Assembly (NCBI GenBank): GCA_949825065.1
Contig: OX463849.1
Coordinates: forward strand, 620,001-684,000
DNA from: Odontocerum albicorne
Taxonomy: Eukaryota > Arthropoda > Insecta > Trichoptera > Odontoceridae
Direction: 5' to 3'
DNA: 64,000 bases
Position numbers and translations under genes: made by a program
In this document: positions 1 through 64,000 of the stretch, piece by piece
Layout: each line of letters begins with the position of its first letter
Position numbering within the stretch: position 1 is the stretch's first letter
The notes under the pieces: model-generated
Database searches by the model: none
Seen by the model: only the letters and a program-made list of their open reading frames with translations
What the model was told of the DNA's origin: nothing

Positions 1-471
1 GTATGTAATAGATATGCAATCATAGATAGACAATTTTCTCAATGTCAATGATACCAAATTCTGGCATATCAATAATTATGGAAATTAATTAAACATATTA
101 GAGGCCCTGGATATATCAGTCAGTAGATTGAGATGAACACTTGGTAGACATATATGTTTCCAAGGTCTCACTGCTGTATGCCGAGGTCATTTTCTGCCTC
201 CCTCCATCCACAATCCCTACTCTGAACTTTTATCCTTTGATACATGTAGTCTATCGGGGCAGCTTGGGCATAATTCAGTCGTATTTATGCTCCCTTCGGG
301 TGAAAACCTTAGGGTCACGCCATTATCTTTAGTGGAAAAAATTGTTTTACTAAAAAAATGATGCCTTGAAACCTCCATAGTGTTAATGTCTTAACTATAA
401 ATAATATATAAATTACAGTGCTATTAAAATTTATATTTTTAAAGGGAAGTATCACAAATTCTATTTTCCAG
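1..471 (+). other. Intron sequence upstream of the RPC4 last exon
   Basis: No coding exon is recognised here. The stretch ends in a pyrimidine-rich acceptor (CTATTTTCCAG at 461-471) directly in front of the RPC4 exon, so it is most simply intron of that gene. A short open frame at 141-332 has no recognisable domain. Confidence 0.55.
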
Positions 472-738
472 AACAATGTATGCACAGCGAGGCATTTAGA
501 AGAAGGACAAATAGGAAAAATTGTAATATTCAAGTCGGGAAAGATCAAATTGGTGATCGGCAACACTTACTATGACTTGTCAATGGGTACACAGGCGTGC
601 TTTCGGCAGGACGTGATGTCTGTCTCCGTGGATAGTGAGGCGCGCAGTGGCTCTGTGGTGAACCTGGGGCCCATCCAGAGCAAGCTCACTGCCACGCCCG
701 ACTGGGAGAGGATGTTCCAGCAGATGGAAGCCAGTTGA
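472..738 (+). CDS. Polr3d: DNA-directed RNA polymerase III subunit RPC4, last exon
   Basis: This is the C-terminal exon of RPC4, a nuclear subunit of RNA polymerase III that pairs with RPC5 and acts in promoter opening, termination and reinitiation. About 88 residues remain. They contain the family's C-terminal signature: EEGQIGKIVIFKSGK, then the small-hydrophobic run around YYDLSMG, then a closing TPDWERMFQQME segment matching the usual PDFE-type end. The exon opens at a good acceptor (TTTTCCAG ending at 471) on a codon boundary and stops with TGA at 736-738. Upstream exons lie outside the window. Recognition is from family memory of animal POLR3D C-termini; the length and position of the stop fit. 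Confidence 0.85.
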   Translation, partial: NNVCTARHLEEGQIGKIVIFKSGKIKLVIGNTYYDLSMGTQACFRQDVMSVSVDSEARSGSVVNLGPIQSKLTATPDWERMFQQMEAS

Positions 739-776
739 AACTGGTTTTATTTATATTAATTTTGTATTTATTTGTT

Positions 777-782
777 AATAAA
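777..782 (+). promoter_or_regulatory. Poly(A) signal of Polr3d
   Basis: AATAAA lies about 40 bases after the RPC4 stop codon, followed by a T-rich stretch, as expected for a short 3' UTR. Confidence 0.6.
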
Positions 783-809
783 TTGTTTTTTAAGAGATGT
801 GTATTTTAT

Positions 810-1335
810 TGAGTGAACAGGTTAAGGAATTCTACTATGAGGGTGGGGTGGATCAAATATAAACGAACCCTTTTTTGTTTTAATTTTTTTATTTGCAGAA
901 AGAAAAAGACCAAGTACACATCATTTTTCTACATAATCTCCTGCTTTAGAAATACATTTTTCCCAGCGGATCGGTAGTTTTTTTATACCGTCATCGTAAA
1001 ATTACACGCTCTAAAACAAGTCTCATTTTTATTTGATCCACCTTAGTATTTAGGTAGTATTTTCTTAGAGGATGGAAGAAGTAATAGGAAACAACATGAA
1101 TAAGGCACTAAACCATATAATTGAACCAGACAGTATCAAAATCTGTTAAGATGATAATCCACAACAGAATTTTAGTGCCAACTTGGATAAATGGAAGTGA
1201 AACCCGAATGTGGAAAGACTGAAAACAACCTAATGGCGAAAAAATGTGTGCATTTAGATGAATATATGGGAATAAAAATGTATGACAGAATAAGGTGATT
1301 ATGAATGTATTGTATGTGAAATGAAGGCTGATGTA
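810..1335 (+). mobile_element. RTE-like LINE copy (family A), 5' part, interrupted
   Basis: Degenerate 3'-half sequence of a non-LTR retrotransposon that recurs at 13.99, 22.44, 24.49, 33.69, 46.26, 53.38, 59.56 and 63.68 kb. Shared landmarks are a GRVKRDIERR-type segment, a QTVSK/PDSIKI segment, a RIHG-MYDRIRNEV segment and later L-WFGHVERMNEDRL. This copy contains a small MITE at 838-1043 and is cut by piggyBac at 1336. Its continuation is at 4609. Multiple stops and frameshifts make it dead. RTE assignment rests on the typical C-terminal motifs and is an inference. Confidence 0.7.
838..1043 (-). mobile_element. Mariner-derived MITE nested in LINE family A
   Basis: About 206 bp bounded by TA (836-837 and 1044-1045) with related termini: GGGTGGATCAAATA-type sequence on the left and TATTTGATCCACCT on the right. 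The minus strand of 927-977 still reads LPIRWEKCISKAGDYVE, the usual extreme C-terminus of mariner transposases. It is therefore an internally deleted mariner, not an unrelated MITE. It splits the LINE between its EEFYYL and GSIF segments. Confidence 0.65.
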
Positions 1336-2112
1336 TTAACACTTGTTGTGCGGGAAAGGTGTTTCTACCCGCGCGCCTGACTGGTACTTAACTGCGGGAC
1401 GGGTAGTTCTACCTTTCGCCCTGGCTCCACTTGATACGCGAAAAAAGCATACACATTTAATGGTTTAATACAAGTATTTTATATCATTCTCTAGAAAAGG
1501 ATCCAAACTACATAAACAAGAACTAAAAATTTAAGTATTTGTTCAGTTAACCTTTTTGTGTTCGTGTCTTTTACTTACAAATATTCCCGCGCAGCTCGAA
1601 TAGAGCTAATGAATAACAGAGCTATTTGAACTGTGGATAGTACGTTTAATCAGTTTATGAAAAGGAATTTGTTAACATATGATTTAAATATGAGTCTAAG
1701 ATATTGATAAGATTTTTTTCTAATAATCACACAGTTACTGCATCCATCAGTGAGCGAACTATATCCAAGTATGAAAAGTTTCGAGGTATATTTTTTCTTA
1801 TGAGAATGGTAAAATTTTATCTGTCTCCTTCTGACATTTGAATATCCATGCATAAGTGAGTGAAAAAATGAGATTATATGAATTCTTTAATGACTTATCC
1901 CTTGCAAGTTTGGGATGTATCGGCCAGCAATGGCACGCGAACCGTAATAAATCATAACGTAAGTGGAACAACTATTTGGATATTTTAAATCCACTTAGAA
2001 CTGTACTGAAGATTTGGACTGAAATTTTAGTTTTGAAATTCGATGCAATAAAACGATTGCGTTATTTTTCAGTTGAATATATTTAATTTCTAATTATTTT
2101 AATCTTTCAAAA

Positions 2113-3831
2113 ATGGCTTCAGAAAATTACGAAAGTGATGAAGATATATTTGCGGATAATTTATCCGCATGTTCTGGTGAAGAGTTGCCTGAATTAGATA
2201 GTGATAATTATACAAGTGATAGTGATAGTGAAGATTTTAGTTGCAGAAGACGAGTACCAGTGATGCCATTACAATTCAGTGATTCTGAAGAAAGTGAAGT
2301 GGAGGAAGTAGAGGAATGGTCTGAAATAGACAATCCACCGCATATTGAACCATTTTTAGGTCATGTTGGTGTTTGTGTAACATTAGAAAATTCTGAAAAT
2401 ATAAAAGATGTAGTAAGTTTATTTATTGGAGATGATTTACTTGATATAATGGTAGAAGAGAGCAATCGATACCGTACACAAAATGAATCACGGATCAAGA
2501 AAATGAAGAAATCAATCAAGTGGAAGCTCATAAATCTCTTAGAGATGAAAAAAATTCTCGGATTAATTTTGCTTATGGGGCAAGTTCGAAAAGATACGAG
2601 AGACGATTATTGGTCAACAGATTCCAGTATAGAAACACCAATATTTTCAAAAACAATGAGTCGTGATCGTTTTAGACAAATTTGGCAATCGTGGCACTTT
2701 TCAAATAACGAACAAATCATAGATCCCAACGATCGTCTTGAAAAAATTAGGCCAATTGTTGCATACATAGTACCAAAGTTTTCTTCAGTTTACAAGCCTC
2801 AAAGGGAACTTTCTTTGGATGAAAGTATTATACCGTGGCGAGGAAGGCTCTCATTTAAAGTGTACAATGCATCTAAAATTATAAAATATGGTATTCTGGT
2901 GCCCATGGTTAGTGAAGCCACTACAGGGCAGGGTACATCTGCAATATGGAAATTTACAGTGGGACAGGAAGACGATTATTAGATACTATTCATTTGCTTC
3001 TTGGTCCGTACATCAATGTGTGGCATCATGTGTACATGGATAATTATTATAATAGTGTGCAAACTAGTGAAACACTTTTGGAACATAAAATAAGGACGTG
3101 CGGATGAGAATAAATCGAGGCTTCCTAGAATGTTTTAAAAACGTAAATCTAAGGACAGGTCAAAGAATTTTCCGTCGACAAAAGGAAGTATTGTTACAAC
3201 TTTGGAAATCTAAGAGAGACGTTCGAATGATTTCAACAATACATCCATCTACCATTCTTGAAAGTCATAACATTGGTTGGAATACAAAACAAGACATTTG
3301 GAAACCACTTAGCGTAATAGAATATAATAAATACATGAAAGGGGTTGATCGAGCTGATCAATATTTATCATATCACTCAGTTATTCGAAAAACAAAAAAA
3401 TGGACAAAGAGAGTTGTTTTGTACCTTTTGAATTGTGCTTTATTTAATTCTTTTAGTGTGTATAAGACACTAAATCCGACAAAAAGAATAACCTACAAAC
3501 AGTTTTTGCGCAGTGTGGCCAAGTTTCGGATATCCGATGATATTACTAGAACTGATACAAATTTAGAGGAACCAGGGCAGGGCCATCTACATCACAATCT
3601 TCTAGGAGCGTAGGTAAAAGTGATCCTCCAGGGAGACTATCACTCGATATGAAAAAACATAAAGCTATAAAAATTATTACCACAGGTAAAATAAAATATC
3701 CACAAAGACAGTGTCGAGTGTGTTCAGTGCATAAAAAGAAAGGTTTGACGAGTTATATGTGTAAATTTTGTGACGTTCCCCTTCACAGGGGTGATTGTTT
3801 TCATAATTATCATACTTTATCTCGATATTAG
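2113..3831 (+). pseudogene. piggyBac transposase, frameshifted
   Basis: Cut-and-paste DDD transposase. The first frame (2113-2982) has an acidic N-terminus, the DDE_Tnp_1_7 core start and ELSLDESIIPWRGR with the first catalytic Asp. It then breaks near 2935. The second Asp region reads VYMDNYYNS in another frame near 3030-3056. A third frame (3098-3613) carries YMKGVDRADQYL with the third catalytic Asp. The final frame (3649-3831) is the C-terminal cysteine-rich zinc domain: CRVC, CKFC, then a C/H pair. All domains of the usual roughly 580-residue family are present in order. At least two frameshifts and a stop separate them, and a short extra segment (GQGT) near 2928 may be a small insertion. 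Confidence 0.88.
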
Positions 3832-4019
3832 AACAATATTTTTCCTTTGCGAATTCTTATGGGTATAGTGAAAAAGATATTTTTAACATAAACTTGCTGT
3901 AAATAAGTGATTAACGCTATGTATACTTTAATTTATTTGTTTTAAAAAAGAACACATAACTAGGGAGCAAAATATGGTGTGTTTTCAAAAATTCATTGAA
4001 AAATAACCAATAATTTGGA

Positions 4020-4520
4020 AGATAAAATAAGGACGTTGCATACATAGTACCAAAGTTTTCTTCAGTTTACAAGCCTCAAAGGGAACTTTCTTTGGATGAA
4101 AGTATTATACCGTGGCGAGGAAGGCTCTCATTTAAAGTGTACAATGCATCTAAAATTATAAAATATGGTATTCTGGTGCGCGTGGTTAGTGAAGCCACTA
4201 CAGGGTACATCTGCAATATGGAAATTTACAGTGGGACAGGAAGACGATTATTAGATACTATTCATTTGCTTCGTGGTCCGTACATCAATTTGTGGCATCA
4301 TGTGTAATTGATAATTATTATCATAGTGTACAAACTAGTGAAATACTTTAGTGAAAAATATATTGTTTACATAAACTTTCTGTAAATAAGTGATTAACGC
4401 CATGTATACTTTAATTAATTTGTTTTAAAAAATAACCCATAACTAGGGAGCAACATATGGTAAGTGTGTTTTCAAAAATTCATTGAAAAATAACTAATAA
4501 TTTGGAAGATAGAGCGATTT
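4020..4520 (+). repeat. Partial internal duplication inside the piggyBac element
   Basis: 4035-4345 repeats the transposase segment 2757-3075, again including the first catalytic Asp region. 4354-4510 repeats the 3' non-coding segment 3870-4015. The junctions sit at the word ATAAAATAAGGACG, which also occurs at 3087. This suggests duplication by recombination or template switching at that short homology, followed by loss of the middle of the transposase in the second copy. Confidence 0.75.
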
Positions 4521-4608
4521 TTGTAAATAAAAAGAAATTGTCACATTCCACTGGTTTACGCCCGCTGCACGTACCTATGAACTCGCAGCGGCACCCGCAT
4601 ATTAAGTG

Positions 4609-4890
4609 TTAAGATGAAGAGCACTCTGAGATAGTTTGAGCATGTAGAATAAAATAATGAAGAAAGACTAACAAAAGAAATATATAGTGCAAATGTAAGT
4701 GAAAGGCATGGTAGAGGAAGACCAAGGAAAGTATGGTTGGATCAAGTGAATATTTTGAAAAAAGGAAATATAGTCGGAGAAATCATAGTTGTATGAGATG
4801 ACTTGATGTAGATGAGGTGAAAGATGTTTGTGATGAGGAGTCGGACTATTTCCTCTCCGCTTACCTTAACAGGGAAACGGCGTGATGATA
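4609..4890 (+). mobile_element. LINE family A, 3' part after piggyBac insertion
   Basis: Continues the copy of 810-1335 directly after the TTAA. Segments for WFGHVERMNEERL, GRPRKVWLDQV and the non-coding 3' end (TTACCTTAACAGGGAAACGG, then a TATG-type tail) are recognisable. The same 3' terminus appears at 21.0, 34.4, 47.5 and 60.4 kb. Confidence 0.7.
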
Positions 4891-4954
4891 TGAATCGCAC
4901 TGTTATAAACGTCTAAGTTTTACAATTAGAATATCTCGAGACTGATAGCATTAA

Positions 4955-5370
4955 TATCCTGTGAAATTTTTATATTTATGGTATATATACCATGAATATC
5001 TCAGGAACTTATTTGTCCTAAAAGAGGGTGATTACCCAAAATATGCACACCATATCGAACTTTTAACAGTATCTAATTATAGAAGCCTCGAAACAAGAAA
5101 GCAGGAGTCCATTGCATTATTCATATTAAAAGTACTGCAATGTAAATTCTACTTTCCCGCAATATTAGAGACACTGCAAGAAATCCCCCTCTATTCTGTG
5201 TACCAACCTGCAGAACCGATGTGATGGCTAAGCATGTAGAGATATTGAGCGACACGACACAGTGGATGTATTCTCGGCATCGCCTAGCACTGAGAGGAAT
5301 CCGCCCTAGTATTGTTTCACATGAGTAAAAAATCAGACCCACATTATGTAACAGGAGAAATCCATATGAG
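4955..5370 (+). mobile_element. Jockey/CR1-like LINE (family C) 3' fragment
   Basis: Strongly decayed copy of the region after the reverse transcriptase. Segments equivalent to YRSLETRRQESIA, FNCPAI and MAKH match the minus-strand copies at 34.6-34.9 and 49.0-49.3 kb. Stops and indels throughout. Confidence 0.65.
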
Positions 5371-5525
5371 AACAAAAAAATTTTTTTTAATAAAAACTTC
5401 TTTTGACAGTTCAACGATTTTATTTTAGTAACAAAGCAAATAAATCTATCTATATTAAGTTAACACTAAACGCGCATTGTCCAGGGTGCAACATATTATG
5501 TACAGAATATCTTAAAATATCGAGC

Positions 5526-5696
5526 CTATGAAAAGGCTTCAGCATTGGACTCTTCTTGCAGTGCGGTGGTACTCTCCCGGCCAGGGTAGATGGTCCCCTC
5601 GAGGTCGATAGCGAAGTTATAGTCCACCACACTCTCCAAAGATTTCTCTATTACTTCATCCAGCATCTCTGGTGTTATGAATGTTTTGCTCTGTTC
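5526..5696 (-). CDS. mRpS26: Mitochondrial ribosomal protein mS26, exon 2 (C-terminus)
   Basis: The second exon encodes the last 56 residues of mS26, a component of the mitochondrial small ribosomal subunit. It begins EQSKTFITPEMLDEVIEKSL and continues with VVDYNFAIDLEGTIYPG. This is the family's FIT-x-ENLE...YN-A-x-x-EG ending. The acceptor is TTGTAATTCCAG at 5708-5697 (minus strand). The exon joins exon 1 in phase 0 and ends with TAG at 5528-5526. A possible AATAAA on the minus strand lies near 5419-5424, about 100 bases downstream. A LINE fragment abuts the 3' side. Confidence 0.85.
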   Translation of the reverse strand, partial: EQSKTFITPEMLDEVIEKSLESVVDYNFAIDLEGTIYPGRESTTALQEESNAEAFS

Positions 5697-6664
5697 CTGG
5701 AATTACAAAAAATAAAAAAAACTACAATTCAGTAATTTAAAAACAAATGAAAATATTTTTATTTTCAAGGAATATTTTATATTCTAGTTCTTAATAGCAT
5801 TCTTTCAGTGCCACTGAATTGGTGATTACTAGAGGAGATGCCTCTTTACCTTGAGCCATATGAATCAGCTTCCAAGATTTAATGGTACTCGTATCATAGA
5901 GTATCAAATGATGAAATTTTGAGAAGAGCAAACTCCTGTCATATAGAGATTTTGGTGTTACATGCTCTTCTGCGTCGCTCTGGACACGTAGCTCGCATGC
6001 CTGAATAGAGACTCCTAAGAAATATTCTCTTGACTTTCGTTTATCTATAGCTTATTGAGTTTTTTTCATTCTAATATTCAATAGCTAGGTAGTAACTTGA
6101 ACCTTTCCCTTCCTGTGCTAAAAAAATGTGTGTGCCGGTGCTGTGTATTCAATATATAGTACATGTAAAAATGAGCGATTTAAAATTGAAAAAATTAGAA
6201 TATTCATAGTCAATCGCTTACATTAATTAAATTTGAAGTCAAAAGTGATAATAATTGAAATTTCATTGCTGAAAACACGTAAAAAAACATTGGCCAACTT
6301 TCACAAAACGGGCGAAGCGACCACCTCAAACGAATGCCCGCGAGCTACTAAGCGAGAGAAGTGAGCGAACTGAGATTCTATTGTATTCCCATATACCGAA
6401 GTAGAGTGAGAGTGAGACTTGAATAGCGTCGGTTCTCACTCATAGCGGTTTTTTAGAATGAATATACCTACATCACACACTGGCACACGTTTGATTGTAT
6501 TGGTGAATTTATTCCCGATTTTCACAAAATATCTCTGATGTAGCCGATAAGTGCTAATTATTATTAATATTTTTTCATTCAATGCGTAAATGTATTACGG
6601 AGGAATACCTAAAATCTGAACCCAGTATTTATAGAGATATTAAAGTTTTTAGAAGCAACGTGTA

Positions 6665-7340
6665 CTAGTTAAATAAATAAATAAATAATAGGTTTATTGA
6701 TAGCAACATAGTATGTACAGATTATATTTAAATAACACTTCTAAAACACATAAATTGCAGATAATACATCCCCTCGGCCAAGATACACCCCACCAATATA
6801 GGGCGAACCCAGCCACGGGGACACCAGATGTTTTTCAGCCCACACCCTTGAACACGTAGAACAAGAATATATAAAAAAAATAAATAGATGACAAAAAAAA
6901 AAATACATTCAAGAGAGAAGACACTAAAAGGTCCGGGCTCATCCCACAAACATTCCCCCGGCCGAGATACACCCCACCAATGTAGGGCGAGCTCGACCGC
7001 AAGTGCATCAGGGGGCTTCCATCCCACACCCCCGCATATCTAGATTAAATAATAAATAGAAAAAAGAAAAAAACAAAAACGTATGGCAGAAAACAAAATA
7101 AAAAGTAAACCCACATATACCACCTCAGGTTGACTGTCAGCAAGAGCGAGAAAAAAAAAAAAAAAAGAAAAGCCTCATCACAGAAAAGTTACACATCACA
7201 GGAAAGGAAGGGTTAAGGAAGAAATATTGAATCGGGGACAAAAATAAGCTGGGATACAAGTCTCATCTCGGGAGCTGTCTCTGAAAATCGGGGATGATTG
7301 GTCACTTAATCTTAGTGTCTTCTACCTAATGTAACTACTG
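6665..7340 (-). repeat. LINE-like 3' UTR with a duplicated segment of about 190 bp
   Basis: Starts on the plus strand with repeated AAATAAAT, the reverse-strand look of a LINE tail. Two similar blocks follow (about 6763-6860 and 6950-7045), each with GGCC(A/G)AGATACACCCCACC and a TAGGGCGA core. No reading frame has a recognisable domain. The 60-100 residue open frames across it are chance frames in the duplicated GC-rich block. Confidence 0.5.
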
Positions 7341-7529
7341 CTAACCCGTACTCCACACGTGGCGGCAAACAATAGCGGTCATAAAAATTCCCAACTCATA
7401 TTTTGTCTGGTACAAATTGTCTTCCAAATATCTTCTAATAATCAGTTCATACCTAGACTGTATTGCATTTGTGTCTTGTTAAGTTTTTCCTACGTTTTTA
7501 CGTATTTTTATTTCGCTATTTCTATTGGT

Positions 7530-7912
7530 TTTTTTTTGGCTGTCCAGAGCGAGGCTTGTCTTCGACGCTGAAATCTCCATCCTTGAAACGTCGAAACCAT
7601 TCCCTACATGATTTATCAGTTGGAGCAGCGTCACCATAAACCTCGACAAACATTCGATGGGCTTCAGCTGCACTTTTCTTCCAATGAAAGCAGAAAATTA
7701 AAATCTCCCGCAAATGCTGCTTGGTTAACACAAAATTCGACATTTTCAACACTGGACAAAACAAGGTTTTTGCATGAAACTCAAAGCGATATAAACTGAA
7801 TATTATTGGCAGATGTCTAATCTCTCTGAAACCGCCAAAATCGGCTGTCACTAAGAACCATTCATAACAGCCAGAGCCATCTTTTGGAAACGGACCGAAC
7901 TAATTAGTACTC
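7530..7912 (-). pseudogene. Truncated mariner transposase, DNA-binding part only
   Basis: The minus strand from 7743 reads MSNFVLTKQHLREILIFCF and then a KSAAEAHRMFVEVYGDAAP and WFRRFKDGDFSVEDKPRSG segment. These are the paired-like helix-turn-helix and linker of a cecropia/mellifera-type mariner. The frame ends about 65 residues in, and no DDD catalytic core follows, so this is a 5' fragment. It lies in the mRpS26 intron. Confidence 0.8.
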
Positions 7913-8451
7913 CCAATAGTAAAATCGTCTGAATTGTTTAGTTATAATTATACAAATATTAAATTATTTTGTGTTTGTAGCACATATTTTATTTTTCTTT
8001 AATATTATTTTACATTGTTAAATTAGTTTATATTAGGTATTTTTTCAAATATAGTCTTTATATCGGACATTTTTTAAGTAAAATATATCATATGGATGCA
8101 AACACATTAGGAAAGAGACGAGGTATTATTGTCCAGATTGTAAAGTAGGTCATTGTTTCCTTACTTTCATTTATCATACCAAAAGTGTTTTGATTTTTAT
8201 TTTGCAAAACCCTGTGTTGACGAACCCTGACGAGTATGATACAAATAATTGTATAAAAATAACAGACATTTTATTTTTACATGCTTTGTGAAATCTACTC
8301 TGACAAAATTAACAGTTTGAAAAATGAAGTTAAAAAAAACCCGCATATTTTAGTTACACTCATAGAAAAAACCTGAAAGTAAGGGGGTTAGAACTGAAAA
8401 TAAAGCTTAACATAAAATAAGAATTGAATTTACAAATGATCTACAAAATAC

Positions 8452-8940
8452 CTTGAACATTCTTATTTTCTCATCTGCCTCCTGTACGAATTTCTCAGAT
8501 ATTTCATCTCTGCGTGACATGATTCTTAATATCTGTTCCTCCCTCAGCTTGCCTTCTTCCTCCAGTCTTTTATTACGCGTCGCGGCAACCTCCGCATTCC
8601 ACAAGTCGTTCTCTCGCATGCACCGCTCGAACTCGTGAGCCTCCTCTTCTAAGCTCTTGGCGGAGAGAACGTTTTCCAAGGATAACCTCTCGCGAGACTG
8701 CTCGTCAAATAGAAACCTTCTGATGCTCCTGATTTGTGTCCTGTAATTGTTGTGCAATCTCGCCAGCTCCAGTTTGTCCTCTTCGGGGATCACGGGCCTC
8801 GGGGGGATTTTGAACATTTTGGATTTAGCCATCGGCATCCAGACCGGCTTCCTAATGGGCAACCGCCGGAACCTCACTGTCTGTGTGAATACTTTACATT
8901 CTGGCCCGATAAAAACTTGTATTAAGGAAGACTGAAACAT
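8452..8940 (-). CDS. mRpS26: Mitochondrial ribosomal protein mS26, exon 1
   Basis: 163 codons from ATG at 8940-8938. The product begins MFQSSLIQVF and has a basic, hydrophobic N-terminus suited to mitochondrial import. It continues with RKPVWMPMAKSKMFKIPPRP and a long charged helical region (ELARLHNNYRTQIRSIRRF to EEQILRIMSRRDEISEKF), typical of mS26. The exon ends after IRMFK with donor GTATTTTG. With exon 2 the protein is 219 residues, close to the roughly 205 of the human protein. A TTG at 8958 in the same frame would extend it, but ATG at 8940 is the sensible start. The neighbouring CycH gene is divergently placed, 1.3 kb away. Confidence 0.87.
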
Positions 8941-10248
8941 TTTCAAAAATATTTTCAATGGATAACTGTTTGACAGATTTAATCAAAATAAAAGTGAGGT
9001 TACTACCATAGACAAGAAATGTTATTATTATACTCTCAATCACACGGTTGAAACTCAAGATAAAAAACAACACATTAGTTGGAGAATATTTTATTGCGTG
9101 GTTAAGCTTATGATGTGGACGTTTCGAAATGTTGAAATTTTCATCTTCAGGGCTTGTTCGTAGCCAACTACGGACAATCCGAAAAACCTTGTCCAACTGA
9201 TACGAAGAACCGCGAAAACCTCAAAACACATTTCAAAACAACACATAATTTTAAAAAAAAAGTAACTATTCTCATACGCGGTGAGTAAATGTGCGAGTGT
9301 TATTGACTCTTCACGTGAAGTAGTGTTACTAATACGTGCGTTGACGAACCACGAGTTTTGTGTGTACTCTAGAGGTTTAAACCCGAAGGTTTGATTATGG
9401 ATGTGTATATCGTGTGATAATTGGACGTCTGAAGTATTTTAGTGGCTTTGTGGTAATTTAGATAACGTTTTGAAAGGGTACTGGGTGTTTAGTATAACTG
9501 TCCTAAGATCACAGTTCGTTATTGTACGACAGGCAATAATACTTGCATTTTTGTTCAGTGTGTTCTAGAATTAAAAGTTAAGTTAAGAATTAAAACTTTT
9601 TAACGAGACTGCGATCTATTTTAATGAATTTTTTGGATGCCAACAGTAATAAAATTCTGTTTATTATTGGGAATTAAACTCGAATAAATAAATTTTTATA
9701 AAATAATGTAATTTTATGTTACAATATTCAATGGAAACGTGATGTAGTTTTATATCATTTTCATAATTTTCTTAGAATATTAAATTTCATGTGCAAGACA
9801 ATTTAATTATGAGATTCTTGAAAAAATATCTACTTTGTATAGGTTTGCAAAGAACAGAATATTTTAAAAGCACATTTTAACCATAAAATACCTACTAAAC
9901 GAGCTTGATATTTTTGCATACCTATCTTTTGATCGACCTATCTTTTTTTGATATTTCAAAGAAAAAAGTGTTTGTGGATTGGATCCTTTGAATAATTATG
10001 TTAATTTATTATATTGATGATATAATGTATATACGATCTAATATGATGTAAATGGCTTGGCCCCAATACTTTTTTGTGGAAGATCATAAACATCACGAGA
10101 GGTAGGGCAATACTTATATTATGACAGCTGTCAAAGTTTAGTTTAGTTTCGGTTAAATATTATTTGAATGCAGTTGATTTTTTGTAGGAATATTCGTGAA
10201 TAGTGAATTAGACAATTTGTCGAGTAACTTTTTAAGTTAGATATTAAA
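8941..10248. other. Intergenic region between mRpS26 and CycH
   Basis: Must contain the divergent promoters of both genes, but I see no clear TATA box. 9060-9260 has a patch resembling repeat sequence (TTTCGAAATGTTGAAATTTT). The word GACAGCTGTC at 10122-10131 is a palindrome about 120 bases before the CycH start. No further gene seen. Confidence 0.5.
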
Positions 10249-11208
10249 ATGTTTTCGCAAAGTTCTCAGATAAAGTTCTGGACATTTGCCGATGAATCCG
10301 ATTTGGTTCGTTTAAGGGAAAAACATAACCTCCAGTTTGTTCATAAACACGGTGCACATATGGATGAAAATGTTAAGTATCATTATTTCCTCTCCGCTGA
10401 GGAAGAACGGCTCTTGCTAAAACAGTACGAACTACAACTGAAAGAGTTTTGCAAACGATTTAATCCGCCGATGCCGAAATGTGTTATCGGAACTGCTTTT
10501 CACTATTTCAAACGGTTCTACCTTTACAATTCAGCGATGGATTACCACCCGAAGGAGATATTGGCAACCTGCGTTTATCTGTCGTGCAAAGTGGAAGAGT
10601 TCAACGTGTCGATGAGTCAGTTTGTGGCGAACATAAAAGGTGATAGGGACAAGGCTTCCGACATTATACTAAATAACGAACTTTTATTGATGCAACAATT
10701 ACGCTATCACCTCACTGTTCATAATCCTTTCAGGCCGATCGAAGGATTCTTAATTGATATTAAAACGAGGTGCGCCCTTTCGAATCCCGAGAGACTTAGG
10801 CAAGGCGTCGACGAGTTTCTAGAAAAAACGTTCCTGACAGACGCGTGCCTGTTGTACGCTCCTTCCCAGATCGCTCTAGCAGCCGTGCTGCACGCGGCTA
10901 GCAAGGAACAGGAGAACCTGGATAGCTACGTAACAGACACGCTGTTTCGAGACGCCGGGCAAGACAAGCTGGCCATCCTCATCGAGGCAGTGAGGAAGAT
11001 TCGCTCTATGGTGAAGGGCGTGGAGTATCCACCCAAGGACCGGGTCAAGGTCCTGGAGAAGAAGTTGGAGAAGTGCAGAAATCAGGAAAATAATCCCGAC
11101 AGCGATATCTACAAACAGAGATTGAGAGAAGCTTTGGAAGCGGAAGATGATATCAGCTTCTCTGCCCTGAACACTTCTGTGGAAATGGGTATCAGCCACC
11201 TGCCCTGA
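10249..11208 (+). CDS. CycH: Cyclin H, regulatory subunit of CDK7 (CAK/TFIIH)
   Basis: Intact 319-residue, single-exon gene. Cyclin H binds CDK7 and MAT1 to form the CDK-activating kinase, free or as part of TFIIH, acting in the nucleus on CDKs and the RNA polymerase II tail. The start MFSQSSQIKFWTF is the characteristic N-terminus (human MYHNSSQKRHWTF). The N-terminal cyclin box spans about residues 55-150, with KRFYLYNS and EILATCVYLSCKVEEFNVS. The second cyclin fold follows to about 285 (YAPSQIALAAVLHAAS). Residues 280-305 are a charged C-terminal helix. Human cyclin H has 323 residues. The codon third positions become markedly GC-richer after about 10800, and the 3' UTR begins with a C-rich tract (11232-11290). 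No poly(A) tail or target duplication suggests a retrocopy. Confidence 0.96.
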   Translation: MFSQSSQIKFWTFADESDLVRLREKHNLQFVHKHGAHMDENVKYHYFLSAEEERLLLKQYELQLKEFCKRFNPPMPKCVIGTAFHYFKRFYLYNSAMDYHPKEILATCVYLSCKVEEFNVSMSQFVANIKGDRDKASDIILNNELLLMQQLRYHLTVHNPFRPIEGFLIDIKTRCALSNPERLRQGVDEFLEKTFLTDACLLYAPSQIALAAVLHAASKEQENLDSYVTDTLFRDAGQDKLAILIEAVRKIRSMVKGVEYPPKDRVKVLEKKLEKCRNQENNPDSDIYKQRLREALEAEDDISFSALNTSVEMGISHLP

Positions 11209-11387
11209 CCCGAGGAAACTCCAGTGCTGCAGAGTCCCCCTCCCCGTCCTCCCCTCCCTCCCCTCCCGTCCCCCAGCTCCAGCACGGGGCCGCTGGCGGG
11301 GTTTTGTTTTAGGTTGTGAGTTGTAATATTTTTTATTCCATCATTGATTTATACTAAAAAGAATGTAATATCAATTTCGTTATTTGG

Positions 11388-11393
11388 ATTAAA
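11388..11393 (+). promoter_or_regulatory. Possible poly(A) signal of CycH (ATTAAA)
   Basis: Variant hexamer about 180 bases after the CycH stop, in AT-rich DNA. A weak call because the region is AT-rich. Confidence 0.3.
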
Positions 11394-11489
11394 TATATTA
11401 AACGCACAATTTTTCTTTAATTTTTACAATATTATTTAAGTGAAATCTGTGGGATATTTGTAATTTATCCTTTATTATTTATTTTCTCA

Positions 11490-12330
11490 ATATAGGAATA
11501 CCCAGAAGTGGCATGGAGCCAAATCAGGTAAATATGGGGGGGGGGGGTGATCGATACTTTTTTGGCCAAGAAATCTTGCTATTGTGTGCCGGCGAATTGT
11601 CGTGCAATAAAGAACTTGCCCCTTGTTCCCGGTATTTGGATCCATCTCGAAGAATCCTGTCCCGTTAACAATTCAAAACACTCGAGTACACATCAGAATT
11701 CACCATTTGACCTTCTGGCGTGAATTTCTTATGGATAATTCCTTTGAAATCAAAGAAAACATTGAGCAGTCTCGATTCGGCTCTCCTGCATGCGCACTTT
11801 TTTCGGTTTCGAAGGTTGGTGACCCTTCCATTCCGAACTCTGGCGCTTAGTAAGTGTCTCATAAAAGCATCATGTTTCATCACCTGTTACAATGTTTGAC
11901 ATGAAGTCTGGATCCATATCAGTTGCTCTTTTCATGTCTCTGCAGTGCTCCACTTTTTGCCCGAACCACCATTTGCCCAAATTTTCCCTTAAAATGAGAT
12001 GGACAATAGATTTAGGAATTATAATGACCTCCTTGATGAGCCTAGTACACGCACAATGATCATTTAGTTAAATTTCAGCCACTTTTTTAATATATTCTTC
12101 AATTCAAACTGTCAATGATGGTCCAGGCCGTTGATCATCTTCGATGCTCTCTCTATCATCACAAAATCTTGCATACCACTTAGAAACGTTCTTGTGACTT
12201 ATTGCTTCACTACCATTAACAGTTTGAATCATTTCAAATGTTTCTGTGGCACTTTTACCCAATTCAAAACCAAATTTAATGTTGGAACGTTGCTCCATTA
12301 TTCTTTATCCGACCGAGACTCGGAAGATAC
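11490..12330 (-). pseudogene. Decayed mariner transposase
   Basis: The minus strand starts near 12298 with MEQRSNIKFGFELGKSATE and continues HKNVSKWYARFCDD-ESIEDDQRPG, a mariner helix-turn-helix and linker. Further on (11880-11670) FFDFKGIIHKKFTPEGQ is the catalytic-core segment after the first Asp. Near 11500-11520 the text reads PDLAPCHFWVF, so the third catalytic Asp is replaced by His. Stops and frameshifts throughout. I could not define terminal repeats. Confidence 0.75.
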
Positions 12331-12474
12331 TGTCAATTGTTACGTCATTATAAATGAACCAGCGATGCCAGCGCTTTGAAACTTTTATGGAAGATAGTCA
12401 AAATGTGTCGCTAGTTAACTAATTTATTCATCCACAGATAGCGCTGGTGGTTATGCAAAAATAAAATCGGCGAT

Positions 12475-13450
12475 CCTCATTGGCAGCCCTCAACTTCTCA
12501 GTAAATTCAACACTGACTTACTCCCTCCAATTACTTGATGGCCCTATCATACCATTACATAAAATCGTTAAAAACCTAAGAGTGTTAATGGATAACACTC
12601 TCTCATGGCGAGATCAAATAAATGAAGTAAGCGAAAGGATCTTCAGCCTTCATCGTGTTGCAAAGATTCCTGCTTACTAAAACCAAAATTTTACTCGTAC
12701 AATCTCTGCTCTTTCCGATTTTCGACTATGCGGATGTCTGTTATTTGAATATTACAAAGGAATAGCTGGACAAATTACAGCGTCTTCAAATGTTTATCTA
12801 AGTTTTATTTTTAACCTAAGAAAGAATGATTATATAACTTCATACCAGAAGGTTCTGAACTGGTTGAACGTAAGAAATAGGCGCCAAATTCACATACTAT
12901 CTCTATTGTATTATATTCTTAACTGTCCCGCCGCCCCCTCTTATCTCGTCGAAAATTTTCAGCATCTTTCCGATCATGGACTAGCGCTATGACTACGAAA
13001 CAAAGATTGTTTATTGGCCTTTCCAGTTCACTGCTATTATTTTTTTACATCGTCCTTTACTGTCCATGCAGTGAGACTCTGGAATCAATTTCAAACCAAT
13101 GTTAGACATCCTCCGCCCTAGGCATGCATTAAGAAGCGACTGAAAAAACTTAATTTTTAGTTAGTAATATGACGTGTTTCATTCCTGATCTTTCCTCTCC
13201 ACCATCCTTTCTTTTCCTTTGATTGATATCTCACTTTATATGAAAAGGAATGTTCGGGTTATTGTCCGTCTTTGTGGGGTTTGTGGGTTCACGTATATGT
13301 GCATGGATTTCGTGTGGATGGATAGTCATTTGAGTGTTTTTTGCGACCATGTAACTTGCTTTATTTACTTTTGTCTGGTTGGTTGGAAGAGATTGCCGCC
13401 TGGCAATAAGCCCGCCAGATTGTATTTGAAATAAAAGTGTTAAATAAATA
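12475..13450 (+). mobile_element. Jockey-like LINE (family B), 3' part with complete tail
   Basis: Begins in the post-catalytic part of the reverse transcriptase (KNLRVLMDNTLSWRDQINEV, then LVQSLLFPIFDYADVCY) and continues with LLYYILNCPAAPSYL and VRLWNQFQTNV. It ends with a 3' UTR whose last 70 bases contain GAGATTGCCGCCTGGCAATA and AAATAAAAGTGTTAAATAAA. The same coding part recurs on the minus strand at 46791-47374. The last 50 bases recur as the tail of the SINE family. Broken by stops. Confidence 0.75.
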
Positions 13451-13789
13451 AATATGACCGTAAGATCGAATTCTAGTGCCAGGTGATGAAGTTCTTCAGG
13501 TATGAGATTAAAATGGGCATGTGACACCTCAGTGTTAATATTAGAATATATTAAATCTGTCGTTAACATTATAGATATCATATTGTAATAAACTGTAGGC
13601 AGTTGAAACACTCAAAAGTTGGTTTTGAATCCCTCGTGCCCCGATCACACTATTTAAGTTAAAATCGCCAAGAATTACTACTTTTCTATCTCGTGTGTAT
13701 TATAATTTGCACGGACTAATTATTTTATCATTGACTACAGACTATATCCAGTGGTCGAGGTCAAGCACTGCAAACACTTTGACTATTCT

Positions 13790-13980
13790 AAATCATGTTA
13801 CGCAGAGATGAAACTTCTGAGAAACTTGTACAGGAGGCTGACACAAAATCATGTTACGCAGAGATGAAACTTCTGAGAAACTTGTACAGGAGGCTGACGC
13901 AAAAATTAGAATGTTCAAGGTACTTCTCGGATATTTTGTTAATTTGATTCTTATTTTATGTTAAGATTTTTTTTCAGTTT
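13790..13980 (+). pseudogene. Displaced fragment of mRpS26 (exon 1 end plus intron start), internally duplicated
   Basis: Matches the minus strand of about 8530-8408: RRDE-SEK-VQEAD-KIRMFK, followed by the intron donor and about 55 bases of intron. The match runs through TTATTTTATGTTAAG to the TTTTCAG beyond. Because intron is included, the copy came from DNA, not mRNA. A 56-bp piece (13790-13845) is tandemly repeated at 13846. The 56-bp period shifts frame, so it cannot serve as an exon in both copies. Orientation is inverted relative to the parent gene. Confidence 0.85.
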
Positions 13981-14048
13981 TTAAGAATAAGATTGATGAC
14001 ATTAAGGAATAAGGAATAATTGCGTATTGAAAGAAGATCAGTGCTTAA

Positions 14049-14618
14049 CCTGTTTACCGCGTTAAAAATCAAATTCCACGAATCCTGTGCGCGGCACAAT
14101 TTCAGCGTTTTTTAATTTCTAAGTTTAAACACATATTTTGTTTAGAACCACTGATATTTGATTACAACACCAAGTAAACATGACACTTAAGTAATTTTCT
14201 GATAATAAATAATAGTCATTACTCTTAAGGAGACTCATTAAATAAAGGAGATAAACTAAACATTACGTAAAATAAACAAAGGAATGCTACGATCAAATCA
14301 ATGCTTCATGACACTCACCCAATCAAATGCATATAGCACTAGTAATGTTTATTTACGTAAGAGAGACTTAGTAATGTTTATTTACGTAAGAGAGACTCAT
14401 CGCAGGACTCGATCCGCGCGACAGGTGTTTATTCAACAATATCTCATAAACTAATATATTATTTGACAAGGTTTTCAGAGATGTCGCTAGAATAAAGATT
14501 ATTTTGAATTTTAGTTCAATTTTTATTCCGGTTTTGTGTCATTTTTTTTAAGTATTTGTGATTTGAAACTTGGATTGTCGTCAGATCACAGGCGTTTGTG
14601 CTTCCCGCGGGGAACACG
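14049..14618. mobile_element. Non-autonomous TTAA element (piggyBac-like MITE), 570 bp
   Basis: TTAA at 14045-14048 and 14619-14622. Ends are CCTGTTTACCGCG on the left and CGCGGGGAACACG on the right (reverse complement CGTGTTCCCCGCG), 10 of 13 matching. No transposase frame inside. A 28-bp word with TTTATTTACGTAAGAGAG is duplicated around 14345-14398. The flanks resemble LINE family A and the target TTAA corresponds to the one hit by the piggyBac at 1336. Confidence 0.7.
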
Positions 14619-14924
14619 TTAAGATGAAGAAAGAAGCATTGAGAAAGTTTCAATTTTTTTTTAGAATTACTTTATACAATATCAATTGATAAATGTCAAA
14701 ATTGATGAACTATTTAAGAACAAAAATAATAACTTTTAAATTTTCCATCAAATGTGTCATACTCGTACGATCTATATATTCAGAATAATATTTTGAGATG
14801 TTTCTCAAGTAACCAACCTAGTTCTTTAGAGGATACTATTTAAATGTGACCTAATTTATTATTCAAACCAATGTTTTCATATACTGTGCCCGTAATTGTG
14901 ATGAACCATTGAATTGGTAATATC

Positions 14925-15310
14925 ATCATTGTCAACCAGGGTTAATCCAATGCTGGATGGAAGGTCTTTCTGTTGGTGCCATGTTATGCTGCCATGCTTC
15001 CTGATTTCATCTATCCAGCGTACCTTCAGTCTTCTACGAGAATGTCAATGTAGTAACAAGTAAGTGTTGAGTTCAGTTCTTGTGTTTGCAGTACACATAT
15101 GTAGCGGATGTTAAAAATTTCATCCACATAAGACTTACCAGGAACAAAACTGCATTGCTGCTTTCTTAGGACTGCGAGATTAAGATCCTGAATGTGACTG
15201 AGGATCACTCGAGACAAGATTTTTGCAGGCAGCTCAACAACGGGATTTTGTTCCAGTTTCCATATCGAGAAGGTTACTTGTGAAAAGTGACAATGGATCC
15301 ATTTTGTCAA
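14925..15310 (-). mobile_element. RTE-like LINE, internally deleted
   Basis: The minus strand from 15240 reads LPAKILSRVILSHIQ, then LRKQQCSFVPGKSYVDEIF, then ELNSTL-CYYIDI: reverse transcriptase fingers/palm before the YADD box. At about 15045 it jumps directly to the C-terminal tail RWIDEIRKHGSITWHQ, skipping the YADD region and everything between. The same tail occurs at 40857-41094. Confidence 0.75.
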
Positions 15311-15751
15311 TTCCGTACTTTTTAAAGATGGTAAAGGTGACGATCAGAGGATTTATCCCATTTTTAAGAAATTTAGAATATCATCTTTTTTGAGCTTTCC
15401 TACAGCCAGTGTTCTTAGTCTATACCGGTTGCCTTAAACATTTCCAAGCCTCGAAGACGATTTTAAATGCCCATCCATTTGAATGAATGTGTTCTAATCC
15501 ATCTTCCTTTGGATCAGAAACAATATTTCCAATGCGTTAGCGCATTGCGCTGCATAGTTTGAAATTTTTCCCTTGCTACGCCGACGAGAGATTTAAAAAA
15601 AAAGCATGAAACTGTCACAAACAGAATATTTATTTATATTGTTAAGATAAAGACTTAATTGTCCTTTACATAACACAGTAAAACTTAAAATTCAAATGAT
15701 AACATATCAAAATTCTCCAAAAAAATCCTTATAATTTATGATACATACATA

Positions 15752-17028
15752 GGTCTGTAAATATGAAACTGGATTTTTTATATAGAAAATACACATTTAT
15801 TGTATGAAAATGATAAAAAATATTTTATTCAAAGTATTGCCCATCACTAGCTACATATTTTCCCTAACTCTCTGGAAATTTGTGGATGCCACGCCAAAAA
15901 AACTGTTGCTCTTTTGAGGCAAAACCAGTCATCGAGCCATTTTCGTAAGAAGTAAAGCGCTGCTCAGCAACTGCGTGTCCCATCGATGCAAATAAGTAGT
16001 AATTAGATGGAGCCAAGTCTGGTGAGTAAGTCGCATGCGAAAGTATTTGCCAAATAAACGACCGGTTTTGCTGTGTGCGATGGTGCATTATTACGAAGCA
16101 AAATCACTTTGTGTTGCCTCTTTTGATATTCTGGTCGTTTTTAACGCAATGCTTGTTTCAAATCCATAATTTGTTGTCGGTAGCGTTCAGTATTAGCGGT
16201 TTCGCCAGGTTTTAGCAGCTCATAATATGTAACACCCTTCTGATCCCACCAAACACAGAGCATTGTCTTCCGTCCATAGCGATTTGGCCTTGCAGTCGAT
16301 GTCGCTGGTTTGCTTGGAGTTACCCATGATCTTTTACGCTTAGGATTCTCGAAATATATCCATTTTTCATCGCCAGTCACAATTCGATGGAGAAATTATT
16401 TTCTTTTGTACCTGGCGAGCAGCATTTTGCAAGTGTTTTTTCGGTTTTCCTGCTGTCACTTTCGGTTTTCATTCAGTTCACGTGGAACCCATTTTCCTAC
16501 CTTCTGGATCTTTCCCATGGCTTTCAAACATAAGGAGACGGCTTCTCGTGTCACATTTAATTGATCCGCGAGTTGTTGTTGCGTTTGAGCGTCATCCTTA
16601 TCCAACAATGCATGGAATTCGGTGTCTTCAAACTTTCCAGGTGGTCTTCTACGTTCTTCGTGTCTCACGTCAAAATCGCCACTTTTGAATTTTTTAAACC
16701 ATTCAAAGCACTGGGATTTACCAAGAGCGTGCTCACCGTAAATTTCGACAAGCATTCAATGCGATTCTGCAGCAATTTTCTTCAAATGGTAACAGAAAAT
16801 CAATGCTGTCCGCAAATCGTAGTTTTCAGGCACAAACACAGACATGTTCAACGTTATAACATATGAAAACATGTATACTATAGTTGTATTAAACTTGTAT
16901 TGTTGTGAGTTAAAAGTCTTTGACAAATGTAAACACAAGAAAAAGGCGCCAATAACGCGGTTCGACAGTCACTACATTGACAACTAGAGCCATCTATGAG
17001 CAAATTCCGGTTTCATATTTACAGACCT
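15752..17028 (-). mobile_element. Mariner element with decayed transposase
   Basis: Inverted ends: GGTCTGTAAATATGAAACTG at 15752 and the complementary CGGTTTCATATTTACAGACC ending at 17027. Transposase pieces on the minus strand: MSVFVPENYDLRTALIFCYH (helix-turn-helix start, 16845), the linker with WFKKFKSGDFDV, and MTGDEKWIYFENPKRK with the first catalytic Asp (16380). The second block reads LLRNNAPSHTA and the third SPDLAPSNYYLF. The second and third catalytic Asp are both Asn here, and an in-frame stop precedes the second. The copy is catalytically dead. Confidence 0.88.
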
Positions 17029-17029
17029 G

Positions 17030-17898
17030 ATACATCTTTCAAGATATTATGCTTAATCATACTAATACAGAACAAAAATAACAACACAAGACTTATAAAA
17101 TATAACTTAAAAAATAATAAAAAATTTTAAATAGCATCTCTCTCAAGGGGATGTTATAGGATGAATTACAAAAAAAAAATTTAACTAACAAAAAAATACT
17201 TTAACTATTAAAAACAATACATTAACATCCCCGCCCCGCCCCAATCAAGATCTTAGATTGAGAAAATGCTGGAGAAGAACCACTTGAACTGGACAATATC
17301 TACATTAAAAATATCCACCAAACCATGTATGGAGTTACCAATTGTCGTATTCTCACAGTGCAACTGTAGTTTATAATTTGCTATTGACGCATTTGAATCG
17401 TAAAAGGTTCTGAATATTTCTAGCAGGAGTGTGAACAGCAAATAGAGCCAGTATATCGAAGCTATTAACCATATCGTGAATATCCTTATACAGAAACATC
17501 AAATAGAATGTAATCTTTGTTTCATATAGTTTAAAAAGGTGTTTGTAATTCAACAAGAGACCGTAGTCAAGTATGTTTGGTGGGATGCTGAAACAAAAAT
17601 TAATATGACCTTTTCAGTTGTGCTGGAATGGATAAGATAGTTAGGTAACCAAATTGTCTACTAATACCCCAATATACTTCTTATGGTACTAGTGATGAGT
17701 AACAGCAATGAACTAGCAGTGAAGGTATTCTCCTGAAAGCTTCGCTGACTGTTAAGATGAATCTCGACAACTTATAGATACGACTAGATAAATTATTCTA
17801 CAGGAAATAAAACGTGCAAAGGTTTTGTAGTACGAAAATAGTTTCAAAGACAGAAAACATTTTAAATGTGTTTATTCATAGTTGATAGTGTATATATA
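17030..17898. other. AT-rich stretch without recognised genes
   Basis: A-rich runs near 17100-17220 and only short chance frames. No domain, RNA gene or transposon end recognised. Confidence 0.5.
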
Positions 17899-19210
17899 CA
17901 AGGGCGGTTCAATAAGTACCCGTGTTAGGAATGAAGATGTAAATTTTTTCAAAAACAAATTATTTTTCAACATAGTTCCCTTTTAGGGATAATCACTTTT
18001 TCCAACATCCCTGCCATTTTTTTAACCCCTCCAAAAAATAGGAATTGTCGAACTCTGCAAAATACGCTTCTGTCTCGACGATGACGTCCTCATTTGACAA
18101 ATGTAATGCAAATTTTTAATGCAAATTTTTTTTCCTGCGAGCCATTTCTTCATATTTGGGAATAAGAAGAAATTGCAGGGAGCCAGGTTGGGCAAATACG
18201 GGGGGTGCGGCAGTAATTCATAACGCAATTCATGCAGTTTGGCGGCAACAACTCCGGATAAATGTGCTGGTGCATTGTCGTGGTGAAACAGCACTTTCTT
18301 CTTCGCCAAATGGGGCTGTTTTTCCTTCAATTCCTTGTCAAAGTGATCCAATAACTCACTGTAGTATTGTCCTGTGATTGTTTTTCCTTTTTTTAAGAAG
18401 TCCATGAGTATTACGCTCTTCGCATCCCAAAAAATTGTCACCATAACTTTTCCAGCCGATGGAATCGTCTTCGCCTTCTTTGGAGCTGATCTACCGGAAG
18501 TAACCTATTGTTTTGATTGTTGTTTGGTTTTCGGTGCATGATGATGAATCCTGGTCTCATTGACGGTGACAACTCGACGAAAAAACTCCTTCGGATCGCG
18601 CTTAAATTGCTCCAAACACAGCTTCGAAGTTGAAAGCCGCATGCGCTTGTTGTCCACCATAAGCAATTGCGGCACCCATCGTGCCGACAACTTTTTCATC
18701 GCCAACTTATCATGTAAAATATTAATTGCCATTCCTGTCGACCCACCTATGGCCTCTGCTACTTCGTGCACTTTCGTTCGACGATCAGCGAGAATCATGT
18801 CGTGGACTTTTTCTATGATTTCCTCCGTAACCACATCTGCTGGGCATCCTGGAATCCTCATCAAAAACGGATGTTCGACCATGTTTAAATTCGTTGAACC
18901 AATATCTAACTGTTATCATTGATGGAAAAAGGTCCCCATAAACAGCATCCAATTTCGCTTTTATCTCCTCACACATTTTTCCATCCTAAAGCAAAAAGCG
19001 AATCACTGAACGATACTGCGCTTTCTCCATTGTAGCGAAAACCACGTTGCACTGCTTACTGCAATGACTGTCAAATAAAAACTAACCTATGAATCAGTGT
19101 TAAATTTGTTTTTGGCGTCGTTTAACAGATGGCAACAAACTATGGTAACAGCAACTTGTCTTAGCAACACCACCTGTCGTCAAACAAGGGTACTTATTGA
19201 ACCGCCCTCG
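17899..19210 (-). mobile_element. Mariner element, 1312 bp, near-complete, CGAG-type ends
   Basis: TA on both sides (17897-17898, 19211-19212). The right end, read inward, begins CGAGGGCGGTTCAATAAGTA; the left end differs by one base (CAAGGG...). The minus strand encodes a DD34D transposase in three frames: RYWFNEFKHGRTSVFDEDS, then EEIIEKVHDMILADRRTKV, then VMVTIFWDAKSVI with LFHHDNAPAHLS. The first Asp position reads VTVNETRIHHH (Asp to Asn). The second, HHDNAPAH, is intact. The third reads LAPCNFFLFP (Asp to Asn). Two frameshifts or stops break it. Its CGAG terminus fits the TA-CTCG-TA scars found throughout the window. Confidence 0.93.
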
Positions 19211-19212
19211 TA

Positions 19213-19740
19213 TATTACTTTTTGCTGATTGATCAATAATGAAAATGATTTTCTTAATTGTTTTACACTCACCACATTCTGTTTTTTTGAAAAATAATTA
19301 ACCATGATCATATATACTATAAGTTTATAATAAATATTAAGAATTTCTGATTACCCTAATTAGCTAAAGAATCTCCATATTTTGATGTTCAATGTGCATT
19401 TCTTATCATAAGCATAATTTATTCACCATTCTGTTTCAAATTAACATGTACAATTCTATTTTAAATCAAGATGTACAAAAATTATATATATTCATTGTTT
19501 TACCTGTTTTTCAATATAATATACTTCAAATTTTATTGATACACAAGTTCTTTATGGAAAAAAGTTGACATTTTTTAGTTGAAGACGCCATTTTGTATGG
19601 AATGATACTCTCTTCGCAATTCAATAAAGAAACTTGATCAAAGTGTATAATTCTTTAATTTTTTAAATGAAAATTGCACTTTTATTTTAATTCTGCAAAA
19701 GAACATCTGAAATACATCCCTATTAAACATTACTTAAATT
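19213..19740. other. AT-rich stretch without recognised features
   Basis: Nothing beyond simple AT-rich DNA was recognised. Confidence 0.5.
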
Positions 19741-19744
19741 ATTT

Positions 19745-19985
19745 GATTAAAGGTTTCAGCTTTAAATTAGTGGCACTTTATATCAGAATATTTAACAATA
19801 AATGACTTTGTTATTTCACTAATTACATTAATTCCCGCTACACGTGTTTCTACCTCCAATCCTCAGATTCTCTCTAGGCGGAAGAGAGCCTCGGAATAGG
19901 AGATAGACATATGTGAAGCGGAGATTAATGTAATTAGTGGAATAATAAAAGAATTAATTTTTAAATATTCTTATTTGAATAAGTT
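19745..19985. mobile_element. Palindromic MITE family M, copy 1
   Basis: Left arm contains GACTTTGTTATTTCACTAAT and TACACGTGTTTCTACCTCC. The right arm carries the complement (GGAGATAGACATATGTGAAG, ATTAGTGGAATAATAAAAG). The centre holds CTCTCTAGGCGGAAGAGAG. No coding capacity. Other copies are at 21.8, 23.9 and 42.2-44.2 kb. Confidence 0.7.
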
Positions 19986-19999
19986 TTTTAACAATTGTT

Positions 20000-20122
20000 A
20001 AAATAGCGTATGCATCACATGACATGAATTGTTAAAATAGCCAGCATATGCATCACATGACATGAATTATGATTTAAAATAGCCAGCGTATGCATCACAT
20101 GACATGAATTATGATTTAAATA
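20000..20122. repeat. Short tandem repeat, three units of about 40-46 bp
   Basis: Unit contains AGC-TATGCATCACATGACATG followed by AATTATGATTTAAAAT in the later copies. Confidence 0.75.
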
Positions 20123-20984
20123 TCAAATGACGTTTTCTCAAAACTGAGGTGTTATCTTTTCCTTATAGAACTTGTATATCTTTATATCGTCAGATTTCTG
20201 GCATACACGTATGTATATTAGTTTCTGGCATTTTACTATTTCCGAGATATTTCAATTTAAAAGTTTAAATGCCTTTCGATATATTTGTATCTGGGCATTA
20301 CATATTCTTTGATTTTGTGTAAATAGTATTTCCACTTAAAATAATACATGCACATTGGTATTATGATAGTTATCAAAAATCTATTTTTCATAAATTTTCA
20401 CTTATAAATTTGTGTCAGAAATCAGACAATATCTGATTTACAATTATAGTAATATTTAAAATATGTATCTGAATAATTTTGCTAAAACCTTTCCAACATT
20501 TAAATACTTTGGTTCAGAATTATTGCTACGCTCGATTCACTCGGAAGGTAACCGACATCTTACAGCCTTTCCTCAAGGTGTGACGTTAAGAAAATAATAC
20601 CAATTATTTATCTTCACCAAACACGGCAATAATTCTGAAAATGATTTAGCATGAATAATGAATAGACTATTAGAGTAACCATAAAAATGTTTGAACAGAA
20701 AATATATTTTAGTAAGAAAGTATTTTTATTTTATTTATATTTAACTAAAAGTAATGAATAAATTTGCTCAAAGGTAAAATACTGAATTCAAATGTAGCTT
20801 AGTAAATTTATCATAGTTATTTTCATTTGATATCAGATATTATGGGGACTATGAATTATGTTCAGGATGTAATTTTTATTTTTAAAAGGAATAAATTTTT
20901 AAATATTCTTACCCGTCAGGAATTTTTTTTGTTCTTGTCTGAGGGAAGTAGTGTATCATGGGTTTTGTAATGACATCAAGAGGA
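20123..20984. other. AT-rich stretch without recognised genes
   Basis: No reading frame or transposon end recognised. A GC-richer word block at 20520-20590 is unexplained. Confidence 0.45.
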
Positions 20985-21065
20985 TTAGGATGTGTGTCGA
21001 TATAGGTAAGTCTGGCGCTCTTCCTCTCTGCCAACTCTAACAGGGAAATGGTGTGATGGTATGTA
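20985..21065 (+). mobile_element. LINE family A, 3' terminus only
   Basis: CTGGCGCTCTTCCTCTCTGC, then AACAGGGAAATGGTGTGATG and a TATGTATG tail, matching the 3' ends at 4.85, 34.4, 47.5 and 60.4 kb. Confidence 0.7.
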
Positions 21066-21139
21066 TGTGTTTTATTTCATTAACAGATATATTTTCTCAT
21101 TGGAAATATGACCTACCATGAACTTGTATAGAACAAGTA

Positions 21140-21697
21140 AAGGGTCTTTCAAATTGAACGAGTTTTTAAATTCTTGGATGAAATACAGATGGCGTCGCGA
21201 ACTTGCCTGGGTCTTGTGACATTTGAGAAGTCTAATGTATGACATTTATAAAAATGGAGTTGTATACAATACGACAACGCGTTCAAATTGTTGAATTAGT
21301 TTATGTATTGTAATCTCCGGAAACGGTGATGTTAATTGGCCACAAAGATCATGTGATCTGACACTGTTGGACTATTTTCTCTGGGTTAATGTGAAAAGCC
21401 AGGTCTATAAGATTGACCCCCGATCAATTCCTGAGCTGAAGGACGAAATTATTCGTGTTATTGGTAAGTTACAACCGCAATTATGCCAAAATGTCATCGA
21501 AGATTTTGACAAAAGAGTGAACATCTGTAGAGCTGCAAGAGATGAACAATTGGTGGATATTGTTTTTTGTGTTTAAATGTCATACATTATACTTCAATGA
21601 CCAATAAAACGTTTTTTTGAAATCAAAGTAAATTGTGTGTTTTATTCAAGAATTAAAAAAATTTGAATTGAAAAACCGCTCAATTCGAAAGACCCTT
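21140..21697 (+). mobile_element. Internally deleted mariner-like element, 558 bp
   Basis: TA at 21138-21139 and 21698-21699; ends begin AAGGGTCTTTCAAATTGA and the complement of AAGGGTCTTTCGAATTGA. Inside, an N-terminal fragment (MELYTIRQRVQIVELVY, from about 21255) runs straight into a C-terminal fragment (WPQRSCDLTLLDYFLWVNV, then KDEIIRVIGKLQPQL, to 21576). The catalytic core up to the DLTLLDYFLW block is missing. It is a typical deletion derivative that would depend on a full-length relative. Confidence 0.85.
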
Positions 21698-21784
21698 TAT
21701 ATCATAGGATAATTTATGAGTATTTGTAATTTTTGGATGAAGACAAGATATTATTATTACAAGTATTAGACAAGAAGAAGTTTG

Positions 21785-22190
21785 AAAATAATTTTATTTT
21801 ACACTTTCTCTGTATTATTAAGTACAATCTAGCGGGATGGGTAATCCCAAGATAAGAGAGGGGATAAGACTTATCCCGAGGCTCTCTTCAGGTCGATTGA
21901 TCCCGGTTTGTTATGTTTATTAAAACACACACTTCGTATGTGGCTGGTCCAAAGGAAGGTGATACCGTCGGACCTCAGCGATGTTCTTATAACAATTCAA
22001 GATTATTGTGCCTGAAGTGAGCGTCGGTATACGAGTTAGAAACATGTGCAGCGGGGATTAATGTAATTAGCGGAATAACAAAGTCATTTATCGATAAATA
22101 TTTTAATATGGAGTTCCACAAAGTTAAAGCCGAAATCTTTGATAAAACCAGAAATTTGTTTAACAGGCCTTAAGTGAAAACCAGATTGGA
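21785..22190. mobile_element. Palindromic MITE family M, copy 2
   Basis: The right arm is clear (GAAACATGTGCAGCGGGGAT, TAGCGGAATAACAAAGTC, GGAGTTCCACAAAGTTAAAG). The left half has TCCCGAGGCTCTCTTCAGG but its outer arm is lost. It is longer in the middle than copy 1. Confidence 0.6.
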
Positions 22191-22439
22191 CCCCTTAAAA
22201 AAATTCCATACCAAAACAAATGGAACCCATAATCCCTGAGATGGAAGACGGGTGTCTTACCAACTTGGTAATGGATGTCGAGATGATAAGATTGAGAAGG
22301 ATATTGAGTGATGATGCAGCAAGGTCAACCGTTAACTTATTACTATGTTTTTTTATTTATTTTTTAAAATTGAAAGTGCAGTGGTGTGCTAGTGTCCATT
22401 TTGATGTGTGGTAATGATGAGTGGATATTAAAAAGTACA

Positions 22440-22548
22440 AAATGTGTGTCTTGCTAAGAATATTTGCTATTATAATGTATGATAGAGTAAGGAATGGTAG
22501 GATAAGTAATAGCTGGTTGTCTGAGATGCATAAGTATGAAAGGAATTT
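22440..22548 (+). mobile_element. LINE family A fragment leading into a minisatellite
   Basis: Reads as degenerate RRI-MYDRVRNGRI and then SEMHKYERNF before the first array unit. This corresponds to the RIRNEVI and KMEKNTL segments of the other copies. Confidence 0.6.
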
Positions 22549-22975
22549 TGAGATGGTTTAACCATATTGAGAGTGAGTTGAGATAGTATAACCATATTGA
22601 GAGTGAGTTGAGATAGTTTAACCATATTGAGAGTGAGTTGAGATAGTATAACCATATTGAGAGTGAGTTGAGATGGTTTAACCATATTGAGAGTGAGTTG
22701 AGATAGTATAACCATATTGAGAGTGAGTTGAGATGGTTTAACCATATTGAGAGTGAGTTGAGATGGTTTAACCATATTGAGAGTGAGTTGAGATGGTTTA
22801 ACCATATTGAGAGTGAGTTGAGATAGTATAACCATATTGAGAGTGAGTTGAGATGGTTTAACCATATTCAGAGTGAGTTGAGATGGTTTAACCATATTGA
22901 GAGTGAGTTGAGATGGTTTAACCATATTGAGAGAGTTGAGATAGTTTAACCATACTAAGAGTGAGTTGAGAAAGA
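22549..22975. repeat. Minisatellite, 30-bp unit, about 14 copies
   Basis: Unit GAGATGGTTTAACCATATTG plus AGAGTGAGTT. Two variants (GGTTTA and AGTATA) are interspersed. The unit equals the LINE family A segment for LRWF-HVE (parent: GAAATGGTTTAAGCAAGTGG at 24929), so the array grew from the LINE it sits in. Its 30-bp period is a multiple of three, which makes a 170-residue minus-strand open frame. That frame is not a gene. Confidence 0.9.
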
Positions 22976-23439
22976 AATACAAAACTGATATATGGATGTA
23001 TAAATATGAAAAGAGGACTTAAAGCTACTAACCACATATTTTTTAGTTTGTTTGAAATACAGAAAAGCATGTATTGATTCTGTATGTGCAATATTATAAA
23101 GCCAGTTTGATAAGTATTTCACGACTAAATTCTGTTTCATACAAAGCTGCATGCTGTTTCCTTAATTATCTCATCACAGAAAAAATGTGGGTTGCTTCAT
23201 TTTGCGTGTAAACATCCATATTTGAATTGATCTGTAGAAGATATGGATTAACCAGTTTATACTCATAAAAACCCAAAATATGTCAAGTATAATCTCTGGT
23301 ACGATGAGGAGTGAACATGATGGATGTCTTTCGAGATTTTTTGGAGACGGATGCTTCGTATCCCATGGACCGCAAGGTATATTAACATCTTATCATCATC
23401 CAAGAATAAGAGAATACCGAAAGACTTTCGACAATTCGT

Positions 23440-23725
23440 AGGAAAATAACCCACACATACTTTGGGAATGCTGCCAGAAAGAATAACGAGGTCTGGACAA
23501 TCTGGTGATCATGGGAACAGTGGAGGGAAAATAAGTAAGAGGAAGGTGTTCTATAAGTTGAACGGACCAAATAAAGGAGTTAACAGGATCCTCTTTGAAC
23601 TCTGCATTCAACATGGCCCAGGACTAGGAAGGATGGAGACAGGTGTTGCACCAATTTCCAGATATTCCGGAGTACGATGACCCTCAGCATAGAACACACG
23701 ATGAAGAAGAAGAAATGTTGAATGG
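23440..23725 (+). mobile_element. RTE-like LINE C-terminal fragment
   Basis: Reads LDNLVIMGTVEGK, WTDQIKELTGSSLNSA, NMAQD-EGWRQV and then PQHRTHDEEE, the standard tail of animal RTE-type polyproteins. A related copy lies on the minus strand at 52490-52760. Confidence 0.7.
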
Positions 23726-23914
23726 AGAGTGTGGAAGAGGAGGAGTGAGAATAGAATCGAAGTAGATAGTTGCGGATGTTTCAAAAGAGTTAAAGGTTAA
23801 GAAACAGAAGAATATGTATGTGAATGTATAGTCTCTACCTATCCCAAAATAGATATTGTGTGATAGTATGTTTGTTTATTAATGGTAAATAAGGTTTCTT
23901 CTCATAGGTTTATA

Positions 23915-24230
23915 TTTAGCAAGAAATAGCTTTGTTATTCCACTAATTACATTAATCCTCGCTACGTGTGTTTTTACCTCCTATCCCGAGACTTTTCAGG
24001 CGGAATTGTTCCCAGTTTGTTTTTTCCCAGTAAATTTTAATGTTATTAAAGTGATCTCAACAAACCGGGATCATTCTGCCTAAAGAAAGCCTCAGAATAG
24101 GAGGTAGGAACACATGTAGTGGGGATCAATGTAATTAGTGGAATAACCAATGAACTTATTGTTAAATATTCAAATATGGAGTTCCACAAAATTAAAACCT
24201 TTGATAAGTCATTTTATTGTTCGATTAGTT
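23915..24230. mobile_element. Palindromic MITE family M, copy 3 (most complete)
   Basis: Left arm CTTTGTTATTCCACTAATTA and TTACCTCCTATCCCGAG. Right arm GCCTCAGAATAGGAGGTAGG and TAGTGGAATAACC, ending GGAGTTCCACAAAATTAAAAC. The centre (24000-24060) carries a second inverted pair: CCCAGTTTGTT and AACAAACCGGG. Confidence 0.75.
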
Positions 24231-24489
24231 GGTATTGTGATTTGTGAAAGGTTATGTTTGTTATTAGAAACACGTATATTATTTGAAATTTATTTATTCA
24301 TTAAATGTCTTAAAAAGTGATTAGTCTTTTGTTGTTTAAGGCCATCGGTTCAGTGTGTATTCATTCTTCCATTCTCCTGCGGCATCCTTCCTGTCCGGTT
24401 TCTTCACTTTTCACAGTCGATTAATTTTTGTGCTTCGCTCTGTAAAGTATAGATTCATTAATAATTTGTCTTTTTGATATTTTCTCAAC

Positions 24490-24585
24490 ATTTATTTGAA
24501 ATCTAGAAACGTGTACACTTAGGAGAATAATGTGTGACAGAATACGGAATGAAGTGATTATGGATGAATTTGAACTTAAGTTTTT
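24490..24585 (+). mobile_element. LINE family A fragment (first)
   Basis: Corresponds to the MCDRIRNEVIMDEFELK segment. It runs directly into the 42-bp array at 24586. Confidence 0.65.
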
Positions 24586-24711
24586 GATGTGTTAAGTAAG
24601 ATGAACACAGTTTGATGAACACATTTTGATGTGTTAAGTAAGATGAACACAGTTTGATGAACACATTTTGATGTGTTAAGTAAGATGAACACAGTTTGAT
24701 GAACACATTTT
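24586..24711. repeat. Minisatellite, 42-bp unit, 3 copies
   Basis: Unit starts GATGTGTTAAGTAAGATGAA and ends GATGAACACATTTT. It derives from the LINE family A text GATGTGTTGAGTAAGATGGA followed by AGAACACGTTGAT (60123-60155). Confidence 0.9.
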
Positions 24712-25075
24712 GACAGTATCAAAATCTGTTGAGATGATAATCCACAACAGAATTTTAGTGCCAACTTGGATAAATGGAAGTGAAACGCGAATGTGGAAAA
24801 ATACTGAAAAGAACCTAATAAATGGTGAAGAAATGTGTGCATTTAGAAGAATATATGGGGATAAAAATGTATGACAGAGTAAGGAATGTATGTGAACTTA
24901 AGGCTGATGTATTAAGATGAAGAGCACATTGAAATGGTTTAAGCAAGTGGAACGAATGAATGAAGAAAGACTAAAATACAATTCAAATGTAAGGGGCAGG
25001 CGTGGTAAAGGAAGACCAAGGAAAGTATGATTGTATTGAGTGTACAAGATTTTGAAAGAAGGAAGGAAGGAAAAT
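24712..25075 (+). mobile_element. LINE family A fragment (second)
   Basis: Restarts upstream in the element (GACAGTATCAAAATCTGTTG), so two LINE pieces lie head to tail across the minisatellite. It preserves the TTAA site uninterrupted at 24918-24921 (GATGTATTAAGATGAAGAGC). This serves as the empty-site reference for the piggyBac at 1340. Confidence 0.75.
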
Positions 25076-25679
25076 CTAGCTAGCAAATATCACACACCAT
25101 ACACACATCACACACCTCACACACCACACACTTGCTCTGGAAGTCATTTTTGTTGCTGCAATTTTTGAGAACTTTTTATAGCCCAAATACATAAGTTGTG
25201 TTTGGTAACATTGCTGTTAAGGCTGAAATAGACTTTGTCTAACATAAGTAAGCAATTAATAATATTTGGATCTTAGTCGGTACATTTTAACAGTTTTCCG
25301 CAAAATTCTAGAAGAATTGGCAGGTCCCCTGGATTTAAACTAAGGCTAGTTGGATTTTGTAAGAGAATAAATTCAAATCACAATTATTCTTAAAACAAAT
25401 ATATGAAAAGATAATTTAAAATAAAGTATTTTTGTATCAAGATTCATGTCCCAACTTGTATTTGTAATGTGGAGCAAAACTATGTAAATTCCGCTGGACT
25501 TCATCATTCACACATAGAAGTATTTAATAAGCCCAGAAGCAGTCTTACTCGCATGTGTCATTGTATTCAACTCAGCAGCCCAGCACCGACTTATACAAAT
25601 TATGGTGCTCTGCAGGGCAGCAAAAACATTAATAGACCATTATGGTATTTAACCTGTTGACTAAGACAATCTCTATTGT

Positions 25680-25890
25680 CTAGTTGGTTCGACAGATGTT
25701 TACCAGCCTGGGGATTGCATGTTTACCAACCTGGGGATTGCATGTCCAATTTCCGTTTATACCCAGATTTTTTAAAATGACTTCTAATCCAGTTTTCACT
25801 TTAGGTTTGTTTAACATCTTTCTGATTAACCGGAAGAAATTACCAGATCGTAATATACCTGCTAGGTTGTACTGTACTGTATATAACTAA
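25680..25890 (+). mobile_element. tRNA-derived SINE copy
   Basis: Head partly degraded, with a duplicated CCTGGGGATTGCATGT block. The body has CCCAGATTTTTTAAAATGA and the tail CCGGAAGAAATTACCAGA-CGTAATA. The pogo element at 25895 lies at its 3' edge. Confidence 0.6.
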
Positions 25891-25894
25891 AGTA

Positions 25895-27043
25895 CAGTGG
25901 AACCTCTCATAACGAGCACCTCTCATAACGAGTAATTCGCATAACGAGCTAAACAGATTGTGAAAAAAATGCTCCCTTAACGAGCGACATTTCGCATGAG
26001 TGACGCAGAAAGGGGAAGTCCCATCTTCACGTCACTCACTTGTGAGCCGGGACTTCCGCGCCAGTGCGTCAGTCTCTGGTTAGCACTCGTTCCGCTAGCA
26101 CGTTAGTGTCACATGTGATCACACATTTTTCCAAACTTGTGTTCAGACATTATTTGTATTTTTTTGTGCAAAGTTTAATAACCCTTGCAATAATGTCTCT
26201 GAAGAAAAAGCCACAAGAAGACAGCCATAAGAGAATAAAAGTAACTGTAGAAATGAAACGTAAAATCATTGAAAAGTGAGAATGAGGTGTGAGCGTGGCT
26301 GATCTAGCGCGCACATACAATCGGTCTACATCAACGATTTGCTCTATCCTCAAGAACAAGGACAAAATTAAGACGACAGATGCTTCAAAGGGAGTGTCAT
26401 GAATGTCTACGAAACGGTTACCTATTCTTGATGATGTTGAAAAGTTGCTTCTCATATGGATAAACGAAAAGTAATTGCAAGGTGATACTATTAACGAAAA
26501 CATCATTTGTGAGAAGGCGAAAGTTATTTTAGCCGACCTCGTTAAGAAGACGCCAGAATCATCGTCCGCTGAAAAACAAGTACAATTTAAAGGAAGTCAT
26601 GGATGGTTCGAGAAATTTAAGAGAAGAACCGGCATCCACAGTGTTGTGAGGCACGGTGAAGCAGCAAGCTCTGACACAAAGGCAGCAGAGAACTTCATCA
26701 ACGACTATAAGAAGCTCGTAGATTCTGAGGGTTACCGGATTTTACTTCTAGTAAAAAATAATTAATTGTTTGCCATAAATAAAAAACTAGTTATTTCGAT
26801 TTTTTTATTGTTTTTTGCAAATCGAAATCGCATTCCGGGTTGTTACGCTCCTTAACAATTTATAAGTATGTAATTTTATTTGAATAAACGTTAAAAATAA
26901 AAAAATGAGTATTTTTTTCGGCATGGAACGCATTATCGTATTTTACATTGATTTATATGGGAAAAATTGTTTCGCTTAACGAGTGTTTCACATAATGAGT
27001 AAGATTCTGGAACTAATTATTCTCGTTATGAGAGGTTCCACTG
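25895..27043 (+). mobile_element. Pogo/Tigger-type element, 1149 bp, internally deleted
   Basis: TA at 25893-25894 and 27044-27045; ends CAGTGGAACCTCTCATAACG and its complement. Starting at 26193 the plus strand reads MSLKKKPQEDSHKRIKVTVE and MKRKIIEK, then (after a stop) VADLARTYNRSTSTICSILK, a CENP-B-type helix-turn-helix. The second CENP-B domain follows (26475-26700, WFEKFKRRTGIHSVVRHGEA). The sequence stops soon after, at 26762, so the DDE catalytic domain is absent. Confidence 0.9.
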
Positions 27044-27045
27044 TA

Positions 27046-27610
27046 TAAAACAATCTTTGCAAATTGATGAAAAACTATTGCTATTGTTTATTTAAATTAT
27101 ATTTGTCAGATGCATTTGTCTTCCGAAGCTGCATATGGTATAGTATTTTCTAAGTGTTTTTCCCCTCCTAATCAGCATATGCCGTGTCCCCGTATGGCGG
27201 TCATGGCGTATCATCAAGTAGAAATTGCACAATATTCCCGGCAGGATATTATTCCCATGAATTACATGTTTTTATCACATGTCTTGTATTTTTATTGAAT
27301 CATATTTTTTACATCAGAGTTACATAATAATGAAATGACATTGTTTTAATTTGGTCAAGTTATTATCAATGTTTGTTGATTTTGTCTTTAGTATTGTTTA
27401 AGGTATTTTTAGTTTTGTTCATATTCTCATTTAGTATATAATGGTGCTCAGTTTGCTATTGTGTCATCAGTCATATTGTCCTATTATTTAGTATAGAATG
27501 GTGCTGAGTTTGTTATTGTGTCATCAGTCATATTGTCCTATTATTATTTTCCTCAATATATATAACTATAGGGTTTTTTATATGCCGAGAGTTTCAATAT
27601 ACATATACCG
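27046..27610. repeat. AT-rich stretch with a tandem duplication of about 60 bp
   Basis: Around 27430-27550 the block AATGGTGCT-AGTTT and TGTGTCATCAGTCATATTGT occurs twice. No gene recognised. A 62-residue frame at 27110-27298 has no known domain. Confidence 0.5.
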
Positions 27611-27910
27611 GAAGATGCGCATGCTATTGTGGTCACTAAGCATCATTAGATCTGACAAAATCCTCAACGAAAGAGGCGCAAAATTAGATAAATTCCGAGA
27701 AGCAGGACTACGCTGGTATGGACATGTGAGATGTAATGTCTACACTAAATACAGCCACGGATTGGGAACTGTCTAAATAGGTGCTGAAAGAGACCCAGAA
27801 GAGCCTGCATAAGAACATAGAGGAGGACATGACGAGACTTGGATTATCCTCGAGTGACTGACGGAGGAAGAAGGTCCGAGCGGCTGACCCCAAATGGATG
27901 GGATAAGACG
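27610..27910 (+). mobile_element. LINE C-terminal fragment (RTE-like)
   Basis: Reads LRWYGHVR, then degenerate NIEEDMTRLGLSS and LTEEEG, then PKWMGxDEGK-like text. These are typical of retrotransposon C-termini. Multiple stops. Confidence 0.6.
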
Positions 27911-28882
27911 AAGGAAAAGAAGACCTTTACTCCTGGGGATTTTTAATTTACAATAAATAAAATATTTGCAATACAACAAATATAAAATCAGTAAAGTACA
28001 TGAATTCATTAATCTACCAATAAAAAACCACATTAGATACATTATCTTCATGAAGAGGAGAAACAATATTTAAAAAATTGCCTTGAATAGGTTTTATTTT
28101 TATTTAAAAGAACACTTATTTAATAAATAATACCAAGAATTAAAATATCAATTACCAGTGTTCATATCATGAGCAGTTGTCTCATATGAATATCAGCAGG
28201 TCATTGAAAATGTTATATATTATATGCAATGTATGGAAAAATATAAAACACTCGTTCTTCAGTCAATTCAGCCACCAGGAGGAAGAGGATCCTCCGCTCT
28301 GACAGTGTCAAACTAAATATGGCCGCATCCGAGTCAGCTACCGCGTTGTCCTCTCGGCATATTCTTACTACCGTACTATACGACTATAAGGCGAAGTTTT
28401 TATTTAAAAAGGCGACACAAATAGGGGGGTCGCCTTATATTCGAATTTAATTTTTCATAATATTATAATGGTAAGGGAAATGTTTTTTTGTCCAAAAATC
28501 AGATAAAAAATAGAGGTCACCTTATAATCAGGGTCGCCCTATAATCGAGCCAATAAGGTACTGGATTATAAAAACCGTAGCTACTCTGTAGGTAGATCTA
28601 AATGTACTCGTAGCTACTCTGAAGGTAGACATCAATATCAAATATATCCATTGCATCAATATTTTTTTGTTTTCTTGCTTTTTGTAAACTATTAATTTTT
28701 CATTATTATAAAAAAGCCAATTTGTTAGATTTTCTTTATGTTAAATCTTGGGTTCGGTTCCTAATTGAGTAGAGCCTTAATTTTAATAAAGCGCTATTGA
28801 GATGAATCGACACACTATCTAATCAAATTTAAATTAAATTTTAGTAAAAATAATAAATAGTAAGCATGTGCGTGCGACTGAC
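27911..28882 (-). other. Region downstream of the Akh exon; intron or intergenic
   Basis: The remaining Akh exon(s) should lie here or further left on the minus strand, but I could not identify a convincing short C-terminal exon. 28370-28560 has two blocks with GTCGCCTTATAATC-like words in inverse orientation that may be a small MITE. 28575-28630 repeats GTAGCTACTCTG. Confidence 0.4.
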
Positions 28883-29068
28883 CTGTATAAGTTTATAAAT
28901 CAGCATGAGGGAGTCCACAGAAGCCTTGCAGCCCTGGTCGGGTTGCGGTCCCGCGCCTCCTGCACCCCCTGTCAGGCCCCGCTTGCCCCATGTGGGGGTG
29001 AATGTCAGTTGTGCGGAACACATCACCAGAAGTCCGAGCAGGAATAGTACGCACACCAGCCGAGCCAT
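28883..29068 (-). CDS. Akh: Adipokinetic hormone precursor, first coding exon
   Basis: 62 codons. Residues 1-19 are a signal peptide (MARLVCVLFLLGLLVMCSA). Residues 20-27 are QLTFTPTW, followed by Gly28 as amide donor and the dibasic cleavage site Lys29-Arg30. The predicted hormone is an octapeptide with pyroglutamate at its start and an amidated Trp at its end. It is released from the corpora cardiaca to mobilise lipid and carbohydrate. The associated peptide starts GLTGGAGGAG, then has Cys47 and SVDSLMLIYKLIQ, as in insect AKH precursors. The exon ends at a consensus donor (CAG|GTCAGT at 28883/28882). The last short exon, which should supply the second Cys, was not found. Aromatic residues 4 and 8, and Thr/Pro at 5-6, fit the AKH family. 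Confidence 0.93.
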
Positions 29069-29140
29069 TGTCTGAAGCTGTCCTCGCTCTTCTCTTTTCT
29101 TACGTTATGCTTTTGTATAATGTGCTGCTTTGGGGAACCC

Positions 29141-29181
29141 ACTTGACTGATGTTTATTCTGAGAGACGAGGCCTTTTTATA
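29141..29181 (-). promoter_or_regulatory. Akh core promoter: TATA box and initiator
   Basis: On the minus strand TATAAAAAGG (29181-29172) is followed by ATCAGTCAAG, an arthropod-type TCAGT initiator. The initiator A at 29148 lies 33 bases after the first T of the TATA box, which is standard spacing. The predicted 5' UTR is 80 bases, to the ATG at 29068. Confidence 0.75.
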
Positions 29182-30344
29182 GGAGTTTGCGAGTGTGTCA
29201 GAGATGTGTGTTACTCTTGGCAACGCAATTTTGGGCTTCCAGTCAGGAAATTGGGAAGCCTTTCAACTGAAAGGGGACAGATATATATATCTTATATCTA
29301 TATAAATAAAAATGTAAATGTTCGTATGTTAAATATCTCTAATCTCCGAAAGTTCTTCACCGATTGCTTTGAAATTTTGACAAAAGGTTGCATTCGTATA
29401 CAAGCATGTTTATATATTTTTTTTATGTACGGTTGTATATGAAAAAGTATATAAAAAGACGAAATAATGGGAGCGCCCCCTGCAACGACACACGCAAATT
29501 AAACAATTCTTATTGACAGTTATGTCACATTGCATTTTCGACGTTTCGGAATTAATGTTAAATATTAAATAATTAAATATTAAATAATAAATATTAAATA
29601 ATTAAATATTTAATATTAAATAATTAAATATTTAATAATAAATATTTAGGTAATAAATATAAAATTTTCAAATACGTTTATGGAAAAATAGCGCCATCTG
29701 TTTGGACGTAAAAGTATACTAAATTTTTATCCGCCATTTTGTACTGTGGCGTAATAATATCTGCGTTCTTTCAATTCGGGTTTTTTAAACTGTTTTTCAT
29801 TATTTTTCAGTGCAATTATCAGTGAATTTGAACTGTATCGATTGATTTTCATTTGAATTCATGGTATGTATCTGTGTATGTTTTATACGTTTGAATTATT
29901 AAAAGTTTCACGTGTTTCATGCAACTAACTTTTGACAAATGCCACATTTGATTTTAACGAACTGCCACATTTTTGCGAATTTGTAACAAAATGTATTAAT
30001 TTGTCATTATTGTTAGTTTTTTGTAATGTATTTACCTAAATAACTTGCTATTTATTAGAATCGAGCCTTATATTAAAGTCGATAAAATAATTAAAATTAC
30101 TGAACGTCGTTACAAGGTTGTATTGGCGCAAATTTGTCAACTGTCATAGGACTCGTCCTAGAGTTTCCGATGTATAATAACATTATTCAGAAACATCAAA
30201 CCGAATATGTGATTAATTTGATCCCTTTCTTCCAGAGACGCCAAGAAATGTACTGAGGGAATCCACCAAGCCAAAGAGAAAAACAACTGCGTTTGAAGGG
30301 AAATATTTCGTTAATATTTTTTTTGTTTTTTCTTTGTTTTTAGT

Positions 30345-30560
30345 TCGTGTATTTTCTTTTTTTAATGTTTCGCAATTTTATATGTTTTTGTTATAACTTT
30401 CTTTCTTCTTTTTCAGTGCAATCGATCTGCTTTAGTTCATCAAAATGTCGAGGAAGCAGCAGAGCGACGTATAGTCAGACTTGAGGATGCACGGTTGATC
30501 GGCGATCGCGTTCTGCAGCTTCAGAACTACTTCGTTCTTAACAAAATGAACGCGGCAGGC
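30345..30560 (+). repeat. Helitron internal direct repeat, copy 1
   Basis: Shares TTTAATGTTTCGCAATTTTA, a pyrimidine tract ending CTTTTTCAG, and TGCAATCGATCTGCTTTAGT with 31273-31510. Translation is interrupted. Confidence 0.8.
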
Positions 30561-30689
30561 TGATAGTGGCTGAAATAGGTCAGTAGGAATATCAAAAGTA
30601 TCTTTTTTATATAGAATTTAATGTTATCTCTATGTTTATATTTCAAAATCTATCAAATCGTATGTAGAAACAGAGATTTTTAAAATTAG

Positions 30690-30960
30690 TTCCAATTATC
30701 TATTTGTCTTCCCTTAACATTTAATTAGTTACAATTATCTCTCGGTCTTACCTTAACATTTAATTAGTTACAATTATCTCTCTGTCTTCCCTTAACATTT
30801 AATTAGTTACAATTATCTCTTTGTCTTCCCTTAACATTTAATTAGTTACAATTATCTCTCTGTCTTTCCTTAACATTTAATTAATTCCAATAATCTCTCT
30901 CTTTTCTTAACATTTAATAAGTTCCAATTATCTGTGTATTTCCTTAACAATACACCTATT
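30690..30960. repeat. Tandem repeat inside the Helitron, about 46-bp unit
   Basis: About six units with CTTAACATTTAATTAGTTAC and AATTATCTCTCTGTCTTCC, drifting toward the right end. Confidence 0.8.
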
Positions 30961-31009
30961 TCACAAATATTTCCTTAACAATACTCCTATTTGACAAATA
31001 TTTGACAAA

Positions 31010-31272
31010 TGCGTGTCCAGCTGCAAAACGATCGATCAGCTGAGATATTCTCACATCAATTGCTGGAAATTGGGAACGGAAAGGTGCCGGTTGATATGAC
31101 CTCAGGACGAATTTCATTGCCTATAACTTCTGCAATTTAGTGACGTCAAAAGAAGAATTGGTTAAAAAAGTATTTCCCAATATTCAAATCAATTATAAGA
31201 ATCACGATTGGCTGAGTGAACGAGCTATTCTTGCCGCCAAGAAAAAAGACGTCTACGAACTCAATAATATTA
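31010..31272 (+). pseudogene. PIF1-type helicase fragment of the Helitron
   Basis: Reads LLEIGNGKVPVDMTSGRISL, then VTSKEELVKKVFPNIQ, then NHDWLSERAILAAKKKDVYE. These are the conserved C-terminal helicase segments seen in animal Helitron proteins. One stop interrupts it near 31138, and the Walker motifs are absent. Confidence 0.85.
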
Positions 31273-31510
31273 TTCAGTTCTTTTTTTAATGTTTCGCAAT
31301 TTTATGTTCTTGTTATAACTTTCTTTCTTCTTTTTCAGTGCAATCGATCTGCTTTAGTTCATCAAAATGCCGAGGAAGCAGCAGAGCGACGTGCAGCCAG
31401 ACTTGAGGATGCACGGTTTCGAGCACGGCGATCGCGTTCTGCAGATTCAGATCTGCTTCGTTCTCAAGATAATGAACGCGACAGACTGAGAGTGGCTGAA
31501 AGACATCAAA
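31273..31510 (+). pseudogene. Helitron Rep-helicase N-terminal fragment (direct repeat copy 2)
   Basis: After CTTTTTCAG the frame reads CNRSALVHQNAEEAAERRAA and then RLEDARFRARRSRSADSDLL. This is the Arg/Ala-rich N-terminus common in insect Helitron proteins. The preceding pyrimidine tract looks like a splice acceptor. Confidence 0.7.
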
Positions 31511-31999
31511 AATATTCTATACCTACAAGCATTGTGAAATTAAACATATTAGAAACGTGTGCTTTCTCTTTTCTTTCTTTTCCATTTAACCAGACTGAGC
31601 CACAGCAAGGCGTGGCCGGGTACAGCTAGTATATAATAAAGGTCAAAAAATACACTCAGATTCGGACAAAGATATCTGAGTATCCCTCACACCCCCAAAT
31701 TTTTATCTTCCCCCTCTTGTGGAGATGACAATGGTGGGAATTTCTTGTTGTTCTATACTTTCTAGAGATTCGGAATTTTCTGATTGGCTAATAATAATAG
31801 CTCCACCCCTTAAGGGCTATAATAAAAATATATTCCCATTCCACTTAATCAAGCCGTACGATTAAAATGTAATTAATATAAAATAATATAGGTATCGCAT
31901 CGCATTAGCGAGACCTATACACTGTGTATGGTATATGTTTATTTATCGTCGTATTACAGCAAAATTATATATTATATAATATTATATCATCGGCGGGTC

Positions 32000-32270
32000 G
32001 ATATCGATATCGAACGGTTGTATAATGAAGGCGAACGGTGTTTGTTTGAAATTACACAACTGCGTACTTCGGCGTTATTATCAGACAGGGAGATACAATG
32101 GAGACTGCTCCAAGGGAAAATAAAAGGGTTCCGATTATACGGCAAATCACCAAAGCGATGGACAGACCTGGTAAGGAAAACAAACAACAGGTCACTCCGA
32201 GAATATAGTAGAAATGCTATTGAGCTTAAAAAATAGTGGCGTAACATTATTTCTGCAGTGCGGTCAATTC
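32000..32270 (+). mobile_element. RTE-like LINE (second family) C-terminal fragment
   Basis: Reads LLQGKIKGFRLYGKSPKRW, TDLVRKTNNRSLREY and, after a stop, WRNIISAVRSIRSRDQVRG, which runs into the array. The LINE text resumes after the array (GAATAATGAAATGAGTGGC at 32813). Confidence 0.75.
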
Positions 32271-32820
32271 GCTCGCGAGATCAAGTCCGTGGATCTCGTC
32301 TGCTCTGTGAAGAGGATAACGCTCGCGAGATCGAGTCCGTGGATCTCGTCTGCTCTGTGAAGAGGATAACGCTCGCGAGATCGAGTCCGTGGATCTCGTC
32401 TGCTCTGTGAAGAGGATAACGCTCGCGAGATCGAGTCCGTGGATCTCGTCTGCTCTGTGAAGAGGATAACGCTCGCGAGATCGAGTCCGTGGATCTCGTC
32501 TGCTCTGTGAAGAGGATAACGCTCGCGAGATCGAGTCCGTGGATCTCGTCTGCTCTGTGAAGAGGATAACGCTCGCGAGATCGAGTCCGTGGATCTCGTC
32601 TGCTCTGTGAAGAGGATAACGCTCGCGAGATCGAGTCCGTGGATCTCGTCTGCTCTGTGAAGAGGATAACGCTCGCGAGATCGAGTCCGTGGATCTCGTC
32701 TGCTCTGTGAAGAGGATAACGCTCGCGAGATCGAGTCCGTGGATCTCGTCTGCTCTGTGAAGAGGATAACGCTCGCGAGATCGAGTCCGTGGATCTCGTC
32801 TGCTCTGTGAAGAGAATAAT
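32271..32820. repeat. Minisatellite, 50-bp unit, 11 near-identical copies
   Basis: Unit begins GCTCGCGAGATCGAGTCCGT and ends GTGAAGAGGATAAC. Only the first copy (ATCAAG) and the last (GAGAATAAT) differ noticeably. It lies inside the C-terminal coding end of the LINE at 32000, and the unit encodes that LINE's RSRDQVRGSRLLCEEDN text. Two units make 100 bp, so three overlapping long minus-strand frames arise by chance. They are not genes. Confidence 0.95.
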
Positions 32821-32948
32821 GAAATGAGTGGCAAAAGACATGGTAATGGTAATGGGACATAATATTTATTTTGAGATATTTTGGGGAAAGTGTCTGCATA
32901 CATTATTGGCTCGATATTTTTTATATTATATTAAAGTATGCTCATTTG

Positions 32949-33515
32949 CAGAGCCGCGTTTGCTAACAGGCAAACCTAGGCATTTCTCCTAGGGAAATGT
33001 CCCTTGTCCTAGGGACCTAGGCATTTGCCTAGGAGCGTCGAAAGTTTCATTATACGAGTACATTGGTTATAAAAGTAAATAATATGTACACTAACGATTT
33101 TGATGAATGCTTTATAGAAAAATGTATTCACTTCAGTTCATAATAACAATTTAATCATAACCACGACTGGTTAATACAGCTTAGCAAACTAAAAATAATA
33201 TCGTACTTGATTCAAATATTTATAATATTTTAATTATTCATACCATTAATAAACTGTTCCGCGGAACAAAGTTTTTAATTACTAAGCAAAAAAGCATTAG
33301 CCATGTTATCAAAAGTCTCACAATATTTCAATGACATCAAAGCTACAATACATTTGCGGAGAAGAAAGCAATACGTAAACTGTAGGGGTTTGTTGTGTGG
33401 CGCAAAATATGGTACATCTTCCGAAACGGAAAGGGTAAGTGTTTTTTTTTAAATGTATTGGGAAGGGTGTAAATTGCAAACAGCCTAGGGGCGCTGTGTA
33501 TACAAATCGGCACTG
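32949..33515. mobile_element. Non-autonomous hAT-like element, 567 bp
   Basis: Ends CAGAGCCGCGTTTG and CAAATCGGCACTG (inverted: CAGTGCCGATTTG), typical hAT termini. Flanked by 8-bp duplications CTCATTTG (32941-32948) and CTCATTAG (33516-33523), 7 of 8 matching. Several CCTAGG words lie at both ends (32980-33030, 33483). No transposase inside. Confidence 0.7.
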
Positions 33516-33689
33516 CTCATTAGACATTTTAAATAAACAGAAAAAAAGTGTCATTGATTACATCCTTATGGTAATTAATTGAATTGGAGCACAAGGCACA
33601 GGCGGAAAGAGTCTTTAGATTTTTATTAACAAGCCAAAGAAGAACGACAGACGAAGACTCGACATGATGACGGCTCCAAGAGCTCTCAA

Positions 33690-34229
33690 ATCATTTATGT
33701 GAAGAGAGAGATTGGAGATTGGAGATTGAATATTGCGAATTTCAAAGTCATGGTGATTGAAACACGAGTATGTCAAAGAAAAAATAAATGCGTTATATGG
33801 GTGAACAATGAAAGGTTGAAGCCAGTTGAGGAATTCTACTATTTGATTAGTATTTTTTCAGATAATGGAAGAGTTAAGAGGGATATAGAACGGCGTGTAG
33901 CGATAGGAAATAAATAAAATGGAGCACTAAAATATATATGTATATTTGAACCGGACGGTATAAAAGTCTGCTAAAATATTATTTTTTATGGTGATAGAGA
34001 TGGTTTGGGCACGTGGATCGAATGAATGAAGAAAGACTAACAAAAATATATAGTGCTTATGTAAGTGGAATGCGGGAGAGAGGAAGACTAAGGAAAGTAT
34101 GGTCGTATAAAGTGAGTGATATTTGAAAGAAGAAATTTTAGAAAGGCAAGATAAGTTTTATGAGAAGGTGTATGGATGTAGAAAAGGCGAAGAATGTGAG
34201 TCGAGATAGGAAAGTCAAGAACGAGAAAA
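33690..34229 (+). mobile_element. LINE family A copy, interrupted by a SINE
   Basis: Reads CVIWVNNERLKPVEEFYYL, SIFSDNGRVKRDIERRVAIG, then WFGHVDRMNEERLTK in shifted frames, with a deletion between. It resumes at 34409. Confidence 0.75.
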
Positions 34230-34408
34230 GACGACCTCCGTGGCCTGGTGGTAAGACACTTGTTTGCCGATCCGAAGGTTGCGGGTTCCAGATTTTTTTA
34301 AATAGGATTCCAGTCTGGTTAATACTTAGGACCTATAAAAAAAAAAAGCTTTCTGGTTGGTTGGAAGAGATTGCCACATGGCAATAAACTCGCCAGGTTA
34401 AAAAAAAT
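34230..34408 (+). mobile_element. tRNA-derived SINE inserted in LINE family A
   Basis: Head ACGACCTCCGTGGCCTGGTG (A-box-like), then GGTTGCGGGTTCCAG (B-box-like), a CCAGATTTTTTT junction, and the tail TGGTTGGTTGGAAGAGATTG, CAATAAACTCGCCAGG and a poly(A). The tail equals the 3' end of LINE family B. Confidence 0.8.
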
Positions 34409-34475
34409 ATCTGGCGCTCTGTTCTTTCTGCATACCCCGTCAAGTAGATGGTTCGATGGTATGTATGTATGTAGA
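34409..34475 (+). mobile_element. LINE family A 3' terminus after the SINE
   Basis: CTGGCGCTCTGTTCTTTCTGC and a GATGGTATGTATGTATG end, as in the 47.5 kb copy. Confidence 0.65.
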
Positions 34476-34557
34476 TAACTCAGCGCTGATACGAGTATTT
34501 GGTACATAACCATACAATTTATTTTTTGCACTGTTTTAACTTGAATAGTTGAGTGTA

Positions 34558-36245
34558 TAATATTTTTTTTTATCCACTCCGCACGGATTTCTCCTGTTAC
34601 ACAAAGAGGGTCTGCTTCTAGCGTTAGCTTATTCGTTAGGAATAATATCAGCCAGGATTCTTCTCATACTGCTAGGCGGTACCGAGAATATATCAACAGT
34701 GTCATTCAGTTGGTTCAATATCTCTATACCACGCGTGACTGAGTGTTTAGCCATGATATTCCTCCTGTAAGTTGGTATGTAGAACAGAGGGTGATTCCTT
34801 GCACGACTATATTTATTAGGTACATATAAACTTAGTACTTCTAGAATCGCGGGACAGTTAAAGCAACCTTGGAGAACCTTTATTAGGAATATCGCAATGG
34901 AATCTTGTCTTCTTGTTTCGAGGCTTCTATAGTTACTCATCGTGAGAAGTTCTGCATGGTGAGCATATTTTGGGTAATCGCCCTTTGTTCTGTACCATAG
35001 ATATCTGAGGATTTTTTTTGTATTTGTTCTAAATTGTTTTTATATTTGAGCTGATGAGGAGCCCAAACCGTAGATGCATATTCTAATTTGGCTCTAATTA
35101 GATAATTATATAAGTTTCGGAGGATATCGGTGCTGTTAAATTCTCTTGATATTCTCATTATAAAGCCGAGTAGTTTGTAACAGTCCGATATCAAACGTGA
35201 GACATGGTTAACGAACGTGAGTCCGACATCAAAGGTTACGCCCAAATCTTTGAATTCAGAAACTCTGTTTAGTGCCACTCCCTGTATAGTATACTGATGG
35301 TGGATTGGTGAAAACGATCGACTATAAGATACACAGACACATTTATTAATGTTGAACAGAAGATGATTTTGCTCAGTCCAGGAGACTAGGGAGTCTAGGT
35401 CCTGTTGTAACTGTGCACAGTCGTGAGGTGAAGTGATCTTTTTGAAAATTTTCTAGTCGTCAGCGAACAATAAACATGTCGAGTGAGTTATGGAACTTTG
35501 AATGTCGTCTATTAATATGAGGAATATTAGGGGACCTAAATTGGATCCTTGTGGTATACCAGATCTTGCGATAAATTCCACAGAAAACTTGTTACGGATT
35601 GTTACGTATTGAGATCTTTCTTTTAGGTATGATGCAAATAATCCAATTAGATTATCGCTGAAGCCAAGTTTATGCATTTTCTTAAGTAATATATCGTGAT
35701 CAACTTTGTCGAAAACTTTCTGAAAGTCTGTATATATTACGTCCGTTTGTGAAAGTTCGTCTAAGTTTGACGCAATCTGTTGTGTGAGAGAGAGAAGGTT
35801 AGTAACAGTCGATCGTTTTGGCAAAAAACCATGCTGGTTTCCAATAAGTCTTGTTGATACTTGGTGGGTCAATTGGTTGCACAGCACAGTTTCGACATTT
35901 TTTGGAAGCAAAGAGAGAACAGCTACAGGTCTGTAATTATCAGAGTCGAACGGGTCTCCCGATTTGAAGATAGGACAGACCCTGGTTGTCTTCCAGTTTA
36001 CGGGAAATGTATTGGTATTTATGCTCAAGTTAAATATGTAGCAGATGGGAGCACACACGTATTTCGCACAGACTTTGAAAATGTCGGCTGATAACCCATC
36101 TGGTCCGATTGCTTTGTCAGTTTGCAAGGAGTTTATGCTTTTCAACACTTCTTCCTTAGAAATGGAATGAAGCGATATGCTTCTGCTGTCTGACGAACTG
36201 TAAATATTCAAAACCTCTTTCCGTGTTAAATTCAGTCGTTGCAAG
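34558..36245 (-). mobile_element. Jockey/CR1-like LINE (family C) with reverse transcriptase
   Basis: Non-LTR reverse transcriptase, minus strand, starting about 36244. Ordered blocks: LQTDKAIGPDGLSADIFK, NYRPVAVLSLLPK, GFLPKRSTVTNLL, DVIYTDFQKVFDKVDHDIL, SGIPQGSNLGPLIFLILIDD and the catalytic box LFADD (35453-35467). It then meets a stop and continues in frame as VSEFKDLGVTFD, KLEYASTVWAPHQLKY, YRSLETRRQDSIA and MAKHSVTRGIEIL. The first palm block reads TDFQKVFD where active elements usually have D-x-x-KAFD. 5' end and endonuclease are missing. The stop and later frameshift make it inactive. Confidence 0.9.
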
Positions 36246-37070
36246 AATTTAATTCACAAGATCTACAACAACGCCATGAATAGGAGCATTGGAGGGCGAT
36301 TTCTTGACGATCCTATATGACAACTATGAGTGTAGATCGCATTGGATGGGAACTCGATTCGTTCGTAATGTGTAAGTGTGGGCGGATATTGGGGACCTCA
36401 GAAAGCGGTATGTGAGGTCACTCAATCGTTAATGGTGTCGGGTAATGCGTGGATATTTTTGATCAGACGACCCGTTTCCGAATATGTATTATCATTAATG
36501 CTGATGAGGTTACGGCAGCTGGCGCTCAGTCCAAAGGCGTAAGAAGAAAGTGATTCCAAGAAGCTGCAGAAAGGCATTTCCGCCGGTTTTTGTGATTGTC
36601 CGGGCAGCGATTCGACCTCGTCTCACTCAAGCCAGGATCGGTCTGAAGTCGATATCGGCTCTTGTGTCACATTTAATAAATAAGTGTACCTTAGAAGTAC
36701 TCTTTTCGGTGAATTCCGTGAGTTAGTGGTAAAACATTAGTCTACCATTCGGAAGTTTTGGGTTCGATTACCGACAGTGACGAAACAAAAAAAGGGCGAG
36801 GTTATTGTGAAATATTCACAATCAAGGGGTTGAACAGCTTTCTTTTTTATATTTGTCTTTAAGATTTTAATTAAATTGTGAAAAAAATCTATGTTATAAA
36901 CATACGCACGGGCGCTACTGCAGCTGTCAAACGTGATTTACTAATTCCTCTTGTCGTAATATTAGGTTTGAATTCTAAGTTAAAACACCTTTGAAGGGAT
37001 TCTGCTTTCCAAACGAAGTCATGATATTATACACTTTTGGTCACCTCACAATATCGATAATCACTTCATA
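36246..37070. other. Region with a tRNA-like SINE head, otherwise unassigned
   Basis: 36715-36790 has a tRNA-like order: CCGTGAGTTAGTGGTAAAAC (A-box-like), then TTTTGGGTTCGATTACCGAC (B-box-like). The rest shows no domain or transposon end that I recognise. Confidence 0.4.
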
Positions 37071-37074
37071 AATC

Positions 37075-37256
37075 TTGTCATGTGCTACACTTGAACATTT
37101 TTATCGTCATCACTGTTAAGCTTGTCATGTGCTAAACTTGAACATTTTTATCATCAACACTGTTAAGCTTGTCATGTGCTAAACTTGGACATTTTTATCA
37201 TCACTGTTAAGCTTGTCATGTGTTAAACTTGAACGTTTTTATCATCATCACTGTTA
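37075..37256. repeat. Tandem repeat, about 41-47-bp unit, four copies
   Basis: Unit: CTTGTCATGTGCTAAACTTG, then AACATTTTTATCATCA and ACTGTTAAG, with one shortened copy. Confidence 0.8.
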
Positions 37257-37363
37257 AAGTACAATAAGTTTACTGTAATGTCATCATATAACTTTATATT
37301 TCTTCTTGTAGATATGGTTTTCGTCTTATTAAGACTTTGGCTTGTATTCGCCAATTTAAAAAC

Positions 37364-40269
37364 TTATTCATGTATTGTAATATTGTTACAGGTGGAATAA
37401 AGTTTTCTGATCTCCAACACTTATTCATGTATTGTAATATTGTTACAGGTGGAATAAAGTTTTCTGATCTCCAACACTTATTCATGTATTGTAATATTGT
37501 TACAGGTGGAATAAAGTTTTCTGATCTCCAACACTTATTCATGTAATGTAATATTGTTACAGGTGTAATAAAGTTTTCTGACCTCCAACACTTATTCATG
37601 TATTGTAATATTGTTACAGGTGGAATAAAGTGTTCTGATCTCACACACTTATTCATGTATTGTAATATTGTTACAGGTGGAATAAAGTTTTCTGATCTCC
37701 AACACTTATTCATGTAATGTAATATTGTTACAGGTGGAATAAAGTTTTCTGACCTCCAACACTTATTCATGTATTGTAATATTGTTACAGGTGGAATAAA
37801 GTGTTCTGATCTCACACACTTATTCATGTATTGTAATACTGTTACAGGTGGAATAAAGTGTTCTGATCTCACACACTTATTCATGTATTGTAATACTGTT
37901 ACAGGTGGAATAAAGTGTTCTGATCTCACACACTTATTCATGTATTGTAATATTGTTACAGGTGGAATAAAGTTTTCTGATCTCCAACACTTATTCATGT
38001 AATGTAATATTGTTACAGGTGGAATAAAGTTTTCTGACCTCCAACACTTATTCATGTATTGTAATATTGTTACAGGTGGAATAAAGTGTTCTGATCTCAC
38101 ACACTTATTCATGTATTGTAATACTGTTACAGGTGGAATAAAGTGTTCTGATCTCACACACTTATTCATGTATTGTAATATTGTTACAGGTGGAATAAAG
38201 TGTTCTGATCTCACACACTTATTCATGTATTGTAATATTGTTACAGGTGGAATAAAGTTTTCTGACTCCATCACTTATTCATGTATTGTAATATTGTTAC
38301 AGGTGGAATAAAGTGTTCTGATCTCACACACTTATTCATGTATTGTAATATTGTTACAGGTGGAATAAAGTGTTCTGATCTCACACACTTATTCATGTAT
38401 TGTAATATTAATACAGGTGGAATAAAGTGTTCTGATCTCACACACTTATTCATGTATTGTAATACTGTTACAGGTGGAATAAAGTGTTCTGATCTCACAC
38501 ACTTATTCATGTATTGTAATATTGTTACAGGTGGAATAAAGTGTTCTGATCTCACACACTTATTCATGTATTGTAATATTGTTACAGGTGGAATAAAGTT
38601 TTCTGACCTCCAACACTTATTCATGTATTGTAATACTGTTACAGGTGGAATAAAGTGTTCTGATCTCACACACTTATTCATGTATTGTAATATTGTTACA
38701 GGTGGAATAAAGTGTTCTGATCTCACACACTTATTCATGTATTGTAATATTGTTACAGGTGGAATAAAGTGTTCTGATCTCACACACTTATTCATGTATT
38801 GTAATATTGTTACAGGTGGAATAAAGTTTTCTGACCTCCAACACTTATTCATGTATTGTAATATTGTTACAGATGGAATAAAGTGTTCTGATCTCACACA
38901 CTTATTCATGTATTGTAATATTGTTACAGGTGGAATAAAGTGTTCTGATCTCACACACTTATTCATGTATTGTAATATTGTTACAGGTGGAATAAAGTGT
39001 TCTGATCTCACACACTTATTCATGTATTGTAATATTGTTACAGGTGGAATAAAGTGTTCTGATCTCACACACTTATTCATGTATTGTAATATTGTTACAG
39101 GTGGAATAAAGTGTTCTGATCTCACACACTTTTTCATGTATTGTAATACTGTTACAGGTGGAATAAAGTGTTCTGATCTCACACACTTATTCATGTATTG
39201 TAATATTGTTACAGGTGGAATAAAGTGTTCTGATCTCACACACTTATTCATGTATTGTAATATTGTTACAGGTGGAATAAAGTTTTCTGACCTCCAACAC
39301 TTATTCATGTATTGTAATACTGTTACAGGTGGAATAAAGTGTTCTGATCTCACACACTTATTCATGTATTGTAATACTGTTACAGGTGGAATTAAGTGTT
39401 CTGATCTCACACACTTATTCATGTATTGTAATATTGTTACAGGTGGAATAAAGTTTTCTGATCTCCAACACTTATTCATGTAATGTAATATTGTTACAGG
39501 TGGAATAAAGTTTTCTGACCTCCAACACTTATTCATGTATTGTAATATTGTTACAGGTGGAATAAAGTGTTCTGATCTCACACACTTATTCATGTATTGT
39601 AATATTGTTACAGGTGGAATAAAGTTTTCTGACCTCCAACACTTATTCATGTATTGTAATATTGTTACAGGTGGAATAAAGTGTTCTGATCTCACACACT
39701 TATTCATGTATTGTAATATTGTTACAGGTGGAATAAAGTGTTCTGATCTCACACACTTATTCATGTATTGTAATATTGTTACAGGTGGAATAAAGTGTTC
39801 TGATCTCACACACTTATTCATGTATTGTAATACTGTTACAGGTGGAATAAAGTGTTCTGATCTCACACACTTATTCATGTATTGTAATATTGTTACAGGT
39901 GGAATAAAGTGTTCTGATCTCACACACTTATTCATGTATTGTAATACTGTTACAGGTGGAATAAAGTGTTCTGATCTCACACACTTATTCATGTATTGTA
40001 ATATTGTTACAGGTGGAATAAAGTGTTCTGATCTCACACACTTATTCATGTATTGTAATATTGTTACATGTGAAATAAAGTTTTCTGACCTCCAACACTT
40101 ATTCATGTATTGTAATATTGTTACAGGTGGAATAAAGTGTTCTGATCTCACACACTTATTCATGTATTGTAATATTGTTACAGGTGGAATAAAGTGTTCT
40201 GATCTCACACACTTATTCATGTATTGTAATATTGTTACAGGTGGAAGAAAGTGTTCTGATCTCTAACAC
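37364..40269. repeat. Minisatellite, 57-bp unit, 51 copies (2.9 kb)
   Basis: Unit begins TTATTCATGTATTGTAATAT and continues TGTTACAGGTGGAATAAAGT. The two variants end GTTCTGATCTCACACAC or TTTCTGACCTCCAACAC. Variants alternate irregularly and sometimes repeat in blocks, indicating unequal exchange. Because 57 is 19 codons, both strands stay open for hundreds of codons. Each unit carries AATAAA on the plus strand and a TGTTACAG acceptor-like word. No flanking gene uses them. Confidence 0.97.
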
Positions 40270-40856
40270 TAAGAAACAGGATCTGCAACGCCAAAAGCTC
40301 TATCATAATACCACGCCATATTGAATCAATTTAAAGAGAAATAGGTGATTAAAAACTAATGAAGATATTAAACTGAATTCACATATACTATACATTCTTT
40401 TACGATTCTCTCCAAAAATTCATTTTAAAATAACATATACTCGTACAACAAATGTGATGTGACTGGCTCGGCTCTGCTCTTACAGCTTTACATTCAAATT
40501 GACTTAACGCCGGGGAAGTCCGCTGGAAGTTGGCCCATCAGATGGCAATAAAATGTTATACTGGCGGTATCTCCGATCTGCAAAAGTATATTCAAGGTGA
40601 ATAAACAAGATTTGAGTGGTGATAAAAAACTCATTAAAGAGTGGTAGAGAATGTCGCAAATCGACCTGTTATTACGGAAATAAGATAACCATTGCCATTC
40701 TGTTTCACCTCCAATCTGGAAGACTCTGAAGAAAATAGAGAAAAGGACGATCGTCGATAAATAGCGGTCCCGTCGGACGGCGGAGTGTGACGTAAAAAAA
40801 AACAGGGATCTTACGGGCACCCGTCGGTGGGGCTGCCTGGGTTGTCTCTACATTGG
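40270..40856. other. Stretch without recognised genes
   Basis: Mixed-composition DNA with only short chance frames. One TACTCGTA octamer lies at 40438. Confidence 0.45.
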
Positions 40857-41094
40857 AAGGAGTCACCATCATCATCATTGTCAACCAGGGTCGATCCACT
40901 GCTGGATGAAGGTCTCCCAAAGTTGACTCCATAGAGTTCGGTTTTTTGCTCGTTGATGCCATGTGATGCTGCCATGCTTCCTGATTTCATCTATCCAGCG
41001 TACCTTCGGTCTTCTTCTGGGCCTCTTTATGCCTCTTGGGTACCATTGGATTATTTCGGATGCCCATCGGGAGTCTCACATTCTGGCTACGTAT
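40857..41094 (-). mobile_element. RTE-like LINE C-terminal tail
   Basis: Minus strand reads GYVARM, DSRWASEIIQWYPRG, RRPKVRWIDEIRKHGSITWH and NRTLWSQLWETFIQQWIDPG. It closely matches the tail at 14925-15045 but is better preserved. The 62-bp array abuts it upstream. Confidence 0.85.
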
Positions 41095-41872
41095 CCTTGC
41101 AGACTAAGCAGACAGAATAGATCCCCAAACATACACACATATCATGACGCCATGTCCATTGCAGACTAAGCAGACATAATATATCCCCAAACATACACAC
41201 ATACCATGATGCCATGCCCCTTGCAGACTAAGCAGACAGAATAGATCCCCAAACATACACACATATCATGACGCCATGTCCATTGCAGACTAAGCAGACA
41301 GAATATATCCCCAAACATACACACATATCATGATGCCATGTCCCTTGCAGACTAAGCAGACAGAATAGATCCCCAAACATACACACATATCATGACGCCA
41401 TGTCCATTGCAGACTAAGCAGATAGAATATATCCCCAAACATACACACATATTACGATGCCATGTCCCTTGCAGACTAAGCAGACAGAATAGATCCCCAA
41501 ACCTACACACATATCATGACGCCATGTCCATTGCAGACTAAGCAGACAGAATATATCCCCAAACATACACACATATCATGACGCCATGTCCCTTGCAGAC
41601 TAAGCAGACAGAATAGATCCCCAAACATACACACATATCATGACGCCATGTCCATTGCAGACTAAGCAGACAGAATATATCCCCAAACATACGCACATAT
41701 CATGATGCCATGTCCCTTGCAGACTAAGCAGACAGAATAGATCCCCAAACATACACACATATCATGACGCCATGTCCATTGCAGACTAAGCAGACAGAAT
41801 ATATCCCCAAACATACACACATATCATGATGCCATGTCCCTTGCTGACTAAGCAGACAGAATAGATCCCCAA
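41095..41872. repeat. Minisatellite, 62-bp unit arranged as 124-bp dimers
   Basis: About 12.5 units of TTGCAGACTAAGCAGACAGA, CCCCAAACATACACACATAT and GCCATGTCC. Alternate units differ consistently (AGATCC with GACGCC-TCCATT, ATATCC with GATGCC-TCCCTT), so the amplified unit is the dimer. Confidence 0.92.
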
Positions 41873-42027
41873 ACCTTTCTACCTAAACACATATATTTCG
41901 CCTTCTCCGCATTCATACATCTTGTCATACACAATCTTCTATTTTTCATACACGTACTTCACTTTAAGAAATTGGAATTGAAAGAGAAGCTGTCAACAGT
42001 AAAATATCGAGATCGTTCATTGAAAGG

Positions 42028-42135
42028 AAAACGAGCTCCGTGGCCTCGTTAATAAAAGGGCTTGACTTTCAGCCTTAAGTTCGTTTCCTGATGTTGTCTC
42101 CCGGCCACGCTAGTTATGATTTTTAGAAGGGTATC
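42028..42135 (+). mobile_element. SINE head fragment
   Basis: CGAGCTCCGTGGCCTCGTTA followed by a degraded B-box area (CCTTAAGTTCGTTTCCTG), then a ATTTTTAGAAGG body as in the other SINE copies. Confidence 0.5.
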
Positions 42136-42159
42136 ATACAAATAAATTAACCTATTTAA

Positions 42160-44240
42160 TTTATCAAAGGTTTTGGCTCTAACTTCGTGGAACCCCATAT
42201 TAAAATATTTAACAATAAATTACTTTGTACTTTGACATATTATATTAATCCGCGCTACACGTGTTTCTGCCTTCTACACCCAGCTTCTATCCAGACCGAA
42301 CGGTCCTGGTTTGTGCTCGAGTCAGACTGTTGTCATGTTACTATGATCACCCACATCAGAAGTGTGTGTGTGTCTATTCTACACCCAGCTTCTACACCCA
42401 GCTTCTATTCAGACCGAACGGTCCTGGTTTCTGCTCGAGTCAGACTGTTGTCATGTTACTATGATCACCCACATCAGAAGTGTGTGTGTGTCTATTCTAC
42501 ACCCAGCTTCTATTCAGACCGAACGGTCCTGGTTTGTGCTCGAGTCAGACTGTTGTCATGTTACTATGATCACCCACATCAGAAGTGTGTGTGTGTCTAT
42601 TCTACACCCAGCTTCTACACCCAGCTTCTATTCAGACCGAACGGTCCTGGTTTGTGCTCGAGTCAGACTGTTGTCATGTTACTATGATCACCCACATCAG
42701 AAGTGTGTGTGTGTCTATTCTACACCCAGCTTCTACACCCAGCTTCTACATCCAGCTTCTATTCAGACCGAACGGTCCTGGTTTGTGCTCGAGTCAGACT
42801 GTTGTCATGTTACTATGATCACCCACATCAGAAGTGTGTGTGTCTATTCTACACCCAGCTTCTACACCCAGCTTCTATTCAGACCGAACGGTCCTGGTTT
42901 GTGCTCGAGTTAGACTGTTGTCATGTTACTATGATCACCCACATCAGAAGTGTGTGTGTGTCTATTCTACACCCAGCTTCTACACCCAGCTTCTATTCAG
43001 ACCGAACGGTCCTGGTTTGTGCTCGAGTCAGACTGTTGTCATGTTACTATGATCACCCACATCAGAAGTGTGTGTGTGTCTATTCTACACCCAGCTTCTA
43101 TTCAGACCGAACGGTCCTGGTTTGTGCTCGAGTCAGACTGTTGTCATGTTACTATGATCACCCACATCAGAAGTGTGTGTGTGTCTATTCTACACCCAGC
43201 TTCTATTCAGACCGAACGGTCCTGGTTTGTGCTCGAGTCAGACTGTTGTCATGTTACTATGATCACCCACATCAGAAGTGTGTGTGTGTCTATTCTACAC
43301 CCAGCTTCTATTCAGACCGAACGGTCCTGGTTTGTGCTCGAGTCAGACTGTTGTCATGTTACTATGATCACCCACATCAGAAGTGTGTGTGTGTCTATTC
43401 TACACCCAGCTTCTACACCCAGCTTCTATTCAGACCGAACGGTCCTGGTTTGTGCTCGAGTTAGACTGTTGTCATGTTACTATGATCACCCACATCAGAA
43501 GTGTGTGTGTCTATTCTACACCCAGCTTCTACACCCAGCTTCTATTCAGACCGAACGGTCCTGGTTTGTGCTCGAGTCAGACTGTTGTCATGTTACTATG
43601 ATCACCCACATCAGAAGTGTGTGTGTGTGTCTATTCTACACCCAGCTTCTACACCCAGCTTCTATTCAGACCGAACGGTCCTGGTTTGTGCTCGAGTCAG
43701 ACTGTTGTCATGTTACTATGATCACCCACATCAGAAGTGTGTGTGTGTCTATTCTACACCCAGCTTCTACACCCAGCTTCTATTCAGACCGAACGGTCCT
43801 GGTTTGTGCTCGAGTCAAACTGTTGTCATGTTACTATGATCACCCACATCAGAAGTGTGTGTGTCTATTCTACACCCAGCTTCTATTCAGACCGAACGGT
43901 CCTGGTTTGTGCTCGAGTTAGACTGTTGTCATGTTACTATGATCACCCACATCAGAAGTGTGTGTGTCTATTCTACACCCAGCTTCTATTCAGACCGAAC
44001 GGTCCTGGTTTGTGCTCGAGTTAGACTGTTGTCATGTTACTATGATCACCCACATCAGAAGTGTGTGTGTGTCTATTGATGCAAATATTACAATTGTAAT
44101 AACTGAGGAGAGCCCTGGGATGGAAGATAGAAACATGTGTAGTGGAATAACAAAGAACGTATTTAAATTTATCTTGTGTTGATTGTATGACGTATCGACC
44201 ATATTTGACGTTTGAAATGTCTTTTGATAAAACGTCCATT
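42160..44240. mobile_element. Palindromic MITE family M, copy 4, expanded by an internal array
   Basis: Left arm 42160-42271 (CGTGGAACCCCATATTAAAA, ATTTAACAATAAATTACTTT, CTACACGTGTTTCTGCC). Right arm 44095-44240 (GATAGAAACATGTGTAGTGG, AATAACAAAGAACG). Between them, instead of the MITE centre, sits a 1.8 kb minisatellite. Confidence 0.75.
42272..44076. repeat. Minisatellite, 103-133 bp units, 16 copies
   Basis: Each unit has CTATTCAGACCGAACGGTCC, GTGCTCGAGTCAGACTGTTG, TTACTATGATCACCCACATC and a (GT)n run. The length varies because a 15-bp piece, TTCTACACCCAGC plus two bases, occurs one to three times and because the GT run changes. This is a repeat within a repeat. Open frames of 70-320 codons across it are by-products. 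Confidence 0.95.
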
Positions 44241-44739
44241 AGATATTATATTTAATGGTTGGCGAGCCATAAAAAAAACATTGCCACCGGGGGCATTACC
44301 GTCTGCTGTCACCGTGGTGTCACGCTGCGCGCAATGGAAGCCATCAAGTGTCGAGAGGTGACTCACGCGGATTATCAGAACTCAGCCCTGACAAGTCCTG
44401 ACGGCCGATATTCTTCAAAAATCTATTATACAAACAGTGACACCATTACATGAAGTAGTCATTGGAAGGATCCAGTTCGAATTGATAGATTTTCTAACAT
44501 ACGAGTACAAGTGGAGATTTAAATGAACGTTTAACTTTTGTAAATATATAGTATAGCACCACGCCGCCTCTCTGTTGGGCTAGGTAGAGAGGAGATATCG
44601 CCAGACTTCTTATCGTGACATACCTGCGTCACCTTTTCTACAACCATACATCTCCTCATACAGCTTTTACGATTTTTCCAACTTTTTACATTTCTTTCTT
44701 TCAATATACCATACGTGAAGTATGGTCTGTGGAGTGTAT
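44241..44739. other. Stretch without recognised genes
   Basis: Only short frames. One TACGAGTA octamer is at 44500. Confidence 0.4.
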
Positions 44740-44995
44740 ACTCACTACTAGGTCATATACTTCATAACCACAGAGGCTCTCCCGCAGCGTGGTGTAGGCG
44801 TAGGGGTCGCTTAGCTCGTTCCGCAACAACTGCAACGGCGGATGTTAATTAAGTGTGTGAAGTATGGATTGTGGAGTCCATACTTCATACACTTAATCAG
44901 CCTCTCCCGCAGCGTGGTGTAGGCGGACGGATGGCTTTGCACGTTCCGCAGCAGTTTCAGCCGGCGCTCACAACGGTGGATGTTGATGAGAAATC
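44740..44995 (-). other. GC-rich duplicated segment, possibly exon-derived, with a palindrome between copies
   Basis: Two blocks of about 100-145 bp share CTCTCCCGCAGCGTGGTGTA and CGTTCCGCA-CA. On the minus strand they read LQLLRNELSDPYAYTTLRES followed by LCGYEVYDLV and GTGAGT (copy A, 44850-44750), and CERRLKLLRNVQSHPSAYTT followed by LRERLIKCMKYGL (copy B, 44975-44880). The copies retain a similar peptide, suggesting former coding sequence of a gene I do not recognise. Between them TAAGTGT-TGAAGTATGGA faces its inverse (44850-44896). The donor-like GTGAGT after copy A would fit an exon end. Confidence 0.35.
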
Positions 44996-45009
44996 TTCAA
45001 CTTGATCAA

Positions 45010-45212
45010 ATATATACTCACCCATAAATCTATCATTAATCACCCATTAATCGATCATTACTCACCATAAATCTATCATTACTCACTCATAAATATATCA
45101 TTACGCACCCATAAATCTATCATTACTCGCTCATAAATCTATCATTACTCACCCATAAATCTATCATTCCTTACCCATAAATCTATCATTCATTACTCAT
45201 CCATAAATCGTT
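45010..45212. repeat. 22-bp tandem repeat, about 9 copies (locus 1)
   Basis: Unit ACTCACCCATAAATCTATCA plus TT, with substitutions. The same unit forms an array at 50042-50151. Confidence 0.9.
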
Positions 45213-45599
45213 TTATTTTTCCTTTTCTACTCCCCCCCATGATAGAAAATGTGAACGTTTTTATTCAATCAAATCCTTGAAACTTCAATAATTAGTATGG
45301 GGTAATTTTCAACGTATCCGAATTAGTGATCTGGACTTATTGCAGATTGTGACCGGGAGACAATAAGGTATTAGGTCACATTAATCGAGCGTCCGGGTCT
45401 AGAACCACTGGTGTCGTGAGTGATTGGAATACTACCCCACGCATGAAGAGGCAACATGACTTGCACACGTAGGTTATAGATGGAAATGAACTCTTTTGCC
45501 AGAATGGTACTCTGTAACAGACCATTTCAATGTGGAAATCTTTTACAACCAGCCAGAGAGATGTGTAGGAGACCTTCAACGAAAACTAAGTAGGAATCA

Positions 45600-45665
45600 A
45601 CGGGTATTGAACCCGCAACCCCCAGAAGATAATCAAGCATCTTATAACTAGGCTACGAAAATCGC
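45600..45665 (-). mobile_element. tRNA-like SINE head remnant
   Basis: Minus strand shows TAGCCTAGTTATAAGATGC (A-box-like) and GGTTGCGGGTTCAATACCCG (B-box-like). The acceptor stem does not pair well enough for a real tRNA gene. Confidence 0.45.
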
Positions 45666-45725
45666 AATGCTTCGAAACAATTGGCCTAGGGCCAAGCTGG
45701 AGTAGCTAAATCGATTTAAAATCGT

Positions 45726-46260
45726 GTTAACCCTTTGACAGTCAGTGACGCACGATATACGTCATGAAAACAATTATTCCACACATCCGTGACGTACAGT
45801 TTACGTCATTAATTTTTAGGGGCTGTTTTAAAATAATATTGTTTTGTAACACATTAAATAATAGTAAAAATACGTCTAGAGTAAACAGCAAAGCAAAACG
45901 TAATTGTTAATTGGAAAAGGGAAACATAATTATATCATAGTTTATTCTAATTCACTGTTCAGAGTTACCGACATTTTCAATAGAGCAGTGTCAACACAAT
46001 AGTACGTTTGACATTTTTCTAAAAACACTCGTTTGTTCACGTTTTTTTGTTACTTTTCTTTCATTTCGAAACATTTTTTGTGGCTGATATAATTGTAATG
46101 TGCTCGGTTTGGAAAAACGTTATTGTTAGTATTGTGATAAACCTAACTTTTTCAACAATCCGAACATTACTTACTCGTACAATACCAATACAAACAGGTT
46201 TTTCATGTTCGGATTGTTGTTTCGTAAGAAGATAATATTTCAAATAGTATTAACTAAACT
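45726..46260. other. AT-rich stretch starting with a piggyBac-like end
   Basis: TTAACCCTTTGACAGTCAGT at 45728 looks like a TTAA target plus a piggyBac-type terminus (CCCTTTGAC), followed by two ACGTCAT-type repeats. No matching right end was found, so only a solo end is suggested. Two TACTCGTA/TACGAGTA octamers are near its right side. Confidence 0.35.
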
Positions 46261-46261
46261 G

Positions 46262-46781
46262 TGCCATTCGGGAAGTACGAGTATCTTCTCAGATAGTGGA
46301 AGAGTTAACAGGGATATCGAACGACGTGAAGCGATAGGAAATCGTCAATGGAACACTAAAACATATAAATTCGAACCGGACAGTATCAAAATCTTCCAAG
46401 ATGATAGCCACAACAGTATTTTAGTACCGACTTTGATGCGTGGGAGGAAAACTTGGTCGTCGAAATTGACTGAGAGAAGCCGAACGAACTCTGAAAAATT
46501 GCGTGCACTGAGAAGAACACACGGGGTGACTATATATGACAGAATACGTAATGAAGTAATTAGGGACGAATGTGAACTTATTGTTGATGGTGTGTTCAAT
46601 CAGATGAAGAAGATCCCTCTGAAATGGCTCGGGCAAGTTAAGTAAGACGAGGAAGAGTCCGTAGAGATGGTTTGGGCATCTAGAACAAACGAATGAAGAA
46701 ATACTAACAAAACAAATATACAGTGCAAATGTGAGTGGAAGGCGTTGAAGAGAAAGACCGAGGAATGTATGCTTGGATCAG
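46262..46781 (+). mobile_element. LINE family A, longest open copy, 5' part
   Basis: An almost continuous frame (46270-46645): IFSDSGRVNRDIERREAIGN, PDSIKIFQDDSHNSILVPTL, RALRRTHGVTIYDRIRNEVI and then PLKWLGQVK. It is interrupted by LINE B at 46791 and resumes at 47384. Confidence 0.8.
46276..46283. other. TACGAGTA scar in LINE family A
   Basis: Here GAAGTACGAGTATCTTCTCA; at 33849 the paralogue has TTAGTATTTTTTCA. TA has become TACGAGTA. Confidence 0.65.
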
Positions 46782-46790
46782 GTGAATGAT

Positions 46791-47374
46791 TTATTTATTT
46801 ATTTATTTAACACTTTTATTGTAATACAATCTGGCGGGCTTATTGCCAGGCGGCAATCTCTTCCAACCAACCAGACAAAAGTAAATGAAGCAAGTTACGT
46901 GGTCGCATAAATCATTCAAATGACTATCCATCCCCACGAAATCCATAAACATATACGTGAGAACATGCCCACAAACCCCACAAAGACGGACAATCACCCG
47001 AACACTATTTTTCATATAAAGTGAGATATCATCAATCAAAAGGAAAGGAAAGGATGGTGGAGAGGAAAGGAAAAGAAAAATCAGGAATGAAACACGTTAT
47101 TTTACTGACTAGAAATTAAGAGTTTTTTCAGTCGCTTCTTAAAGCATGCCAAGGACGGAGCGAGTCTTATATTGGTTTGTAACTGATTCCAGAGTCTCAC
47201 TGCATGGACAGTAAAGGACGACGTGAAAAAAGAAGAGCGGTGAACTGGAAAGGCCAATAAACAATCTCTGTTTGAGCGTAGCGCTAATCCATGATTGGAA
47301 AGACGCTGAAAATTTTCGGCGAGATAAGAGGGTGCGGCGGGACAGTTAAGGATATTATACAATAGAGACAGTAT
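46791..47374 (-). mobile_element. LINE family B inserted into LINE family A, with target duplication
   Basis: Minus-strand 3' end of the jockey-like family: LSLLYNILNCPAAPSYLAE, FQRLSNHGLALRSN, AVRLWNQLQTNIRLAP and KKRLKKLLIS, then the 3' UTR and an AAATAAATAAAT tail at 46791. A 9-bp target duplication GTGAATGAT flanks it (46782-46790 and 47375-47383). It is 5'-truncated, as usual for LINEs. Confidence 0.9.
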
Positions 47375-47383
47375 GTGAATGAT

Positions 47384-47560
47384 ATTTAGAAAGAGAGAAA
47401 CGTAGTAAGTCAAAGAAATCGTAGAAGTTTTATGAGAAGGTATATGGATGTGCTAGAAGCGAAGGATGTGCGTCGAGAAAAGAAAGGCTGGCGCTCTGTC
47501 CTTTCTGCCTACCCTGACAGGGAGACGGCGTGATGGTATGTATGTATTTAATATTTTAAA
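47384..47560 (+). mobile_element. LINE family A 3' part with complete terminus
   Basis: Continues the 46262 copy and ends CTGGCGCTCTGTCCTTTCTG, CCTGACAGGGAGACGGCGTG, ATGGTATGTATGTAT. A minisatellite begins 20 bases later. Confidence 0.75.
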
Positions 47561-47578
47561 TCGTATTAACAAAAAAAT

Positions 47579-48413
47579 GGTTAATACGTCTGGACGTAGG
47601 CGGTATGATTACCCATATAAGACTGGCCAGTTAAAATGGTTAATACGTCTGGACGTAGGCGGTATGATTATCCATATAAGACTGGCCAGTTAAAATGGTT
47701 AATACGTCTGGACGTAGGCGGTATGATTACCCATATAAGACTAGCCAGTTAAAATGGTTAATACGTCTGGATGTAGGCGGTATGATTACCCATATAAGAC
47801 TGGCCAGTTAAAATGGTTAATACGTCTGGACGTAGGCGGTATGATTACCCATATAAGACTGGCCAGTTAAAATGGTTAATACGTCTGGATGTAGGCGGTA
47901 TGATTACCCATATAAGACTGGCCAGTTAAAATGGTTAATACGTCTGGACGTAGGCGGTATGATTATCCATATAAGACTGGCTAGTTAAAATGGTTAATAC
48001 GTCTGGACGTAGGCGGTATGATTACCCATATAAGACTGGCCAGTTAAAATGGTTAATACGTCTGGATGTAGGCGGTATGATTACCCATATAAGACTGGCC
48101 AGTTAAAATGGTTAATACGTCTGGACGTAGGCGGTATGATTATCCATATAAGACTGGCTAGTTAAAATGGTTAATACGTCTGGACGTAGGCGGTATGATT
48201 ACCCATATAAGACTGGCCAGTTAAAATGGTTAATACGTCTGGACGTAGGCGGTATGATTATCCATATAAGACTGGCTAGTTAAAATGGTTAATACGTCTG
48301 GACGTAGGCGGTATGATTACCCATATAAGACTGGCCAGTTAAAATGGTTAATACGTCTGGACGTAGGCAGTATGATTATCCATAAAAGACTGGCCAGTTA
48401 AAATGTTAAATTT
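47579..48413. repeat. Minisatellite, 59-bp unit, 14 copies
   Basis: Unit GGTTAATACGTCTGGACGTA, GGCGGTATGATTACCCATAT, AAGACTGGCCAGTTAAAAT. Few variants (GATG for GACG, TATCC for TACCC, GGCTAG for GGCCAG). It starts just after the 3' end of LINE family A. Confidence 0.95.
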
Positions 48414-48956
48414 ATTTTGATGCAATTACGAACCGAAGTTATGACGAGTGTTGAAGGTACCTGGCTCTTAACTGTGCTCTTATCTGGCCATCAGAGTGTG
48501 GGCTTCTTTCTGTTCTGCTGCAACTGGAACTAGAACTGGAAAGATCTCGACAGAGAAATGTAACCTGAATGGTAACGGTTCTCTGCACGCACAATGACGC
48601 AACATTCATTCTATCAGACGCGAGTGAAGCAGAAGCAACCAGGCACAGGTTACCTTAATACGAGTAGATGGGACGCAGGCAAATTGCTTGGGAAAATAGC
48701 TAGTTTTAATCAGGCCTAAAGGTACAATATGAAAATATATTTCAAGACACTCGTGGGGAGGGGGAGGGGTACCAAATCGCACCAACTTGACGAATGAAAT
48801 ATCAAAATCGAAACCAGGCAAATATCTACAAAAATTGTTGAAAAACGAGGCAAATTTTGAATGCGCTAAAATCAATTTAGTATACGCGATTCGCTCACTT
48901 TATTTAGAAGAATCTTTCAGAACTGTTCCGAAAGAAAAACTTATTTATTTATCAAA
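48414..48956. other. Unassigned stretch with one protein-like frame
   Basis: Plus-strand frame 48787-48955 reads TNEISKSKPGKYLQKLLKNE, then FECAKINLVYAIRSLYLEES. It looks more like protein than random AT-rich DNA, but I recognise no family. It is cut off by the LINE at 48957. Confidence 0.25.
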
Positions 48957-49690
48957 CACTTTGCACGGATTTCTCCTGTTACACAAAGAGGGTCTGCTTC
49001 TAGAGTTAGCTTATTCGTTGGGAAGAATATCAGCCAGAATTCTTCTCATACTGCTAGGCGGTGCTGAGAATATATCAACCGTGTCATTCAGTTGGTTCAA
49101 TATCTCTATACCACGCGTGACTGAGTGTTTAGCCATGATATTCGTCCTGTAAGTTCGTATGTAGAACAGAGGGCGATTCCTTACACGGCTATATGTATTG
49201 GGTACATATAAACTTGGTGCTTCTAGAATCGCGGGACAGTTAAAGCAACCTTGGAAAACCTTTATTAGGAATATCGCAATGGATTCTTGCCTTCTTGTTT
49301 CGAGGCTTCTATAGTTACACACCGTGAGAAGTTCGACATGGTGAGCATATTTTGGATAATCGCCCTTTGTTCTGTACCATAGATATCTGATAATTTTTTT
49401 GTACTTGTTCTATATTGCTTTTATGATATATTTGAGCTGATGAGGAGCCCAAACTGTAGATGCATATTCTAATTTGGTTTTTATTAGATAATTGTATAAG
49501 TTTCGGAGGATATTTGTACTGTTAAATTCTCTTGATATTCTCATTATATAACCGAGTAGTTTGTGACAGTCCGATTTCAAACGTGAGACATGGTTAACGA
49601 ACGTGAGTCCGGCATCAAAGGTTACGCCCAAATCTTTAAATTCAGAAACTCTGTTTAATGCCACTCCGTGTGTAGTATACTGATTTTATA
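48957..49690 (-). mobile_element. LINE family C, second copy (3' part)
   Basis: Minus strand reads VSEFKDLGVTFDAGLTFVN, EYASTVWAPHQLKY, then YRSLETRRQESIAIFLIK and MAKHSVTRGIEILNQLNDTV. It is highly similar to 34567-35278, with a few indels. Confidence 0.88.
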
Positions 49691-49714
49691 GTCCCTGTAT
49701 AGTATACTGACCAA

Positions 49715-50010
49715 ATTTATTAAAATATACTTTCGGGCTTATTGCCAGGTGGCAAGCTCTTTCAACCCACTACTTCTCAAAAGTAAATAAAGGATGTTAC
49801 ATGGTTACAAAAATATTCAAAATATTTTTTTACAAATTTGATAAACAATATTCAATACATTGTAACAATTACAAAATTCATAATCAAAATACATAGAAAA
49901 ATAAAAATGAGATATCATCAATTGAAAGAAACATAAGGGACGGGAGAGAGGAATGAGAAGTTATGAATATTACTGATTTGAAATTAAGAGTTTAGACAAC
50001 TTAATGCATA
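49715..50010 (-). mobile_element. LINE family B 3' UTR remnant
   Basis: GGGCTTATTGCCAGGTGGCA and AATGAGATATCATCAATTGA match the 3' UTR of the 46.8 kb copy. Confidence 0.65.
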
Positions 50011-50041
50011 TTTTCAAAACGACAATTTTTATTTGTATATA

Positions 50042-50151
50042 TGCACCCATAAATCTACCATTACTCACCCATGAATCTATCATTACTCACCCATAAATCT
50101 ATCATTACTCACCCATAAGTCTATCATTACTCACCCATAAATCTATCATTA
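50042..50151. repeat. 22-bp tandem repeat, 5 copies (locus 2)
   Basis: Same ACTCACCCATAAATCTATCA-TT unit as 45010-45212, more homogeneous here. Confidence 0.9.
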
Positions 50152-50379
50152 TATTAAAACATATTTCAAAACAACAATCCTCGAACAATTTTCCTTAATA
50201 TTTTCACTCAAGAGTGAGGCGTTGATTTTGTGGCATTCCTCAATATATATGTAACATTAATACTGAGAAATTAAAATTGTTAAGATTTTTTTGAAACATT
50301 TTATTTAAAAAAACATTTTGACAACCCACAATTTGCTATACATTAGGTATGTTACGAACACACCATTCGAGAATCATTC

Positions 50380-50560
50380 ACAATTATCAGATATTCACAT
50401 TGCAACACACAATATTGTTATCAATACAATACACAGTAATAATCAGATATTCACATTCCAACACACAATATATCAATACAATATACAGTAATAATCAGAT
50501 ATTCACATTCCAACACACAATATTGTTATCAATACAATATACAGTAATAATCGAAAAACA
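50380..50560. repeat. Tandem repeat, three units of about 52-57 bp
   Basis: Unit contains CAGATATTCACATTCCAACA, ATCAATACAATATACAGTAA and TAAT, with or without a TTGTT insert. Confidence 0.8.
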
Positions 50561-50876
50561 ATATAAATAAATATCCAGAGATGAATTGCGACGCAAAATT
50601 TCCCAAGATCAATATTTCGAGAAGAATAACTCTCGCTCCCTCTTTCTTTTTATGCCCCTTTCTTTATCTTGGACACGAGATACCGAAATGGTCGCCAACC
50701 ACATGAATACAATAACTCGATATAATGTATCGGCAACAAGTGCACACTCGTCACTAATCTGCACCCGAGGCTTCGAGAGGAACAGATTCACTCCGATAAT
50801 TCGGAGATACGGTTTGATTTTATTTGCATTTTGTGATAGTCCACTGGTCACGTACAGTTTTCACTTCATCGATGTA

Positions 50877-51830
50877 CTAGGTAAGTCCAGAAAGTAAGTG
50901 TACTGAATTTTTGTAGGTTACAAATTTTTTTTATAACCAAAAAAATTACGTGGTTACCGTAGTACATATGTAAGCTATTTTTCGACATAGTCGCCAATCC
51001 TCTCAATGCAGGTGGTGAAGCGGGGTATCAACTTTTTGATGCCTTCCTCGAAGTAGTTTCCCGCCAACCCCTCCGTCCACTTCCCACCTTCTCCTTTACC
51101 TCCTCGTCGGTTGAAAACCTTTTTCCACCCATGTGCAGTTTCAGGGAGGTAAAGATATAGTAATCTGAAGGTGCTAGGTCAGGGGAATGCGCGGGATGGT
51201 TCAGGACATCCCATTTAAACGAGGCGAGCAGTTCCTTCGTGGCGTTGGCCGTGTGTGGTCTGGCATTGTCGTGCAGCAGGCAGACTCCCTTTGTCAGCAT
51301 GCCTTTCCTCTTGTTTTGAATCACCCTCCGCAATTTTTTTAGGGTCTCACAGTATCTTGCAGAGTTGATGGCCTCCCCTTGAGGCATATATTCAATTAAA
51401 ATTATGCCTTGACAGTCCCACAACATTTTCGTCAATTTCGTCAGTCACAATTGAAGGTCTTCCGCTTCTCTGATCATCATGCACAGACGTACGACCGTTT
51501 TTAAACTCGCGACACCACTTGTACACACTCGTACGATTCATAGCTTTATCACCATATGCAGTTTTCACCTCATTATAAACCTCAACCGGAGGTTTTCCCT
51601 TCCAAACGAGATAGCGGATGACGCCGCGTATTTCGCACTTGGCGGGATATTGGATTTACATTTTTCACGAAACGTGTTGTCGCGTCGACACTTCTCAACG
51701 TACTGACCTCGAAACGGTCTCGTTGCGGAGGGGAAGGGTCAGGCTACACGGAAGTGTAGCCAACATGTCGAAAAATAAAATTCATCCGGTCGTGAGAGCC
51801 TCAGTACACTTACTTTCTGGATACACCTCG
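50877..51830 (-). mobile_element. Mariner element, 954 bp, internally deleted, CGAG-type end
   Basis: TA on both sides (50875-50876, 51831-51832). Right end inward: CGAGGTGTATCCAGAAAGTA; left end: CTAGGTAAGTCCAGAAAGTA. The catalytic half on the minus strand (51435-51028) reads LWDCQGIILIEYMPQG, LLHDNARPHTANATKELL with the second Asp, and HSPDLAPSDYYIFTSL with the third Asp, both intact. The first-Asp block is absent, apparently by deletion between the linker remnants (near 51600-51450, DDQRSGRPSI) and the core. Non-functional. Confidence 0.92.
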
Positions 51831-51832
51831 TA

Positions 51833-52490
51833 TGTCACTTATTAATATTGTCACTGTGTAGCAGTACCTATGCTAGTTTATGGGGACGGAGGCTGTACGG
51901 GTATGTGTGTAACGTTGCCCATTAGGCTGGATTCCTATTTGACCGCGGCATTACGTGGACTTCCGTATGACTTGAATTTATTACAAGACTTGAGTAAAGA
52001 AGTTGTTCCTTTTACTAATATTGCACGTACAAAAATAAAGCAGAAGAAGATAACGAATCTACTGTTTGAAGAACTTACTGGAGTGGTTTTATTGTGGTAC
52101 AATCAGTTTGTTCATGTTGGACAGCGCTTTGTTATTCGGGCAGGTGGGCAGCGCGAGAGATTGAACGATGTACCGCGTGATACTCGGCAGAAAAACATAA
52201 TTGCTCAGCACAACTGGAAGTAAACAGCAGCAGATCGAGCCAAATAGCGTAGAGCTGTTACTTGTTATCAAGGATACAATGGAAAAGAAGACGCATACAA
52301 GCTGCAAGTATGGAAGCTTCTTACCCTATATATTACATTCTACAACAGGGTATGCCTACCACAAATTAGCTTACATAGTCATCTCTGGTGGCACCGACGT
52401 CAAGTACCCTGATCTTCCACTTTGTACTGTGCTCTGTATTATCAGGCGTAATGGGCATTCATTCAGGCTGCTGTCTCAAAGGTCAAGATA
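51833..52490 (+). other. Unassigned stretch with two open frames
   Basis: Frame 51870-52223 (117 codons) includes LPYDLNLLQDLSKEVVPFTN and VVLLWYNQFVHVGQRFVIRA. Frame 52201-52491 (96 codons) includes LLLVIKDTMEKKTHTSCKYG. I recognise neither. Position between TE copies suggests retroelement or captured sequence, but no motif proves it. Confidence 0.25.
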
Positions 52491-52760
52491 GTCGTAAGAA
52501 GAGGAGATACTATTTAAAATAGACGAAATACACATGTTCAACTCTCCTCTTTCAGGGTACCTCGAGATCCAAAAAAAGAGGAGTTCAACCAAGACGTTAG
52601 GTCTTCTTTAAGCGAGACTCTTCTCAATACTGAGCGTCATGGTCCTCTGCTGTCTCAAACTCGGCGCACAACCTGTCTCCATCCCTTCCGGGTCTGAACC
52701 ATATTGAATAAAGCGCTTAAAGAGAATCCTCTTAACTCCTTCATATGATCCACTCATGTG
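52490..52760 (-). mobile_element. RTE-like LINE C-terminal fragment
   Basis: Minus-strand GAGTTAAGAGGATTCTCTTT and GGAAGGGATGGAGACAGGTT match the LINE text at 23575-23645 (ELTGSSLNSA to EGWRQV). Confidence 0.6.
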
Positions 52761-53384
52761 ATAGCACACCTTCCTCATACTCGCATTATCTCAACCGTCC
52801 CCGCAATCACCTGCTTCTCCAGACTTTTCATAATATTTTCTAGCAATGCGCTCAAAGCACATAAAGAATATTTTTCCTGCATTTTGTAGAAATTCTTCCG
52901 GTTATCTCCAATTCTTGGATGTTACGGAGCATCCGCCTCCAACACTACATTTCGAAGGTATATGTTATATTATGTTTTTTCCTTCTCTCTTTACTAGGAA
53001 TAAACTTGTTACCATTGACGCATTCATTCGTTATAAGTAGGTTTGAACCTACCTTTATAATGTGTTGATTGAATTTGGCGAATATTGTCATGAAAATGAC
53101 TGTCAAAATAAACCAATTTACTGTAATTTCATTACGGGGCGCTAATGGGGCACCGCAGCGCAATCTCCACTCTTCCTCAGTGCAGTTCATCGGTTGAGAC
53201 CGGTGACAGGGTACCGTGTCTATGCCAGTGTCGAGGACTACATCGGTGTCACGCGTCTCACAGAATAGAAAGTGCGGCAGGTTATTGTTTTTCGTTTCAA
53301 GTCTTTAAAACCTTTTTAACTATCCAAAATCATATTTTTTCATTTCAATATGTTATCATTCTGATTGGCATATATGTTAAATAT
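52761..53384. other. Stretch without recognised genes
   Basis: 53140-53290 is GC-richer (GGTTGAGACCGGTGACAGGG) and may derive from a transposon or an old exon. Nothing specific recognised. Confidence 0.4.
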
Positions 53385-53545
53385 TCAATGGGAATGTCTG
53401 CGGATTGCTGTATGCTGATGACACGGTAGTGTTGACGGAGAGTTCGATGCGTAAAGTATGAGAGATGCGAAGAGTAGCATCTGAGAACAGATGTTGCGGA
53501 ATCCTAAGTAATGGTTGTAGAAAAGTGGGAAAGGAAAAGTAAACA
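53385..53545 (+). mobile_element. LINE family A fragment with the YADD catalytic box
   Basis: 53398-53446 reads CGLLYADDTVVLTESS, the catalytic YADD motif of the reverse transcriptase. This shows that family A is a reverse-transcriptase LINE and fixes the order YADD, NNEK, GRVKRDIE, RIRNEV, WFGHVE. Confidence 0.8.
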
Positions 53546-53775
53546 TGATATATTATATGGGTGAACATGATATATGGGTGAACATGATATGTATAGGTGA
53601 ACATGATATATGGGTGAACATGATATATGGGTGAACATGATATATGGGTGAACATGATATATGGGTGAACATGATATACGGGTGAACATGATATATGAGT
53701 GAACATGATATATGGGTGAACATGATATGTATAGGTGAACATGATATATGGGTGAACATGATATATGGGTGAACA
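53546..53775. repeat. Minisatellite, 17-bp unit (some 19 bp), about 14 copies
   Basis: Unit GGGTGAACATGATATAT. Parent sequence in LINE family A is CATATGGGTGAATTATGAAA (59744), and the LINE resumes directly after the array (GAACAATTGAAGATCGGAGC). Long minus-strand frames are artefacts. Confidence 0.93.
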
Positions 53776-53900
53776 ATTGAAGATCGGAGCAAATTGAGGA
53801 ACTCTTTTCTTTAGTAAGTGTTTTCTCACATAATGGAAGAGTTAAGAGGGATATCGAATGGCGTTAGCGATAGGAAATAGAGTCAACGGGGTACTAAGCC
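53776..53900 (+). mobile_element. LINE family A fragment after the minisatellite
   Basis: AATTGAGGAACTCTTTTCTT, then ATAATGGAAGAGTTAAGAGG and GGGATATCGAATGGCGTTAG, the GRVKRDIEWR segment. Confidence 0.75.
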
Positions 53901-54224
53901 TTAATGCATGTTCTAAACATAACTGATCCACTTCACAGACAAGCAAGACCATTAATTTTACTGTTATAATTTTTAGACAATAATCTATTTTTTTCTTGTG
54001 GCATACAATTTACGTAATGGGGTTAAATCTGTATCAAATGTAAAATAAAATGAAATAAAAAGTACAGCAGCGATGCGACTCCGACTCCGACTCCAACTTG
54101 CCAGACAAACAAAAAGGACTCCGACTTGCCACTCATCTTGTATTATGATTTTTTTACAAGTTGCGATGTTCTTCAAGAATGAAAATGTTAAATCATGATT
54201 GTTCAATAACATTGAATTAAAAAT

Positions 54225-54335
54225 AAATATTTTATTTATTTATTTATACATCATACATCTGGTGGCTTTGTTACTATACAGCAATTTCTCCCAACCAACC
54301 GGCCATATCACAAGGCTCATTCCCTGTTCTGAGAC
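54225..54335 (-). mobile_element. SINE/LINE-B type tail, minus orientation
   Basis: AATATTTTATTTATTTATTT then CAGCAATTTCTCCCAACCAA, the complement of the shared TTGGTTGG-AGA tail. Confidence 0.6.
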
Positions 54336-54575
54336 TTACACCTATGAAATTCAAATACAAACACGCATAATTATCTGACCACAACCGAACTGCAGCCGCT
54401 CGCGTGGTGTGACAACTCGCAGCAAAAATAGTTTTTTGGTTATTTTCTGTTTTGTTGAAATTTTGGCAGTTATTCTATTTTCTCTCTACACTGCAATTAA
54501 TCTGCAGTTGTGTGCATTTATGTTTTTATTAAGTTTATAATTGTGTTAACTGATTATTTTTTTATTATAATTTAC

Positions 54576-54800
54576 GACGATCTCCGTGGCCTAGTTGGTG
54601 AGATGTTTTTCTTCCAAGCCGGAGGTTACGGGTTCGATTCCCGTTGGAACCCAGATTTTTTAAAAAAATAATTCCATTCTGATTTTCACTTAACGCTTCT
54701 TTAACACCTTTCCGGTCGGTTGGATGATATTGCAACATGGCAATAAGCCCACCAGGCTGTGCTGTATATAACGAAAGTGTAATACAATACTCGTACACAA
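54576..54800 (+). mobile_element. tRNA-derived SINE, best-preserved copy
   Basis: Head GATCTCCGTGGCCTAGTTGG (A box) and GGTTACGGGTTCGATTCCCG (B box), then CCCAGATTTTTT, a body with TTTTCACTTAACG, and the tail CGGTTGGATGATATTGCAAC, ATGGCAATAAGCCCACCAGG. This is the clearest evidence that the family derives from a tRNA and that its 3' part copies LINE family B. Confidence 0.85.
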
Positions 54801-54855
54801 CGTGTACAAAGGTTTGGTCTGAAAAACATCTGATGTCCTCGTGGCCGAGCCCGTC

Positions 54856-55872
54856 TTCTATTGTCGGGCTGTATCACGACCAATAATGGGAGATGCGATA
54901 AGATGAGCTCAGACCCTATAATCTTGCTAGTTTTTCTATTGTCGGGCTGTATCACGACCAATAATGGGAGATGCGATAAGATGAGCTCAGACCCTATAAT
55001 CTTGCTAGTTTTTCTATTGTCGGGCTGTATCACGACCAATAATGGGAGATGCGATAAGATGAGCTCAGACCCTATAATCTTGCTAGTTTTTCTATTGTCG
55101 GGCTGTATCACGACCAATAATGGGAGATGCGATAAGATGAGCTCAGACCCTATAATCTTGCTAGTTTTTCTATTGTCGGGCTGTATCACGACCAATAATG
55201 GGAGATGCGATAAGATGAGCTCAGACCCTATAATCTTGCTAGTTTTTCTATTGTCGGGCTGTATCACGACCAATAATGGGAGATGCGATAAGATGAGCTC
55301 AGACCCTATAATCTTGCTAGTTTTTCTATTGTCGGGCTGTATCACGACCAATAATGGGAGATGCGATAAGATGAGCTCAGACCCTATAATCTTGCTAGTT
55401 TTTCTATTGTCGGGCTGTATCACGACCAATAATGGGAGATGCGATAAGATGAGCTCAGACCCTATAATCTTGCTAGTTTTTCTATTGTCGGGCTGTATCA
55501 CGACCAATAATGGGAGATGCGATAAGATGAGCTCAGACCCTATAATCTTGCTAGTTTTTCTATTGTCGGGCTGTATCACGACCAATAATGGGAGATGCGA
55601 TAAGATGAGCTCAGACCCTATAATCTTGCTAGTTTTTCTATTGTCGGGCTGTATCACGACCAATAATGGGAGATGCGATAAGATGAGCTCAGACCCTATA
55701 ATCTTGCTAGTTTTTCTATTGTCGGGCTGTATCACGACCAATAATGGGAGATGCGATAAGATGAGCTCAGACCCTATAATCTTGCTAGTTTTTCTATTGT
55801 CGGGCTGTATCACGACCAATAATGGGAGATGCGATTAGATGAGATCAGACCCTATAATCTTGCTAGTTTTTG
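54856..55872. repeat. Minisatellite, 78-bp unit, 13 almost identical copies
   Basis: Unit TTCTATTGTCGGGCTGTATC, ACGACCAATAATGGGAGATG, CGATAAGATGAGCTCAGACC, CTATAATCTTGCTAGTTT. Differences appear only in the last copy (GATTAGATGAGATC), pointing to very recent expansion or homogenisation. 78 bp equals 26 codons, giving 325- and 372-codon frames on opposite strands. Neither is a gene. Confidence 0.97.
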
Positions 55873-56074
55873 TTTTAAATATATTTTTTGTAGCTTTTTA
55901 AATAAACGTGTACGTGTAATTTCAGAATATAAATGTATGTAAATACTACCAATAAACCATTTAATTATCTTGCATATATTCTATTTGTTTCATCCAAAAA
56001 AGATTTTACACAAAAAATAATTTACATTCAGGTAAAAAAAAGACCAATAAGAGACCAATCTGTAAACAATAATA

Positions 56075-56082
56075 TACGAGTA
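56075..56082. other. TACGAGTA scar in the first unit of the 39-bp array
   Basis: First unit AATAATATACGAGTAATACT against later units AATAATATAATACT. Confidence 0.7.
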
Positions 56083-57600
56083 ATACTACAAGTAGAGGAG
56101 AAGAATGCATTCAATAATATAATACTATAAGCAGATGAGAAGAATGCGTTCAATAATATAGTACTATAAGTAGAGGAGAAGAATGCGTTCAATAATATAG
56201 TACTACAAGTAGAGGAGAAGAATGCGTTCAATAATATAGTACTATAAGTAGAGGAGAACAATGTGTTCAATAATATAGTACTACAAGTAGAGGAGAAGAA
56301 TGCGTTCAATAATATAGTACTATAAGTAGAGGAGAACAATGTGTTCAATAATATAGTACTATAAGTAGAGGAGAAGAATGCGTTCAATAATATAGTACTA
56401 TAAGTAGAGGAGAAGAATGCGTTCAATGATATAATACTACAAGCAGATGAGAAGAATGCGTTCAATAATATAGTACTATAAGTAGAGGAGAAGAATGCGT
56501 TCAATGATATAATACTACAAGCAGATGAGAATAATGCATTCAATAATATAGTACTATAAGTAGAGGAGAATAATGCGTTCAATAATATAATACTACAAGC
56601 AGATGAGAATAATGCATTCAATAATATAGTACTATAAGTAGAGGAGAAGAATGCGTTCAATGATATAATACTACAAGCAGATGAGAAGAATGCGTTCAAT
56701 AATATAGTACTACAAGTAGAGGAGAACAATGTGTTCAATAATATAGTACTGCAAGTAGAGGAGAAGAATGCGTTCAATAATATAGTACTATAAGTAGAGG
56801 AGAACAATGTGTTCAATAATATAGTACTATAAGTAGAGGAGAATAATGCGTTCAATAATATAATACTACAAGCAGATGAGAAGAATGCGTTCAATAATAT
56901 AGTACTATAAGTAGAGGAGAAGAATGCGTTCAATGATATAATACAAGTAGAGGAGAAGAATGCGTTCAATAATATAGTACTATAAGTAGAGGAGAAGAAT
57001 GCGTTCAATAATATAGTACTATAAGTAGAGGAGAAGAATGCGTTCAATAATATAGTACTATAAGTAGAGGAGAAGAATGCGTTCAATGATATAATACTAC
57101 AAGCAGATGAGAAGAATGCGTTCAATAATATAGTACTATAAGTAGAGGAGAAGAATGCGTTCAATAATATAACACTACAAGTAGAGGAGAAGAATGCGTT
57201 CAATAATATAATACTACAAGTAGAGGAGAAGAATGCGTTCAATAATATAATACTACAAGTAGAGGAGAAGAATGCGTTCAATAATATAATACTACAAGTA
57301 GAGGAGAAGAATGCGTTCAATAATATAATACTACAAGTAGAGGAGAAGAATGCGTTCAATAATATAATATTACAAGTAGAGGAGAAGAATGCGTTCAATA
57401 ATATAATACTACAAGTAGAGGAGAAGAATGCGTTCAATAATATAATACTACAAGTAGAGGAGAAGAATGCGTTCAATAATATAATACTACAAGTAGAGGA
57501 GAAGAATGCGTTCAATAATATAATACTACAAGTAGAGGAGAAGAATGCGTTCAATAATATAATATTACAAGTAGAGGAGAAGAATGCGTTCAAGGACAAG
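56083..57600. repeat. Minisatellite, 39-bp unit, about 39 copies
   Basis: Unit AATGCGTTCAATAATATAGT, ACTATAAGTAGAGGAGAAG with many variants (TAATACTACAAG, GCAGATGAG, AACAATGTG). Variants are regionally grouped: the right third (57160-57590) is homogeneous, the left two thirds mixed. The 540-codon minus-strand frame is a by-product. Confidence 0.97.
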
Positions 57601-57671
57601 GAAGATAAAAAAGGAAAATTAGGATAATAGGGTGTTCTGAGTGACGTCATAATTTTCCGATTCTCTCTTAA

Positions 57672-58580
57672 GGGGGTATTCTCATGGACCGAAAAATCGA
57701 CGATTTTTAAGATTTTTTTTCAGTGAAGAAAATTTTTTTAAAATTATTGTTCTTTTAGACATATTTATTTATCTTTTAAGAACATTTTCATAAATTTTCA
57801 TCATAAAAAAAAACAATTTTTTGCTGTTATCAAGTCTGAAGTAAGGCCGCCCCGCCCCGCCCCGCCCGTACATGGAGGGAGTTAATTATGTCCGTAATTG
57901 TGGCTGTTGTACAAGTCTGAAAATTAAAAAAAAATCTGTTTTACTCAGAAAGCACGTGGCTCTAGCCGGTACGAGAATAATTAAAAAATAATAATTAGAA
58001 AAAAATGTCGGTTTGTTGAAATTAAAAATTAATTTTTTTGTCTTTAGAGGAGTGAAAAAAATCGAAAAAATGAATCGATTGAAATAATTCTAGTACCGGC
58101 TATAGAAAGAGGTATAATAAAGAGAATAAGTACTTATTCATTAAAATCGGTTAATTAGTTTTGGAGTTATTACTGGGAATAGTTAAAAAAAAGTGATTTT
58201 TCAGGAAACGCGTTTTAAGTTTGAAGTGCGATATTTACACGAATTAAAGTAAATGTTTTCAACTAACTGTTAATCAGCAATTCTAGGACCATATAAACTT
58301 GTTTATAAATCCCGACAAACTAAATATCAATTCATCATTCCAAGAAATCCTATTGGACGAGAATTCTTGGAAAATAAGGCTGCTGCTATAACAATAGACG
58401 GCCCGAAAGCTGCGAAGTTCAGGTCATTTTCCGACCGGCGCGCTCGACCATAAACCCTCATAACTTTTCTAATTTTCAAGATTTTTGAAAATTTCTCACT
58501 GGAAATGATTCAGAAAGGATTATAAAAAATAAAATGATAAATAAATCGATTTAAAAAAAAATCAAATGAGAATACCCCCC
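57672..58580. mobile_element. Non-autonomous TTAA element, 909 bp
   Basis: TTAA at 57668-57671 and 58581-58584. Ends GGGGGTATTCTCATGGA and TCAAATGAGAATACCCCCC are inverted repeats with one or two mismatches. Subterminal A/T-rich blocks also mirror each other (AATCGACGATTTTTAAGATT against AAATAAATCGATTTAAAAAA). The centre has a CCGCCCCGCCCCGCC run (57849-57868). No transposase frame. The target site is piggyBac-like, but the termini are not the usual CCC type, so its superfamily is uncertain. Confidence 0.75.
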
Positions 58581-58584
58581 TTAA

Positions 58585-59165
58585 ACGTTAATAAGGATGT
58601 TGCACATCTGATAACACTCATGAGTTCGTTCGGAAATCACGCCGAGTGAACCGCAAACAAAGAAATGTAAAATGAGATGCTGCGACATAAGAAGGTCTCA
58701 ACCCCTGATCCAAGTACGGAGTATACCTATGCCGTCTCCTGGAAGAAAGAAGAATTCACCTATTTTACACATCATCCATTGGCTGCATTTAACTGATTTT
58801 AATTTACGGGCTGTTTTCGTGAAGTCGATTATCCGCGTAAATGGATATAAATCTGAAAATGTATAATAAAATGGATATAATCCGAAAATTGCATGGTATA
58901 TTGTACAATATATAAAATGGATATAATCCGAAAAATATGTACGAGTATATTGTATGTAGATCACGCGCTAATATTCCTTTATTTATTTCATCCACGGCCC
59001 TTGTCGACTTCAAAATAATATAATGTATTTTTATGCAATTAAACAATAAAATTGACAGTTGACAATAATACAAATTATACGGTATAAAACAGGGCTGTTC
59101 AACCGTTTTGTATACTTTTCTTGACGGGCGACGTCGTAATCTACCAGTGTACAGATAAAAATATG
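58585..59165. other. Stretch without recognised genes
   Basis: 58865-58950 has a diverged tandem duplication of AAATGGATATAATCCGAAAA. One copy contains TACGAGTA where the other has TA. Confidence 0.45.
58940..58947. other. TACGAGTA scar in a local duplication
   Basis: CCGAAAAATATGTACGAGTA followed by TATTGTA, against CCGAAAATTGCATGGTATAT in the sister copy. Confidence 0.55.
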
Positions 59166-59170
59166 TACAA

Positions 59171-59428
59171 AACATTGGCCTAACTACTCGTATAAGAACA
59201 CGTAACTCCATATGTGTAACTTTACACCTGAGAGAAAATACGTCACAGTTTGTCCTATGTAAACTTAAACATTGTTTTTTAAATATATCTGATTGATAAC
59301 GACATTGTTTTTTTATCAATCAGATATATTTAAAAAAACAAATTTTTAGTTTACAAAGGACGAACTGTGACGTTTTTTCTCTCTCCTGTAAAGTTACTCA
59401 TACGGAGTTACGTGTTCTTATAGTTAGG
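59171..59428. mobile_element. Hairpin (foldback) element, about 258 bp
   Basis: Two arms of about 120-130 bp pair almost completely. Arm 1 has AAGAACACGTAACTCC, CGTCACAGTTTGTCCTATGT, AAATATATCTGATTGATAA; arm 2 is its complement. The loop is only about 20 bases. Arm 1 carries an extra CTCGTA at 59187-59192 that arm 2 lacks. Confidence 0.85.
59185..59192. other. TACTCGTA scar in one hairpin arm
   Basis: Arm 1 reads CCTAACTACTCGTATAAGAA; the complement of arm 2 reads CCTAACTATAAGAA. TA has become TACTCGTA. Consistent with a transposon excision footprint. Confidence 0.7.
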
Positions 59429-59554
59429 TCAACGAAAATTATAATCAGGTATAATAATTAAATAGATCTGATTATAATATATAGATTCATGGTTGTTCAA
59501 TACTTATATATGGTAGATTCCCGCGTGAAGGAACTACACAGGTCAATTGCTGGT

Positions 59555-60480
59555 ATACAAATGTCGAATGGGAATGTGTGCGGATTGTTGTGAGCAGATG
59601 ACATGGTAACATAGTGTTGGCGGAGAGTGAATATATTGCAGAGTTTGTAAAGTAAATTGTATAAGACACGCGAAGAGAAAGGTGAATATTGCGATATCCA
59701 AAGTAACGGTGATAGAATTTTTTTCAATGAAAAGTAAATGAGACATATGGGTGAATTATGAAAAATCGAAGCAAGTTGAGAAACTCTGTTATTTGGGTAG
59801 TATTTTCACAGATGATGAAATATTTAAGAGGGATATCGAATGACGTGTAGCGATAGGAAACAAAGGTAATGGGGCACTAAAACATATAACATATAAACTC
59901 GTATACTCGAATCGGACAGTATCAAAATATGGTAAGACGCTAGTCAGCAATAGTATTTTGGTGGCAACTTTGATGAAAACCAACGAAGCGTGGACGTGGA
60001 AAAAACAATGAGATGGTTGGAATAAATGGTGTAGAAACGCGTGTATTGAGAAGAATACACGGAATGACAATGTATGAAAGAATACGAAATGAAGTGATAG
60101 GGTATGAATGTGAAGTTAAGGCTGATGTGTTGAGTAAGATGGAGAAGAACACGTTGATATGGTTTGTGCGTGTGGAACGAATGAATGAAGATAGACTAAC
60201 AAAATAAATATACTCGTACAGTGCAAATGTGTCAGTACAAATATATAATACACGCTTTATCTTCGTGCGAGGCATTACTTTACTTTTTATAATCGAATGT
60301 GGGTACATAACATATTATTATATTTGTTGGATCAAGTGAGTGATATAATGAAAGAAGGAAACGAAGACAGTCAGAGAATACGTAAAAGTTGTATGAGAAA
60401 GTTGTGTCGAGATAGGAAAGTATGGTGCTCTGTCTTCTCTGCCTAGCCCGAGAAGAAAATTACGCGATGGTATGTATTTG
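59555..60480 (+). mobile_element. LINE family A, longest copy (about 0.9 kb)
   Basis: Starts just before the broken catalytic box (ADD at 59597) and runs through HMGEL-KIEAS, DIE-RVAIGN and SKYGKTLVSNSILVATLM. At 60013-60207 it has an open frame with RVLRRIHGMTMYERIRNEVI and KMEKNTLIWFVRVERMNED. The 3' terminus is at 60422-60478. Useful as the reference copy for the derived minisatellites. Confidence 0.8.
60211..60218. other. TACTCGTA scar in LINE family A
   Basis: AATATACTCGTACAGTGCAA here, AATATACAGTGCAAATG at 46715-46731. Confidence 0.7.
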
Positions 60481-60774
60481 TATAATAATTTAATATTAAT
60501 TATGAACAAAAAGTAATACATTATATAATATTTAAATTTACAAATGATCACATTATGATGAAAAAATACCAGGCACACAATAAATGCTTGTGTTAATAAA
60601 AGTATTTTGTTATTGTTCATTTTTTATTCGTTAAATATCTAAAATATCTCAGTCGGCATTTCACGTTTAAAACGCAACTTAATTCACTTTTTCAGTTCGT
60701 CGTATTTTTTATTAGAATCGACTATAATAATATTTTTTGTACATACACATATCTATATATAGTACGTGTATGCA

Positions 60775-61032
60775 ATGGAAGAATTTTTTTTTATAAAAGC
60801 ATGCCGCGATCGATTGGCAGATCGCTATCGACTGGTCGGACATCCCTGGCACGTGGGATCGTGTCTAGCGGACAAAAGTATTGTTGAAAATTTTAAATCG
60901 CGTAATTTTTTAAATAATAAAAAGTACTCGCACATCGGTCTGGTCTCCATTGCCGGAATATTATTTTATATAATGTTCCATCGCTTATTTTTACGTCATG
61001 GAAAAAATTGTTATTTTAAAGAAAATAAATGA
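60775..61032 (+). CDS. Hypothetical 85-residue frame with a possible membrane segment
   Basis: ATG at 60775. The product starts MEEFFFIKACRDRLADRYRL and includes GHPWHVGSCLADKSIVENFK and a hydrophobic stretch SHIGLVSIAGILFYIMFHRL (about residues 52-71). Composition of 60800-60880 is less AT-rich than its surroundings. No family recognised, no splice or promoter evidence. It could be an exon, a degraded transposon frame or chance. Confidence 0.25.
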   Translation: MEEFFFIKACRDRLADRYRLVGHPWHVGSCLADKSIVENFKSRNFLNNKKYSHIGLVSIAGILFYIMFHRLFLRHGKNCYFKENK

Positions 61033-61035
61033 TGA

Positions 61036-61158
61036 TTTTTGTAATGTCTCTGAAGTTGTGGGTGGTTTTGTAATGCCCCTGAAGTTGTGGGTGGTTTTGT
61101 AATGTCCCTGAAGTTGTGGGTGGTTGTGTAATGTCCCTGAAGTCGTGGGTGGTTTTGA
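61036..61158. repeat. Tandem repeat, 29-bp unit, four copies
   Basis: Unit TTTTGTAATGTCCCTGAAGT and TGTGGGTGG. Confidence 0.88.
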
Positions 61159-61189
61159 GAAATTATTGTAAATAATCTTAAATGTCACT

Positions 61190-61272
61190 GAAGCTGGTTG
61201 GCTAGAAGAAATTGCTCTATATCAAAAAGTCCGCCTGCTCTACGTGTTTAACTATGTACAGAAAATAATAAT
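61190..61272 (+). mobile_element. SINE/LINE-B tail remnant
   Basis: GGTTGGCTAGAAGAAATTGC and CCGCCTGCTCTACGTG-TTAA resemble the shared tail; then an A-rich end. Confidence 0.45.
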
Positions 61273-61739
61273 AAAAAGTAAAAATATTTTTTGAGGAATC
61301 ATTGAAAATAATTCAATATATGATTTAGAAAATATAATAAAGTCACAATATGTAAATAGAAACTATAAGAAATAAATACAATTAATAATTCTGAGAACTG
61401 AGAGAGGTCAGAGATAAAATAAAACTGCTAAAAAATCTTATAAAGCATATTCCCATTAAAATTTACATACTTTAAATTTGAAAAAAAAAACAAGAATTTA
61501 TATAGTAGTATTTTGTAGCACTTGGTAGCTACTGAGTGTTCCGAGAAACGACAATATTTTGGCAGTTATGAATACTTAACGTCAATAGCTACCATAATAA
61601 ATACACCCAGATGCTAAGCAAGTGCGCTAACCGTTAGGCCACAGCGCTGGAATCATTATTTTGAGGAGAGCTCTTTTATCATCTAATGAAAAAAATATAA
61701 TCAGTAAGTCATAGAGGATAAAGTACTCGTATGTATTTC
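61273..61739. other. Stretch without genes; tRNA-like fragment
   Basis: 61611-61655 minus strand shows GTGGCCTAACGGTTAGCGCA, an A-box-like piece of a tRNA-derived repeat. Nothing else recognised. Confidence 0.4.
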
Positions 61740-61945
61740 CGACCGCCGTGGCCTAGTAGGTAAGACAAGACGCCTGTTTCCGGGGACTGTAGGTTCTATT
61801 CCCGCTGCTACCTATTATTTTTAAAAGGATTCCAATCTGGCATTCACTTAAGGCCTTTTTGATATATGTACTCGTATATCTGATTGATTGACGGAGTTTG
61901 CCATATGGTAATAAACCCGTCAGGTTGCACTGTACGCAGTTCAGT
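61740..61945 (+). mobile_element. tRNA-derived SINE copy
   Basis: Head CGCCGTGGCCTAGTAGGTAA, B-box region TAGGTTCTATTCCCGCTGC, then the body, a TACTCGTA octamer at 61869, and the tail GCCATATGGTAATAAACCCG. Confidence 0.75.
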
Positions 61946-62790
61946 CTGATCCCATCACCACGCACGTTGTTATGGGAGACAAAATAAGTTCCCATCGAGC
62001 GCGATCTACATTAAAAGTGAAATTAATAGTAGTGACAACGGACTTATAGACGGACGTTGTACTGTACATATTACAACAAAAGTGTAACCCTCAATATATT
62101 CGAATTGTTCATTCGGATATATTGAAGAGCGTGGCCGGGAGACTACATTGTCTCAGCCTTATTTATAGATTCTTCGGGTTTAGAATCAATCGAGTAAGCG
62201 CGGAACTTCTAGTTCTTCATCGCACGTGAAGAAACAAGAGTCTGCCAGACGTTAACTGTTACCAGACGATATCTTTTACCAAATTGGGTGTTTTTTTTTA
62301 AATATTTTTTAGGATTCCATTGGGATTCGAACCTAACGTCTAATCTAGATTACGGAGGTCGTTGAAGTGCAACACAATAAAACAGTGTCGATAAAGATAC
62401 GAATAATATGACCAGAAATTATGTACGTAGAACTTGCAGGGTTGATTTACGTTTGGATTGTTTAAGGTTTCTCTACACCTACGGGTAAGGAAAGGGTGTA
62501 TCGCGTGGGAAATGCCAAAATATCCTTTGACATAAGTTTATCTGAACATATGCAGATTCGGGAAAGTGCCTAATCTAATGACCACAGCCACTACCTTCGT
62601 ATCTTTACACTAACTTTTTTTTTTGTTACATTTTTAATCTGTCATTAGCGAGTTCGAGTCCCAAGCTGAAGCGCCCTTGAGGAGAGTTTACTCTCTAAAC
62701 GGCGTTGTATAAATTGTAATTTTATTTTTACTGACGTGACTGGCCCACACTAGATAAGCGCGAGTACACGCTTCACTATCCGGAGCCTTG
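61946..62790. other. Unassigned stretch with an inverted SINE head
   Basis: 62315-62372 on the minus strand reads CGACCTCCGTAATCTAGATT and GTTAGGTTCGAATCCCAATG, a SINE head. 62095-62130 has a short palindrome around ATTCGAAT/ATTCGGATATATTGA. No gene seen. Confidence 0.45.
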
Positions 62791-62794
62791 ACCG

Positions 62795-62977
62795 ATGTCG
62801 GCTCAAGGCAGGAGGTCCACCGTCTTGGATGTGCAGCTTGTATGGTGTCTGGTACTCGCCGCTTGCGTCACCGCGGCCTCGAGGTCCGCCGACCGACCGC
62901 TGCCCCTCCATCTTCGCCGATTCGTCGCCGATTTTTATCCATATCGACTGTTAAATAGCTTCTCTAAGCCGCGCTGA
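62795..62977 (+). CDS. Hypothetical 60-residue secreted-type frame in a GC-rich island
   Basis: MSAQGRRSTVLDVQLVWCLV then LAACVTAASRSADRPLPLHL and RRFVADFYPYRLLNSFSKPR. Residues 12-28 resemble a signal sequence with a cleavable TAA/S site. The island (62740-63180) stands out from AT-rich surroundings, and a good donor (CAAGGTACAA at 63171) lies downstream, though out of this frame. It may be a 5' exon, an upstream frame in a 5' UTR, or chance. No family recognised. Confidence 0.3.
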   Translation: MSAQGRRSTVLDVQLVWCLVLAACVTAASRSADRPLPLHLRRFVADFYPYRLLNSFSKPR

Positions 62978-63679
62978 GCGGTGATCTGCCCATCGGTGAA
63001 GAAGGAACCGGTCGTGCCGTGCCGTGAAGCTGTCACCTGTCATTTGAGCAAATCCTTGTGATAATATTCTCCGATCCATTCTATACACACTCCCTCCCAG
63101 TGCTACGAGTAGTGCTTGCCTGTTCGTCTGTCGATCTTCGCGCTGTCTTTTCGGAAGCTGTTATCATCCGCAAGGTACAACTACAATCACCCACTATAGT
63201 GTCTCAGTGTACAAAAACGTTTCGTCGATGTTTAAAAAAAAAATCTATGTGAATTTTCTATACAAATAACAACTTAATTGTTGAAGAAGCCTAAATATTT
63301 AATTGTCACAAGTTGTCTAATTGAATTAGTAAAATAAATATCGTGAAACCATTTACAAGTATATATTAGAATCATTTATATATCCAGTGTCATATGATAA
63401 CCATGTTTTTTTATAGAAACTTGTCTCCTTTCACGATTAAATCGATTTCACATAGGCATCATTAAGTATTGTAAAAACAGCCATGTATTGTAATCCCAAA
63501 ACAGTGTCGTAAATAAAAACACTTATTGTTTGTTTTAAGTGTTTTGTTTTAAGTGTTTTCAAAAACACGTTTAATTGATGTTTTTTTAAATATATTCTAT
63601 GTGAATTTTATATAAAAATAGACAACTTATTGTTTGATAAAGTCAACATATTAATTGATAGCAGGTTGTCTAATTGTCA
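62978..63679. other. GC-rich island end, then AT-rich DNA
   Basis: To about 63180 the GC-rich island continues, with one TACGAGTA at 63114 and a donor-like GGTACAA. 63230-63680 has two diverged copies of a TTTTTAAA...TATGTGAATTTT...GACAACTTA block (about 63228-63300 and 63580-63670). No gene recognised. Confidence 0.4.
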
Positions 63680-64000
63680 CTAAAACGTATGTAACCAAAC
63701 CGGACAGTATTCAAATCTGCGAAAATGATAGTTCACAAAAGTGTTTTGCTGCCAACTTTGTTGTATGGGAGTGAATCATGGACGTGGGAAAGACTGATAT
63801 CAGCCGAATAAATGCCGTAGAAATGCGTGCATTTAAAAGAAAGTGTGGTGTGACAATATATGAAAGAATTAGGAATAAAGTGATTAGGGATAAATGTGAA
63901 CTTAAGGTATAACTTATTGTATTGAGTAAGATGATGAAGAGCTCGCTGAAATGGTTCGGGCACGTGGATCGAATAAATTAAGGAATACTAAGAGCACAAA
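63680..64000 (+). mobile_element. LINE family A copy running off the window end
   Basis: ACCGGACAGTATTCAAATCT, TTTTGCTGCCAACTTTGTTG, then RAFKRKCGVTIYERIRNKVI and SSLKWFGHVDRIN. Continues beyond 64000. Confidence 0.75.

What the first reader, a model, noticed from the sequence alone, without database searches (positions are those of the whole stretch)
5886..63121. TACTCGTA/TACGAGTA is strongly over-represented and behaves as a 6-bp insertion at TA: probable mariner excision scars
By reading I count 19 exact occurrences (starts 5886, 12692, 14760, 28605, 33053, 34490, 40438, 44500, 46172, 46276, 48659, 54788, 56075, 58940, 59185, 60211, 61724, 61869, 63114). Base composition near 65% AT predicts about 2-3 on both strands. 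Five sites have a paralogue in the window with plain TA at the same point: 46276 against 33850 and 60211 against 46715 (LINE A), 59185 against the other hairpin arm, 56075 against later array units, 58940 against its sister copy. Each time TA became TA-CTCG-TA or TA-CGAG-TA. Two mariners here (17899-19210, 50877-51830) have an end starting CGAG next to TA. Known mariner/Tc1 footprints keep 2-3 terminal bases between the TA copies; four would be an unusual overhang. One site (12692) may be native LINE sequence.
Basis: partly seen in the sequence, partly recalled or inferred. Interest (0 to 1): 0.78.

Follow-up and report, generated by a model that had tools for sequence, protein, structure and literature searches.

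The report
Genome-wide transposon excision scars
An eight-letter DNA word scattered through a moth-like genome behaves as the small scar left when a cut-and-paste jumping gene departs, so that the element's history seems to survive mainly as scars and not as copies.

Summary
TACTCGTA occurs 19 times in the window (1.7 expected), in 19 different contexts. In the window's own genome (1.287 Gb, Lepidoptera by cyclin H) it occurs 381,502 times against 30,151 for the word read backwards: about 351,000 extra, one per 3.7 kb. Where paralogues exist, most non-array sites are 6-bp insertions at a plain TA. The flanks without the insertion form a palindromic ATA-TA-TAT target, as for Tc1/mariner integration. 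TAs inside scars were hit again at the ordinary rate, also in opposite orientation (290 seen, 309 expected). One-mismatch versions show no excess, so the scars look young. Best reading: excision footprints of a Tc1/mariner element with CGAG ends cut 4 nt inside, the six-bp size reported for Minos. No young CGAG-ended donor was found. The footprint type is known; its number and the missing donor are new.

The parts
5886..5893 (+). scar TACTCGTA
   Evidence: paralogue L011 has plain TA, 90% over 60 bp
12692..12699 (+). octamer, probably NOT a scar: native LINE sequence
   Evidence: same position TACTCGTA in L004 and TGCTCGTA in L015
14760..14767 (+). octamer, probable scar
   Evidence: no paralogue found in the loci held
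28605..28612 (+). octamer, probable scar
   Evidence: no paralogue found in the loci held
33053..33060 (-). octamer, probable scar
   Evidence: no paralogue found in the loci held
34490..34497 (-). octamer, probable scar
   Evidence: no paralogue found in the loci held
40438..40445 (+). octamer, probable scar
   Evidence: no paralogue found in the loci held
44500..44507 (-). octamer, probable scar
   Evidence: no paralogue found in the loci held
46172..46179 (+). octamer, probable scar
   Evidence: no paralogue found in the loci held
46276..46283 (-). scar in a LINE-like repeat
   Evidence: 2 of 2 paralogues found have plain TA (window 59781, L020)
48659..48666 (-). octamer, probable scar
   Evidence: no paralogue found in the loci held
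54788..54795 (+). octamer, probable scar
   Evidence: one weak match only (L022, 71%)
56075..56082 (-). scar in the edge unit of a tandem array
   Evidence: 4 of 4 other units listed have plain TA
58940..58947 (-). octamer, probable scar
59185..59192 (+). scar in one arm of a hairpin
   Evidence: other arm has plain TA, 26 of 30 bases
60211..60218 (+). scar in a LINE-like repeat
   Evidence: 12 paralogues found with the empty-site query, none with the insertion, 9 with exact TA
61724..61731 (+). octamer, probable scar
   Evidence: no paralogue found in the loci held
61869..61876 (+). octamer, probable scar
   Evidence: paralogues align poorly here
   Evidence: no paralogue found in the loci held
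17897..19212 (-). old mariner copy (called marY here), ends CAAGGGCGG.. and CGAGGGCGG..; other copies have CGAG at both ends; possible but unproven source
50875..51832 (-). mariner fragment (called marX here), ends CTAGG.. and CGAGG..; less likely source

Best explanation
TACTCGTA/TACGAGTA is the footprint left when a Tc1/mariner-superfamily transposon with ends TA-CGAG...CTCG-TA is cut out. Inferred steps: the transposase cuts the 3' ends exactly and the 5' ends four nucleotides inside; both chromosome ends keep a 3' overhang CGAG; the outer C-G pairs anneal and the two inner mismatches are resolved to one strand, leaving TA-CGAG-TA or TA-CTCG-TA. Shown here: 6-bp insertions at TA where paralogues allow the test, a palindromic target preference, repeated use of the same TAs, about 351,000 extra copies genome-wide, and no detectable decay. 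The source element is not identified and must be rare relative to its scars.
For: Enrichment and distinct contexts. Relatives with plain TA: window 60211, 46276, 5886, 56075, 59185; L013:3852 (95% over 82 bp) and L020:3161 (98% over 97 bp). In one search, 15 of 40 octamer sites with a spanning paralogue were empty-only against 24 of 849 other TANNNNTA sites (the 15 include weak alignments; the 24 filled octamer sites are 22 array units and two copies of the native LINE). Target palindrome in 54 distinct contexts: T at -1 5 of 54, A at +1 5 of 54, background T before TA 0.33, P = 1e-4 and 6e-5. Opposite-orientation double scars TACGAGTACTCGTA: 290 places, 0 for the reversed control, 309 expected if a TA inside a scar is an ordinary target; slippage does not make them. 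Among the 12 TA-N4-TA words shown as most enriched, it is the one far above expectation by distinct contexts (54 distinct, 5.4 expected). Minos is stated to leave a characteristic six-bp footprint (PMC3386967, passage).
Against: No donor found: TACGAG outside the octamer is not in excess (43 seen, about 58 expected in 204 kb, by subtraction). Best genome match to Minos transposase by E-value is 34% identical, the closest piece 43% over 140 residues; the three copies of the top group that I fetched have CACT ends. Published cuts for SB, mariner and ISY100 are 2-3 nt inside (PMC7827188, PMC2170065; passages). Mixed repair products TACGCGTA and TACTAGTA are not clearly enriched (2 and 4 seen, 1.7 and 2.0 expected), so mismatch resolution must be one-stranded. 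Thirteen of the 18 presumed window scars have no confirmed empty relative. If sites with both empty and filled relatives are counted as empty, one search gives 16 of 40 against 143 of 849, a smaller contrast.
Confidence: 0.85

Rival explanations
1. A narrower version of the best explanation: the scars come from the CGAG-ended mariner family of 17897-19212 (marY), or a young subfamily of it or of marX, cutting four nucleotides inside instead of the usual three.
For: marY has CGAGGGCGGTTCAATAAG at both ends in 4 copies, which were fetched because both ends matched; 83 exact ends in the genome. marX may once have had CGAG at both ends.
Against: The four paired marY copies are 83-90% identical and their longest frames are 95-205 codons, while the octamer shows no decay; 3-nt scar TACGATA not enriched. 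Of 150 mariner matches reported (of 46,985 first-look candidates) I fetched 7, chosen for long frames, and saw no CGAG ends; ends were found in 5 of the 7.
Confidence: 0.25
2. The 6-bp insertions are made on the way in, not out: abortive integration in which only the element tip is captured at TA.
For: No donors found; insertion at TA with an integration-type palindrome.
Against: I know of no such process for this superfamily (recall, not searched); known footprints explain the data without it.
Confidence: 0.07
3. The octamer is a functional or repeat-borne motif (regulatory site, satellite unit, LINE segment).
For: Some copies lie in arrays that carry it in many units (L001, L012, L016, L020) and one in what looks like native LINE sequence (12692).
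Against: Distinct flanks at all 19 window sites; relatives with plain TA; overlapping double copies at the rate of independent hits.
Confidence: 0.03
4. Assembly or library artefact that adds CTCGTA at TA.
For: None beyond the large number.
Against: Octamer is shared by units of diverged arrays and varies with them, for example TGCGAGTA in L001 and L003; target palindrome.
Confidence: 0.02

Closest known systems
Minos (Drosophila hydei, Tc1-like) excision footprint
   Same: A characteristic six-bp footprint is stated in PMC3386967 (passage, citing Arca 1997, which is not held). That Minos ends begin CGAG and leave ACGAGT/ACTCGT is recalled, not seen in any call.
   Different: In this genome the best Minos match by E-value is 34% identical and the closest piece 43% over 140 residues, among 118 scored candidates; here the scars number in the hundreds of thousands.
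mariner elements with CGAG ends (marY, marX in the window)
   Same: TA target, CGAG at one or both ends.
   Different: The mariner cut is given as three nucleotides inside (PMC7827188, passage); marY copies look older than the scars, marX copies lack CGAG at one end.
Sleeping Beauty and Tc1/Tc3 footprints
   Same: Overhang sequence flanked by the duplicated target after end joining (PMC3878927, passages).
   Different: 2 or 3 nt; TACAGTA-type scars are not enriched here (24 seen, 34 expected).
Excisions catalogued in rice (PMC4423477, passages)
   Same: Insertions and excisions of DNA transposons studied across a genome.
   Different: Found by comparing two species (1,821 polymorphisms examined by hand, 487 loci), not as an over-represented word of one genome.

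Membership tests
Tc1/mariner excision footprint | Insertion lies between two copies of the TA target | tested here: met
   Relatives with a single TA at 5 of 18 presumed window scars and at L013:3852 and L020:3161; not testable at the other 13
Tc1/mariner excision footprint | Target site is a palindromic, AT-rich TA context | tested here: met
   54 contexts
Tc1/mariner excision footprint | Inserted bases equal the tip of a resident element | tested here: inconclusive
   CGAG tips exist (marY both ends, marX one end) but no young donor was found
Tc1/mariner excision footprint | Site seen with the element in place in a sister allele or copy | tested here: inconclusive
   Among relatives in the loci held I saw empty and scarred states, no element in place
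Minos | Six-bp footprint (4 nt plus TA) | tested here: met
   6-bp insertion; Minos value from PMC3386967 (passage)
Minos | Minos-like transposase with CGAG ends in the genome | tested here: not met
   Eight of the matches fetched: three have CACT ends; in the other five the TACGAG sites belong to a nested marX or are absent, and the ends of the element may lie outside the stretches. Search for the Minos end itself did not complete
mariner (DD34D) with known 3-nt cut | 3-nt footprint from CGA ends | tested here: not met
   TACGATA 14 seen, 30 expected

The most novel reading that the evidence does not exclude
A low-copy, long-active, nomadic Tc1/mariner element with a 4-nt cut has left hundreds of thousands of 6-bp scars in one moth lineage within the last few percent of sequence divergence, so that its scars outnumber its surviving copies many times over. 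Scars, not copies, are the main record of its activity, and such elements would be invisible to ordinary repeat annotation.
Probability: 0.4. Interest if true: 0.8.

Novelty: new variant of a known kind. Interest (0 to 1): 0.66.

Why it matters
If right, one genome holds a countable record of about 350,000 transposon departures (fewer events if arrays copied some), comparable between relatives. That would make excision rates, target choice and repair outcome measurable over evolutionary time, and would show that transposon activity can be badly underestimated when only surviving copies are counted. It would also be a steady source of 6-bp insertions in that lineage. In nine answered full-text searches, of which 45, 107 and 137 asked about excision footprints genome-wide or in Lepidoptera and 11 about the words TACTCGTA, TACGAGTA, ACTCGT and ACGAGT, I saw no title or abstract that describes this; I saw listings and, for some papers, passages, and most subscription papers are not held.

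Tried and rejected
Close Minos donor: not among the scored matches (118 of 31,385 first-look candidates scored; the recalled query is 96% identical to the D. hydei entry). Tc1-like element L023-L025: 95-98% identical copies, but ends CACT. Minos-like duplications on C43: nested marX, no other TACGAG in the stretches fetched. Mariners with long frames (L039-L045, 7 of 150 matches reported): four show TCAGGTCTG ends, L041 aligns with them, L045 has a TTAGGTTG end (read by eye), L039's ends were not found. A 69-bp hairpin with TACGAG/CTCGTA ends at L018:7122-7190 had only short weak matches in the loci then held. The first paralogue script used too strict a gap rule (6-bp gap in 1 of 32 octamer sites, 0 of 799 controls) and was replaced. 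The one-mismatch control is imperfect, since the neighbours of the reversed word are other words. One search queried with the empty form only, so it finds empty relatives more easily; one search used both forms.
Full report
Observation. All 19 octamers are in the window; the last starts at 63104. Shuffles give 1.70 on average and at most 6. Among octamers with at least six occurrences in different flanks it is the most over-represented of the window (19 of 19 distinct, 12.2-fold).

Genome scale. The window is C17:620001-684000 of a genome of 1,287,057,991 bases. Its cyclin H is closest to Lepidoptera among named entries. The octamer occurs 190,749 + 190,753 times; the same letters read backwards 15,070 + 15,081 times. 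The excess is 351,351, or 0.27 per kb. In 14 stretches of 10 kb, of 20 requested, there are 58 octamers and 1 reversed word; counts per stretch run from 0 to 15, the highest including an array. Window plus these stretches: 76 or 77 octamers (one search drops one near an edge), 54 in distinct contexts, 5.4 expected.

It is an insertion at TA. For 60211 the empty-site query finds 12 relatives that span the point; none has the insertion and 9 read exactly TA; one more match, 46 bp in L021, aligned better to the filled form with a gap. L013:3852 and L020:3161 have relatives, 95% and 98% identical, that lack exactly these six bases. 46276, 5886, 56075 and 59185 have plain-TA relatives. No support was found for 58940, and 12692 looks like native LINE sequence. 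In a wider test, 40 octamer sites had a spanning paralogue: 15 empty-only, 24 filled, 1 both; for 849 other TANNNNTA sites: 24 empty-only, 689 filled, 119 both, 17 unclear. The 24 filled octamer sites are units of arrays (22) and the LINE (2). Several of the 15 are weak alignments or lie in simple repeats, the loci include L001-L008, which were fetched for double scars, and many of the 119 controls lie in TA runs.

It has the target preference of an integrating Tc1/mariner element. In 54 distinct contexts the flanks mirror each other: A 0.59, T 0.56 and A 0.52 at -1, -2 and -3; T 0.54, A 0.50 and T 0.52 at +1, +2 and +3. T at -1 and A at +1 are each seen 5 of 54 times against about 0.33 (P = 1e-4 and 6e-5). 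I see no reason for a functional motif or slippage to give this.

TAs inside scars were used again. The same-orientation double TACTCGTACTCGTA occurs 415 + 520 times (57 + 5 for the reversed control), 309 per strand expected; arrays inflate this. The opposite-orientation double TACGAGTACTCGTA, which slippage or tandem duplication of one scar does not make, occurs at 290 places against 0 for the control and 309 expected if the second TA is an ordinary target (the number of TAs is estimated from the 140-kb sample). Six of the 290 lie in one array on C3. The other opposite-orientation word did not complete.

The scars look young. The 24 one-mismatch neighbours sum to 147 seen against 141 expected in 204 kb (values, my addition). 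Genome-wide, words with exactly one mismatch number 841,879, against 960,081 for the reversed word. If the mean divergence were 8%, which the marY identities suggest as an upper value for that family, about 50 extra neighbours would be expected in the sample (my arithmetic). I take a few percent as the upper limit; this is an inference with an imperfect baseline.

The source. The words that would be left by 2- and 3-nt cuts with these or common Tc1 tips, and by a 4-nt cut with CACT tips, are not clearly enriched: TACGTA 40 (45 expected), TACGATA 14 (30), TACAGTA 24 (34), TACACTTA 14 (11.6). So a 4-nt cut with CGAG ends is needed. Minos is the described element with a six-bp footprint (PMC3386967, passage). 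Its transposase finds a best match of 34% by E-value and at most 43% over 140 residues; the three copies fetched of the top group have CACT ends. Seven of 150 reported mariner matches were fetched and showed no CGAG ends. TACGAG outside the octamer is not in excess (43 against about 58), so intact donors must be few compared with scars. The donor is unresolved.

Mechanism (inferred). Cleavage four nucleotides inside the 5' ends, annealing of CGAG overhangs by their outer C-G pairs, and one-stranded mismatch resolution. The last point follows from the lack of mixed products: TACGCGTA 2 (1.7 expected) and TACTAGTA 4 (2.0). A small population of elements moving for a long time would suffice: scars accumulate with each departure while copy number stays low.

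Novelty. The footprint type is known. About 351,000 of them in one genome, young, with their source so far unseen, is not described in the titles and abstracts that my searches listed.

Noticed in passing
L023-L025 (G000 C37, C17, C9): Tc1-like element of 1.62 kb with 34-bp CACTRGCGGTC ends, copies 95-98% identical; transposase frame long, with an intron-like stretch near Minos residue 254 (stops there; L024 has one further stop).
   Followed up: partly
L026-L029 (G000 C43:6.57-6.66 Mb): Diverged 3-kb duplications with a Minos-like transposase and a nested marX mariner; C43 is a short chromosome (15.6 Mb) and could be W (inference).
   Followed up: partly
L001; G000 C1:51271-51608 and C1:59263-59666: Octamers at regular spacing (45, 66 and 99 bp), as in tandem arrays that copied a scar from unit to unit.
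   Followed up: no
L018:7122-7190: Isolated 69-bp imperfect hairpin with TACGAG at one end and CTCGTA at the other, a possible tiny CGAG-ended element.
   Followed up: partly
window 8407-8982 (-) and 10228-11208 (+): Host genes: mitochondrial ribosomal protein S26 and cyclin H by Pfam.
   Followed up: no
window 2077-2982 (+): piggyBac-type transposase (DDE_Tnp_1_7); the frame at 3089-3613 looks like its continuation but was not scanned.
   Followed up: no
L040-L044: Mariner with TCAGGTCTG ends and long open frames, copies 91-94% identical.
   Followed up: no
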